From NCBI RefSeq assembly GCF_000003815.2, contig NC_049987.1:1202065-1266064 (forward strand): DNA of 64,000 bases. The letters are read 5' to 3'. Below are positions 1-64,000 of this stretch, in pieces. The notes under the pieces are model-generated. The model was not told the DNA's origin and ran no database searches. It was given only the letters and a program-made list of their open reading frames with translations. The translations under genes and the position numbers were made by a program. Positions within the stretch are counted from its first letter, which is position 1; each line of letters begins with the position of its first letter. This stretch comes from Branchiostoma floridae. Its lineage: Eukaryota; Chordata; Leptocardii; Amphioxiformes; Branchiostomatidae.

Positions 1-1107
1 CTTCAGGTGCGACCTGTTATGGAGAACTATTATTATTAATACTATTGTTGTTATACCCCCACCTGCTCATTTATCAGCCCGATAACGGCCACATCCTGCA
101 CCCCGGGATGGCCGAGCAGAACAGCCCCTAGATCTGCAGGTGCGACCTATAATGGTAAACTATTATCATTAATACTATTGTTGTTATACCCCCCGCCTGC
201 TCATTTATCAGCCCGATAACGGCCACGTCCTGCACACCGGGATGGCCGAGCAGAACAGCCTCTAGATCTGCAGGTGCGACATGTAATGGAGAACTATTAT
301 TGTTTATTGTTTATTGTTTATTAACTCCTTTAGTTGTTAGCATTCAATGCAACAACTAATCTTCCAGGAGTAATACACATAATACATGGACACATACAGT
401 TTGCAACATACACACATACAACATGTCAATAAAAATCATTAAACAAAACGCATGTGCCTTATCCAAAAATCGTCAAGCCCCTCATGTGTCTTTAGCTAAG
501 TCTCGCATATGTTTCACCAGCTGCCGTCTGAAAATCCTGGATGTGTTCGCAGTTTGCAGCTCATGTGATAGTTTGTTCCAATCTGTTGCTGCTCTATAAG
601 TGAAGGATTTTTTCCTGCACCCCGGGATGGCCGAGCAGAACAGCCCCTAGATCTGCAGGTGCGACCTATAATGGTAAACTATTATCATTAATACTATTGT
701 TGTTATACCCCCCGCCTGCTCATTTATCAGCCCGATAACGGCCACGTCCTGCACACCGGGATGGCCGAGCAGAACAGCCTCTAGATCTGCAGGTGCGACA
801 TGTAATGGAGAACTATTATCATTAATACTATTGTTGTTATACCCCCGCCTGCTCATTTATCAGCCCGATAACGGCCACATCCTGCACCCCGGGATGGCCG
901 AGCAGAACAGCCTCTAGATCTGCAGGTGCGACCTGTTATGGAGAACTATTATTATTAATACTATTGTTGTTATACCCCCGCCTGCTCATTTATCAGCCCG
1001 ATAACGGCCACATCCTGCACCCCGGGATGGCCGAGCAGAACAGCCCCTAGATCTGCAGGTGCGACCTGTAATAGAGAACTATTATCATTAATACTATTGT
1101 TATACCG
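1..1107 (-). repeat. Tandem array of the 84-nt eleventh exon of the acyl-CoA synthetase
   Basis: A 133-134 bp unit repeats, made of an 84-nt exon plus about 50 bp of intron. Full exon copies read on the minus strand at 1065-982, 932-849, 799-716, 280-197 and 146-63. There is a partial copy at 665-613 and the edge of another at 13-1. Each encodes 28 codons starting VAPADL(E/G)AVLLGHP, the part of the family that follows KYKGLQ in exon 10, so phase is 0 on both sides. Acceptors are AG in most copies but mutated to ATG at 799 and 280. Donors read CAG/GCGGGG except at 63, which has CAG/GTGGGG. Copies are nearly identical, so the expansion is recent or is an assembly artefact. Confidence 0.85.
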
Positions 1108-4100
1108 CATGACCTTATGCTGTGTCTACATGTATTGGAGGGTTGTCGGCAGGTAACTGGCTAGAACTGGATTCAGCACGATTAGATATAACGTATAATG
1201 GTCAGGGTTGTTGATTTTGTGGTGCTTTCTTTAATGACACCGGCATTTTCTGACCACTGCGTTTGCATTTTTATGGAACGTAGCTTAAGTCTTCATAGAT
1301 GTATTATATTTAATCAAAGGTACTATATACTTATATGGTAATGCACATTTTATAAATCGGCAGAATATTTCCGGACTGTCAAAAATTCTTGATCGACGAT
1401 TCACTGAAATTCGAATAGCTGTATCCATGGCCGCGCCTTTACAAAAGTATGATGATGTTTATACTTATCTGTACGATTTCAATTATATAAATTTACCTTA
1501 CCCGATGGAACATAAATGGGGCTGTCTATCATAATAAAGCAGCCACGCATTTTGTTATTTAAATTACTTAAAATAACCTTTATAATAATTACAGAAAACA
1601 CGACATTATATACAGATTTGTAACCTTATAAAGCAAGTTTCTCTGGTATTCTGTTCTAGAATTTGTTTAAGGAGTAATTGCATTTGCTATACCGTGTATC
1701 AGGAACAGGTTAAATACGAAAAAAATACCTGCAGTCCTTTATACTTGATAAGCTCCTTCAGACGATCTACGATGAAGAAGTATCCCTTGTCGTCATAATG
1801 TCCGATATCACCTGAAGAAAAATATATTCTTCCAGCATGTCTATTGTAAAAGTTAATGACATTATATAGATATAAGATTCCAAGTTCCTATTTTAATTAC
1901 GTTGCTGACAAATATTTTATAAAGACATGGCTTGATTTTTTCTACCTTAGACATGTTTAAATAGGACAGAAGAAATTGACGCCTTTGCACTGTTTACGCT
2001 TTTAAAAACTTTTAATGAACATACAACAGGCCCTGACTTCAACTGACCTGTGTGGAACCAGCCGTCAGCATCAATACACCCCGCCGTTGCTTCAGGGTTG
2101 TTCAGGTAGCCTTTCATGACCTGCGGTCCACGGACACAGATTTCGCCGTCTTGTCCCTCTCCAAGAGCTTCCTCAGTCTCTGTATGAATCACCTGTTAAA
2201 AAAATCACAATTAGCCGTCTCAAAATTCAAAAGAGCATATTTAACATTGATACACTGTTATCCATTATTACTTAGCTGGTACAAGTCATAAATGAAAAAA
2301 AAAAACGAGAAAACGAAAAACGGACTCAATGTAGAGGAGAGAGGGCAGTTATTATTATGATAAAGACATAGTAATGAGATGTTGTGATATTTCCTCTGCC
2401 ACTTCAACCTTTTTTGCGTCGACCCCTGTCTTCACTTTTTGCCCAAAGAACCCGTGTCTGCTATTTTAACATACTGTNNNNNNNNNNNNNNNNNNNNNNN
2501 NNNNNNNNNNNNNNNNNNNNNNNNNNNNNNNNNNNNNNNNNNNNNNNNNNNNNNNNNNNNNNNNNNNNNNNNNNNNNNNNNNNNNNNNNNNNNNNNNNNN
2601 NNNNNNNNNNNNNNNNNNNNNNNNNNNNNNNNNNNNNNNNNNNNNNNNNNNNNNNNNNNNNNNNNNNNNNNNNNNNNNNNNNNNNNNNNNNNNNNNNNNN
2701 NNNNNNNNNNNNNNNNNNNNNNNNNNNNNNNNNNNNNNNNNNNNNNNNNNNNNNNNNNNNNNNNNNNNNNNNNNNNNNNNNNNNNNNNNNNNNNNNNNNN
2801 NNNNNNNNNNNNNNNNNNNNNNNNNNNNNNNNNNNNNNNNNNNNNNNNNNNNNNNNNNNNNNNNNNNNNNNNNNNNNNNNNNNNNNNNNNNNNNNNNNNN
2901 NNNNNNNNNNNNNNNNNNNNNNNNNNNNNNNNNNNNNNNNNNNNNNNNNNNNNNNNNNNNNNNNNNNNNNNNNNNNNNNNNNNNNNNNNNNNNNNNNNNN
3001 NNNNNNNNNNNNNNNNNNNNNNNNNNNNNNNNNNNNNNNNNNNNNNNNNNNNNNNNNNNNNNNNNNNNNNNNNNNNNNNNNNNNNNNNNNNNNNNNNNNN
3101 NNNNNNNNNNNNNNNNNNNNNNNNNNNNNNNNNNNNNNNNNNNNNNNNNNNNNNNNNNNNNNNNNNNNNNNNNNNNNNNNNNNNNNNNNNNNNNNNNNNN
3201 NNNNNNNNNNNNNNNNNNNNNNNNNNNNNNNNNNNNNNNNNNNNNNNNNNNNNNNNNNNNNNNNNNNNNNNNNNNNNNNNNNNNNNNNNNNNNNNNNNNN
3301 NNNNNNNNNNNNNNNNNNNNNNNNNNNNNNNNNNNNNNNNNNNNNNNNNNNNNNNNNNNNNNNNNNNACGTAAAGATGGATGGATGGATGCTTGCCTCCA
3401 AAGACCTTAACATTTCACCTTACGATCTATTCCCCATGGTAATAGAGCTGTGAGATTACTTGTGACAATATTACATAAAACTACATTGAACGTTACTTAT
3501 TATTATATATACCTTATACCTTAATCTCCGTGTTTGGTATGATGATACCGACTGCGCCAGGTGCGAACTCGTCTTCCATACAGAGGTGTGTGACAGGGCT
3601 AGTCTCGGTTAGTCCGTATCCTGTTAGTGAACAAAATATACATTTCAGCAAACATGCATCTTAATGATATCTGTGACATCACGAATTATATAGTTAAAAA
3701 CGTATTTAAAATGAAAGAACGTGCCCTATTGTAAAGTTTATTTGAACATTCGTGCCTGAACGCTAACTGCACTTACGTACATTTTTAAGCATAAAAGGCT
3801 AAAATGTGACAATGGGGAATAACTAACACTATTTTTCGAATACTAGAGTAAAGATGTTTAGACATGTTTGGTTTGGCTTGGGTTCTTTAAGCAGAAGAAG
3901 CCGAAAAGACGAAATATTGCTTGTGTAAAATGTATTGTTACATCACGGTGACTTATTTCAACAGTGAAAATGCATTTTTTTTTTGTTCGTCGCGTTTAAC
4001 TTAAATTAAGCACTAAGAAGTACAATTTCTTTCGTCACTCTTGTTGTATTCAGGACCAAGGAGTACATTCTATACTTGACTGTATGTCTAGGTATATGTA

Positions 4101-7100
4101 GAACAATGTTGGTGTACCGCTCTTGGTTGGATTATTGGTTGGTTATTGAAATACACGTTGTTTTGTGATACCTTGTCTGAGAGATTGAGGATTCAGTCTG
4201 TCCCTCAGAGCCATGGTGAGGTTTCTGCCCATCGGTGCTGCAGCGCACATCAGATCCTTCACATGAGACAGGTCGTACTGGTCCACTAGCGGGTGTTTGG
4301 ACAGGAACAGGGCTATAGGAGGAACCATCATCACCCGGGTTACCTGTGTTTAGCACAGAAGGAGCTTGTTAAAGACGTTCAAGAAATCACGTTAGTTCAT
4401 CTGCTTTAGTACATGGTGTTATAGAAAAATGGTTCAATCAAAGCTAAACTATTGGGGGTCAAAAAGTACTCGCGCAAACTTTTGTGCTCTTAAACGTATA
4501 ACTGCCGAACAACGTGACCTATACTTTTGGGCCTTTTTCTAAAATCTACTTGGAAATAATTTAGAATTATGAATTGAGCTCATGAATTTGTGTTGCCGTG
4601 GAAACAGGCTTCTTAAAGTAATATCAACATAATTCACTAATTTCGCACCATATGCAATCACTGTGCACATTTTAAATATCAAGAGTTAAATTTGACGGCA
4701 TTTTGGGTATGAGGGAAATTAAGAGGGTTCAATTAATTACCATTATGCGTGATCTGAAATTACGGAATATAAATCTCCACGTATTTTGTGTCACTTTCAG
4801 AAGAAACGTCACAGTTTCTGTAAGATTAAATAGGAAATCACCTTGTAATCTTGAATAACGCGCAGGTACAGCTCAGGCTCAAACCGTGGAATGGTGACGA
4901 TCTTGACTCCCTGACGGAGACAGTTGGACAGCACGGCTACCATCCCGTAGATGTGGAAGAACGGTAACTGTGCGATCAGGCAGTCCTCCTGGCGGTTAAA
5001 TTCTAGCATCCCCTTGTGTCTGTCATAAAAGATTGACAACAAGATTCATTTAAATGCAAGGACGAAAAACCAGTAACAAACGCAATGTTCAACTTTTGGC
5101 TTTAGTCCCAAACATGTGACAAAATACTTAAGAGACAGGTTATGATGTAGGTTGCTAGAGAAAAATTAACATATGACGGCCGAAGTTGTTTATTATACCC
5201 CAGGAAAAGACGCAGTGATACCAATGGGGCATAATACCCTTCTAAAGGTATGAAAAGTATAAAAGTTAGGCCTAACAAAATGTGTTTTATCTAAAATAAC
5301 AGCCCTACAAAATGTGGTCGTTCGGTACGATGGTGTTGGATATTGTGCTTGAACAAATTGATCATGAGAAAAAGCTACTTAAAATCATTTTTTTCTTTAT
5401 TGCTTCGTATCTGTTGTCATCGGTCAATCAATAAAGATGTAGGGTTGGCAGTTTTTAACATTCAACCGAAAATATAACATTTTTAGGCTTTAGGATCAAG
5501 TGAGCAAATATGCTCAACGCTATAGGTATCTATCACATAGGGACTTTCAGAACATACATGATTTGTCTGAGATTGGCGACGATGTTGTTATTGGTTAGAA
5601 CCACTCCTTTTGGTAAGCCCGTGGTACCGCTGGAGTACGGCAGTACCGCCACGTCCTCTGTCACGTTCACGGGCACGGCTGCAGGAAAGGTCGAGCCGTC
5701 ACCTTCAAGAAGTTCGGAGAAGGATCGGCATTCTGGTACGTCACTTCCAATAACGAAGATCTCCTAAGTCAAAAATGCACAAAAAATGTTTTTGTCAGCA
5801 CGATACTCTGTCAACACGATAATCAGTTTTCTTGACAGTAATGTTTGGAACTCATGGGTATTTTTTTTTTGGGGGGGGGGGGGGTACAGTTCTTTAAACC
5901 GTCACCAATAATTGAAATCTCCTGATTATGTTTAGCCATAGCTTTAAAATGTTATACCCACTTTCCACTAGGACTGCGCTTTTGCCGTGCTCTCTATGCG
6001 ACCTAACATTTGACATATTGCTTAATGAATTCTATAGAAAAGAAACGCATTTTTTTACACTTTGTGTGTTTTGTTGTCTCTCAGTCATACTTTTACATGC
6101 AGTATGTTATACCCAGTATAAAATAAAAAGTTACAGATATCCTATTTAGGTCGCAGTGTGAGCGTACATTGATCAACGTCTAGTGGAAACGGGGCCTTAC
6201 CGACAGCGCCTTTTGCTGCACGGGTTCTTATTCATTGCTACTCAACCCTAGCGTACGGCAAATGTTACATGATCATATACATAAATAGAGACCTTTCTTT
6301 TTTTTTTCCAATTTACTGTTAGATTTTAAATTATATTTCATAGTAAACACAAGAAACGGCAAGGGCCTTTACATAGCTGGTGTGTTAACACGTCAAGCTG
6401 GTGTGTTACGCCGAACGGCGGTTATACCGGCTATATAGATACAGATACAGATGCATAGGTGCATGTGATAAATACTCACTTTTACGTTTGGATATTTGCA
6501 TTTTGCTGCTTTCACAGTTTCAGCCACTTCCGGTACTGTGATGACGTAATTTGCATTGGAATGTCGTAACTGGTGTGCCAGCTCATCTACCGAGAATGTC
6601 AGAAAATAATGATCGAATAAATTGGAGAGAAAAATCGCAATAATTGTCTTTTTGTATTTCAAAATCAGCTTTACGGGACACCATATGGGTATGGGTATAT
6701 GTAGGATTTTTGGCCGCTAAACAAAAACACCAGAGAGAGTAAACGAGTGAATGTAAGTAAGTGGATACATGCATGAGTTCTATCATTATCATATTAGAAC
6801 TGACAGTGGTTGAAATGGTGAGTCAATGAGTAAAGTAAATGCATTCGTCGTTGAGTGAATGAGCAAGTGAACAAATGGATGAAAAGATTATTATTGAATG
6901 AAAGAGTTGTTAGATGAATGCATCATTGCAAACATAAATAGATGGTTGGTTTCCTCAATAAATGACTGAATTAGAGAGTAAGCAATTTTTATCCATTAAG
7001 GATTAGAATGGGCAATATCATTAATAAATCTAATATAGTATTAATAATGAAGGAATGAAGACCTTTACTGTACAAACATACCCACTGGGTTCAGTGAAGG

Positions 7101-9304
7101 TCGCAACAAAAGATACATGAAATATATACAATGAATCCTATTCTACTACGTGAATTCGACTTATTCTCCTCTCTTTGTGATATTGAAAATGTAGGAACAG
7201 ATATGCTTTATAAGTAAAGGTTTGTCTAAATTCATAAGGGACATTAATTTGTCTATATTGATTAGTTGTATGAAGTGGGGGAACATGGATTCTATCATTC
7301 TATAGAGTTCAGCTCTCTCTTGTACAAACTACATTCCACTAAAAAACAATGTAATACAAACCTGCTGTGTACGTTGGATTTGCAGTCGTAACTACACCAC
7401 CCACTGATGTAGCCCCGAAGAACGCGATGGCGTATTCTGGCACGTTCGGACTGAAGACAGCCAACACGTCATGCTGTTGGAATCCCAACCGCGTGAGGGC
7501 GCTGCCGAAGCGTCTAATCAAGTCTTGCAGCTGTAGATAGGTGTAACTCTCCCCGGTAACACCGTTTATCTGTAAAACAGCAAGGTAATGATTAAGCATT
7601 CTGTTTGCGTAACTCAGCTGTCTATTTGTTTTTTCAGAGTACTGAGCTGTCTTATCTATCGCCCCATGCGTAATCCTTTGTACAATCTGGGAGCTACGTC
7701 TAGTGAGTTACGCTGCGTAGCAGTTATGCCAATTAAATACCAAATAGAGATTCGAATGTATAATGTAGAACTAAATAGTGTTATTGGTCTGTGGCCGGAA
7801 GGTAATATTCGACGACAGACCTCTAGTTTTTTCAATGCAAAACCCGTTTGCATCTGTATCAGTATGTTCCCGTTATCGCATTCGTATGTTTAACCTTTAT
7901 TCCCACAATCATACGGTACAAGGATGCCGTGGGTGTTAGTAAATGGAACGTTACTGTACGATACGTTGTTATACGATATTTTCAATAGTATTTTAGAGTT
8001 TCAATAAAGATGGCACACTGTTTTAGTTACTGGGTAAAACAACATTCCGATTTTTATCAGTTGCTTGTATGAAAGTCGCTGCTAACTTGTGTTAGATTTT
8101 GTAATGCATCATCCCTCAGAACAAGCCTGCAGATTTATGTAGTTCCAGGGATAGATTTTGTTAATCCTTCCTTTATATTGGTGCCTATGAACAAAACGAA
8201 AAAAAAATCGCTTTTAGTTTAATGCCCAGTTTTGCGTTAATTCCTGCGTTATGAAGTGACTTTTTGTGTGTGAGAATGTTGTGATTTAAATCAAACCGTA
8301 TATTTGTATGGCATATGGATACGGTAAGGGGGCATTTTATCATCGATATAACTACACCGAAGGTATCTAGGCTGAAACCCGTACTTGTAGTCTGTTCAAA
8401 TAACAAAAGGCCAACAAAACAATGTCAGCCATTAAAGAATTAACCGTATTATACTGTACATAATTGATATGTGCCGTTGAATACTTACGATTGCGACATC
8501 GTTCCCATAGTCATCAAAGTGTTGTGTGACGTACTGAGTCAAGGTCTCGTTCCCAGGAATGTTAACGTCTGGAAACCTGCTCTTCAGTATGCCAGGATTT
8601 TCAACACTTGAGAAAGATCGGTACCTCAAAAAGAAAATATAATATTCGATTTATAAAAATCCTTATTAAAGATAATATCCATCTAGCTGGGACCTTCTAC
8701 CTTGGCTTCTTAAAATGACCTTGTTCAGTCAAGTTTGACCTGAAGCCCGGGATTTTCAAAATGGCGGCTGTGTGATTGATTGCAAAGTCTATTGATGTTG
8801 CTACTGTTATGTTTACGCAGTGAACCGTGGATATTGGCGTGAAGGCCTGGCCTTGCCTACAATGAAATATGATATTCTCAAAGGCTGTTTATACAATGTG
8901 TAACAGTGCTGCTACCGCGTTTAGCTTTCGGTAAAATGGGCAGTATGTTTTGCTTCCATCCCTCTGAGTCTCTACTGTCATTGTGGATTTATCGTATTTT
9001 CGTAAGGTGTGTCCTCTACGTGTAAACAGTTCTCGAGATTTTCACAGTAAGCCAGTCATTTTAAGAGCACAAACACCCCATCCTAGCATACACCATATTT
9101 TAGCTCTTACATAGAAGTTTCACAAACAGCAAATAAAACTTACCATGTGGTAGTGACATGCTTGACCTCAGCATAATGCGGTGTCTTTGAAACTAACGTC
9201 CTTGAGCTCTTAAGATTTGTGCTCAAAGCGCTGCTTCTTAAGGCTTGAAGACGGCGAACACAAGACGTTGCAGGCCTCCAATGCCTTAAGAGTAAAGGGT
9301 GCAT
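1..9304 (-). CDS. 4-coumarate:CoA ligase / luciferase-like acyl-CoA synthetase, 3' end outside window
   Basis: Member of the ANL adenylating family, which activates a carboxylic acid with ATP and then forms the CoA thioester; the substrate cannot be read from sequence. Exons in transcript order: 9304-9144, 8624-8489, 7569-7362, 6586-6480, 5763-5558, 5019-4842, 4343-4172, 3620-3520, 2192-2048, 1811-1729, then an 84-nt exon (first copy 1065-982). All have GT-AG ends and compatible phases, giving 527 codons so far. The first exon, about 53 residues from the ATG at 9304, is Arg/Ser/Leu rich with almost no acid, like a mitochondrial presequence. Core motifs seen: [11 protein letters not shown] (P-loop, about residues 247-257), YGLTETSP (about 391), GWFHTGDIGHYD (about 467-478) and [13 protein letters not shown] at the hinge. 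The C-terminal catalytic lysine lies in exons left of base 1. The N gap falls in the intron between exons 8 and 9; phase is kept across it, so no exon need be missing. Confident of family, not of substrate. Confidence 0.9.
300..612 (-). mobile_element. 3' end of a CR1/L2-type LINE inside the exon array
   Basis: Read on the minus strand, 612 to about 490 encodes [18 protein letters not shown] followed by a short basic tail and a stop, the usual C-terminus of CR1/jockey-type reverse transcriptases. An untranslated region follows and ends in a short AATAAAC-type microsatellite at about 300-325, typical of these LINEs. The insertion replaces part of one intron and the 3' part of one exon copy (the surviving piece is 613-665). 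Only the last 0.3 kb of the element is present, so it is 5' truncated and inactive. Confidence 0.7.
2478..3367. other. Assembly gap, 890 unknown bases
   Basis: A run of N lies between exons 8 and 9 of the acyl-CoA synthetase. Exon 8 ends in phase 0 and exon 9 begins in phase 0, with continuous family sequence (NTEIK then [11 protein letters not shown]), so the gap is probably purely intronic. Confidence 0.98.
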
Positions 9305-10269
9305 TATTTTGCAACAAAACGACTATGTACAACGGGTAGGGAAGTATCGGAACAGCTGCGTCCGCGGGTCTTCTTCTTGTACGTGCTGCTATGCAGAAGC
9401 GTGTGTTCTCAGGAAACAAAAGACGGAAGGTCAAACAAACAAAGGCCCTGGCTGTCTATTATGTAAGCGGCGACCTATATTTCACTTCCGGGTTAGGGTG
9501 AGGTGCTGATATACCAAGCACTGTTTGGACTTTGAAAATGCGAAATGGAGGATGATTTTGTTGCATTTTCTGCTTGGCATGGTGTCTTGATACTGTAGTG
9601 AGCAAGGCCCTTTGGAAAACAGTAGTAGGCAAAAGTACGAAAATGAACCAAATGCACCTGTGATGTCAAAGCGCTGGTCGTGCTTAGTGACCTTGACCTA
9701 ACCCGAGGTCACCAATACATATGGTCTCAAAGTAAGAGTAAAGTAACGGTAGTGCATAACACTTATTTATAAACAAATACGAGGTTTGACTTCTGTGGTT
9801 ACTTAACGTAGTCTTTTGGTGCTCTCTTATATGGCAAAAGCCTGTTTTAACTGTTTGAAAGATCTTCCATGGTAAAAGCCTGTTAAACTGTTTGAATGAT
9901 ATTTTTTTTTAATTTCAGCCTCGTAGTAATATTATCATGAAAGAAACAAGATATAACACAAACACAACTCATCAACTCAGTATCTTTTATGTCAAATTTA
10001 TAACGCAGATTAGAATATTAAGCCATCAAAAATTAGATATCTTGTTTTGGCATCCGTCTGTCTCTAGATATCTTATATCTTAATATCCTAATAAATGGAT
10101 ATCTAAACACTGTTTAGCAAAATGTAAATATAGGGGTCATTTCATGTAAGGTGTTAACAGTTTGCGTCATTAATTAGAACAAAAAATCTCAACACTGCAC
10201 GAAAACCCTAATTTCCTTGTGTTTCAATGGACAGGCGGAACTATCTCCACCACTGTAAACCGGTGTGAC

Positions 10270-11395
10270 AGCGATCTCCCCCCCCCCGTGATCTCGCCCC
10301 CACCCCGAGGGGCGAGATCACTAGTGTTTCCGCCCCCCTTTATCGCCCCCCTTAATCGTTTTCGCCCCCTTCATACCCACCAGTGTTTTCGTCCCCCTTA
10401 AGAACATTGCTTCTCGGAGGGTTCTCAAGAGCAACTGGCTACTACATATCAGGCTCGCTACCTGGTACTATACTACACCTGGGGAGTAACGTATATGGTG
10501 TGTTACCTGGCACCTATATGGCACCTTATTACCTGAAGATGTTATACCTCGAAAGTCGATACTATATGGTTCGATGCAAACAAGCCATTGACATGAAAAA
10601 GACACTTTTTTTAGAAAAAAAGACAGAGCTATCGCGAACGTATAAATCAACACCATCTACGGTACGGAATAAGTCAGCTGCATGTTTTTAATTTGTCACA
10701 GTATTTTCTATCTTGTGCAGGAAACATTTCCAAAGCACTAACAAAAACACAAGTGAATAATAGTTTCTCATTATAAACACTAACTACGCGCAAGTTCATA
10801 TACCTGTACGTTGCGAAATGCTACAAAAACACTGGTAAAGTACCAGTTTTTAAGAAACACTGGTAAAACAGCTGATAGAGTTTCTAAATACTAGAAAAAC
10901 AGTCATATTGGAGGTGAAGATACCCATAGGCTAGGTGCATATAACAAAATGTGCGATATTCTAATGAATAGCTTATCTACATAACTAATAAAGACATTTC
11001 ATCCTTTTTTGTGGTCAATTTATGGTAGAGGCTTCATATTGGAGATATATACATGTAGGTTGCTTGAGGACAGGTGAATACAATGAAAGACATCTTATGT
11101 CGAGACTCAAGTATATGCAATAATGGGAATACAAGGACCCAAACCTCCTTGTCCGAAACAACTTCAACTGTCTTATCAACATGTAATTACGTTAATATTA
11201 ATACTATGGATTGAGTTATTTATCAGACTTGTGTACTTATATTATTCTGAAACTGCATTTTGTGATTTATACCAATCAACTTCTAAAATGTTATGTAAAC
11301 CCTTTTTTTTGGGGGGGGGGGCGAAATCGCTAAAGGGGGCGAGATAGGGGGCGAGATCACTAGCCGGGGAGGGCGAGATCGCCAGTAAAAACGAT
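10270..11395. repeat. Segment bounded by GC-rich inverted blocks
   Basis: Left block (about 10270-10400) is rich in GTGATCTCGCCCCC and CGCCCCCTT motifs. Right block (about 11307-11395) carries their reverse complements, including GGGGGCGAGATCACTAG. The left block also contains the opposite orientation, GGGCGAGATCACTAG at about 10309. The 0.9 kb between is AT-rich with no coding sign. This could be the subterminal repeats of a non-autonomous DNA transposon, but ends and target duplication are not clear. Confidence 0.4.
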
Positions 11396-11592
11396 AAATA
11401 TAAAAATGTAGCAAAAGGGCCCAAACAGCACTTTGTTTACAAGTTTGTTAAGTAGTAAGATAACGCACGAAAAAAACCGAATAGGCACCAAGCAATGAAT
11501 CTTTTCTAAGTACAATATTAGACACGCCTGACTTCTCATATATAGTGCAGATAATGTACCTATATTTTGGGCACATAGCCAAAAGGTTTTAA

Positions 11593-11926
11593 AGCTAAGG
11601 GCACAACCCGACGTACGTTCAAATACGTGCTGTCTACGTGCCAAAACGCGGGCTATCTTTTTGGGAACCGTAAGTGGTAAGTACCGCCTCCGTACGAACA
11701 CGTAGGGAATCCGTCGGATTTTGGGGCACGCAGATGTGCAGTAGAACTTTACGTGGAGGTAAAATTTTGTGTGCCATCTGGCTGAGGATTCGCCCCCCGT
11801 AATATAATAAGTGCCGGTACGGGCGACGCGCCTGTCCTGTACAGCCTGATCGTTTTCAGAAATACGTGGCGGACGTGGCCTCAACGTACAGATAAATTAC
11901 ACGTACGGCGGGTTGTGCCCTTAGCT
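11593..11926. mobile_element. Short inverted-repeat transposon (MITE), 334 bp
   Basis: The left end reads AGCTAAGGGCACAACCCG then ACGTACGT. The right end is its reverse complement with one mismatch (CCCGCCGTACGT). The terminal repeats are about 26 bp. The interior is rich in TACGTG motifs and has no transposase. A 525-nt open frame on the minus strand runs through it by chance. No target duplication could be fixed because the ends are themselves palindromic (AGCT). Confidence 0.6.
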
Positions 11927-12214
11927 ATATAAGGAACATTCTAGAAGTAAAAAGCTCCTGGTTTGGCCGTATCGAATCTATTACTGATTCGTGAGTGTTT
12001 CCTTAAATATGCTCCACAGATGGCACGAACGAAATGCAAGCGCTAAAAAAATGTCAAACTTCGGTGTTTTCACATTAGACTGACGGCCTTTTAAATTTCT
12101 TGTAGTAAACAAGGAAAAACCCTAATGCCAAAACAGCCAGTATTTATCGATGGAAGCTTCTTTGTCGTTATAGGTCTGCACATTTTTGCTTATAAAAAAG
12201 ATGTGCTCTTGTGA

Positions 12215-13450
12215 GACTGGACCACTAAAGAAACCACATTGATAAAACTGATTTGTATGACAGGCTGAATAAAAGTTGTAAACGGGAACTCTGCGGCTCC
12301 GGCTGTTTTACTGAGGGGTGACTGCGGCGAGAAAGATAACGTGAAGGCTTCTACATATATGCTAATTATCCAGCTAAATGTAAATCACAAGAGGCATGGA
12401 GGTGCGGCGCTTATGATGTGTTTGCGGTTGAGCTGAATGTGAGTTATGATAGTGGATTTACATAGATACATTATAGCACATGACATGTTGTATCCCAAAC
12501 TGTGTTCCACTAATGCCGCCCTGTTCTTGGCCAACTCACCCTGAGCCCGGGCACACGTAATTCCTACTTTAGACTAAATCCTCCATTCTTGTTCTATTGG
12601 GAAGTTGATTGTTTTGCTTCAAAATCAAACACTGATGCATTTATGCAACGTTCTATTTTTTAATCCTTAAATTATACCGTTAATAGAATCTTCATAATTT
12701 TTTCCCATTGCATAACCGCGTTAATGCTAGAAGAAGTTTGCTTACTCGATCACATCAAGTTGACTCGATGGATGACTTCTGCGTGCGCCTGGATTCTAGT
12801 CTATTTTCAATGGAAAAATCCCTTTCTGACGGTGACTGATATCCAGCCTACTGTTAAAGACTTAAGTCCATTTAAAGACTGGCATTAACGAGGATGAAAG
12901 AAGGTGTGGATTTCCTTCCGCTGTGATTTTACTATTTGTCAGTAATCAATTTACGGTGGGAGAGACTTGCAATTTGTCTTGTCTGCTATGGCAACGGCAG
13001 TACAAAACAAGACATCACATTTAAAAGACACTCTAATTGAATGATTACATCAAGACTTTTAGCATACCTTGTAAGGCGGCATTTTTATATTTCTACGTCG
13101 AGCTCCCAGCAACAAGGAACTTCTTTCCCTGGCAAATTATTCCGGCCCTTGCAGAAAAGCAAAACACTATTTGAAGCACCAAGTTATCCCCCAAATTGAA
13201 TCAAAGATATATCCTTACTTTCTCATACTAATCTTGGCATTTTGTCCATTTCAATGTACCTGGCTGCTGCACTGTTCACCTGTTGCCTGCACAGTACGGT
13301 CCAAATGTCCGAGCAAGCAGAGCCGGTCCGGTCCCCTTTCATGCGCCCTCATAGTGGTCAAACCAGCGGGTCGCCGCCTCCTGTCCATCAGAATGGTTCC
13401 CGCTGGCGTGTCCACCATGGCAACGGCGCTTCTGACAAGTCGCAAGAAAG
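12215..13450 (+). repeat. Upstream copy of a duplicated promoter and first-exon segment
   Basis: Diverged duplicate of about 14055-14930. Shared landmarks in the same order: a GGCTCCGGCTGTTTTACTG block (12290; 14118), a TCCTCCATTC block (12580; 14229), GGGAGAGACTTGCAATT with CTGCTATGGCAACGGC (12960; 14440), and the first exon with its 5' leader (13270-13449; 14720-14900). The spacing is similar but indels are common, so the duplication is old. It provides two candidate promoters for the gene at 14760-27361. Confidence 0.7.
13305..13449 (+). CDS. Alternative first exon (1a) of the YWTD-propeller membrane protein
   Basis: Encodes MSEQAEPVRSPFMRPHSGQT and a Pro/Ser/Arg-rich continuation, 48 codons in all. 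It is clearly related to exon 1b at 14760-14970 (MYEQTEPVCSPFSCPDSGQT). It ends at a good donor, GAAA/GTAAGA at 13450, in phase 1, the same phase as exon 1b, so it can join the membrane exon at 17866. Relative to exon 1b it lacks the last part, the tyrosine-rich TYEEVEVKRYATYT block; the donor here sits where the two copies diverge. It could instead be a dead copy, since a transposon begins 43 bp downstream. No transcript evidence is available to me. Confidence 0.5.
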
Positions 13451-13492
13451 TAAGAAGAATAAATGGTGAAAGGAACCTAATTAAGTTGTATA

Positions 13493-14047
13493 TACAGTCA
13501 TCTTTGCATAGCAGCCACCTGGCCATTGCGGTCACTTTTTTTTCATTTGTCGGTCCATTGGATTTTTCTCATAAACCTAAGCATTAAGAAATAGTCTATA
13601 GTGGCCACCTGTCCAACGCGGCCACGGCCACAGGATTTCAGGTCCCGTAGATACAGAAACACTACCTATGCAACTAAATAAGAGAAGTATGTCTCCTTGG
13701 GCCTGCGTAGTTTGCGGGGATTTGGAGTTCCCGACCGGGTCATTTTTGGGGTATTAGAAGGTACGCGTGCCTTGAACGTTAGAGCGCAAGTCTTTGACGG
13801 GGAATTCACCAACATTCCGCATGCCAATATGAATAATTTTCGATAGATTTGACATTGGCAGGGTCAGTTGAACTTTGAGACGATGGAGACAATGTTAATT
13901 GCGAAAGATTAATTGGGTACTGAAATCATTTGTAACTTATTGCTTTTGGTCAATTGATCAGTATTTTCTCTATAGTGGCCACATGTCCGATAGTGGCCAG
14001 ATTTAGCGAGTACCTTGATGGCTGCTATATAGATAGAGAGGTTTGTA
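13493..14047. mobile_element. Mariner-like non-autonomous transposon, copy 1
   Basis: The left end is TACAGTCATCTTTGCATAGC followed by AGCCACCTGGCC. The right end, in reverse complement, is TACAAACCTCTCTATC then TATATAGCAGCCA. Both ends carry GGCCAC motifs (TATAGTGGCCACCTGTCC at 13599, TATAGTGGCCACATGTCC at 13971). It is flanked by TA on each side. The same end style is seen at 31986-32966. It sits between the two copies of the duplicated first-exon segment. Confidence 0.45.
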
Positions 14048-14054
14048 TATTTAG

Positions 14055-14930
14055 GATTTACGGAATGGACCACTGAAGAAGGCATACTGGCGAAACCGGT
14101 CGGTGTAAAATGTGAATATTCAGCTCCGGCTATTTTACTGAGGGGTGACTGCTCATGGCGCCCTTTTACGTGACCATAGCACCCGAGCACAGCTAATTTA
14201 TAAATCCTAGGCCTGCTTTTAAGAAAAAATCCTCCGTTCGTGTTCTTCTATCGATCCGGGGCTTATCGGTTTGTGTTTCAAAAGATCGTAAGTCGTAACA
14301 AAACACCCAGCTCATCGAACAGCTTTCCACCTGATGTGAAAAACTTAATTCTACTCAAAGAATGACATTCGAGCGGAGTAAAGAGGGTATGAATATTGCC
14401 GCTGTTGTATCCTTACTATTTGTCGGTAATCAATGAAGGCTGGGAGAGACTTGCAATTGGACTTGTCTGCTATGGCAACGGCCGTACACAACAAAACACA
14501 ATTTAAAGCACACTGTTATACAAAAATTGCATTAAGAGTTCTCTCGTACCTCGAGCTCCCAGCGCCAATAAACTTCTTTCCCTCAAACATTTGTCTGGCT
14601 CTTGCAGAAAGGAAAATGCTATTAGCAGCACGTTATCCATCCAAATAGAATCAAAGATATATCCTTATTTTCTCATACCATTCATGGCATTTCTGCCTTT
14701 TTATACACACATTTTCGTTAGCTGCTGCACTGTTCGCCTGTTGTGTACACAGTACGGTCATGTACGAGCAAACAGAGCCGGTCTGCTCCCCTTTCTCGTG
14801 CCCTGACAGCGGCCAAACCAGCGGGCCGCCGTCCCAACACCCTCCTGCCTATCAGGGTGGTTCCCGCGGACGTGTCCGTCCTTTCAATGGGGCTGGCGGG
14901 TCGCAAATAGCACCTGCACAAACGTACGAA
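14055..14930 (+). repeat. Downstream copy of the duplicated promoter and first-exon segment
   Basis: Paralogous to 12215-13450. This copy carries the complete first exon (14760-14970) with the tyrosine-rich end, so it is the more likely main promoter of the gene. Confidence 0.65.
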
Positions 14931-17900
14931 GAGGTCGAGGTGAAACGCTACGCAACGTACACGTCTGCAGGTAAGAAAAGTTTTCGTGACTTGACTTTTT
15001 AGTACAACATGGGAATCTAGTTGTAAAATCAGCAGAAATTATCAGTAGAAATGGTGTACGATCACATACTGATACTTATGCAACATGGGAATTTATTTGT
15101 CAAATCAATTGAAAGTCTTCAACCGAAAATTGTGTCCTATCACCTTTGGATGCACAAACTTTTAATTATGCACCGGTAATGAGTCATCGCGGGAAATCTC
15201 CTCTCCCCCAAAATAGACTGATACCCTTCTCTGTATGTTACCTATATTTAAAATATTCATGATGTATTCATGCGCGACCCTCGTTCCCAAAAGTAGTACG
15301 GGTATAAAGTAGCGCCTTGCAGTACTTGCAAAGGCCGTAGTTATTCTTCCGTGCACAACAGCGAGGTGGAAACTGTGGTGAATGGTAGAGGAATACATCG
15401 GTGTTGATACTGTATAAGTTTGATTACGTTGCTTCTTCGGCCGGCGGGAATTTGCGCCTTGATACTGTTACCGGCACTTCACTTGTAGTACTAGTCTGCA
15501 GTTCCAAGACCTCCGCTGGGAGTCAAATCAAAGTGTCTATGACAAAAAAACGAGCCGGCAAATCTATGCTCATTTTCAGATAGTTAGTACATTGTACCCT
15601 GAACTTTAACACACTAGAATCTTGTAAATTGTTTCTGCACCCCGCTATAATTGGGAGGCGTCGAACCTCCTCACTTTGAGGTCCTCAACCATGTAAATCC
15701 CCATTGGCGAAAAACTGTGTACTGAGACCTTCAAAGACATTCGCCACAATTGCAACAATACAAAGTTTAGGCGATTGGTGTCCTACGAAGGCCAAGCAGA
15801 GACAAAACGTCACAAAACGAATAGTCCATGGGCAAGGACCCCAAATTTCGCATATCTGTACCCTCTGGGGTAGAAATTCTCGCGTTTTTATTTTATAGAA
15901 GGCCTGTGGTATATGTTTTGATGTGATATTCATTCTCGTATAGTAGCTTTATATTGGCTATCAGCCTTTAAACCTATCACCATGTAAATGATTCGGAAAT
16001 TTTGTGTCTTAAACAAGTGGGAGGGGCAAAAAATTAAACATAAAAAATAAATGATCTGGCTGGTAGAACCTGCTAAGAGGATAAAAAAATCAATTGCTTT
16101 TCGATATCATGATTCAACACAGAATTATGGTCACGTCTCTCATCAAAATTATATACTTTATTTTCCAAAATTCTGCATTTATTTACATTACCTATTGGGC
16201 CTTGCCTGATGATTAAGACTCACTGTGATTATCATTCCCTGCATATCAAACTTAAAATGATAGAAATCCGTCAATGAAATCAGACAATATCGTTGCTAAG
16301 GCCGTTGCTAAGGCTGTTGCTAAGGAGGTTTTAGATCATACCCCACCACAAACTAATACAGACAGAAGTCATTTTTCTGTGGTATTTTTGCTCTCATTAC
16401 GTCAGGAGAAGTAGATGGAATAGTTTTGAAATGTTTAACATTTAACAGATGCGAAAGTTTTTTTAACGCCGTTTCTTTCAGATTCATTAGAAAAATTGTT
16501 GTAACGTCGTTGCTAAGGGTTTACTCGGTCGTGTTTCATTGTATCGATCGGACGACGATTCGGCGGTAATCGCCCTAGCCTCGCTTATCATAATAACTTT
16601 ATTGCACAACAATTCTACAAGGTACAAAGTATGGCTTGTATGTGACAGGGACGGTTTTCAGGTGCAAAATACGCTCAACCATCTGTCGATCTTAAATATT
16701 GCATGTCTTGTATCCATACGCCCAAAGATCGTTCATAATGTGACAGGGGTATTAGCAAAGAACAGTAGAAAGTCAAGTTCCCTGACACGTAATTTTGCCC
16801 CTGTTATGCTATAAATCATGCATAACTGAAAAATATCTTAATTGATGGAAATGATAATTTGGGCTATCCGTGGGGGATATACGGATACCTGAAAAGGAAT
16901 TAACTTTATTTTGCACATTTCGTTTTATTTTTGCCCTTTTCTCAATTCTACGATAGGTGTTAGGCCTAAAATCTTCCGGGTTAATTACACCGCATTTTAG
17001 ACTTTACCTTTTGTCATGCCACTTGCTACAATGTAACTATGGTGACAGCTGTCTGGCAAAGGCCATTTTATATTCTTTTGGACTGTTTTTTTTTCAGTTA
17101 GCTATGTTGCATTGTTTTTGCAATTTTTTTTCCTGTTGCATGTGAAACGTGATAAAATGTCAACTGTTAAATGATTCAGTCTATTTTCCAGAAAAAGTTC
17201 AAGTCTGAATTTCTGTATAGTCAAAGCTTGCCTGGTATATTTCCGAATTTTACTGTATGACTTGTTTGAACATTTAAAGTTTAAAAAGCCATAGTATATG
17301 ATAAAAGTACTAGTACCTTTAATTGTCAGAAAAAAATGTAAGACCTTTCATGGTTGTTTAGCTTGTTAGAGATTCTAAATTTAGCTTACTTTTCGACTGT
17401 TGTGACTAGTTTATAGCAAAATGAGTGTTAAATATGTATGCATGTACCTATATAGGTATGTATGAGGTATAAGATATGATAATTTAGTGAAAAAAAATTA
17501 ACAAATCATTTGTTGTGTTGTTTGAAACTTTAAAGTAACACCCTGAATCAAAAGTAGAATCAAAGATTCTCCTGGTAGAATTCCAACCACTCCCAGGGGA
17601 ATTCCAGATTCCCCTTGGATTGATGTGAATTCCAATGTCCCCTAGTAGAATCCCAATTTCCCGTGGATTCCAGTCTCCGCTGTGACATGTATATTTGTTG
17701 TACACATCGAGTAAAAATAAAATAATCTTTCCAAACCGATGTTTTCGAACCATAAGGAGAAACAAAATATTAACTTCCTAATTAGTATTTCCTTCTTCAT
17801 CTATTCATCATTTCTTACCGTCTTGATTTGGTATGTTTACTAAACCTCAGTTATAATCTCTGCAGACCACATGTATCCGGGCGGAGCGAGCGGCCGCTCC

Positions 17901-20900
17901 AGCTGCAGCTGTCTGGCCGTCGGCATTGCCGTGCTGTTAAGCATCTCTGCAGTGGGACTCGCCCCTCTGACGTTCATCAACAAAAAGGTAAGCATTTGAC
18001 AGCCTTTTTTTCAAACAGTCTTTATATTGCTTCTGTTACATTTATAAAATACTACAAGTATCAAGTCAGAACATACTTCTGGGTGTAGGCATTCTCAAGT
18101 CGCTGGGTAGGCCTACTTGTAGTAAAGGCGGAATACATCGCATAACAAAAATTGAAACTGTAGTTGGAAACAGACCATCTTCTGCGAACAAAGGAACTCT
18201 CTCATATGCAAATTTGTAAGCCACGAACAAAACAGATCGGCGTCGGAGAGAAGCAGCAACACCTGTCTGCATTCCTGCAAAAGCCCAGGCGCCCGCCGAA
18301 CTCTGTTGTACGAGTTCCAGTCGTCACTTTAACAGAAACCTTACCTACAAGCCCAAGACCAACACCGCCCATGAACTCTCAGAACTTTAGAGCACAAATG
18401 ACTTGTAACCCACGTCAAATCGTGGTACCATCCGCTGTCTTGTATAACGCCCGCTACTTAGCGAACAAATTAGATGAATTTCATACGGTATTGCTTAATG
18501 AGAATGTTGAAGTAGCGGCTGTATCAGAAACATGGTTCCAACATGATGTCCCCGCTGACTCCTGGTCTCTTGATGGATACACTGTGTTCTGTAAATCGAG
18601 ACATGACAAACGGGGTGGTGGTGTTGCTTTGTATGTGAAGGTTAGTATAGCTACACGACAACTCACGACAATTGATGTACCTCCCGATGTTGAATGTATG
18701 TGGCTCATGTTAAGGCCCAAGCGCCTTCCTAGAAAGATCACATTTATTGTTACTTGATGTTGGTGTCATGATAATGGGTGATTTTAATCACATGGATGTG
18801 TCCGACCTATGTTCTTGGAATGATCTCCAGCAGATAGTTAACGTACCAACAAGATTAGACAGTACACTTGACCTGATTATAACTAATCTCACTGATTATT
18901 ACAACCCTCCCTCTGCAACTTCGCCTCTTGGTCGCGGTGATCGCAGCGTACGCTGTGCTGCTGACGCTGAAGCAACGGGTACCCCAGAACAAGACCATGA
19001 AACGACAAAAGCGATCGATGAAAGACTCCAGTATCTGGTCTTTTGGTCAGTGGGTGACTCAGCACCGGTGGGAGGAGGTGTCAGAAGAGCAGGGGACACA
19101 GGACAACACCACTGCCTTTTACAGGACATTACAACAGGCAATAGCAACAAACTTTCCACTTAAGTCTGTGCGGATACATGTTCATGTCAAACCTCTGATC
19201 TCACCCAGTATCAAGTCTTTGGTCAAGTCAACACAACGGGCTTTCAACCAAAAGAACTGGGAAAACTGGCGCAGATTCCGGAATGAGAAAATGAGGGAGA
19301 TCAAGTCCGCCAAAAAACAACTCAAGTGCGGTCTGGCACAAGGGACCAAATTAGGCCCAATAGTGTTCATCGCCCACACGTATAACTCAACAGACATTAT
19401 ACAATCCCCCACCCGGGCCTTCGTCGACGACCTAAACATCATTGAATCAAGACATTTTTCCCGAAACATCCCAGCGACAGAATGACCTCAATGAACTGTC
19501 TTCGTGGTCAGATAAGAACACCATGAAACTGAACCCTGGGAAATGTAAGGCTGTTCATGTCTGCTTCCTTCGCACACCACCTCCGCCACCCCCTCTCACC
19601 ATCCACGGACACGAGCTGGAAGTTGTACGTCTCGCCAAGTGCCTAGGAGTGACGTTCCAAGGAGACCTAGGGTGGGGCACCCACGTCCTGGACATAACGA
19701 AGAAAGGAGTTCAGAGACTGTACCATCTCTGCCGACTCCGACAGTTTAACCTACCCATGAAGACCTAGTGACTGTATACACTTGCTTCATCCGTCCCATT
19801 TTGGAATACGCTGCCCCTGTTTGGCATCCTGGCCTTACGAACACACAACACAAGAAGATAGAAAAGATTCAACGACAGGAAACTAGGATCATCCTAGGAC
19901 ATACCCTATCATAAGAGCAGTCTTGCAAAGCACTGAAGTTACAGAGCCTCTATGTGAGGAGGGAGGACTTGTGCCTGGAGTTTGGAAAGAAGCTGGCCAA
20001 GTCAAACCTGTACCACACTTGGCTACCAGGCACTAGAGGTGAAGTCACGGGGAGGGAAACAAGACAAAAAAAGAAAATCGACATCATATCAGCACGAACC
20101 AAACGATATGCCCAAAGTCCATTACCGTATATTGTTAAGCTCTTTAACAGCAGTTAATAACTTTTATTTGTCATCGATGTGTAATGATCATTGTATTTCA
20201 TCATGTTGTAAATTGGCAACAAATGTATATAAGTTGAATGATGCATTTTACCTGTAGTGTTCGTAAAACAACAACTTTGTAACTGTGAATCTCACAATTT
20301 AGCCTTTTCACTGCCAGGAGTTTACAATCAATAAACCAGTCTATTCTGCTGCATCTACACTATTTATCCAGTTTTGTATTCTGTCGTTCATCTGTAGGGA
20401 ATAACACAACTGTCCACTAAGGTTGACATATTGGAGCGCAATCAAGCCAACATGCGCCAACTGATCGCCATTGTTAACGACTTGAAGATTGAACAAGACA
20501 ACATAAACCATCTGCCCAGCACTGTTGAGGCATTGAAGCGCAACCAAGAGGCCTTGAAGAGTAACCAAGACGACATGCGCCAACTGTCCGCCGCTGTTGA
20601 CGCCTTGAAGCGTGACAAAGACGACATGCGCCAACTGTCTGCCGCTGTTGACGCCTTGAAGCGTGACCAAGACGACATGCGACAACTGTCCGCCACTGTT
20701 GACGCCTTGAACCGTGACCAGGACGATATGTCCACAACTGTTGACGCCTTGAAACGCGACCAAGACGACATTCGCCAACTGTCCACCACTGTTGACGCTT
20801 TGAAGCGTGACCAAGACGATGTGTCAACCACTGTTGACGCCTTGACGCGTGACCAAGACGACATTCGCCAACTGTCCGCCACAATTAACGCCTTGAAGGA

Positions 20901-23900
20901 CGACCAAGACGAAATTCGCCAATTGACGGCCACTGTTGACGCCTTGAAGCGTGACCAAGACGACATGCTCCAACCGTCCGCCACTGTTGACGCCTTGAAG
21001 CGTGACCAAGACGACATGCGCCAAATGTCCACCGCTGTAGACGACTTGAAGCACAACCAAGACATCATAACGCAACTGTCCACCTCTGTTGAGGCCTTGA
21101 AAAGCAACCAAGAGGCCTTGAAGCGTGACCAAGACGGCATGCGCCAACTATCCACCACCGTTGATGCCTTGGAGCGCGACCAAAACGACATGTACGCTAC
21201 TGTTAACGCCTTGGAGCGCGACCAAGGCGACATGTCCGCTACTGTTGACGCCTTGAAGCGCAACCAAGACGACATGAGCCAGCTGTCTATCACTGTTGAC
21301 GCCTTGAAGTGCGACCAAGACGACATTCGCCAACTGTCCGCCACAGTTAACGCCTTGAAGAACGACCAAGACGAAATTCGCCAACTGTCCGCCACCGTTG
21401 ACGCCTTGGAGCGCGACCAATTCGACATGTCTGTTACCGTTGATGCCTTGAAGCATGGCCAAGACGACATGCGACAACTGTACAACACTGTTGACGTCTT
21501 GAAGAGCAAGCAAGACAACATAACCCAACTGTCCGCCACTGTTGATGCCTTGAAGCGTGACCAAGACGACATGCGCCAACTGTCCACCACTGTTGACGCC
21601 TTGAAGAGTGACCAAGAAGACATGCGCCAACTGTCTACCGATGTTGACGCCCTGAAGCGGTACCAAAACGACATGTACGCTACTGTTGACGCCTTGGGGC
21701 GCGACCAAGACGACATATCCGCTACTGTTGACGCCTTGAAGCGTGACCAAGACGACATGCGCCAGCTGTCTATCACTGTTGACGCCTTGAAGCGTGACCT
21801 GGACAAGGAGAGGAACCGAACCGTCGCCTTGGAGCAGTGTCTTGACGAGGCGAGTAAGACGCCAGGTAAGTTGGGTTTCAGTTGTCTTTTGTGCTTTTTG
21901 GGATGATGTGTAGGGCAACATTATTGGTATAAAAAAGGTGGCAATGAAAAACCATTGTCTTGGGTACGTCTTGATGGTTTGTTTTTTATGTGTTAATATG
22001 TACGTTTGTTGTTGTTGGTATGTTTTAGTATTCGTGTTTTGTATCTTAACCTAGCTGTATATAAAGATAGTCTTAAGCAATAAATGCAGTTATATCGTTT
22101 CCAAATGTAAATGATACCCTAATTCCTATGGTTTATGTAGCTGCCAAATATCGCAAGTATGAAATGCCTTTGATTTACCACTGTGGTATTATAACACATT
22201 CTCATTGATAACACATTTGCACAATTAATTTCTTTCTATACCTTTCAGTTACAGAGTCATATGTTTGAGTGACCTATGTAGTGGGTTTATAAACTGTCCT
22301 CGTGAATTATACATGTTAGTCGTTTATTATAATAATTAGTGTTTAATTATGTAAAGTATCACTAAAGCTATCCAGCTACAAAACATTAAGACGATCCGTC
22401 AACACCTTCTTAAGTTATTCTCCTTCAAAGGGATTAGTAACTTGGAACGTGGAAAATATCCTGCAGAATTCCGGGGATTTTTTTTGCCAATTGGACGTAT
22501 ACTACACAGTTAGGCTAACCCCTGAGGCGTTGCCCAAAACAGCATTATAATCAAACTGACAATCATAATTCTTTTATGTAAAACTTTTCGAGATATTGTA
22601 TGTCAGAAGAAATCTGGACAATGATTTAAAATATTGCCATTGTTTGGGAAACAGTCGTTGCATTTTTTCAATACTCTGATTTCCTCCACCCATTAGGAGA
22701 CCGTGACTCCCGTAAGGACAGTGAACCATTCCTCTTGGTGGCTGATTTTGATGAAGAAACCATTTTTCAAGTAGACATCACTTCCGGATCAAAGGTCACA
22801 CTGCCACTGGTAGGTGTTGGACAACCCTACGCTCTGGACTACGACCCTCTCACTGACTACGTGTATTGGTCAGATCATCGGAACAAAGAAATCAAACGGG
22901 CTCGTCGTGATGGAAGTGATATGGAGACCACCACAGATACCGGCGGCAGTAAGTTGTAAATTACCATTATCACAAGCATGCATTTCAAAATGCCATATAC
23001 CTTATTTTCCGTCCGACGAATAACAAAGCCATATTCAGGCAAAATTTAAGGAAGCTGTGTCCGGATGATCTTATCAGATGTAAGTGAGGCTCTTTGTTCT
23101 TTTGTCTGTTTGCGAATCTTTAATAGAATACAATTCTAAAAAAGAATGATAAATGTTGAGAAAAAGGCGCAGGACACAGAGAATGAGCCAGATCCTTACA
23201 TCTACTTGGATATCATCTGTATATGGCTTTCAAAGACCGCAAATGTTTTAAATTGAAAATGACAATGAATTTAAACGCATATTCTTGCCCTGCAGCTGCA
23301 TGAGCTAAATGCATTGAGTTACATATAATTGTGCAATCAAAATTAACAGAAAGAAAGTATCTGTATGGCGGTCTCATCAAATCGGTCAGCTGCTGTCGAC
23401 TGTAAGTCTTTCCAGGCTCTCCCGTTAGCAGCTAGATGGTGGATCTGCTTTTCGGTGATCTGGCCTAGGCGCTGATGAATATACAGTAGATAGGTGGTAT
23501 AGTCTGCGTTTGTCGTGCGATGGTACGTTAAGAAAATAGCATAGATACTGGCAGCTTTATCATCGGGCATGCACAGGATGTGGCCCAGAAAGTTCAACTG
23601 CCTCTAGTGCACATGTTCGATCAACGGCTTTGTTTTAGTCAGTTCATAGATTCTGCTGCTAGAAACACGATCGATCCTTTTGATATTCAACATAATAAGA
23701 AAGCAAGACGTAGCAAAGGAGTTGATTCTTTTCTCCATATTTATATCTCAAGACTCGCACCTGAACATTACACATAAAACCTTAAACAGTTTCACTTTGG
23801 TAGCAATCGAGATGAGATCTCTGCTCCAAAACACGGCCCAGACCAATATTCTGCGCTTTAAAGGTCGAAACTAAATTATGCATTTTATGATTTTTTTTTG

Positions 23901-24429
23901 CTTTACATTTCTTTCTTTTTTATTTCCTCCGGGCTGTGGGAAGTGAAACCCCGACTTTATTGGGAAATCTGTATCAAGTATCAAGATTTTCCACCAGTAG
24001 AACAACCTTTGTAAAAATTCCGACATAAGTGTGCACTTTCAAGCATTTCCTGTTATTCGTACAGTGATCAGTTACACAGGAACGTCCGCACAATCTTTTC
24101 TGCAGATGCTTATGACCTGGCATTGGACCACGCTGAGGGGAATATCTACTGGTCTGTCTTCACCGCAAGGACTATCTCTGTAGCAAAGAAGGACGGATCG
24201 TCCGCCAGGACACTTCTGACGTCACCTGCCATCGGCTTGCCTTACGGATTGGTCCTGGACCCCAGGAAAGGGTGAGTAAAATGTATTTTGTCATAAACAA
24301 ACACAACTGTGGTTATTGTGTAAACGTTCGTTGGGAGAATTTTGTGAGTTATATCTACCCGGTCTGTGATGGCCCTTGACACGGGTTTTTCTGCCTTTAT
24401 TTATTTATTTATTTATATATATATATATA

Positions 24430-24472
<43 letters not shown>

Positions 24473-27361
24473 GATTGACCTATTTTGTCGCTTTTCGGTT
24501 TTGTGGTTATAACTGCTTTTTTATCTCCACTTTTCTTTCTAATGATGGGCGCTTCCATAGGGTTACTAAATTTGAATATTCAATGGAAATTATATAACGC
24601 GTCATTCGTAAACTTTGGGCATTTCATACCTGTGGCAGGTGGAAGTCGAGTAAGGATAAACCTCATGAAGCGTTGATTACTCTGTAAATCAGGCATTGTC
24701 ATACAATATTACATGAGCTTCCTTCCTTCTCTTGCGCTGTATAATGTTAATGGATTTAATTTCGCAGTAGCAGGGAAATGACTGTTCGCGGTAGCACCAT
24801 GCACTGTAGTCTCTAATTGCAAGATCGCGCTGATTTTAATTTGCCGGCGGTGAAGTGGCAACCGCGAAAATCGCGAACATAAAACCACCTCGAACATTTC
24901 GGCATTTATGGTATATAACTTAGATGTGAAATTAGATAGTTTTAGCTACGAATTTACGTGCATAACTGACGAGATGATACACAATAAAACAGCAAATTTC
25001 CAAACATTTCGCATTGATTCAATAGTTCTGTTTATTGGGCTCTTTTCACAGACTCATGTATTGGACCGACTATTCTAAAAGCGGTATTTACCGAGCTGAG
25101 ATGGACGGCAGTGGCCAAACCACCATCACCGCGGATCTGCGTAATCCCGACGCCATTACAATAGACTTCAATGGTGAGGACACAGGCTCTAGAAATATCA
25201 ATGATTAGTCAATTGAGAGCAAAAAGTTTCGAAATTTTGTTTGATTATGACACATAAATATTACCCGAATCAAAGTTTTGTGTCTATGTCACTGGTTGTT
25301 TTTTTATCTTTCCAATACCAGTCCGTGTACGGCTTTGCGTATGTGCATTTTTTTCTGACCCCTTTAGGGCCTTATGTAAAACTCTAACTGCATAGTAATG
25401 ATCAGTATATTTGTTCATCCCAATTAGAGAATAGGCTGTACTACCGCGATCAACAGTACGGCATCTACAGCTCAGACCTGCTGGGCAACGATATCCGACG
25501 AATGATGTATGAAGACGGGAAGTGGGTTGTTGATATTGCAGTTGATGAGGACTTCGTCTACTGGTCGTCTATCTGGCAGGAGTCATCATCATCGCCCTGG
25601 CAGGGAAAAATCGGAAAGTGAGGAAATCCCCTCTATCTAAAAAACAGTTTGTAGTAAGAAATCTGTAATTACTCGGTGAAATTCTGTATAACAATCTATA
25701 TAATATGTATGTATCTCGTGTGTAGATATCTGGTAGTACTGTGGGCCGATGTACTGATATATGCATGAAATAAATAGTTAAAAATGAGTATGAAATACAT
25801 ATCCCCAAATACGTGAATGTACATTTGTATGCAAATCAAGATCTGTATACGAACATATATCTAATGTTTTGAAGTCCTATTTTTACAGTCTTACTATGTA
25901 TATGCATTTGTCTAAAGACACGTTTTCTTTTACACTTCCAGGCCACATGAAATAAATACTGAAATGACATATAAGTATAAAATACATGCATATATGCAAA
26001 TCAGCATTTGTATAAGAATATATGTATCTATAGTTTTGAATTCCTATCTTTACACCCTCAAGACATGTGTATACACAAAAGACATAACACGTTTCGTTCC
26101 ACACGTCCAGGCTGTCCAAGTCTGACCTGACAAAGACTGTGCTGTTGAATGGCCTGTATCCGGCGGGCATCTTCCTGTCCACGGCAGCGCCTCCTGGCGT
26201 AACCAGTGGTGAGTACAGTTCCTGACAGATTCACCACTACCAGTACCTGAATCCTGTACGACAGGTTCAGGTCATTAAACTGTTTAAACATGTTGTTTTT
26301 GATTATATGATACACATTTTTGCGTACGCATGCATAAATTACGAAGTTAGACCAGGGGTTAAGATTTTTTTTTCATTTCAAGACACGAACTAGATTTTCA
26401 CGACTCATACCTTCGATAAACGATATCAGCGTTTTTTTCAGTGAAGTGATATAGAAAATTGTATTAGTTATGCAAATAAGGCCCGTATTTTCATAACTTG
26501 ACTCCATTGCTTATCTACTTTATCCAATAGCAAAAGTTAGTCAAAGAATGGAATTTGTAAATGTGACACTGGTTTGTATGATCGACATCAAATAATGTTT
26601 ACCTTCACGTCACTTCGTTTATTGTTTATTCAAAAGATTTCCATTAGTGAGTACAATTCAGACTGTATCACTAGTCTTCCTGTAGTCATGAGTCAAACAC
26701 GTTACATAATACAGAATTAACACAGTACATTGAAACTATTTACACCTTAACATCACTTAAACCTAACCTACAACCTAAAGGTACACTTATACCTAAAGCA
26801 AATACTACCGCTATACCTTATTCTAAAAATAAAAGGAATGAGTTGAGAGGTCAAGTAGCTGAGAGGTCAGTGTCAAAAATATCGTAACTTTTCTCTTTCT
26901 CAGTTTCTCAGTGTGACAAGTTTGAGAGTCCTGTAACCTGTTACGAATACAGTTTATTTTCAAATCTCCTCATTAATTCTGCTAAAAATGTTGATTTGCA
27001 TGTTTTCATGTCATTATGTAAGTCATTAGCCTAATATACATACCAAAAATCATAACGATCCGCCACTACGTTCTAGAGTTATTACACAGTTTAGAACAAA
27101 ATAGACACCTGTAATTTCAAAAAAGTCCTGGGGGGGGGGGCAAACTTACAGCAGTTACTCTCTGACCCGAAATGTTTTGTCCTGGCAAACCTCGTATTAC
27201 TGTTAAAAGTTGCAATTGCTTCAAGACCCAATACCATTACGTATTCAGTACGTTTTAAGCACGTTATAGGATTATTGCTCTTGTTAAAATCATGTCAAAA
27301 ACGCATACTTTCACATCGCATCCCTGCTTATTCTGTTCCCGTTTATCCAGGACGTCCATAG
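14760..27361 (+). CDS. Type II membrane protein: coiled-coil stalk plus YWTD (LDLR-type) beta-propeller, 879 residues
   Basis: Exons: 14760-14970, 17866-17987, 20398-21865, 22697-22948, 24106-24271, 25052-25173, 25428-25617, 26111-26208 and 27351-27361. All junctions are GT-AG and all phases match (2640 nt). Residues 1-70 form a cytoplasmic tail with YEEV and YATY motifs. The helix CLAVGIAVLLSISAVGLAPL lies at about residues 85-104, with Arg before it and no signal peptide, hence type II. Residues 112-600 are a tandem coiled coil. Residues 601-876 are an LDL-receptor-type propeller with blade motifs VYWSDHRNKEIKRA, IYWSVFTARTISVA, MYWTDYSKSGIYRA, LYYRDQQYGIYSS and VYWSS. About five blades are recognisable. 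Such propellers bind extracellular protein ligands; the ligand here is unknown. The last exon adds only RP and a stop, the least certain part. Introns host a LINE (18164-20335) and other repeats. The first three exons are paralogous to those of the gene at 31439. Confidence 0.85.
16288..16330. repeat. Short 12-bp tandem repeat
   Basis: Three to four copies of GTTGCTAAGGCY in a row. A further GTTGCTAAGG stands alone at about 16509. Minor intronic repeat. Confidence 0.6.
17550..17680. repeat. Degenerate minisatellite rich in GAATTCC and TCCCC
   Basis: About six diverged copies of a 20-24 bp motif close to GGTAGAATTCCAATTCCCC, intronic, just upstream of the membrane exon of the YWTD-propeller gene. 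No function is implied. Confidence 0.55.
18164..20335 (+). mobile_element. CR1/L2-type LINE, internally deleted and frameshifted
   Basis: Endonuclease part at 18440-18900 (VAAVSETWFQ, GYTVFCKSRHDKRGGGVALY, then a frameshift and GDFNHMD). Reverse-transcriptase part from 19325: LAQGTKLGPIVF, FVDDLN (the catalytic Y/FxDD motif), LNPGKCK, then ECLGVTF-like and RLYHLCRL blocks, and ending YIVKLFNSS with a stop near 20157. The fingers region between the endonuclease and QGTKLGP is missing, and at least three frame changes are needed, so the copy is dead. A 3' untranslated stretch continues to about 20335, ending 60 bp before the coiled-coil exon. It lies in sense orientation in the intron of the YWTD-propeller gene. 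Confidence 0.85.
20398..21865 (+). repeat. Coiled-coil exon built of about 27 tandem units
   Basis: This single exon of the YWTD-propeller gene encodes 489 residues of near-repeats with consensus VDALKRDQDDMRQLSAT (17 residues). Shorter 14-residue units (VDALERDQNDMYAT) and two 24-residue units (VEALKRNQEALKSNQ plus DDMRQLSAA) also occur. All length changes are multiples of three bases, so the frame is kept under selection. Hydrophobic spacing is 3-4-3-3-4 in the 17-mers and plain heptad in the 14-mers. The last part, ALKRDLDKERN then VALEQCLDEASK, matches the end of the single short coiled-coil exon at 35096-35258. Acceptor TGTAG at 20397 (phase 0), donor CCAG/GTAAGT at 21866 (phase 1). Confidence 0.9.
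23343..23600 (-). mobile_element. LINE/retroelement coding fragment
   Basis: Minus-strand open frame with NFLGHILCMPDDKAASIYAI and, further on, LAANGRAWKDL and AADRFDE. This matches the pattern of the C-terminal segment of endonuclease-reverse transcriptase polyproteins (LGH.LRMP... followed by LA.DR..W). No start and no RT core is present. It lies antisense in the intron between propeller exons 22697-22948 and 24106-24271. Confidence 0.55.
24396..24471. repeat. TTTA/TA microsatellite
   Basis: TTTA units pass into TA units, another ATTTATTT, and a final TA run; intronic. Confidence 0.95.
26618..26880 (-). mobile_element. Probable LINE 3' tail
   Basis: Begins with TTTATTGTTTATTC. It then shows a layout resembling 300-390 (CACTAGTCTTCCTGTAGT here, AACTAATCTTCCAGGAGT there; then TACATAATAC). 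This suggests the 3' untranslated end of a LINE of the same broad family, read on the minus strand. No coding part is recognisable. Intronic, before the last tiny exon of the YWTD-propeller gene. Confidence 0.4.
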
Positions 27362-28344
27362 ACCGCAGGTGAAACATTCACTACTACTGTACAGCGACTC
27401 TCCCGGCATCGGCAGTTAAGTACGACTGGCCAGTGAGACGTGAAATCTGCATTATAATAATAAGCTAAAATATCATTTTGTTTTTCAAAATACTTTTGAG
27501 TTCAATCAAAAATTGGATGCTTTGGTAAACCTTAGTTCTGTCAGTCATTAACTACTGTGCATCGTTATATATATAATTTCAAATTTGGCAACAGTTCGCA
27601 GCCTTGCGGCTGAATTGGTTTGGTAACATTACATGAAGAATAACTAATAAGGTATAAACGATCGAATTGCTAACATTTATCTTAACAAGTAAAGTTTAAA
27701 AAATCATTTAAAGTAAGGACGTGATTATAAACCATTATTGCACTTTTAAGTAATCATGTTTTTGCACTTTAAGTACATTATTAAGCACAGTGGGCGAACA
27801 GCAGCAAACAGGACTATGTTCAAAACCCCGATGTGCTTTTGTATTAGTTGGAAGAGAGATTTAACAGTCTGACAATGGATGAAGGGGACACAGACAAAAA
27901 AGGTTCATCAGGTATTGCAAAACGGAGCCTGCAAGATTGAAATGGAATGACGTACAGATCACTGGAATGTATTCGAATTTTGGCCTGTTATTGGTGAGAT
28001 CTTAGAGAGAAACTGTTAAGTTCTTTCAGACTATTCATTAGAATCGTTGCCACAGAAGACATCAGTAAATTTGTATCAATCCACGAATGCCATACGCTAA
28101 ATTGCAGTTCATTAAATATACTTAAAACAAGTAAATGGAGGTTAGACATCCAGGTAATAAGATACGCAAACAGAGCAGTCAGTGAAGCAGCTGGAAATGA
28201 TTTTGGAAACGGTGGCATCCACAACTAGACTAAGTGTCGCTGACATTTGGCGTATCTTATAATAACGTTTACCCCAAATGTCGAGTATCTACCTAGTGTG
28301 TATTATTACATATTGATGGTTAATGTGTAATTATTGGCTGCCTA

Positions 28345-28610
28345 AAACAAAAAAGCAAAAATTACGAGTAGAAAATTCGTATACAGAGTTGCGAAGCTTT
28401 GGAATGACATGGTATTGACCAATAATAAAACATTGGATACAGTTTATAGACAGAAACAATATGATAGTGAAAGACAAATGGTTTTAGACTTTTGATGTGT
28501 AATTTGTAAGTATTAACTACATTGGGATTGTCTTATCTGCATAACAGTGTTTTGTAATTTTGTTTATGTATTTGTATTTTTATAAACCCTGGAAGATTAG
28601 CCCCCTACGG
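28345..28610 (+). mobile_element. LINE 3' end fragment
   Basis: The plus strand encodes KFVYRVAKLWNDMVLTNN and then a short basic segment and stop at about 28494, the typical RT C-terminus (compare [16 protein letters not shown] at 490-612). An AT-rich tail with CCCCCTACGGGCTAA follows. 5' truncated. The hairpin element at 28677 lies just downstream. Confidence 0.55.
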
Positions 28611-28666
28611 GCTAAATTATATCTTTACTAATGCTCTATAATGGGTTATGGGTAAATGGCATTTGC

Positions 28667-28849
28667 ATATGGATTCACTCTCCAAGCAGAGGTTAGGCTC
28701 AGGCTGTTTTTTTAGTCGTTTTTATCGGGCTTTCTATTTTGTATTATATCTTGCTGTGTCCGACAAAATAGAAAGCCCGATAAAAACGACTAAAAAAAAC
28801 GTTAAAAAACAGCCGGAGCCTAACCTCTGCTTGGAGAGTATATGGATTC
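28667..28849. mobile_element. Near-perfect hairpin MITE with 10-bp target duplication (Mutator-like)
   Basis: The element spans 28677-28839 (163 bp) and is flanked by identical ATATGGATTC copies at 28667-28676 and 28840-28849. The arms are almost fully complementary: ACTCTCCAAGCAGAGGTTAG on the left and its reverse complement on the right. The inner arms AGTCGTTTTTATCGGGC and TCTATTTTGT are also mirrored, around a loop of about 20 nt. A 9-10 bp duplication is typical of Mutator-like elements; that family label is inference. No coding capacity. Confidence 0.9.
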
Positions 28850-29039
28850 CCACTCAAGGGTTTCACTTGTGGATGATGATTCACCTGAGCAATGAAGCAA
28901 TACAACATATTTCAGTACACTGTAAGTCAATCCTTGGTAACTCTTTTGAAGGGGGTGGTAGAGCATTCTTAGTGAATATTTTGATGGCTATGTAGCTTTT
29001 GTGGGTAGAATTAATCAATTGTGTAATTCATTATCATGA

Positions 29040-29256
29040 CGTAGTCTAAAGAAGGCAGACAGACTGAACATAGACTTTCATTTATAGTTTCAACAGTATT
29101 ATATCAATCTTCGTAAAAAAATTAGGATAATGTACAGCAGATATTGACTGACAAAGTCACGAAAGCAACTTTTCATCAGACCAAAAGTGATTAAATGGCA
29201 CATCAAAATTTACGCCTGGGGTCCAAATGGACCCCACTCGGGTGTTTGAGGGTTAA
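29040..29256. mobile_element. piggyBac-like element end fragment
   Basis: Ends in CACTCGGGTGTTTGAGGG followed by TTAA at 29253-29256. Bases about 29075-29252 resemble 44110-44263 (shared CAATCTTC, ATATTG.CTGACAAAGTCACG and the same terminus). The left end is not found, so this is a truncated copy. Confidence 0.6.
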
Positions 29257-31340
29257 AGGCGTATTGGGCGCCGAGGAAGAATAAAATTTACATTTGCCTT
29301 GCTGATTGAGGGTCTTCTTGCCTTTTCAACCCGAGCAAGTTTAATTTACCGTTAATCATTACCGGTCCGCTCTAAAGCGTTATCGATATATTGTAATTGA
29401 AGCGTTATTAGTCGTTTTAATTCTACGTTAAGCGTTATTTGTTATCCCGAATTCACCGTTAAGTGTTACCAAGAAATTCTTCGTAACCCGAAATAGTCAA
29501 TATATCAAAAGCCAGATTAAAGCCCTGAAAATGCAGGAAATGGCGTTTCAAAGGGTCCTGATTTCCCTTCGTTGGGAAATATGTTGCTGAAGCGTCGCTC
29601 TGGAAAAAATTCTCTCACAGAGATTTTAGTGTCAAACGTTGTTTGTTTTCAGCCAAAATGTGTCCCACGAATGTGGGAAATAACGTTTTAGATGGTCAAG
29701 ATTTCTCAGGCCCTTCCTTGCGATGGATTGCGCTCGCGACGACATTGCGAAAATTCGGTTGTCTCCCATAGAAACCTTAGTCTCTAATAGATTGCATACA
29801 TGGAAACAACAAGAACAAGAAAATTCTTCAATTGCTACATGAGTAAGAGATTCACCAAACGAAACGAACATGCACTCAGTCTTTATCTGTCCATTGGAAA
29901 CACAGAAAAGAATATCACACTAACAGTAGTAAGCTATGTATAAATATACCAATAAATAGATGATTAAAAGTTGATCAACGGAATCTGAATTGAGGGTTCA
30001 AAGCCCTTTAATGTTCGATGCTCATAGTTTGCAACATAAATAAGTGAAAAACAAGTATTATTAAAACATTTTAAAATTCCCTGCTTGATTACAAATACGG
30101 ATTGTAACCATTAAGAGATATGATTGAATCTAAGGCTAAATTAACATTTCTTGCATAGTAGCGATTAAATGTCAGACTTCTTGGCGTAATGTTATGAGAT
30201 AGATTCATTCCAATGCGTATCATGTTGAAGACAAGAATGGGTGAATGGTTTGTGAACGATGCAGTTACAAAAAAGTAAAGGAATTGGCGAAGAGATATTT
30301 TCTATTGCGACATACAAGAATGTACAATTTTCTCATGATCAGGAAAATAATTCGCCCAGAGACAACATTCCTTGTTTTCTATCTACCGTATATAATACAA
30401 TTACACAAAATAATGCAACAGCGTTTTGAAACTTGTCATCTACAAAGGCACGCACACATGATCTAAAACGAACCTTCTTGGCTCCCAGGAGTATTTTCTA
30501 CGAACTTACGACAGTTAATCACAGGTGTTAGCCAGATGAGATATTTCTGTACGAGTCAACGAAAACAGTGCATTATACATATAGATAAAATATATTTAAA
30601 TACTGGACAGCATTGTTAGCATCATTCAAATGACATTAAGAATCTTATTTATATCTGAATTATGCAACTAGGCTGAAAAATTTCTAGGGAAAATTCTTCA
30701 TAACAGAATCAGCATGTTTTGACAGGAACATCCAATCGTTTCTTGTGTTCACTTTTATTTAGAGACATCTGTTGGTTGACATCTGTTCTAAAATACTACC
30801 ACCTCGGAACTAACGACTCGGTTGACTCATACTGACAAAAAAGGCTAGTATGGTCGGAATTGTCAACAATGTAATGTTTCGCCACAAAATCTGTTTTATT
30901 TGTGCGCACTACGTCGAGAATTATTGGATGTTCCGTCTTTTCGTCATTTCTCATTTGTTTTTTGGGGGGGTCTCAAAAAAACAAACAAGTATCTTAACTT
31001 AAAAATGTCAATCTGAGGACATATCCATGACTCAGACACGTGACCTCTGTGCGGAGCCTGGCTATATTAGTGTATCTATATTCACCGGACGAAAGCAGCA
31101 TTACGCACATGTGGTTAAGCACGATAGAAACCCCGAATTTAGGGTAGAATGCGCTGTGAGCTGGTTTCACTTCGGATGTCAGGGATCAAACACTAGCACT
31201 AGTACCATGTACTCAGGGCTGAAGCGATCTGATAGGCTTGTGGTATAAAAAACGAATTAGGACAAAATAAATGAGTCTGGCACGTGTAGAAAATTAAAAT
31301 ATCCTTCGTATCGCTTAGCTTTCCATATAAGGACATAGAT
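29257..31340. other. Intergenic region between the two propeller genes, no gene seen
   Basis: About 2 kb of AT-rich sequence with short scattered open frames and no splice-flanked exon or repeat I can name. The promoter of the NHL-propeller gene must lie in its right part. A frame beginning at 31027 (73 codons) has no supporting features. Confidence 0.5.
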
Positions 31341-31438
31341 ATCGGTGTTTCTTCAGACTAATCCTGATGTGTTCTGTCATATTCATATTTCGTCTGCCGA
31401 GAGCGTTTATTCCAACAATACTTGTCTGCACAGAAGAA

Positions 31439-34400
31439 ATGTACGAACAAGCTCAGCCAGTACGATGCCCGATTTCGGGGGTCAGAATCGGGCAGACCAG
31501 AGTCTCGTCGTCCAAAACCACCCCTCGTGGTCAGCACCGACCTAGCAAAGACAACAACACTAAGATGTGCAGCCAAAATACAGGGTCATCATCAAGTTGG
31601 TACGAAGAAGCCGAGGCTGTGTACCATACTATAAATGATCAGGATGTTCCACCGCCTTTACCGAACCCTCGCTCGGCACAGCACACCAGGCCAGAGGTGA
31701 AGCCACCCCAGGCTTCGATTGTATCCGAAAACAGTGATGACAACGTGCGCTGCGAAACACACACATCTACAGGTACCTTTTTTTAATACGTTTTGGATTA
31801 AATGATTTTGGGGGCAGGACAGTCTGCCATTCTTGTCGCTAACTTTCTTGTCGGAAAATGCCAAAAGGCTTACGCTAGAGACACAGAATTAAATGATGTT
31901 TCCTAAAAAAAATAGTTGGAACCAATTTTCCAAAATTTCGAAAGTTAAAATTTGCTCATTATGTAGCAGAAAATGCCATACCCTGTACAGTCAAACATGC
32001 CCAAGACGACCACCCGGGGGGGGGCGGGAAAAAGCGGTCGATTTGGACAGGTGGTCGCTCAGAAGAGTATCGACTCAAAACATGCCCGATGCAAAGTATA
32101 AATGGTTTCCGTTGTGTTTAATGGCAAATAGCAAGCACACTGCACGCACGCAAAGAAGCGAGGTCTTTAAATTAATGTCAAATACCGAACACGCACACTG
32201 TTAACTGTAAATTTAACTCAAAGCTTTTATCGAGCTTTGTAAATATTCGATACAGTGTTTTAAAGCTCAATATTTGTACACTAACATTTTAGACAGCAAC
32301 GGAACTTTGAAGCTGCCAGTTACCACACAAGCCTTTATCGTTTTATGCGTCGCTGTGTTCTTGATCGCCGTATCTGAAATAACTACGCTGAACTTTTTTG
32401 AATTCGATGCCCGGTACGTCCCGATAGCGTACTTACCCACGGGAGAATGTACAATACAGTTGGACAAAAGCACTCACACAGATCTTTCTTAAAAAGGTAT
32501 GAGCTACACAGATCTTTCTTAAAAAGGTATGAGGCTATATGCGTTTCAGCATTCGTTCACTATATAATGATATAGATTTAAAAAGAAACTTCTGTAACAA
32601 CTAAATTCGGATTTTCTTACAACGAAATTTCCTCCCATATTGCAGTAGACCCACCCATTGACCGCCGCCATCTTTATTCAAAACATAACATCGTAATGGC
32701 AGTCAAAATCCGACGCAATCTGGCCGATTTCGGCACAAAATCGCGCTAGTTATCATCAAAAATCAATGAAAACCTCAATTTTGAAAATGATGCGGTCGTT
32801 ATGGGTCCTAATTTGGGCCGGTCGCGGTCGCGTTGGTCAGGTGGTCGTTGAGAAAAGGTCGCTTAATGCTTACGTAAATGGGAAAAAATCGGGACCGAGA
32901 AAAAGCGGTCGAAATGGCCAGGTGGTCGCTGAGAAGAGGTGGTCGCTCGGGCAGGTTTGAACTGTATGAGGTTTTCCCGCTGATGGATAAATGAAATAAT
33001 CTAGTTAATCTTTCACTATTAGGTATTTATAAATAACTCGCCTAAATACAAATTGGCGGACCATGTTACCAAATCAAGTATATTCAAATAGCTTGATTTT
33101 CCTAAGAATTGTTCAAATTGTGTTTTCAGTGTTTTTTCGATGTATTTTGCGATAAATTTTTAAGTCTAGTTGGCAGACACATTTTGCCGGTGTTGTTGCT
33201 TTTTTGTCAGTAATAGTCGCAGCATTACTTATGCAGTTATGTACACTTTTAGTTAAATTAAATGCTGCATACCTTGAAATTTTCTTGGAATACCTTATAA
33301 CAATGATTCCGGCCAAAATAATCACATAGTTGACGTCATAATTCTATCAAATATCTTACAATCTTCATTTTTTATGTACATCATTATACGAAAAATCGGT
33401 GGTCATATAAAAAGTCATTTAAGATTTTCCTATGTGGGTCTCAAAAGCCCGAAAGTGTAAAGGATACCCCGTGGCCGAATTAATAACAATATTGTTGTCC
33501 ATATTTATCATTTTTAGGGAAAAATTTGGGAAAAATTATCCAATAAGGTTTTTTTTCCCTGGCTAAATTGGCATTTTCACCTTCCTTTATTTTCTTAGTA
33601 ATATATTAAAAAAGAGTTGAGTTATAACCTATGTTAATAGCTTGGCAAAAAAGAATTCTTGGTATGATTTTTTTTCACCATTAATTTTTATTGCCCATTT
33701 TATTATTTTCAAGATAAAATACAGCACTTTGGTCCAAACCACTGAAGAAAAAATGATTTTCATATACATAATGATAAAACCTACAAACGTGCGTACGCAC
33801 ATCTTAATATCTATTAATTGTTTAAAGTTTTTAAAAATGGTTTCCTGATTAGACAAAGAGCAATAATTTTCTAGTAAATATTGATAATCGGTAGAAATTA
33901 TTTTGTGCGAGCGTACGTTTCTAGCTTTTATATTCATGTACATGGAATACATAGTTTTATTGGTACGTACCAAAGTGCTATATTTTCTCCTAGGAAAAAA
34001 ATTACATAAAATGGGCAAAAACGTTAATGACGTCATCCATATTGTTCAAAAATTATATTCAGAATTATTTCGTGTTTAGCTTATTAGCTTACAATGTGTG
34101 TTATAAACCATCATTTCTTAATTTTATTAATAAGAAGACAACAGAAATTCAGAATGTTAAGTTAGCCAGGAAGAAATCAGTAAGAACCATTCATATCGTA
34201 TAGTTAACCATTCAATGGGATGTGAATAAGTAAACTTTTTCACTTTGTCTCAGTAAAAGTTGGCAGTCTATTAATTAAAGAAATGGGGTTAATTTGGATT
34301 TCCGTTTTGAACAGATCGCATTTGTAAAGATGGACCAGACGCCCACCTTGCACGCTGTAGGTTCTTCCGAATCCCCATGTACATTGCCATGGCGTTTGTG

Positions 34401-37400
34401 GCTATCATGATTGTGGTTGGATTTTTGTCTGTTGATGATTGCAAATACTCGCGTAAGTAAAAAAAAAATATTTATGTATTTTCTTTCCTCTTTCTCTCGC
34501 CCCCATCTCTCCCCTGTATTTCGACATGCGTACTTGAATGTTTGTGGTGATCATAAACCAACTATTGCAACTACGTATCTCTAGATTGCATTTACAACAA
34601 CTGTAGTAAATGCTCTGTCGATAAAACATTTGGTTTTGTTCGTAATATTCTAGGCATCCATTGGTTATTATAGAGTTCATTTTTAAGTCACGCAGTGGGT
34701 TGTTGCTGACAAAGTTTTTAAAAAAGTTCTATTATTTGAAATTGTTGCTATTAAAGTTTTTTTATTCTTTGGCATAGTTTCTATTTTATATCCACTGTTA
34801 AATTTTTCTATTTTAAAACGACTGAAAATGACGCTTGCAGATCACACGATGTCAGTATATAATCTAATTAATATCAGGCTAAAATGATAAACATTATAAT
34901 ATATACAAATACATCCGCTTAGATAAGGACTAAAGCATCAACATTCTGAATATTTTATTAAAAATCAAAATCAAAATTGAATTATCATTTGCAATGTTAA
35001 CTTGCACAATTGGGACACCAATACATGTCTTTTAAATGTTTCTGTACATATCGTTTGTCGTTCTCAAAAAAAGTTGGAAAATCTTACAATTTCAGGCATT
35101 GACAAAACTGTCATCTGCTGTTGAAGTCTTGCAAGGCGACCTGCACAACGCAATAAAGCAGCTTACAGCTTTCGAGACTTTGAAGCGCCAGTTGGACATC
35201 GACGGAAGCAGAATCACATTCTTAGAGGAGCGTCTTCAAGAGATGACCAAGAAGTTGGGTAAGCTGACAATCAGATTTTTCTCCTTTTGGTAAAGAGATC
35301 ATTTAGAGTAGGTGTCATGCATTGTCTTTGAATTTTAGCTATTATCTTGTCGGTATGGTTGTATGGTAGGGGTTTGTGCCGGTACGGTGGTTTTCTTGTT
35401 GGACCGGTCAAGAAAAAACGGACGTGAAAAAAATCAGTGGACCTAATCTTTGACCGATTAAAAATGAACAATTATGTTGGCAGCGTTTCACGCGTTTTGG
35501 GGTTTACTGGTCAAAGAGAAAGGCAAGAGCGAACCAAGTCTCTACAGTAAAACTTGATCAAAGTTAGTAAAACTTGATCAAAGTTAGTGTTGTTTACATC
35601 AGAATAGAATTAAAAACGCAAGTGGAAGTCACGTAAACGAATCTTAGGAGCGAAATGGACCATTGTTTTGTGTAGCGCCCATTCTTAAGTTTTAAGAGAC
35701 AATCAGGTTCAGGTCCGGACCTGGACCCGCTCTCCTGAACCTGGACCGTACTTGGACCTAAATTTTCATTTTCGGTACTGACCCTATTGTATTATGTTTT
35801 AATATGCCACGGTCTGTAGTTGTATTGTATTGAATTATAGGGTAGTATTGTGACGTACACAAATGCCTGCAGACATAATGAACACCCATCGACCAGTGGG
35901 TGCCTTTGTCACTGTAATCTATTGTCATTAAACGATTTTTGTAAAAAATTATTTTAAAACTGCGTAATGCAACGATCGCAATGTAATGTTGGAATTATTC
36001 TTGCAGACAATTATGAAGGAGACAAGAACATTACATGTGATATTCAAAAGGTAAGATTCAATGTACGTTGCCTTTGCCAGTAAGAGGTTATATCTTCGGC
36101 TGTTTGCTTGTTAGGGCTACGTGTGTCTTTGGGACTAAAGAAATGTGCATTTTTAAAACATTTGGTAGGTCGGTAGGTCTCAATGACAAAGATAGATTTG
36201 ATAATGGACATCGTAGCAGCAATACATCTTCAGCGTTCAATAATATGCCTGCCAAACATGTGACATGTGTTAGTGATAGACATAGTTGTCAGAACGACAA
36301 CGAAATGAATATTACAAAAAATTAAAGATTTATAAGAAAATGCCTTTTAATGGGACGGTCGTACCTTTTATTTCTATGTCACTTTAATCAGCGTAAAACT
36401 CTGTATTGATATGTTCCCAGGACAAGCCTACCAGTGACAAAACGTCCACGACGGACACATCAAAAACTGAAAGCTCGCAGGGTATTTTATTTTTTTTATA
36501 TTTATATACATATTTTTATTTTCAAGTTTAATATTTATAGATGATATTTTTTATTTATATTAAATATGAATGCTAATAGGAAATATAGTACATTGGAAAA
36601 AATGATTGGTAAATGATTGTCTTAAATATTTAACTTTTTTCCCTTTTATACAAAACAAAGACACCCCCTATGAAAACAGTTGCTATGTCGTGTATAATAC
36701 AAATGCTGGTTGAATAGCGTTCTTTGCTGTGGATATTGATCCGTTACATGTTCTTGCATTACAAAAGTTAGAGTTGGTTTTCAGTTATATGCATTTTACA
36801 TAAGGACCTTTGTTTCATTATTGTCTTGGAACTACAAATATTTTGCGAGAATATAAAAAAAAGAGATCTCCACCAAAATATGTCTTAAAACATACGCCAA
36901 ATTAATACACAAGGTATAATAAACGTGGCCAGGGACCTTGAGTTCAAACAAATGAATGAATACAAAGCATGATATACATACCAAGCAATATATTTTTTAT
37001 CTTTTGCATCTTTTTTTCGGATTTTTTTCTTGCAACTGTTGTTTACATTTTTTTTAAAATTTAACTTACTGTATATAATTTACTCGTTTTGCATGATCTA
37101 CTGTATGCTTGAATTTTAAACTAACAAAAATTAATTGCCCGCATCGATGTCATCCATGCAATCAAATAGACATGGCTTAGCAAGTTCCATTGCCAGGCAA
37201 CTACGATTCTTTACTCGAGTCACATGGCCTTGTTTACGTACTCGTTGTAATTTATACGGTTACACCACTACTGACGAAGGTAGTATGTGCGACCAAAAAT
37301 TAGAGGTAAACAGTATGTTCGCGTTAAATTACATTTATCATACAATCCAACAAGAACAAGTCCATGTTCACTTTTTGTAATTCCCTACCACAGAAATCAC

Positions 37401-38238
37401 TGGAGAAAACGTTGAATCGAAGATAAGCTTTGGTGGGCGTGGATCAGAACAAGGCAAGTTCAACGGTAACTACGGAGTGGCTGTTTCTGCTGACAATGAG
37501 ATCTTCGTGACTGACTACCACAACAAACGGGTCCAGGTCTTCGGCATGAATGGGATGTTTCTCCGCTTGTTCCCAACAAAAATGCTGCTTGAACACAAAC
37601 ACACTCTCATATACCCTTACGGTGTTGCTGTTGACACATTTGGCAATGTTTGGGTTACAGGGGTTGATAATGATAAAGACCGTCCGCAAGCCTATATAAT
37701 AAAGTACAGCAGTAAAGGGGGTTTGCCACTCACTATTTTTAACAAACCAACAGAGCACATGGCACCTACGATCGCCATTGACAAGCGAAAGAACAAAATC
37801 GTTGTGGTTCTCTCGAATGAGATTTTAATGTTTCTACCAAATGGCTCACTTAGTCAGAGTTTTGTAATGACGCATTATGAGGTTACAGGTTTATATCCTT
37901 TAACATCCGACGAGAATGGTAACGTCATTATTGCAGACTACGACAGTGTCCATGTGTACAGTGATTCTGGATATCACAAATTCTCATTTAAAGGGGAAGG
38001 AAAAGACACATGTCAAATGCTGTGGGTCAGTGGGATTTGCGTGGACACATCGGGTAACATCATTGTGGCTAATACTGGGAATAACCGAATAGACATGTTC
38101 ACAAAGGAGGGTGAATTTGTTCGCACTATCGTCCGTATGACCGGTCCTGGTGCGTTAGTAATGGGACCAGACGGGCAGTTGGTAGTGATTAGCACTAATG
38201 CTGTAACTGTATTCCAACCAAAAGTGCTATTTTTGTAA
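31439..38238 (+). CDS. Type II membrane protein: coiled-coil stalk plus NHL beta-propeller, about 532 residues
   Basis: Exons: 31439-31772, 34315-34452, a proposed 14-nt microexon 34841-34854, 35096-35258, 36007-36050, 36421-36481 and 37394-38238; all phases agree if the microexon is used. Residues 1-111 are a cytoplasmic tail (MYEQAQPVRCPISG start, WYEEAEAVYHTI motif, Pro-rich PPPLPNP). The helix PMYIAMAFVAIMIVVGFL is at about 132-149. Residues 163-216 are coiled coil (LSSAVEVLQGDL to FLEERLQEMTKKLG), followed by a Ser/Thr/Lys linker. Residues 252-532 form an NHL-type propeller with repeats such as YGVAVSADNEIFVTDY...RVQVF, YGVAVDTFGNVWVTG, DENGNVIIADYDSVHVY and ICVDTSGNIIVANTG...IDMF. There is no RING or B-box, so it is not a TRIM protein. 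The propeller would face outside the cell and probably binds protein or RNA-like ligands; the ligand is unknown. An upstream in-frame ATG at 31367 exists, but MYEQ matches the paralogue. The stop is TAA at 38236. Confidence 0.82.
31986..32966. mobile_element. Mariner-like non-autonomous element ends, copy 2
   Basis: The left end TACAGTCAAACATGCCC then AAGACGACCACC matches the reverse complement of the right end (TACAGTTCAAACCTGCCC then GAGCGACCACC). Both start with TA, consistent with a TA target site and a CAGT terminus as in Tc1/mariner relatives. Subterminal GAAAAAGCGGTCGA and AGGTGGTCGCT motifs occur in direct orientation at both ends. The interior contains the alternative membrane exon at 32293, so either an exon was enclosed or two separate fragments flank it. 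Confidence 0.55.
32293..32492 (+). CDS. Alternative membrane-helix exon of the NHL-propeller gene, ends in a stop
   Basis: Acceptor ATTTTAG at 32292, phase 1, joins exon 1 (31772) to give DSNGTLKLPV then the hydrophobic run AFIVLCVAVFLIAVSEI, clearly a membrane helix, followed by about 30 more residues and TAA at 32490. Use of this exon would give a roughly 177-residue tail-plus-helix protein without stalk or propeller. A donor-like AAAAAG/GTATGA lies after the stop, and that stretch (ACACAGATCTTTCTTAAAAA with GGTATGAG) is duplicated at 32476-32530. It may be a poison or decoy exon, or a relic. Confidence 0.5.
33640..34035. mobile_element. Imperfect foldback element of about 390 bp
   Basis: The left arm has TTGCCCATTTTAT, then AGCACTTTGGT, then AAACGTGCGTACGCAC. 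The right arm repeats these in reverse complement and in mirrored order (GTGCGAGCGTACGTTT, ACCAAAGTGCTA, ATAAAATGGGCAA). The arms are about 150 bp around a spacer of about 100 bp. Both strands show long AT-rich open frames, which are by-products. It lies in the intron between the alternative membrane exons of the NHL-propeller gene. Confidence 0.65.
34841..34854 (+). other. Proposed 14-nt microexon of the NHL-propeller gene
   Basis: The membrane exon ends in phase 1 at 34452 and the coiled-coil exon needs phase 0 at 35096. Direct joining gives a stop. The 14 bases here follow CTTGCAG, precede GTATAT, and restore the frame, adding HHTMS. I found no better candidate in the interval, but a segment this small cannot be proved by eye. 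Confidence 0.35.
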
Positions 38239-39814
38239 GTTAAGGCTGTACACGTTATTCCGATAATCATTTTCTATAGGAATCCTGTAAATATACGGTA
38301 GTGTTGTAAAACCACAGGGTTTGAAAAAAAAAAGATTGTGTAAATCCAGTTTAAAATCTTGTAATGCTGCACACTTATACGCTTAGGCGAATTATTTAAT
38401 AGAACCAGGGCCACCGGCTTGTGCATTTGTAGAGATTTAACCAACGGGCCCTGTGGAAAAGAATTGTTGAAAAGGTAAGAAATGAGAATTGTTTGTCAAA
38501 GGCTTGAAGGATAACTAGGACAATAACAATGTAGCACTACATTACGTTGTGTCGCGCCAGGACATTACATACGTAAGTTTCAAGTAGGAGAAAAAGCGCC
38601 TGAGCTAATTCTGTATAATTTTATACCTTCCTCTCGGTAAGATTTTATGCCTTCCTAAACCATACGCAAAACCGTTCCCTGCAAGTTTAATTAGAAATAA
38701 ACGCCGAGCCACAGTTTGTGGATACTTGTAGGGTCCTGAGGCCATGTAAAGGTAGACAATTCTAAACTACTTTTTGCCAAAAGAGTATGTATCTGTGGAT
38801 AGGAGCCTTAGGGCATAAACTGAAAGAGTATTTCAATAGACAGCGACACGGTAATTGTAACTCTAATTGGAGATCAAAATAAACAAACAAACAAACACGG
38901 TAGTGGCGTCGCTGCGTTATAAATCGACAATGTAAATTGACTCAGCGATATCACGCAAAACGTCTTTAAAAAAAAAAACGGGCTGACCACTAAATTGTCG
39001 ATCAGGGCCATCGCGTAATCTGAGGCAAACAACGAACGTCGGTGGAAGGAGCAATAGAGGGACAACTCCCTCAATACGCCCTCCGTCGAAGTGGGTCTAT
39101 TCTTTAATGCTTGGACCTGTTATTTTGGAGATCCCATAGCTGGGTTAGAACATCTTGGAGTAACCCCAACGGAAGAAGAAAACCCAAGCGCAAACTAAAG
39201 CAAATGAGATCTTGCGAGAATCTGACCCATTATGACGTCATTGTAAATCAACAATCAAGAAAAACGAAGAGAAAAGGAATCTCTATCCGCACTTAGGAAA
39301 ATTCTCAAAAACAAAACATTTATTTTTGTAGAAAAGATTACCCAGGGAATGCTATAATTTTAACTCAATACAAGCCAATCCAGCAGCTCCCTCTAACGGG
39401 CATGGTAAGAATTGTCGCCTTTCTTGGATTCCTACACCATACAGTAAGACTATTTTTTTTGCAAATATTCACTTACATGTGATTTAATCATGCAATTACG
39501 AAAAGTTGTCATGAACTATAGGATTCTCTTACAGCAGCATATCAGATATTTTGAAAGCCGTTCAGAATGTGTAATCCTATTCTTGAGCTTTAATAGGTCT
39601 CTTTATAAAATGTAACTAAAATGTTATGACAAACTTGCAATAAAGAACTTCTTTTCTTATTATTAAAATCAGGCAAAATTGCCTTCCTAATATATTTAGT
39701 CTGGGCTTGTTTTGGTCAACCTTGGGCGGGGTGGAGAGGGCCCGATACTTGATACAGCATAGTATCAAGATCATTATCTCACATTAAAATTCTGTAGCTA
39801 TTCATAAAGATGAA

Positions 39815-39882
<68 letters not shown>

Positions 39883-41400
39883 GTGTGTGTAGGTGTGTAT
39901 GCGTGTACGCGTGTGTGTGTGTGTAAATAGTCCGTTACAGAATCCCTTTCGAGTTATTGAATATCTATAAGGTTCCAGCGCACCACGGTGTTTTCTGTGC
40001 GGGCTGCGATATGGATATTTGATTGATCACTGTGTCAAATTAAAAAGGCCTGAGACTTCAAACCAGAACTGTAGAAGATAGTATAGTGGCCCGTAATGTA
40101 AAAATTCAAAGCAGGGATTAAAAGATTGTTGAGATATGACCCCCGGAAAATGTTATGCGAGCGGGAATAGTCATTTCCGGGGTCACGTGTTCTCGTTGCC
40201 AAGCGGAATAGCGTTACGTCAGCCTGATTTGCATCTCAGTTCCTTTTATGGACGCAGTCAGTATTATGAAATCGGGCAGCAAAGATCATAGCCGTGGCCA
40301 GCATGGTAGCCGTCGGGCAACAGACTGTGGGAGAAACGAGGCGACCGACAACGGGCTCGGGGACGCTACCGAAGGGGAGGGGGGGGGGGGTTGGTTGTCT
40401 GAGCCGGGGCACCTCAACTAGTCGGCATGATGACGCCGTGCTCTTAAAATGTTATAATGTATTTCCTAACATCGTTTGCATCGTCATCAGGACATTTACC
40501 TTTCCCTACAAAAACACCCCTTCTTGAAAACATTTTATCACCCTTAAACCCTTGACTGACTTCAGCACATTATAATAACTAGAAACACGGGCGTAACCCC
40601 CCCCCGTCTTTATATATGGAATAAGGGCGGATTTTAAAAGCTTATTTCAATCTGTACCTGATAATTTAGAAATGAAGACTGAATTAAATGTCCCTAGATA
40701 CAAATGGAAAACATGTTCTTTAAAACCATAGTCAATGCAAAGATAAAGATACAAATCTAATATAGATATACCAATAAAAACTCTTACACAATTAACACAA
40801 ACACGCGATATTGTGACCTCACTTTTTATTCCCCACCGCAGTTAAGTTTTTTTCAGTAAACACATGTTGTTTTTAAAGATATTAAAGTAAGAAGACAGGA
40901 GCTTATGTTAAACTGAAACATATTTGGTAGGAAGTGTATTTGATATTTGGACATTGGATATTCCAACGTTACGATAACGCAATTTGCAGTTATTGTTGCG
41001 TTACTGTCTACAGTACTATTTGTGACTAAAAATTTGTTGTTGTTTTCACAACTTCTAGTAAAATGATTCTCATGTAAGTTTGTCCGTAAATATGATAGTG
41101 TCATGTAACAAAAAGAAGAGTTATGTTTAGAACCAGGAACGATAATATTCATTACTAAAACATGTTTAGAAAAGTGTAACGGGTCCTTGTTTAATAAACA
41201 AATCTATTGAGTAAACTTTCAGTACTTAGTTAAGTTGTAAACAAATAAAGGCACTACAAGACCACACTGTCCCCAATTTTCGATGTGCTAAAGAAATCTA
41301 ATAAGGAATAGCCTAAGCACATTCCTCACGGGTCAAAGCATTTGTCGAAGAATTGTAACAAGTATGAGTTGCCAGGAGTATGCGTAAAATGTATATTGAG
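38239..41400. other. 3' flank of the NHL-propeller gene and intergenic region, no gene seen
   Basis: A possible polyadenylation signal AATAAA lies at 38696-38701. A repeat end CAAAATAAACAAACAAACAAA is at about 38876. A GT microsatellite lies at 39820-39924. A GC-richer patch at 40150-40440 contains TCACGTG and TTACGTCA and could be a promoter, but no exon follows it. A frame at 40294-40527 looks accidental. Confidence 0.5.
39820..39924. repeat. GT microsatellite
   Basis: About 40 GT units with a few A/C interruptions toward the right end. Confidence 0.97.
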
Positions 41401-41414
41401 TTTGCATTAAGCTG

Positions 41415-41633
41415 TCTAAAGAATTCTCTTGCGATGTGTTTAGCATATCAATATGTCAGTCATAAATTCTTTGGATGTGGTTTCGTCAACATTAGCACTG
41501 CTTCCGGTTCCACACTATGCCGATTAATTGGTGCTTCTGGATTCCCATCTACCTCTTCAGTGCTGCCTAAGGATTGTTAATCCAGTGCTGTCTCCGCTCT
41601 CCTCATCTGCCTCTAAGTACTGCCTCCGGATTC
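41415..41633 (-). pseudogene. Decayed C-terminal continuation of the Ser-rich secreted protein
   Basis: Directly after the TAG at 41636-41634 the same reading frame continues with repeat-like codons: ESGGST, stop, then RQMRRAETALD, stop, then QSLGSTEEVDGNPEAP to a final stop near 41469. The acidic STEEV motif beyond two in-frame stops indicates that the ancestral protein was longer and was shortened by nonsense changes. It now forms the 3' untranslated region. Confidence 0.6.
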
Positions 41634-44368
41634 CTATTCTGCTTCGTCAGTACTGCCTCCGGATACCGCTTCTACCTCTTCAGTGCTGTCTCCGGATTCC
41701 TCTTCTGCTGATTCAGTGCTGCCTCCGGATACCACTTCCACCTCTTCAGTGCTGCCTCCGGAAACCACTTCCACCTCTTCAGTGCTGTCTCCGGATACCA
41801 CTTCCACCTCTTCAGTGCTGTCTCCGGATTCCTCTTCTGCTGATTCAGTGCTGCCTCCGGATACCACTTCCACCTCTTCAGTGCTGCCTCCGGATACCAC
41901 TTCCACCTCTTCAGTACTGCCTCCAGATACCACTTCAACCTCTTCAGTGCTGCCTCCGGATACCACTTCCACCTCTTTAGTGCTGTCTCCGGATACCACT
42001 TCCACCTCTTCAGTGCTCTCTCCGGATACCACTTCCACCTCTTCAGTGCTCTCTCCGGATTCCTCTTCTGCTGATTCAGTGCTGCCTCCGGATTCACTCT
42101 CTGTTGATTCAGTGCTGCCTGCAGATTCACTCCCTGCCGATTCAGTGCTGCCTGCAGATTCACTCCCTGCCGATTCAGTGCTGCCTGCAGATTCATTGCT
42201 GCCTCCGGAATTGCTTTCCGCTGATTCGCTAGTTTCGTCGGATTGGCTCTCCTCCGATGCATCTTCTTCGGATCCACACGCTTCAGATTCGTCCTCTACC
42301 GATTCACCACTGCCACCGCCATTTGCGCAGCTATTTCCCACGTGGATATGGATGTGGGTCTCCTTCGAGCTGCTTCTACTAGAACAGGACCTGCCCCTGG
42401 ACCCGCACCCATTGTCGATGTGAATGTGGTAGTGCACCTCTTTAGAAGAACTGCAAGTACCAGCGCTTCCATACCTGCCCCTGCCGTTCCCTAAACTTGC
42501 GGAACAGCTTCCCGAATCGTCATCGCCTGAGGAGCCGCTTCCCGCATCGTCGTCACCAGAGCCGCTTGCCGAGCCGGATCCTGACCCGCTTCCCACATCG
42601 TCACCAGAGCCGCTTGCCGAGTCGCTTCTTGACGCGCTTCCCACATCGTCACCAGAGCCGCTTGCTGAGTCGCTTCCTGACGCGCTTCCCACATCGTCAC
42701 TAGAGCCGCTTGCTGAGTCGCTTCCTGACGCGCTTCCCACATCGTCACCAGAGCCGCTTGTCGAGGTGTCTCCTGACACGCTTTCTATATCGTCATCACC
42801 AGAGACGCTTGCCGAGTCGTCTCCTGACGTTCTTCCTGCATCGTCATCACTAGAGCCGCTTGTCGAGGTGTCTCCTGGCGTACTTCCGGCATCGCCATCA
42901 CCAGAGCCGCTTCCCGAGTCGACTCGAGCTCCTGACGTTCTTCCTGCATCGGCATCACCAGAGCCGAATGTCGAGTCGTCTCCTGCAGTGCTTTTCGCTT
43001 TGCCGGAAGCACCCACTGGATTACCGGTAACTGTTTAAACGAGATGGGCAGAAAAAAGTTTTATTCTCACTTTCTTAATGTTAATGCTAACATTTATATA
43101 CCAACAATTGCACCGTAAAAACACTTTGGTTTGTAACATTTAGAATATTGTCCAATAGATACGCAGAAATTAATAGTTTTTTCGGGATATTTCACAACTA
43201 ATTCCATGCGTATTACTTTTCCCCTTCAAATTTGACGGTGCCAACAATTGTTATTTTTATCAATGTATATAAATTTGGAATATAAACCTGAAAACTGTTT
43301 CAAAAATGAAACATCTTAATGACGTTTATAGTATTCTGTCAACACGTTTAACCCTCAAGCACCCGACCTTTTTTGCGACTAAAATGACCGAGTGGGGTCC
43401 AAACGGACCCCAAAATATTTTGTTCATAAAATCTCAGTTCCAATTCCTATCGGTGATCATTGTACATTCATTGCTTCGTCAATGTAAGAGGAATATTTTG
43501 ACATGTTAAGGTGTTGCTAATTCTCCTCATTATCATAATTTATGCAAAAGATCAGAAGGACCATATTTTGCACTAAACCTATTCTGACCAGAGAGGGGAA
43601 TTTTGAGGCCCTCAGCAAACTTTATGTCCAATAACTCATGAACGACTAGTGCTAAAGCTACGAAACTTGGTAATATATCACAAAATAATGTGACAATAAT
43701 TTTTTTGTCAATAAAATAAATTTATCATTATTTGAGGTTGCCATGGCAACGGAATTATGGCAGGCATATTTTTGCCAAAATTTGCCAATTTCGATTTAAA
43801 CAAGGTTTTCTTGGTAAACAATGCTTGTTTTCTTACAACAATAAAATTCTATGAAATTCAGTGCTATTTTCGTGATTCAAAATTTATAATTTATGCTAAT
43901 TTCATGACGTCATTAGTCAAAATCCAAGATTGCCGCCCTTATTAGCTAAATGATGTCATAATGTCGTCATATTATATGGTGATGACACAGATGTTTTGAT
44001 GAGGATTTAGTTTTACATGTTTATTATCTTCTAAAAGTTTGGTGGTTATACGATAAGTAGTAGGGGAGTTAAACTCAAAAGTTTGTTTCAAAAGCTGCAC
44101 TTTTTTGCTGGGGTCCGTTTGAGGACTTTCTTTATATAGCTTCCACAGTATTGTACCAATCTTCATAAAAACGTAGGAGAAGGTATAGAAGATATTGGCT
44201 GACAAAGTCACGGAAGGAATTTTTCTTCAGATTAAAAATGTTTACCACTCGGGTGTTTGAGGGATATATATTTCTATTTCTAAATGCAGGTGAGCTTCTG
44301 TGCTTACCTGGCACCGTTGTTTGGCTGACCAGAAACACGATCGCAAGGATAAGCCACAACTTCGACAT
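41634..44368 (-). CDS. Secreted Ser/Asp/Glu-rich repeat protein with HxHxH blocks, 485 residues
   Basis: Two exons: 44368-44308 (ATG, donor CCAG/GTAAGC, phase 1) and 43030-41634 (acceptor AAACAG), 486 codons with the stop. Exon 1 encodes a textbook signal peptide, MSKLWLILAIVFLVSQTTVP. The mature protein begins TGNPVGASGKAKS. It continues with a Ser/Gly/Asp array of about 16-residue units (GDDVGSASGSDSASGS). A short central part has two related blocks, SSSKEVHYHIHIDNGC (about residue 212) and SSSKETHIHIHVGNSC (about 240). A Ser/Glu stretch and then 11-residue units STEEVEVVSGG follow to the end. Ser-x-Glu in each unit fits the secretory-pathway kinase FAM20C motif; acidic Ser-rich secreted proteins of this style often bind calcium or mineral, and HxHxH can bind Zn or Cu. 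Those roles are inference. No homologue is recognised by name. A transposon fills the intron. Confidence 0.8.
43348..44263. mobile_element. piggyBac-like MITE in the intron of the Ser-rich gene
   Basis: The left end is TTAA (43348-43351) then CCCTCAAGCACCCGA. The right end is TCGGGTGTTTGAGGG, the inverted copy with one change. Subterminal GTGGGGTCCAAACGGACCCC (43394-43413) is palindromic and recurs at 29219. The interior, about 880 bp, has no transposase. The right flank is ATAT, not TTAA, so that copy of the target site has mutated or the end is imprecise. It ends 45 bp before the exon 1 donor. Confidence 0.7.
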
Positions 44369-44423
44369 CTTCGCTTTCGTCAGTAGAACTAGAAAACAAA
44401 ATAAAAGTAACAAGCGTTCGTAG

Positions 44424-47400
44424 AACTCAACCTTCGTGAAATGGGCTAGGGTGTGGTGGTTGGAGGGTGTTTGTTATAGACATCTCAGGGGCTAGCCTTA
44501 CAGAAAATGATACGTTCGATTGGCAAAAATTCTCGGAATTCTACAACTTTTTTCGCGCCTATGTAGCTGTATCATCCCTTTGAAGTGGAATAGTTTGCGT
44601 TGACAGATTGTCATGGTATTTGGAATGCAGATAGCTTTTGTCATGGGCCGTGAGCGAGCGAGTGAGATAGCTTTGGAGATGCCTTACATAATCAATTTTT
44701 ATAATGCAAATCAGAGGCTAATTTGCATAAATAATGAGGATAGTTTATATTAATAATAATAACTAGGTGTATTTTGCCAGCCAGTAGGCACTCTAATTAT
44801 ACGCCTACTTCATTTCATAATAGCAGATACTCAAAGATAAGACATATTAGTCAATTCCAACTGAATTATGTTGAATAAAAGAATATCTAAGCCACAATAA
44901 TTGATTTTTTTTAAAATTGACTAAGAAAATATTCATCTATTTGAATTCATTTGAATGGTTTAGAAACATTTTGAAAGTAACTGTAAAAAATATTTCTAGA
45001 ATAATTGTGAAACCTCTGTGTGATTCTTTCACATTTGAACTTTGCCAAATGGTAAAATTAGTTTATTGCCCCCATATGCATAAAAGTAAGCCCTGTTGTT
45101 GCCTTTGTATATTTTTAGATTTCACTGCTGGGCACTGGTGGATCCTTTGTGATGGGTCATTGTTGCATTGACACCCAACCATACTTTGCAAGAGTGTGTG
45201 AATTGCTATCTTCCCAGCCCACTGACCCATTTACAAAATGTTACAAAAAATGGTAGAAAATGGTAAATAATGGTAGAATGCTGTTATCATTATTAAGAAA
45301 CCATTGGAAGTATCTAATTCCACACCATGAATATTTCCAAAGTTTTACAGGACCGGGGAAATATTTATAAAATTGAAATAATGTTACAAATATTTCTGAA
45401 GTATCAAATGTCGATTCTAAACATATAATTACAAAACTTTAAAATCAATTCTAAACAATGACAACAAACATCCGCGCGATGACTTGGAATGGACTCTAAC
45501 TCACAAAGAGAGAAATATTAGCCTAACTGAGTTGTGCACTAGTATGTCCGATTGATAAAAATTCCCGGAATTGACAGCAAGTTTTCCGCGCGTACGCAAT
45601 CGAATCATCCCCTTAGATGGTAATAAGGGAAGGGTTGACGGATCAATATTGTCAATATTGACGACTTGATACATTGCATGGACGTTTCTACAAAGTGATA
45701 TTATAGATTATAGTTTTTCTTTGTACAGCCCCCTTTACAGATCATTATTGTCGACTTGTTGCTTGCAACAATGATGATGTAGCATTCTTTGTTTCACAAT
45801 GCAGTCCACTACATTGTGCATCCTATATGTCTAATGTACAATCCCTATAAACAATCTCATCAATGACTACAAGTTACTGTGAAAAACAAACCCTGCTTTG
45901 TTCAACAGTGTATTGTACCGGTAGTAACTGTTACATGTACAACCCTTTTAAAACTTATAATATAGGCCCCTGTAAACAATATCATCATTGCCCTGATTCA
46001 TTGCCCTTAATCTACAGATTATCAAACCTTATAGGAAACATTTACACCCCATCATGTATAATGTACTGTCCCTATAGTACCATTGTCTTGTAATCGTCTG
46101 GTATATATAAGTCGTGCTGTCCTCTATTGCGCAACTATGACCTTTGGGGTCACTTCCTTTTGGGACGGGGTAAGCGCTGGTAGCAGCATGACGTAATACC
46201 ACCTAAATATAGCACGATTGCGAAATACCCACTCAGGGCCACTGTAAAACGTATTTTCCACGTACAAAAATCCCCTGCAAAACCGTCAGAAGCCACTAGA
46301 CGAAAAAACGCCTCGTACGTTTCTTCTCCTTCTCAAGAACTACCCACATACCAAAAATCAGATCAATCTGTCATGGTCTTACGATGCTGGACTGTTCACA
46401 GACAAGCCCTATCTAACGTCTCTACACATACCTATTGTATCATGCCAATTACCACCTAATTTGCCAAACAAGTATACAATTATGTACATTGTTATGTAAG
46501 CTGTCTGCATACCTACAGTCATTAACATCCATCAACCCCTTCTAGCATTATTCCTTCTCAAAACCTAAAACAAGAATTAATTTTACCGCCCCTGCGAAAC
46601 CCCTAGGTGGCCAAAACTTACACACCTTACTATGCTTTTACACAGCTACCTACCACTTACAAATCATCACCCAAACAAGTCCCAAACAAAAATAGCAAAA
46701 CCGGAAGTTCTGCTGCAGTACCATAACACGTCGCTAGAGCGCTCTGCCGTAACGCAATTCCTGCCATTCCTTCGTCATGTCTAATCCTACCCACATACCA
46801 AATATCAAAACCATCCATCCACGCGTTCCCTAGTTATCAGGCTGACAAACGACCCCCTGACATCAAAACAGCACTGACTTTAAACCCTTCGTTTCACGAA
46901 GGGAACAATAGTTTGATACCTTTTATTGTTCAGCAACATCAAATTCATATAGTAAAAATACAAGGTCTTAAAGTGACCATACTTTTCTTGTAGTAAAGTC
47001 ATCATGTTTAGATCGGATTCCAGACATCTTAAATGTATAATTATTTCAAACATTGATTCCCTGTAAGGATAGTATATGAATTTAAATATTTCTTTTGACC
47101 TTTACTTTTTATGCGCTCATGTTTGGTTAAGTAATATTTGGCAAAAAAGCAGCTAAAAAGGTTATCATATTAAAGAATTATTCAAAACTAAGCGGAGACG
47201 TTTTCAAAGTATTATCCATTGACGCATTGTTCATCATCAAAATGGAGTGCGTCTTTATATCTTATATTTTGGTCTCACAAAGGTTTAATGATCCACTCCA
47301 GATGTATATGGTGTCATTGCGCCTGGTCCTTTGATATAACGTCCGAAAAAAAAAACCGAGTGACAATCACAACACATGCGTGAAGTTAGAAACAGGGCTT

Positions 47401-47670
47401 TAATTTGAACCGGACCACTTGTCGCTGATTGGTTTTAGATTATTACTTGAATGACCATCTTTTGTTGTAATAATGGTACGGTAAATTTTATACACGGCGA
47501 CTCCCTATATGTTCCCTTCGGCACCAACTTTGTTAAGATCACTGAACTTGCTAATAAAGGAGGTATTTAAAAAAGAATACTAAAACGCACATAGACCCAA
47601 ATCAAGGACTGTGGGACACTTTGGCAAGATCTATTTTAGCAAGCAAAAACTGTGTTGTTTTTTTACTTAC
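44424..47670. other. Intergenic region, repeats only
   Basis: No gene seen. GATTGGCAAAAATTCTCGGA (about 44518) and GATTGATAAAAATTCCCGGA (about 45550), each followed by a similar GCGCC...ATCATCCC block, are diverged copies of one repeat. A stretch at 46320-46920 contains ACATACCAAAAATCAGATCA and CACATACCAAATATCAAAAC lines and a CCCTTCGTTTCACGAAGGG hairpin at about 46885. Similar ACCAAATATCGATACAATCC text is at 55388 and a weaker match at 27040, so this is a dispersed repeat family. Confidence 0.5.
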
Positions 47671-47679
47671 ATGGCGTTT

Positions 47680-48800
47680 GAAAAGAGTTTGACGTGTGGT
47701 CATTGTTCGAGACAAAACCTGCTAATAATCTGGTTGGTCACTTTGATTAATCAGCTATGAGTGAGATCAAAGTCTCATATACAAAAGACGCACTCCTTGG
47801 CACCAATTGCTTGTAAAATTTATAAAAGTGGCATATTGTTCACGGGTCTTTGTCTTTTATAATGATGATATGGATTCAGACAGTTGATTTTTTTGCAAAG
47901 ATTGTGCGCTCAAAGTTGTATTTAATACAAAATTTTGACGTAAGTGTAACTATTATTGGAGCCCAAAATCTTGTTAGAGGTAACTTTAATTTTGCACTTA
48001 AAACCATTAGTGTGAATAAGATATGAGAGACAGAAGACGCACAATGCAACACTCTTTGGCGATGCCCAGCTGTGCGTCACTGGATAATTATTCGAAAATA
48101 TTTCTGTTCAGCTTTAGTTACTTGTGAAATGCGATAAGTTGTTTTCTACATACGCTGCTCTTTCTAATAATGATACCATACATACTGTTGAACATTATTC
48201 TGCAACATTTAAGCGCTTAAAAACACTTTGATCTATGTATACATTTGTGTTGAATGCTAATAAACAAACGGTATTCAGTATGAAATCTTAACATCGAAGT
48301 ATTTATAAGTCTATACAAAATGACCTTGCAACAGCAAAGGTCAAGGGGGTCACTTGAAGACATTTTTTTACTAAGACCTTTGAAGCTCAGTGCCTGCATT
48401 TGTTTTAAAAAAATAATTCTGAAACGCATATTAATTTTAGGGGTTCTTTTTTGGTGTATTTGGCGGGGAATTTTTGGTACGTATTTGCCATTTTGATAAC
48501 TCTTCTTGAAACGTTTGACTTAAGGTGACCATTGTTCGACACTTATCTCGCCAGGTGACTGGTCGGAGGTCACTTTGATTTTTTTTCAAATTAAGCTATC
48601 AGTGTGAAGAAGACATGGGGTACAAAAAACACACAATGCAAAACTCCACTTGTGCGTCACTGGATAATGATTCAAAAAGCTTATTTAGCTTCAATTACTT
48701 GTAAAATATGATAAGTTGTTTTTCTTAGCTTCTCTTTGTCTATCATAATTGATGTCTATCCTAATTGTTTAGATCCAGACTGTTGAAAATTATTCTGCAA
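47680..48800. repeat. Three diverged tandem copies of a 300-500 bp unit
   Basis: Copies begin near 47680, 47990 and 48490. Shared landmarks: GTGTGAA.AAGA.ATG then ACGCACAATGCAA; GTGCGTCACTGGATAAT (48072 and 48652); TTACTTGTGAAATGCGATAA and its variants; a GATAAGTTGTTTT block; and an ending near CTGTTGAA.ATTATTCTGCAA (48185 and 48779). The first copy is the most diverged. No coding sign. Confidence 0.6.
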
Positions 48801-48805
48801 ATGGA

Positions 48806-49925
48806 GAGCGGCACGCGAAGGTAGCGGATAGCGGCGCGCAGAGGTACAAGTTAAGTTAGAGAAAAATGGTGCGCAAGGTATAAAAAGCGACGCGCAAAGG
48901 TTAAGGAGAGATACACGAGAAGTTAACGAGGAGCTCGGCGGGCAATGGAGAGCTACAAGCGCGGTGTAAAGGAGAGGTACAAGCGAAGCGTAACGGAGAG
49001 CTACAAGCGCGGTGCAACGGTGCTACAAGCGCGGCGTAACGGAGCTACAAGCGCGGCGTAACGGAGAGCTACAAGCGCGGCGTAATTGAGAGCTACAAGC
49101 GCGGCGTAACAGAGAGCTACAAGCGCGGCGTAACGGAGAGGTACAAGCGCGGCGTACTACGGAGCTACAAGCGCGGCGTAACGGAGAGCTACAAGCGCGG
49201 CGTAACGGAGAGGTACAAGCGAGGCGTAACGGAGATACAAGCGCGGCGTAACGGAGAGCTACAAGCGCTGCGTAACGGAGCTACAAGCGCGGCGTAACGG
49301 AGCTACAAGCGTGGCGTAACGGAGAGCTACAAGCGCGGCGTAATGGAGAGCTAAAGGCGTGGCGTAACAGAGCTACAAGCGCGGCGTAACGGAGAGGTAC
49401 AAGCGCTGCATAACGGAGCTACAAGCGCGGCGTAATGGAGAGCTACAAGCGCGGCGTAACGGAGAGCTACAAGCGCGGCGTAACGGAGAGCTATAAGCGC
49501 GGCGTAACGTAGAGCTACAAGCGCGGCTTAACGGAGAGCTACAAGCGCGGAGTAACGGAGAAGAACAAGCGCAGTGTAACGGAGAGCTACAAGCGCGGCG
49601 TAACGGAGAGCTATAAGCGAAGTTAGCGTAGAGCTAAAAGCGAAGTTAACGGAGATCTACGACAATAAGACTGCAGAGCGCAAAGTGTGGATATCGGCGT
49701 ACAAACAAAACGGAGAGCTACAAACAAAACTAATAGAGAGCTACAAGAGAAGTTTAGAGAGATCGACATGCGAAGCTAATGAAGTACGGCGCTCAAAGTT
49801 CGGAGGTAACGGAGAGCTACAAGCGAAGGTACCAGATAGCTACAGAGTGAAATTAACAACTACAAGCGAAATTAACGAAGAGCTACGAGCGAAGTTAACG
49901 AAGGGCTTCGAGGGAAGCTAATGGA
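48806..49925. repeat. 22/24-bp minisatellite, about 35-45 units
   Basis: The core unit is GGAGAGCTACAAGCGCGGCG plus TAAC (24 bp), with frequent 22-bp units lacking AG and some degenerate units at both ends. It is most regular at 48944-49625. Read in 24-bp frame it encodes NGELQARR; degenerate units at 49700-49915 still read NGELQTKL, NGELQAKV and NEELRAKL in one open frame. The 22-bp units break any continuous frame, so it is not a functional gene as it stands. Confidence 0.9.
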
Positions 49926-49929
49926 AATG

Positions 49930-50700
49930 GGCGGCGAAGCGACAGCAGAGCACGGTAATATCCGACAGCAGGGTAGAAAGCTATCGAAGAGCATAGCACG
50001 AAGTAACCGGGCAGCAGGACATCAAAATATCTGACAGCAGGGTACGAAGCTATCGGCGAGCATAGCACGAAGTTATCGGACTGCAGGACATGAAAATATC
50101 GGACAGCAGGGTACAAAGCTATCGGCGAGCATAGCACGAAGTTACCGGACTGAGGGACATGAAAATATCGGACAGCAGGGTACGAATCTATCGGCGAGCA
50201 TAGCACGAAGTTCAATACCGGACAACAGTACATGAAAATATCGGACAGCAGGCTACAAAGCTATCGGCGAGCATAGCGCGAAGTTACCGGACTGAGGGAC
50301 ATGAAAATATCGGACAGCAGGGTACGAATCTATCGGCGAGCATAGCACGAAGTTACCGGACAACAGTACATGAAAATATCGGACAGCAGGGTACAAAGCT
50401 ATCGGCGAGCATAGCACGAAGTTACCGGACTGAGGGACATGAAAATATCGGACAGCAGGGTACGAATCTATCGGCGAGCATAGCACGAAGTTACTGGACA
50501 ACAGTACATGAAAATATCGGACAGCAGGCTACAAAGCTATCGGCGAGCATAGCACGAAGTTACCGGACTAAGGGACATGAAAATATCGGACAGCAAGGTA
50601 CGAAGCTATCGGTGAGCATAACACGTAGTTACCGGACAACAGGACACGTACCTGTCGGAAAGCGGGGAACAAGGCTATCGGAGAGCGCGGCACGAAGCTA
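49930..50700. repeat. About 67-69 bp satellite-like array, about 11 units
   Basis: The unit contains GACATGAAAATATCGGACAG, then CAGGGTACGAAGCTATCGGC, then GAGCATAGCACGAAGTTACC. It follows the 22/24-bp array without a break and shares the AAGCTA...GCGAAGTTA-type words, so it may have grown out of it. On the minus strand, 69-bp units read NFVLCSPIDSYPAVRYFHV; unit-length changes interrupt this frame, so I do not call a gene. Confidence 0.88.
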
Positions 50701-51051
50701 TTGCAGTTTTCCCCGTGACCACTTCGCTCAAACAACACACAAAACGAGAATAAAAAAACAAGCTTACCGAACGTCTGACGATATATTTTTATGGAAGCTA
50801 GTGTGACAAAATACAGCCCTTCTGACGCAAATATACTTAAAAACGGCCCAGAAAACTCGAACCGAACGTTATGTCATGCCTCATGATCAGTCGCGATAAC
50901 TTTCGGTACAGATGTTTAGGACCCTCTGCACACGGGATTCAATGGTTATCACACAGGTTTTGGTAAATGATTCGAACACACTTTTAGTGCGCGGCAAGCA
51001 CTTCGGGAGATAGGTAATAACCCCTGCTGTAGTATATATTTTTTCCGGACG

Positions 51052-51104
51052 ATATATATATATATATATATATATACATAGAGAGAGAGAGAGAGAGAGA
51101 GAGA
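51052..51104. repeat. Compound TA / GA microsatellite
   Basis: About 12 TA units, a CATA break, then about 12 GA units. Confidence 0.95.
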
Positions 51105-52230
51105 TTTATATATTTGAGGGAATTATTAATTCATTTAAAAGTAGAATAAAACTACACGTATAAAAACTGCAGTGAGGTACTTACCACTATGAGTCACCTT
51201 TCGGTCTTCTCAGAACGGACAAGTTCGGAGGAATGACCAAGACCGCAGCGTGCTGCCAGACTTATTTGACGATGCTTGACTCGGGATGATTTACGTCATC
51301 GGTAATTAGAAACGACTTGATTGGTTCACATCAACACTATCAACCAGTGTCGTCCGAAAGAACCTGGTCGTGTTTTTTTTTCATTTCCACATAAAGTTGT
51401 CAAAGAAATCCACAACAGTCCTCTCACAATTATTTCTGTCATATGGTGAGTGTCGTGATTTTACGTCTCTTATTGAAAATCATATACCATAGAGATCAAC
51501 ATACTTCTGTTCAAAAATCTTTTCTGTAAACCTTTTTGTTTCGTTTTTTTACGCGATCCTAGTCAGAGATAATGACATCAAGCAGGGCTTCCTAAAAAGA
51601 CGCATGTTTGGGGGCAAACTAATTACAAATAATCCTTTGTATTACAATTATACATTGATCATTATTGTATCAGTATGGGGTTCAGAAAACAAAACATTGT
51701 TTACATTATGCCTGACACTGGTAAGGTAAATCACTGACCTTTCTGCCTTTAAATCAAACCCAGTGGTAAAACTAGTCAGACAGTCCATTTGCACTTAAAA
51801 AGACTCTCACAATGCTGGCATTTGTTTAGCTACCTCCGGCCTGCAGAGTTATCGAATCATCAGGTAATTAGAGATGAACAACAGAGTGTCTTAGTCAATA
51901 ATTACGCATCACATCAAGCAAATCCCCAGACCGCTTATCAGACTAAAAATAAAGACTCCTAATGGTCCAAAACATTACGTTACCTTATCCAAGGTTACTG
52001 TACGATTTTAAAACGAAACACCCCCGACAATGCAGTAGGACAGCTCTATGACCCGGGCAGGTCACAGTTATCTGGTTTAAACTGTTAAAAACCTACACAT
52101 GTCTAGGTTTAAAATTCATGTGGCCGTCAAAACTAACTAAAATGTCTAGATGAATATCTAGTCCGTGGCTTTATAAGACCTTTATCAGATTTATGATCAG
52201 ATTTTGGGACCATCTTTCAGCTACTTACGC

Positions 52231-52278
52231 ACTGCTTTGGTCTGCAATGTATATATATACATTGCAGACCAAAGCAGT
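52231..52278. repeat. Perfect 48-bp palindrome
   Basis: The left half ACTGCTTTGGTCTGCAATGT plus ATAT is followed at once by its exact reverse complement. There is no spacer, and all 24 base pairs match. As RNA it would form a near loopless hairpin. Confidence 0.95.
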
Positions 52279-52676
52279 ATGTATATGTATGTATATATAT
52301 CTTGTTCTGGACATGCTATGGTCATTTGTAGAGCGGTAAATATCTATCTATAGAAAACTACAGCTACGCCATGTAGCTTTGAGCCTCCTAGTGGCACATT
52401 TAGTATTAAATGATCCAGTTTTGTTTTGAACTTTAAAAAAAGTCAAGAAATGGTCAACATATCGTCATGATTTTTGATAGGTAAATAACATATACAACTT
52501 TGATTCGAACATATCTAATCTAATCTAATCTAATGCAATGTCATAATTCTAGTAGTAATTGACAACTGTGTCGGTGAAGAATTGGTTCATTTCTCTCCTA
52601 TATGTAATCATTAACAACGGAATATTCACAATGCGCTTGCCTTGAAGGTAAGTGCCTTAACGTTATATCTAAGTGT

Positions 52677-53411
52677 TTGTGTTTAGAGCGTGTAATGACA
52701 CGTGGGTCACGTCAATAAGTTGTGTTTAGATCGTGAAATGACACGTGGTTCATGTCAAAAGGTTGTTTTTAGATCGTGTAATGACACGTGGTTCATGTCA
52801 ATAAGTTGTTTTTAGATCGTGTAATGACACGTGGGTCCTGTCAATAAGTTGTGTTTAGATCGTGTAATGACACGTGGGTCATGTCAATAAGTTGTGTTTA
52901 GATCGTGTAATGACACGTGGGTCATGTCAATAAGTTGTTTTTAGATCGTGTAATGACACGTGGTTCATGTCAATAAGTTGTTTTTAGATCGTGTAATGAC
53001 ACGTGGGTCCTGTCAATAAGCTGTGTTTAGATCGTGTAATGACACGTGGTTCATGTCAATAAGTTGTGTTTAGATCGTGTAATGACACGTGGTTCATGTC
53101 AATAAGTTGTGTTTAGATCGTGTAATGACACGTGGTTCATGTCAATAAGTTGTGTTTAGATCGTGTAATGCCACGTGGGTCTTGTCAATAAGTTGTGTTT
53201 AGATCGTAAAATGACACGTAGGTCTTGCCAATAAGTTGTGGTTAGATCGTGTAATGCCACGTGGGTCTTGTCAATAAGTTGTTTTTAAATCGTGTAATGA
53301 CACGTGGGTCTTGTCAATACGTTGTGTTTAGATCGTGTAATGCCACGTGGGTCATGCCAAAAAGTTGTGTTTAGATCGTGTAATGACACGTGGGTCTTGT
53401 CAATAAGTCGT
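52677..53411. repeat. 43-bp minisatellite with an E-box in nearly every unit, about 17 copies
   Basis: The unit is GTGTTTAGATCGTGTAATGA then CACGTGGGTCATGTCAATAA plus GTT. Nearly every copy keeps CACGTG (a canonical E-box / G-box), mostly within TGACACGTGG; a few read GCCACGTGG, and one is changed to CACGTA. GTCATGTC or GTTCATGTC follows, making an imperfect inverted pair TGACA...TGTCA around it. Length is constant at 43 bp. No gene lies within several kb on either side. Confidence 0.93.
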
Positions 53412-56400
53412 TTTCTATACAAATCCCCGTAACTTTTATGCGCAGTGTGTTTAATGATGCACAACTACCAAAAAAGGTCAAATTCCCACGTTCAGAAATT
53501 CCTAAATTTCCAAAAAACAACGACTATATTTTCATCTAAGAAAGAAGGAATAAAGAGGACTGGTATACTCAATGAGTTTATCATCTAATGCTGTGAACCA
53601 GTATGTAAAGCCATACACATATACAACTGCTACTAGAGATGTCAACAACCTATAGACTGAGACGTTTCAAGATTTCTTTCAAAACAACATGGCCTTCTGG
53701 AAAGAAAAGATACAAAATGGAGTTGTTCAGCATGCTGATGCCTTTGAAGCTCAGGATCCATTAATTGTCATGCGCAGTTGGTCCATTCTCCAAACTTTAA
53801 CATCTGTCAAAAAAAGGTCAAAGACCTGTAATTAGAGAGGTCAAATACTTATCAGATCTTTTTAGAATCCCGCCAAAACATCATGACCTTTACTAAACAA
53901 AGAAGTGACAAAATGAACGAGTTCAGTTCATTTGATCGGATGACGTTTGACATATTTTGAGATACTAGTACCTTTGCTAAAAGTGAGGGAACAATTTCTG
54001 TCATGCTTTAAAGCAGTTTTTAATTTTCACAATTCAGCGTTAGGCTGTGGTGGCTCGTGTAAGATAACTTAGCAAAGTTTAGTCCCTCCCCAATCAATGG
54101 AACAGTCCACGCATATAGATTGGGACTTCGGGAAATTTAGTCTTTCTTTGAGTAAGGAGGGTTTATTTGATAGCAAGCACTGGTGGCAGCTGGGAAAGAG
54201 GTTGTAAGAGAAGTTGAAAGAGAGAGGACCAAAATAATGACACTAACATGCGTGGATCGCAATTTGGACAAGGAGCTGGAGGAGGGCGTTGGGAGCCCCC
54301 TGTCAATTAAACTGTGAAATGCAACGACATGGCAGTTAGTGCCCGATTTTGAGTGTGCATTGGGTAGACTTTAAGATGAGTATGTGAGATGATGGAGAAA
54401 ACTTCGCTTTGATTTTTACATTGCATTGGGGATCGGAGAGTACGTTTGAAGGTATCGGGAATTCAGCTAGACATTCCCAATTTCTTTAATTTATCTCTCA
54501 TTGTGATAATTTTGAAATTACCTGAGATGATAAGTAGACTCCTGGTGTACAATGAAAATTTAAATATAATGCGTGTACTACATGGTAAGTCAAGCTTATA
54601 ATAACTGAAATATTTCTGTGGGATATGGTATTGATGTATGGCGACGGTGAATTTCATTGTCCTTAGGATTTATCATTGGTAGAATGATTGAAAGCCCTAG
54701 AGAGAGTTTACAGGGCGACGGGATGAGGGAGTCCCTAGACAACGTCCTCGGTCTGGCGAAGGCACCTTCTCAAGTAAACCAGACCATGATGCTCCTGGCA
54801 CTAAGATGATTTTGCGGGCTCCCGGATCCGAGATTGTTGAGAAGGTGGGTCGAAGTTTGCGTAAGTGGTGAAGCAATCTTCCTCCTTCAAGAAACGCCCT
54901 CGGCCACTCCCTCCGGTCCCCCATTGAAGTTTTTATAGTTCTTGGGAGTACGGGCATTCGGAGAGCTTTTGTGATATGTTCTGTGGTGTTTCCGCGGCCG
55001 CGGCCAACGGAGGGACAGAGCAAGAAGGGTCAGGAGATATTTGTTCCAATACCACAAGTACAAAATTCCTGTCCTTTACCACTATGAAATTACATCCCTT
55101 TCTCACTTGATTATACAAATTAGATCTTCATTTGCATAATATTCATCATAGCTACCATTCATAATATAATTACTATGTTCTCCTCTTTATCATTTACAAA
55201 TGTCACCTGTTCGAATAGTTAAATGATGCCCCTGCAGCTCCATGAAAGTCATTAGGGGACTATCTACCATTGAAAAAAATCATTCCCATAACATGTACAG
55301 AACTCATGTATAAAATGCAGTACTGTAACAAGCCATTAGGGGGGCAAAATCTAGACGTTTGTAGGTTTTATCAAGACCTACTCCCAACCAAATATCGATA
55401 CAATCCATCTAGGCATGTTGGAGTTATGCTGGTCTTCTACACACATGCACACATACATACGCTACCGATAACATGACCTTCCTGACGAAGCTAATGGCTA
55501 ATGATTTTTGCTCAGACACAAATTGAAGCTATGACACAAACCACGACCTTTGTTGTACTGTTACTTTACAGTCCTAGAAATGTAATGTTATCCCTTTTAT
55601 GGAATGACATGGACCCTATACGACTATTACCATATCAACTAGTATTGGTAAGGATGCTTTGTAACAAGGTATTTTATGTTCCTTTCGAAGTGACGGCTGA
55701 TCCACTGAAGTTCTGTACGAACGGACTTCTGGAAGAACCGCAGCAACGAGCGGTCTTCGTCTTTTGTGATGCAGTTTAGAATCTGATAGAGGCCCAATCT
55801 GCAGACATGGTTGATGATGATCACAGGTTAGTAATATTTTTTGTAACATACGTCAAAAAGACATGTCATCTGGGGAACTTCGATACCTATATTGACTGTG
55901 TGGTAAAGTAGGACTTCAAATCGGACCTAGTATTCCAAACCTACTTTACATTCCGTTTCGTGTTTAGATAGAGCGACCTGAATGTCAGCCTTCTATTGTT
56001 GGCGGATACGTTCTGTGTTGTTGGGGTTATATACTGCTTAGAATACAAAAATTGAGACCAGAACAAAGGCAAACGTTTCTTGTGTCCCTTATTATAACAT
56101 TTCATTCGGTAGTCCTTCCATGATAAAGTATTGATGCCATCGTCATGTTTCGGTCTTTATGGAATATTTATATACGATTCCTGGTGTGCAGATATACAGT
56201 TACAGAGCAAACAGTACCATTATGCATTATAATTTGAAGACGAACACGCAACATGTATCTGCTATGTTCAAGTGTCTGTTATAAAGACACAGGGACAAAT
56301 AAACGAGGCCATGGTCCTCCTAGCGAGGAGCTTCCCGGCACGCTGCAGACCATGCAATTTCATCTGCATACACACCTCGGAGAAAGCATCAGAAGATTTC

Positions 56401-57560
56401 GTACGAAGACACCGCCACTTTAAACTGCTCATCAAGTCAATCAAGAAAACACCCAGAGGCTTCCATCATAAATCGCTTCAAGGTTTGTCAAACACAAATC
56501 ACAACACACGCCGAAGTAGTAATCCGTGCATTTCTGAACACTGGTAGTGTTAATGAAGTCCTCTTATTTTTGAGATAGGACACGCAAGCTGTGCAAAGAA
56601 CTGTGTCCGGAAAAAAGCAATGCTTGTAATTATTTTAGTACTACACCGGAAGAAGTTTTCTCCATACAAGTACTCCCTAGTTATCTTACATTACCAACAG
56701 CCATATATTCTTTTTTTCATGTTTCATGCCAGGCCGTCCAGTAATACATACCAGATGACCTGGTGGATCTAGATATCTTTGATGACTTCAGTAGGATCGA
56801 TGAATTTGAGCGCGCGTATAACTGGTGCTAATGCATATGTTCAACACAAAGAGCAGGAAGATGATGAATCCAACATGTGGATCCACATAGCAAACTCCCG
56901 GGTACAATTCAGCACGTTTGCTTGTCAGCTTGGAATGCGATAATTACACATCTAACATATCATTTCTGTAGGAGAGCTTCAAAAGCAGCGGCAGCTGTGA
57001 GGCTAAAGGTGCGAATCTGCATGCCAGGTGGCAGGGTGCTTGGGGAGGCCCGGGAACGGGAGAGGCGGGGATATTAATGGTAAACAAAATCTTTCATTAA
57101 ATTTTGCAAACATGAATGTGATGGCCTAAATGATAATATACTTCTGTTTCAGTATTTCTCACCCTCTTCGAATTGACCCCAACAGGGAGGGAACGCCCAG
57201 CCTTCCGGGACAATCAATACGTAAAAGTAGTTCGTGTTGTACGGGCTTAGAAAAAGATGGTACTCAAATAAATGATGATATTTGTAGAGATACAGGTGGA
57301 CAACCGTCAAGCTAAATTGTTTAGTTTTACTTGACGTCATGACCTTAATAAACAACATTGTCTAAACAGATTTACAGACTTTTTCCTTACCCCATTTAGT
57401 GAACTTTGCTGCTCTCAATAAATGACCATATGTACGTACATGAAGAGACAAAGCCACAGTCAATGACATTTTTACAACAGTTGCAATATTTAGAAGTGTC
57501 CTTTATTTCCAGGTAGGCGATGCACACTAGTAGCAGACTTAACATCGGCAGCAATAGGAG
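53412..57560. other. Intergenic region, no defensible gene
   Basis: Short open frames only. A possible LTR-retrotransposon relic lies at 54044-54200: TGTGGTGGCTCGTG ... GATAGCAAGCA then CTGGTGGCAGCTGGGAA, where TGGTGGCAGC resembles a Ty3/gypsy primer-binding site. No gag or pol is found. A minus-strand frame of 108 codons at 55023-54697 crosses a GC-rich stretch and resembles nothing I know. A dispersed repeat (ACCAAATATCGATACAATCC) is at about 55388. Confidence 0.4.
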
Positions 57561-57563
57561 ACC

Positions 57564-58062
57564 GTGAGGCGGAAGAGCAGCCGCAGAGTTAGTAATGTGG
57601 ATTCTTATAAGCAGTGTGCTTTGTGTTCCCTTCTAGGCGGTCAAGCACCTAACATATGCAAAACAGTAGAAGATGACAGGTTTAAGGGTGTGGAACAGGC
57701 GAGAATTCCCCATCTTATGTTCTCCGCGTCGCACATAATCTCCGCCTTGACTTACTTGGAAGCAAAGGCCGGTGAGATTCACCACCACGGCCTACCTTCA
57801 GAGCAATGCTTTATAAAGCGAGGACTTACGAAAAATGGTTATAATGGCATTGGGCCCAAAAGAGAATGAGGATTTAGCGAAAAAGTTTAAAGACAGTATG
57901 ACTTTGGTTACTGCACGGAAGGCGAAAGCCAGAAGCGAAGGGGGAGGGGATCAAAGCCAAGTTTGTTTATTTTATTTTTTCAAGAATCTTACAGATGCTC
58001 CGTCAAGGACTTATGCTTCGTCTGATGCTAAGCCCTCTCCCCAAGCCTGGCAGTGGGTTTAG
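57564..58062 (+). other. Two overlapping unassigned open frames
   Basis: Frame 57564-57869 includes PNICKTVEDDRFKGVEQARI and FSASHIISALTYLEAKAGEI. Frame 57835-58062 begins MVIMALGPKENEDLAKKFKDS. Composition looks more protein-like than the surroundings, and they precede the Tigger-like fragment by 0.7 kb. No family recognised; they may be remnants of the same mobile element or a broken gene. Confidence 0.25.
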
Positions 58063-58720
58063 CAGACGGTATGGCCGCACGTGATATATTGTTAGGCCCT
58101 TCCGTCTAACGCAGAAACTGCTATGTAATTCTCTTGGTTACGGCGGCAGGGGTAAACTTCTACGCCCAGCCCATGGTTAGTATTTGCACAGTCTCAGGGG
58201 TCGAGTCTGTATTAGCTTTAAATATCGAGTAGGCATTAGCTTTTATTTACAAGAGTAAGTATGGGTAATACCATTGTAGTCCCTGAATACATTCCAGCTA
58301 AAGTCTTATTGCCTTAATGTCTAGCAGAAGAATTTGGTAGGTCAGAAACGTTAAATGGGAATGCATTTACGGTATTACAAAACTATGTAAAAGTCTATGA
58401 CTCCATGCGTTTGAACCCAGCAAAACAAGCCAAGATCAATTTTATTACTCTATACACAAAAAAACGCTACAAACCCTTACGATACTGCTATCAGATACGT
58501 GATCCATGTCTATATATTATGATAATAATTATATATTTTCATGATTGCTATTGCATCTCTCTCCCTTTCTCTCTATAAAAATATACTTATCAATAGAGAT
58601 GTTGTACGCACAATACTAGTAAGTGAAATATTAGTAATCATTATTCATCAAATTGGGTTTTAATCTTCATGTAAATAACACAATGCCATAATTGCTCACT
58701 TTTCAATCCTTTAATTAAAG

Positions 58721-58900
58721 GAAATCGTCAAGGACTGGGCGAAAACGGTGGGCAGAGACATGGGAAGACGCAAAAAGACAACTCTACTGCTGTTGGACAA
58801 TTGTACGGAACATTCCCACGACATCCAGCTGGAGAACGTACTTCTTGTCTGTCTGCCATCAAACACGACTTCAATCATCCAGCCGCTGGATCAAGGACCA
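58721..58900 (+). pseudogene. Tigger/pogo-like DDE transposase fragment
   Basis: Reads EIVKDWAKTVGRDMG, then KTTLLLLDNCTEHS (containing the second catalytic Asp of the DDE_1 domain), then VLLVCLPSNTTSIIQPLDQG, the well-known signature of Tigger, jerky and CENP-B-type transposases. After QPLDQG the frame runs into unrelated sequence and ends at 59098. The N-terminal DNA-binding domain and the other catalytic acids are absent, so this is a 60-residue relic. It is preceded by a TTAAAG acceptor-like site, so exonisation is possible but unproven. Confidence 0.75.
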
Positions 58901-59097
58901 TATGTTGTTGTTCTAAGTTTTTCTAATGGCTTTCCATTAGAATATTTCGGCCCTAGGGACAGTCCAACAACCAAAATTATAGCCCCTACAGCTACCCCCC
59001 TTGCAATTTGCAAGTATTTAGGAGAAAATGCAAAACTAAACACTAGTATTATCAACAGCAGTGCTACATTTTTTAACCAAAAAAATGACTCATTTTA

Positions 59098-59270
59098 GAG
59101 GCTCTGACAGTTGACAAAGAAGGGTTTCCCTGCCAATGGCATGACAAGAAGGATGGAAGCATCATGGTGCACGGGATGCCTGAGGGCATTATAGCTAGCA
59201 TTGACCGTATCCGATCCATCGGGAAAATGGATCTAGAAGCACTCCTTCAGCAAAAAAAAACAATATAACA
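59098..59270 (+). other. Unassigned protein-like open segment
   Basis: Reads EALTVDKEGFPCQWHDKKDG, IMVHGMPEGIIASIDRIRSI and GKMDLEALLQQ before a stop. Amino-acid composition is protein-like, but I recognise no family. It lies between the Tigger-like fragment and the 40-residue coding repeat and may belong to the same decayed unit. Confidence 0.3.
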
Positions 59271-59796
59271 GTGGAAAGTAAGTTTTTAAGGTATTCAACA
59301 ATGTATCTACTTGCACATTATAACAATTGGTCTTGTTATAGATAATTACTATATACTAGAGTACTGTAACTTCACAATCAAGACCGAAATCAATGGAAGA
59401 AAACATTGTTCCTACTTCCTTTAATAGACATGATTGACTTAACATACATAAATTCTACCACTTGGTATAGTACCACCACATAAAGAATTTAACATCCTTG
59501 TTAGAGAGGCCTTCTCCAGATTGTTTTGAACACTTTATTTTGTCAAGTGAATGGAACCCAGATTACAGATGGCACAGCCTTAAAATGACACTAGACACTG
59601 ACTTGCTGTCACAAGGAAATGAACAGCAGTAATCTAAGTATTACATATGCCAAAACAATTGTTGTACACGAGGAAACTTGTGTCAACACCAATAAATCCC
59701 CAAAATCAACATATCAAAACTATACAAAATAATTTTGAAAAATATATCACTTGTCAGTTCACAGCACACCGAACCCACATGTTCCTGATCCAAGCA

Positions 59797-60250
59797 GTAC
59801 ATCATCCCAACCAGCAAACAGGACATAACCCCGCCATCAACTCATGCCCCTAGTGCGCAGTTTCTGACAACTTATTCAAGCAGAATAGCTGCAGGTACAT
59901 CTTCCCAACCAGCAAGCAGGACATCACCTCCGCCATTAACTCATGGCCCTAGTGCTCATCAGGTCCTGACAACTGGTCAAGCAGTATAGCCACAGGCAAA
60001 TAATTCCAAACAGCAAACAGGACATCACCCCCGCCATCAACTCGCCCCTAGTGCGCAGGTCCTGACAACTTATTCAAGCAGAATAGCTGCAGGCACATCA
60101 TCCCAACCAGCAAACAGGACATCACCCCCGCCATTAACTCATGTCCCTAGTGCTCATCAGGTCCTGACAACTTATTCAAACAGAATAGCTGCAGGCACAT
60201 CTTCCCAACCAGCAAACAGGACATCACCCCACCATCAAGTCCTGGCAGCC
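59797..60250 (+). repeat. Coding-type minisatellite, about four units of 110-125 bp
   Basis: Units contain CAACCAGCAAACAGGACATC, GCCATTAACTCAT...CCTAGTGC, CAGGTCCTGACAACTTATTC and AGCAGAATAGCTGCAGG. In one frame they read SSQPANRTSPPPLTH then VPSAHQVLTTYSSRIAAGT. The last two units are open and run into HHQVLAAVLQEEHFVRF. Earlier units contain a stop and short deletions. Confidence 0.7.
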
Positions 60251-60870
60251 GTTCTGCAGGAAGAGCACTTTGTACGTTTTACACAAGTATGCAATCATAT
60301 TACTTGACACGGCAATAGAATCTGCCAATTGTAGTAGAAAAAATTCCCCTCACTTCTCCCACATCTTACAGGTTTTGTCCTGTACTAAATGTAGGCCGGA
60401 GCCTGTAGTCATCATTTGTGACGGAACAACCATGGTTTCAGATAAGACCTAATCAAGCCAGTGCACCCCTGTGCACTGTGATGACACACTGTCATCTACG
60501 GACAAGGTTCAGGGGTCAAAACACTGATCAGGTCTACATCCGCTCAGAGAAGTCTGTGAGACTTATACTACAGTACTCGGGGTCCAGAAGGGGAAGCAAT
60601 GGGAAGACCATGTGGGTTACGTAGGAAGAGATGACAATGTTGCTGCAAATGCTGGAAGCAGAGGGCCACCAGGACGTGATAGGGGTCCTCTGTTGCCTTC
60701 TTGAGGAAGATGGCGACCGCCTGGCATCAACAGGGTACAACGACCTCTTTGCCGAGTTCGCCAGAAATACACCAGAGCGTGGTATGGTGCAGATTGCATG
60801 GGATAGTGATACCATAAAAGTTTCCAACATAGTGTCATCAGAATTCACAAGGAGGGTGACATGATCCCTT
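60241..60870 (+). pseudogene. Frameshifted transposon-derived reading frame with a CxxC...CDGT motif
   Basis: Segments in order: VLAAVLQEEHFVRF; after a break, VLSCTKCRPEPVVIICDGTT; in another frame, FRGQNTDQVYIRSEKSVRLI then LQYSG; after a stop at about 60620, EEMTMLLQMLEAEGHQDVIG through YNDLFAEFARNTPERGMVQI. The order CxxC, (I/V)CDGT, a conserved ..VYIRS..RLIL.YSG block and a helical block resembles uncharacterised transposase-like proteins common in invertebrates (KDZ or HMGXB3-related, from memory). At least two frame changes are needed. A further acceptor-flanked segment at 61000 reads TKYPHFGQCSSYFKHSRKLE. Family label is low confidence; coding origin is fairly likely. Confidence 0.4.
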
Positions 60871-61363
60871 TTGATATTTCTACTCTTACCTTAAAAAGAC
60901 ACACAAACCATGTAATGTCAAGCCGATGTTGTTGTTTTTTTTTGGGGGGGGGGGGTATGATTTCATTCTGTCCCGTTCCACCCAACCTCTGATTGCAGAC
61001 TAAGTATCCACACTTCGGGCAGTGCTCGTCTTACTTTAAACACAGTAGGAAACTAGAAAGGCCGACATTTGCTTGAGAGCAAATACAGCATATTTCAGCC
61101 ATACCCGTTCCCATGCAAAATTGAACTGTTCCAAATCACTCCTGCGCAAAAATTGAACATTCTAACAGTAACTTCTCGAAATGAACTACTACCAAGGCCG
61201 ACATCAAGGATCAAAAAGGATTGACATGAATGAAATTAAAGCCATCATATAGAAGTCAAACGAGTGACATTTGGTATAACATCTACACAAATCACAGTCC
61301 AAAGGATGAATTAATATTAATATTAACAAAATTATAAATTAAAAAACAGAAAGAAACAAACAT

Positions 61364-61432
61364 GCCGATAACGGGGATCGACCCCGGGTCGGCGGATTAC
61401 AAATCGAACGTGCAAACCACAACACCAAAAGC
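61364..61432 (-). tRNA. tRNA-Thr(TGT)-like pseudogene or tRNA-derived SINE head
   Basis: The minus strand reads GGTGTTGTGGTTTGCAC (D-arm like), TTTGTAA (anticodon loop with TGT), CCGGGGTCGATCCCCG (T-arm with a loop shortened by about two bases) and TTATCGGC (3' acceptor side). The 5' acceptor GCTTTTG does not pair with TATCGGC, and the anticodon stem pairs badly. Not a functional tRNA. Confidence 0.45.
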
Positions 61433-61920
61433 TCTAGAGCAACTGACGTGGTCAGTTTGGCAGCGCTTAAACCCCACTGTTACACAATAAGCAGCATAAT
61501 ATATTTGACCCCCCCCCCCTCCCCACAGAAAAATACTAGTATGTGGACGTCGTCACGATCAAAATAAAGATAGCTAGTTACCGTCAAAAAACAGAAATGA
61601 TGCAGAAAACACCATGATATCTCGTGTGGAAGTATATTTTGCCCTTTCCCAAGGAAAACTGATTTCGCCTACTAACGTTATCAGTTCATGCATGTTTTTG
61701 ACAACAAACGGAGATACACAACGACGGCAGTGGCTTGTTAGCACTTGCCTGCGGTACCAGCGTTCCACAGTTCTCATATAACGTTGTTTTGACGTATTTC
61801 ACAAACGAAAACACCTTTCAATGTACATTAACAACGGAGTGAACAATGTAAGGCTAGCCATTTCTCACCTTTCTCCGTACGTTTTTAGAAGGTTCCGAGT
61901 CCATCGAAAATATCATCGAT

Positions 61921-62591
61921 AGCGATTCAACTTCGGATGGCAAACCGGACAAAAGTTATAAGTACTGTTATAGTCATTAACGTTAAAGTTTGTTTTTATT
62001 TGCCTTTGACGGTTTGACCTGAAATACTGTTACGCTAAACTCCTGCAGAGAAGTTAAGTGACTGCTGTGATTATTACAGAAATGCCCCTAAAAACTGATA
62101 CAATAAGCCTTCTGAATAGCCTAAAGTGCAAGAGTTTCAGGCGGGCTTCGCCCCCCTGGGACCCCCAACATGGCTCTGCCCCTGGACCCTGAAGGGCCGG
62201 GGCCTTCGGCGTTCTTCGGCGGCCCCCGAAAAAAATTCTGGCGGAAACACTGCAGTATATAGTGAAATTTTTCACAGCGTCGGGGCAGGGGTCCGGGGGC
62301 CGGCGAAGGCTCCCGGCGGGGTCCAGGGGCAGCGCCCCGGTGAGGGGATCAGGGGGGCGAAGCCCCCCTTAAGCTCTTGCATTTTAGGCTATTGAGAAGG
62401 CTTATTTTATCAGTTTTTAGGGCCATATCTACGATCATCGTAGCAGTCACTTAACTTTTCTTCAGCAGTTTGACGTAACAATATTTCGGATAAAAGCTTC
62501 AAAGACAACTAAAAACTCATAAACAACAAACTTTACTCAGCTCAACAGTACTTGATAAATATTGTCCGGGTTGCCATCCGAAGTTGAAGCG
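61921..62591. mobile_element. Large foldback element, about 670 bp
   Basis: The whole segment is an imperfect inverted repeat centred near 62256, with arms of about 330 bp. Outer arm: ATTCAACTTCGGATGGCAA at left and its complement ending near 62591. Then CCGGACAA...AAGTACTGTT, AAGTTAAGTGACTGCT, CCCTAAAAACTGATA, AATAAGCCTTCT and GGGCTTCGCCCCC toward the centre. The inner 300 bp is much more GC-rich than the outer arms. No coding capacity. Confidence 0.85.
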
Positions 62592-63094
62592 CTTACTAAG
62601 TTAGAGCGCTAGTAACGTTATCTTCGCAGCGTTGTTAGCCACCGTGCGGCTTATGTAATGTTGACGGTTTGATATCCCTGCGTCGCCGCCTCGCCGTCAG
62701 ACGATATTCCCACGGACATGTTTCAAGAAAAATACCGGGCAAAAACCGCTGTTTCGCGTCAGATTCTATTCTTTAAAACATGTGGGACTCAGTGTTACAG
62801 TCTAATAAATATTTTGTAGAAGCACCGCTGTGGGAAAGAAAGTCCAAGGAATGTATTCACGAAGCATGAATTTCGCTGTACGGCACCATGACTGTTTGAA
62901 ACTCTAATCAACATCCGCGTTTGATTGATAGCCGGCGGCCCTTTGACAAAGTCGGCGAAGGATCCCACTAACACTGCCGACACTGCCCTGGCGGTTTATG
63001 GGCGGGGTCACTTTGCGAGGCTTGCCTGACGCCCGGGTTTTACATACAAACTTACGATGGTTTGTAACTTACGTTGCTGAGCCAAAGAGCTTCA

Positions 63095-63600
63095 AATTTA
63101 GAACAGGAATTTTGGGAACGCGACCCGCTATTGTTCCAAAATTATGTCGGAAAGAATTGATTCTATTTCCCGCGCTGAAATAAAAATTACGCAACTACTA
63201 GTAACTGCCTGTTGGTCAACCCCGATCCCCAAATACGGGACATTCCCCGGGAACTGGAATCCACCCCACTGATAACTCGCGGCAAGGCACACTCGCTACA
63301 CTTTTTACATTTTTTGGCGCGAAAGCAGGGCGGCACACGCAAAATTTAGAACAGGAAATTTGGGAACGCGACCCGTTCTTGCTCTAGAAATGTGTCAGAA
63401 AGAATTGATTGTATTTTCCTCACAGAAAAAGAAATGACGCAACTACTAGTAAGAGCCTTTGTTTACATCAACCACGCTCCCCAAGTAAGGAGTTTCGCGG
63501 GAAAGCTTATGCATATTGGCTGTTCCACCCCGCTGATAAACGTGCGGCAAGGCCTTCTCGCCGCTTTGTTTACATTTCCGCGGCGGTCCTGGGACGGGTG
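63095..63600. repeat. Two tandem copies of a 248-bp unit
   Basis: Copies at 63095-63342 and 63343-63600 both start AATTTAGAACAGGAA, continue TTGGGAACGCGACCCG, AAAGAATTGATT, ACGCAACTACTAGTAA, CCACCCC(A/G)CTGATAA and CGGCAAGGC, and end in TTTACATTT. About one base in four to five differs, so it is an old duplication. Confidence 0.8.
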
Positions 63601-63750
63601 GGAGGGGCTGCAAGACAGCGGTACGGCGGGCCGGTGCGATAAAACACCTCCCTTGGAGCTGATAACTTCCTGAAACAGCGAAGGCGCGTGCTTGGCACGT
63701 GCCTATGTATTTTTACTACTATGTTTTTCTTTATTTCCCAATTTTTTTTG

Positions 63751-63782
63751 CCGCTACGCTGGATGAAAAAGCAGCGTAGCGG
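63751..63782. repeat. Perfect 11-bp inverted repeat with 10-base loop
   Basis: CCGCTACGCTG, loop GATGAAAAAG, CAGCGTAGCGG. A related GGCCCGCTATGCTG stands at about 63820, with AAAAGGCC words on either side. It could be the terminus of a mobile element. Confidence 0.75.
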
Positions 63783-64000
63783 GCCTTTTACAGCGTCGTT
63801 TTTCCAGGCCACAGCGTATCGGCCCGCTATGCTGAAAAGGCCTGGCGAGTCGTGGGGCCCCGCTTATGAATATTAATTAGCCTTCGCTCTTCGCGCACAG
63901 GTGTGGACTCCGTGCGGGGTCACGGAAGGTCACGCCAGGAGGCCAAAAGAAAACAAGTTACCCCTCAGAAAAGTGCCATAATAATTTTATTTTAAAGTAG

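Follow-up and report, generated by a model that had tools for sequence, protein, structure and literature searches.

Two neighbouring genes on the forward strand of the window (the whole 64,000-nucleotide stretch of Branchiostoma floridae DNA analysed here) end in different beta-propellers, of the YWTD type in gene A and the NHL type in gene B, and a sequence-only reading of this DNA had proposed that both begin with the same membrane-anchored coiled-coil stalk. This raises the question of whether the stalk is really common to the two, and if so, how widely it occurs in the genome and which heads it carries. The evidence below makes it quite probable that the two genes belong to a large family, with one N-terminal cassette and heads joined to it in phase 1, whose members would be type II recognition receptors.

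Gene structures in the window

The exon order claimed for gene A, with a MYEQ tail exon ending in phase 1, a membrane exon, and a coiled-coil exon open as far as a phase-1 donor, is borne out by a model that is open throughout (879 residues and a stop):

14760-27361, + strand: gene A, whole (9 exons: MYEQ tail, membrane helix, 490-residue coiled coil, YWTD propeller)
14760..14970, + strand: exon 1, cytoplasmic tail (MYEQ...TYEEVEVKRYATYTSA), phase-1 end; the counterpart in the paralogue P1 is equal in length and phase
17866..17987, + strand: exon 2, membrane helix, phase 1 to 0; mean hydropathy 2.3 across 19 residues
20398..21865, + strand: exon 3, coiled coil, phase 0 to 1
22697..22948, + strand: exon 4, first YWTD propeller exon, phase-1 start
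24106..24271, + strand: exon 5, YWTD propeller
25052..25173, + strand: exon 6, YWTD propeller
25428..25617, + strand: exon 7, YWTD propeller
26111..26208, + strand: exon 8, end of the YWTD propeller
27351..27361, + strand: putative last exon, uncertain; strong acceptor, 11 nt only

If the putative last exon is not used, the reading frame runs into a stop a few codons after 26208. The coiled-coil exon contains 27 repeat heads, mostly spaced 17 or 14 residues apart. The head matches Pfam Ldl_recept_b (1.1e-19), the family that had been proposed for it, with LRP2, LRP4, and LRP6 as its best solved relatives; LDLa, EGF, and Lectin_C are absent from the Pfam matches listed for the 879-residue model (25 of 26 families). 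P1, a YWTD paralogue of gene A about 0.6 Mb distant, looks decayed: its head exons 4 and 8 contain stops, and only part of its exon 5 aligns. The tails of the two genes differ with a dN/dS of 1.24, over few sites, so that no constraint is seen there. A YWTD fragment of 90 residues at another locus shows 88% identity to the exon of gene A, and matches no Pfam family at 1e-3.

Upstream of gene A is a diverged second copy of its first exon:

13305..13449, + strand: second exon-1 copy (MSEQ..., without the tyrosine), intact, with a phase-1 GT

This is part of a duplicated block (12842-13445 and 14326-14906). Its use as an alternative first exon was considered; since the donor is mediocre, constraint between the copies is not clear (pS 0.24, pN 0.19), and the equivalents at three other loci are decayed or broken, it is taken to be a remnant. 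A candidate third tail copy (59762-59860) was dismissed, the similarity being of low complexity by eye.

Gene B was assigned the same layout:

31439-38238, + strand: gene B, whole
31439..31772, + strand: exon 1, tail (MYEQ...WYEEAEAVYHTI...PPPLP), phase-1 end
34315..34452, + strand: membrane exon (DR...LARCRFFRIP...), with a net extra base compared with the paralogue B2
35096..35258, + strand: coiled-coil exon, phase 0 to 1; the gene A coil exon is homologous to it at both ends
36007..36050, + strand: linker exon, phase 1 to 0
36421..36481, + strand: linker exon, phase 0 to 1
37394..38238, + strand: NHL propeller exon, stop included, phase-1 start

The MYEQ exon ending in phase 1 and the coil exon running from phase 0 to 1 agree with the assignment, but the membrane exon is out of frame with the coil exon at 35096 as assembled. 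Gene B's closest relative, B2, lies on the same contig, about 245 kb further on (C9:1478216-1485090), and encodes 528 residues in six exons that are open and in phase throughout. Its membrane exon has 137 nt, against 138 in the window, and the net extra base of gene B, which sits in a T-run, accounts for the frame clash; B2 also points to the exon at 34315 as the true membrane exon of gene B. The one-base difference is either an assembly error or a real lesion. Other paths through gene B, of one step or two, were sought, and each one found uses at least one poor splice site; those scored (a second helix-like exon at 32293-32413 used with acceptor 35074, a pair of cryptic donors, and additional small exons) are unconvincing.

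The head of gene B matches Pfam NHL (1.4e-13), again as proposed, and its predicted structure fits the NHL structures of TRIM3 and TRIM2 (TM 0.73-0.77). Pfam finds only NHL and SGL in the full B2 protein, where RING, B-box, filamin, EGF repeats, the YD shell, and Lectin_C are absent from the matches listed. Neither the first YWTD exon of gene A nor the NHL exon has an ATG 5′ of the domain within its own open reading frame.

Similarity between the two stalks

Tails, coil ends, and membrane exons were compared between the genes. Both tails begin with MYEQ, and the 20 residues that follow the Met include 10 identities, with a score that none of 100,000 shuffles reaches. The matching ends of the coil exons, which that reading had noticed by pattern, share 12 of their last 28 residues up to the same phase-1 junction, and none of 50,000 shuffles reaches their score, whether or not the hydrophobic pattern is kept; over the last 32 residues the offset anchored at the junction ranks first of 459, with a score of 48 where the runner-up has 16. 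The membrane exons give no pairwise BLAST match. Against a profile of the family, the membrane exon of B2 is the best of 239 open reading frames at its locus, though weakly (E 0.0039), and that of gene B is third in the window (E 0.63). As a genome query, the gene B coil retrieves itself, B2, and then family coil loci on five other contigs (C6, C10, C16, C12, and C7), and at least 13 of its 26 matches at E<0.01 (itself and B2 included) coincide with listed coil-end loci. On these alignments, the likeness of the stalks is greater than shared composition would give.

The two genes are not, however, a plain tandem duplication of one another: the head of gene A is nearest to other YWTD genes on C9, C11, and C5, and the nearest relative of gene B is B2.

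The stalk cassette in the genome

In genes A and B alike the motif KR.LD..R...LE..L.E lies at the phase-1 donor that ends the coil. A first look at the genome gave 293 candidates for this coil end; 150 were scored, and all 150 match (E<=6.3e-5), so that the motif occurs at no fewer than 150 loci, on 17 contigs. A phase-1 donor is present at seven of the eight coil ends inspected besides that of gene B (gene A included), and a crude donor scan found one at only 11 of 16. At eight membrane exons inspected, a GT in phase 0 follows in every case and an AG precedes in seven; the coil follows in frame in gene A and B2, where this exon is entered in phase 1 and left in phase 0, but not in gene B as assembled. 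Tail exons of the MYEQ or MYQQ type ending in phase 1 are found in genes A, B, B2, and P1, and as three tails on C10. One collagen-fibrinogen gene (C10:20306010) lacks an AG before the membrane exon and a clear coil-end donor, and looks decayed.

The cassette read from the sequence has three exons: a short tail exon that ends in phase 1, a membrane-helix exon that takes the frame from phase 1 to 0, and a coiled-coil exon that returns it to phase 1. A phase-1 intron appears to join it to a set of head exons. No description of it was found in searches of open-licence papers.

Heads carried by the stalk

Twenty of the 150 listed loci were sampled, picked to spread over the contigs with one from C10: 18 have a C-type lectin head (two of these with collagen) and two a YWTD head. 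A script run on 23 stretches located 17 lectin exons, all entered in phase 1. Pfam confirmed Lectin_C, Fibrinogen_C, and Collagen in one example each, the Lectin_C example being a C10 relative on the same stalk as genes A and B.

Other head counts come from genome searches for YWTD, NHL, and fibrinogen domains (for fibrinogen, 150 of the 173 matches are listed). A coil end lies on the same strand, no more than 5 kb upstream, for at least 13 of 56 YWTD matches and at least 15 of the 34 fibrinogen matches on C10, and likewise for at least two of 138 NHL matches (genes B and B2, whose coils were added to the list); on the wrong side or the opposite strand, within 5 kb of listed coil ends, there are none for any of the three. 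With a 10 kb limit, C10 fibrinogen gives 19, against controls of 6 and 1. No listed coil end lies within 5 kb of the remaining 43 YWTD, 19 C10 fibrinogen, and 136 NHL matches, nor of any of the 116 fibrinogen matches listed outside C10, so these counts do not place most such domains in the genome on the stalk.

The putative head classes are thus C-type lectin (the commonest in the sample), collagen with lectin, fibrinogen, collagen with fibrinogen, YWTD, and NHL. Both sets of counts indicate that propellers are minority heads on a chassis that is mainly a lectin one. The earlier idea of a modular stalk joined through phase-1 introns is in this respect exceeded, with at least 150 coil ends, while its "alternative propellers" were too narrow, given 18 lectin heads in 20.

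Alternative explanations

If stalk and head exons were separate adjacent genes, the joint proteins would be artefacts of gene modelling; a false lectin/fn2 fusion is in fact documented in lancelets in the available text of Banyai and Patthy (PMC4967905). Against this, order and strand are constant at the 13 or more YWTD and 15 or more fibrinogen matches counted above, with empty 5-kb controls, every located lectin exon is entered in phase 1, B2 is open over six exons, and the coil exon of gene A is open to its phase-1 donor; the explanation is very improbable. Still less credible, and largely refuted already, is the view that genes A and B are unrelated, with stalks alike merely as all coiled coils are. 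Coils do resemble one another in composition, and BLAST gives no pairwise match between the two membrane exons, but the junction-anchored alignment exceeds even shuffles that preserve the hydrophobic pattern, the tails match too, the gene B coil retrieves the family genome-wide, and the B2 membrane exon, if weakly, leads its locus against the family profile, with the window copy third in the window.

The state of gene B is much more evenly balanced. It may well have been broken recently, as a real frameshift allele or a pseudogene, leaving B2 alone functional: the extra base in the T-run and the want of a good splice alternative favour this reading, which is somewhat less probable than its converse. 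One-base homopolymer differences are, however, also common assembly errors, and the gene is otherwise open in coil and head and constrained there (dN/dS between B and B2 of 0.29 and 0.40, with 0.62 in the tail). A role of the family in cell adhesion or tissue organisation, like that of colmedins or teneurins, instead of immune recognition, is possible but rather unlikely. In its favour, gliomedin and the teneurins, both of type II, mediate cell contacts according to the available text of PMC7848082 and PMC5851990. Both have heads of the propeller type. Against it, the numbers, the clustering, and the lectin and fibrinogen heads resemble expanded recognition repertoires, and the accessible part of Huang et al. 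(PMC4284660) counts CTL and FBG with the lancelet receptor genes whose evolution resembles that of the lancelet Toll-like receptors.

Comparison with known proteins

Type II C-type lectin receptors (the CD209/CLEC family) have a short cytoplasmic tail, one membrane helix, a coiled-coil neck, and a C-terminal head, which is the predicted layout of the stalk family, with its lectin head at 18 of 20 sampled loci. In genes A and B, by contrast, the heads are YWTD and NHL propellers, and the stalk exons are common to several unrelated head classes. The YWTD propeller of gene A recalls LRP5/6, LRP2, and the LDL receptor; the gene differs from that family in having a single propeller and an N-terminal membrane anchor, where the LDL receptor family has a C-terminal one, with LDLa and EGF missing from its listed Pfam matches. 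The NHL head of gene B is nearest to those of TRIM2/3/71 and Thin, whereas B2 lacks the RING, B-box, and filamin domains of TRIM-NHL proteins (by Pfam), and the head is predicted to be extracellular.

The olfactomedin head is itself a propeller fold. The earlier statement that such an architecture is not standard in vertebrates is too strong. So far as the available text of two sources goes, the teneurins of vertebrates are type II single-pass proteins with an extracellular six-bladed NHL propeller (PMC5851990), and the colmedins (gliomedin, UNC-122) are type II as well, combining collagen with an olfactomedin head (PMC7848082). The stalk family, type II by prediction, differs from colmedins in its YWTD or NHL heads and in that collagen accompanies lectin or fibrinogen; no common stalk sequence is indicated. 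Teneurins have an EGF rod and a YD shell, where genes B and B2 have a coiled coil, and B2 only NHL and SGL in Pfam.

Exon shuffling of the 1-1 phase type is reported for lancelets, with transposon fragments enriched in shuffled regions (Huang et al., 2014, PMC4284660); phase-1 junctions and domain recombination are alike in the two cases, although the available text of that paper gives genome-wide rates, and not the stalk cassette.

Possible function and significance

A receptor function for the family is inferred from these sequences, its type II topology being predicted from hydropathy and charge. The coil would oligomerise the chains (the repeat pattern suggests as much) and raise a cluster of heads above the cell surface, by about 70 nm in gene A and 8 nm in gene B if stalk length is taken by arithmetic; the coil of gene A would have been enlarged by its 14/17-residue repeats. 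The heads might then bind glycans or proteins with avidity, and the tyrosine-bearing tails (YEEV, YEEAEAVYHTI), which by eye contain neither a canonical ITAM nor a strict ITIM, could link to endocytosis or signalling. Phase-1 exon shuffling with later local duplication may have given rise to the diversity of heads. Surface recognition is the likely role, with innate immunity the leading guess.

It is also conceivable, though a long shot, that the single phase-1 splice position lets neighbouring genes swap heads in RNA as well as in evolution. The gene A stalk, for example, could skip its own head and join the first linker or the NHL exon of gene B, both of which start in phase 1. If true, an animal that lacks antibodies would have a receptor repertoire that is combinatorial and varies between individuals.

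The rate at which lancelets form new domain architectures is disputed, with an extreme rate proposed in PMC4284660 and gene-prediction errors in PMC4967905, as far as the available text of each goes. One stalk, with no fewer than 150 coil-end sites, four or more head families, and the same intron phase, offers a clean test system for this dispute. The cassette also points to a way for a basal chordate to build a diverse surface recognition repertoire on one chassis, propeller heads on coiled-coil stalks included, and the family hints at how amphioxus makes varied surface receptors.

Gene A and its stalk

Gene A (window 14760-27361), in which a stalk of tail (MYEQ), membrane-helix and coiled-coil exons precedes a YWTD propeller head, was rebuilt from sequence as nine exons:

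14760-14970, exon 1, tail
17866-17987, exon 2, membrane helix
20398-21865, exon 3, coil
22697-22948, exon 4
24106-24271, exon 5
25052-25173, exon 6
25428-25617, exon 7
26111-26208, exon 8
27351-27361, exon 9

The exon borders are GT/AG and there are no internal stops across the nine exons; by a simple consensus score, the donors rank in the top 4% among the window's GT dinucleotides and the acceptors in the top 9% among its AG dinucleotides. The head is assigned by Pfam to Ldl_recept_b, and the nearest solved chains are those of LRP2, LRP4, and LRP6. The stalk-plus-YWTD architecture proposed in the sequence-only reading holds for this gene. The coil has a hydrophobic periodicity of 3.43, explained by unit spacings of 17 residues (16 of 26) and 14 residues (7 of 26).

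Three further features lie in or near the gene:

12842-13449, duplicate of the gene A upstream region and first exon, ~1.45 kb upstream
15264-15480, intron 1, dispersed repeat
18164-20250, intron 2, broken retrotransposon-like ORFs, by eye resembling endonuclease and reverse transcriptase

The duplicated exon has an intact frame (MSEQ...) without tyrosine and a phase-1 GT; at three other loci the tail exon is likewise preceded by such a duplicate, there decayed. The intron 1 repeat takes 37 of 42 genome matches (91-95% identity), and its copies in the genome are often in arrays with ~1 kb spacing.

Relatedness of the two stalks

The similarity proposed between this stalk and that of gene B (31439-38238), which carries an NHL propeller, was borne out. 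Anchored at their common phase-1 end, the coil exons share 12 identities in the last 28 residues, a score reached by none of 50,000 shuffles, whether or not hydrophobic positions were kept; when 32 residues are taken, the correct offset scores 48 and the runner-up among 459 offsets 16. For the coil-exon starts (GITQLSTKVDIL and ALTKLSSAVEVL), as for the 20 tail residues that follow Met, the match likewise beats all, or nearly all, of the shuffles. By these comparisons, the two stalks are related.

Gene B and its paralogue

The gene B model and a neighboring feature are as follows:

31439-31772, tail exon
32293-32413, intron 1, helix-like hydrophobic ORF in addition to the membrane exon, with candidate splice sites
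35096-35258, coil exon, followed by two linker exons
single NHL exon, ending at 38238

The junctions of the last four exons are in frame; the coil exon acceptor scores weakly against the consensus. Pfam identifies the head as NHL; a predicted model of this exon (mean pLDDT 80.7) matches the TRIM3 and TRIM2 NHL structures at TM 0.73-0.77. No in-frame join of the membrane exon to the coil exon was found, and none of the alternative paths examined was convincing. The intron 1 ORF may serve as an alternative membrane exon or may have arisen by chance.

The contig also carries an intact paralogue, B2, at a distance of ~245 kb (83% identity in the coil, 81% in the head). Its frame is open over six exons and 528 residues, with every junction in phase. 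Its membrane exon is a net one base shorter than that of gene B, with the unmatched gap falling in a short T-run. The dN/dS values between the two (coil 0.29, head 0.40, tail 0.62) indicate that coil and head are under constraint. Together with the open, in-phase B2 frame, this shows the gene B architecture to be real; in the window copy there is either a one-base assembly error or a recent break. The proposed architecture thus stands through B2, while in the window itself the membrane exon is out of frame with the coil exon.

A large stalk family

Paralogues of the gene A first exons in the 513 Mb assembly led to loci on contig C10 in which the stalk is followed by fibrinogen, collagen and fibrinogen, or C-type lectin domains. 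With a 34-residue coil-end query, all 150 scored candidates matched at E<=6.3e-5 (293 candidates in a first look). These at least 150 coil ends fall on 17 contigs in 54 clusters, with 81 of those listed on C10. The main cluster, at ~19.3-23.9 Mb of C10 (74 of the 150 listed), is a large lectin/fibrinogen receptor region.

For 20 of the 150 listed coil ends, chosen for spread over contigs, the downstream sequence was read. The first 2.7 kb held lectin heads at 17 (two with collagen), YWTD at one, and no head at two; longer stretches at the latter gave one YWTD and one lectin, for totals of 18 lectin and two YWTD. These heads were assigned by eye; the Pfam search covered a single example each of lectin, fibrinogen, and collagen, all from C10. 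A short YWTD fragment (L029), 88% identical to a gene A exon, was given no family by Pfam.

Several members look decayed from their sequence. P1 (C9:1821305-1835374, L009/L010), a YWTD paralogue of gene A ~0.6 Mb from it, retains the gene A exon phases, but stops interrupt head exons 4 and 8, and its exon 5 can be aligned only in part; the collagen-fibrinogen gene at C10:20306010 has no AG before its membrane exon and no clear coil donor. The proposal of a shared stalk with different heads holds for A and, via B2, for B, but the two are better described as members with unusual heads in a very large stalk-cassette receptor family, mostly lectin in our sample.

Position and phase of stalks and heads

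The 150 listed coil-end positions were compared with those of head matches by side and strand, giving neighbor counts for YWTD, fibrinogen, and NHL that are lower bounds. A same-strand coil end lies within 5 kb upstream of 13 of 56 YWTD matches (0.5-2.9 kb); on the wrong side and on the opposite strand the counts are zero at both 5 and 10 kb. For fibrinogen on C10 the count is 15 of 34 at 5 kb, where the wrong side and the wrong strand both give zero; widening to 10 kb gives 19 upstream, six on the wrong side, and one on the wrong strand. Beyond C10, none of 116 listed fibrinogen matches (150 of 173 listed in all) is near a listed coil end. None of 138 NHL matches has one of the 150 within 5 kb upstream; adding the B and B2 coils gives two, B and B2 themselves, and at 20 kb one match is on the wrong side and one on the opposite strand. 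For most of the genome's fibrinogen, NHL, and YWTD matches, the coil ends listed thus do not show a place on the stalk.

Lectin exons located by script in 23 scanned stretches are entered in phase 1 (17 of 17). Of 16 coil ends that could be located, 11 had a phase-1 donor by a crude scan; so did eight of nine read in sequence, gene B included.

Other features of the window

1947-8650, reverse strand, exons resembling (by eye) those of an AMP-binding acyl/4-coumarate-CoA ligase gene; N run at ~2480-3370
41634-43034, reverse strand, 466-residue low-complexity ORF, Gly/Ser/Asp-rich with STEEVEVVSGG repeats, no Pfam family
~48938-49660, 49957-50697, and 52677-53414, further tandem arrays

Possible function and relation to known systems

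The tails are short and tyrosine-bearing, that of gene B also proline-rich. Since one hydrophobic helix follows the tail and no signal peptide was seen by eye, a type II orientation would be the natural reading. The P1 coil exon is 51 nt longer than that of gene A, the length of one 17-residue unit, so that stalk length looks adjustable through gain or loss of units. The coil probably bundles chains, presenting several heads at once and so increasing avidity, and the lectin and fibrinogen heads suggest recognition of glycans or microbes.

Type II coiled-coil lectin receptors already provide one element of such an architecture. Colmedins and teneurins are described as supplying others (PMC7848082, PMC5851990). 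No description of the stalk cassette was found in the open-licence amphioxus/Branchiostoma literature, judged by titles and abstract openings; this does not prove its absence from the wider literature. Exon shuffling in lancelets has been reported to be faster than in other animals, with a 1-1 phase bias (PMC4284660), a claim disputed as annotation error (PMC4967905). The stalk family makes this published dispute testable.
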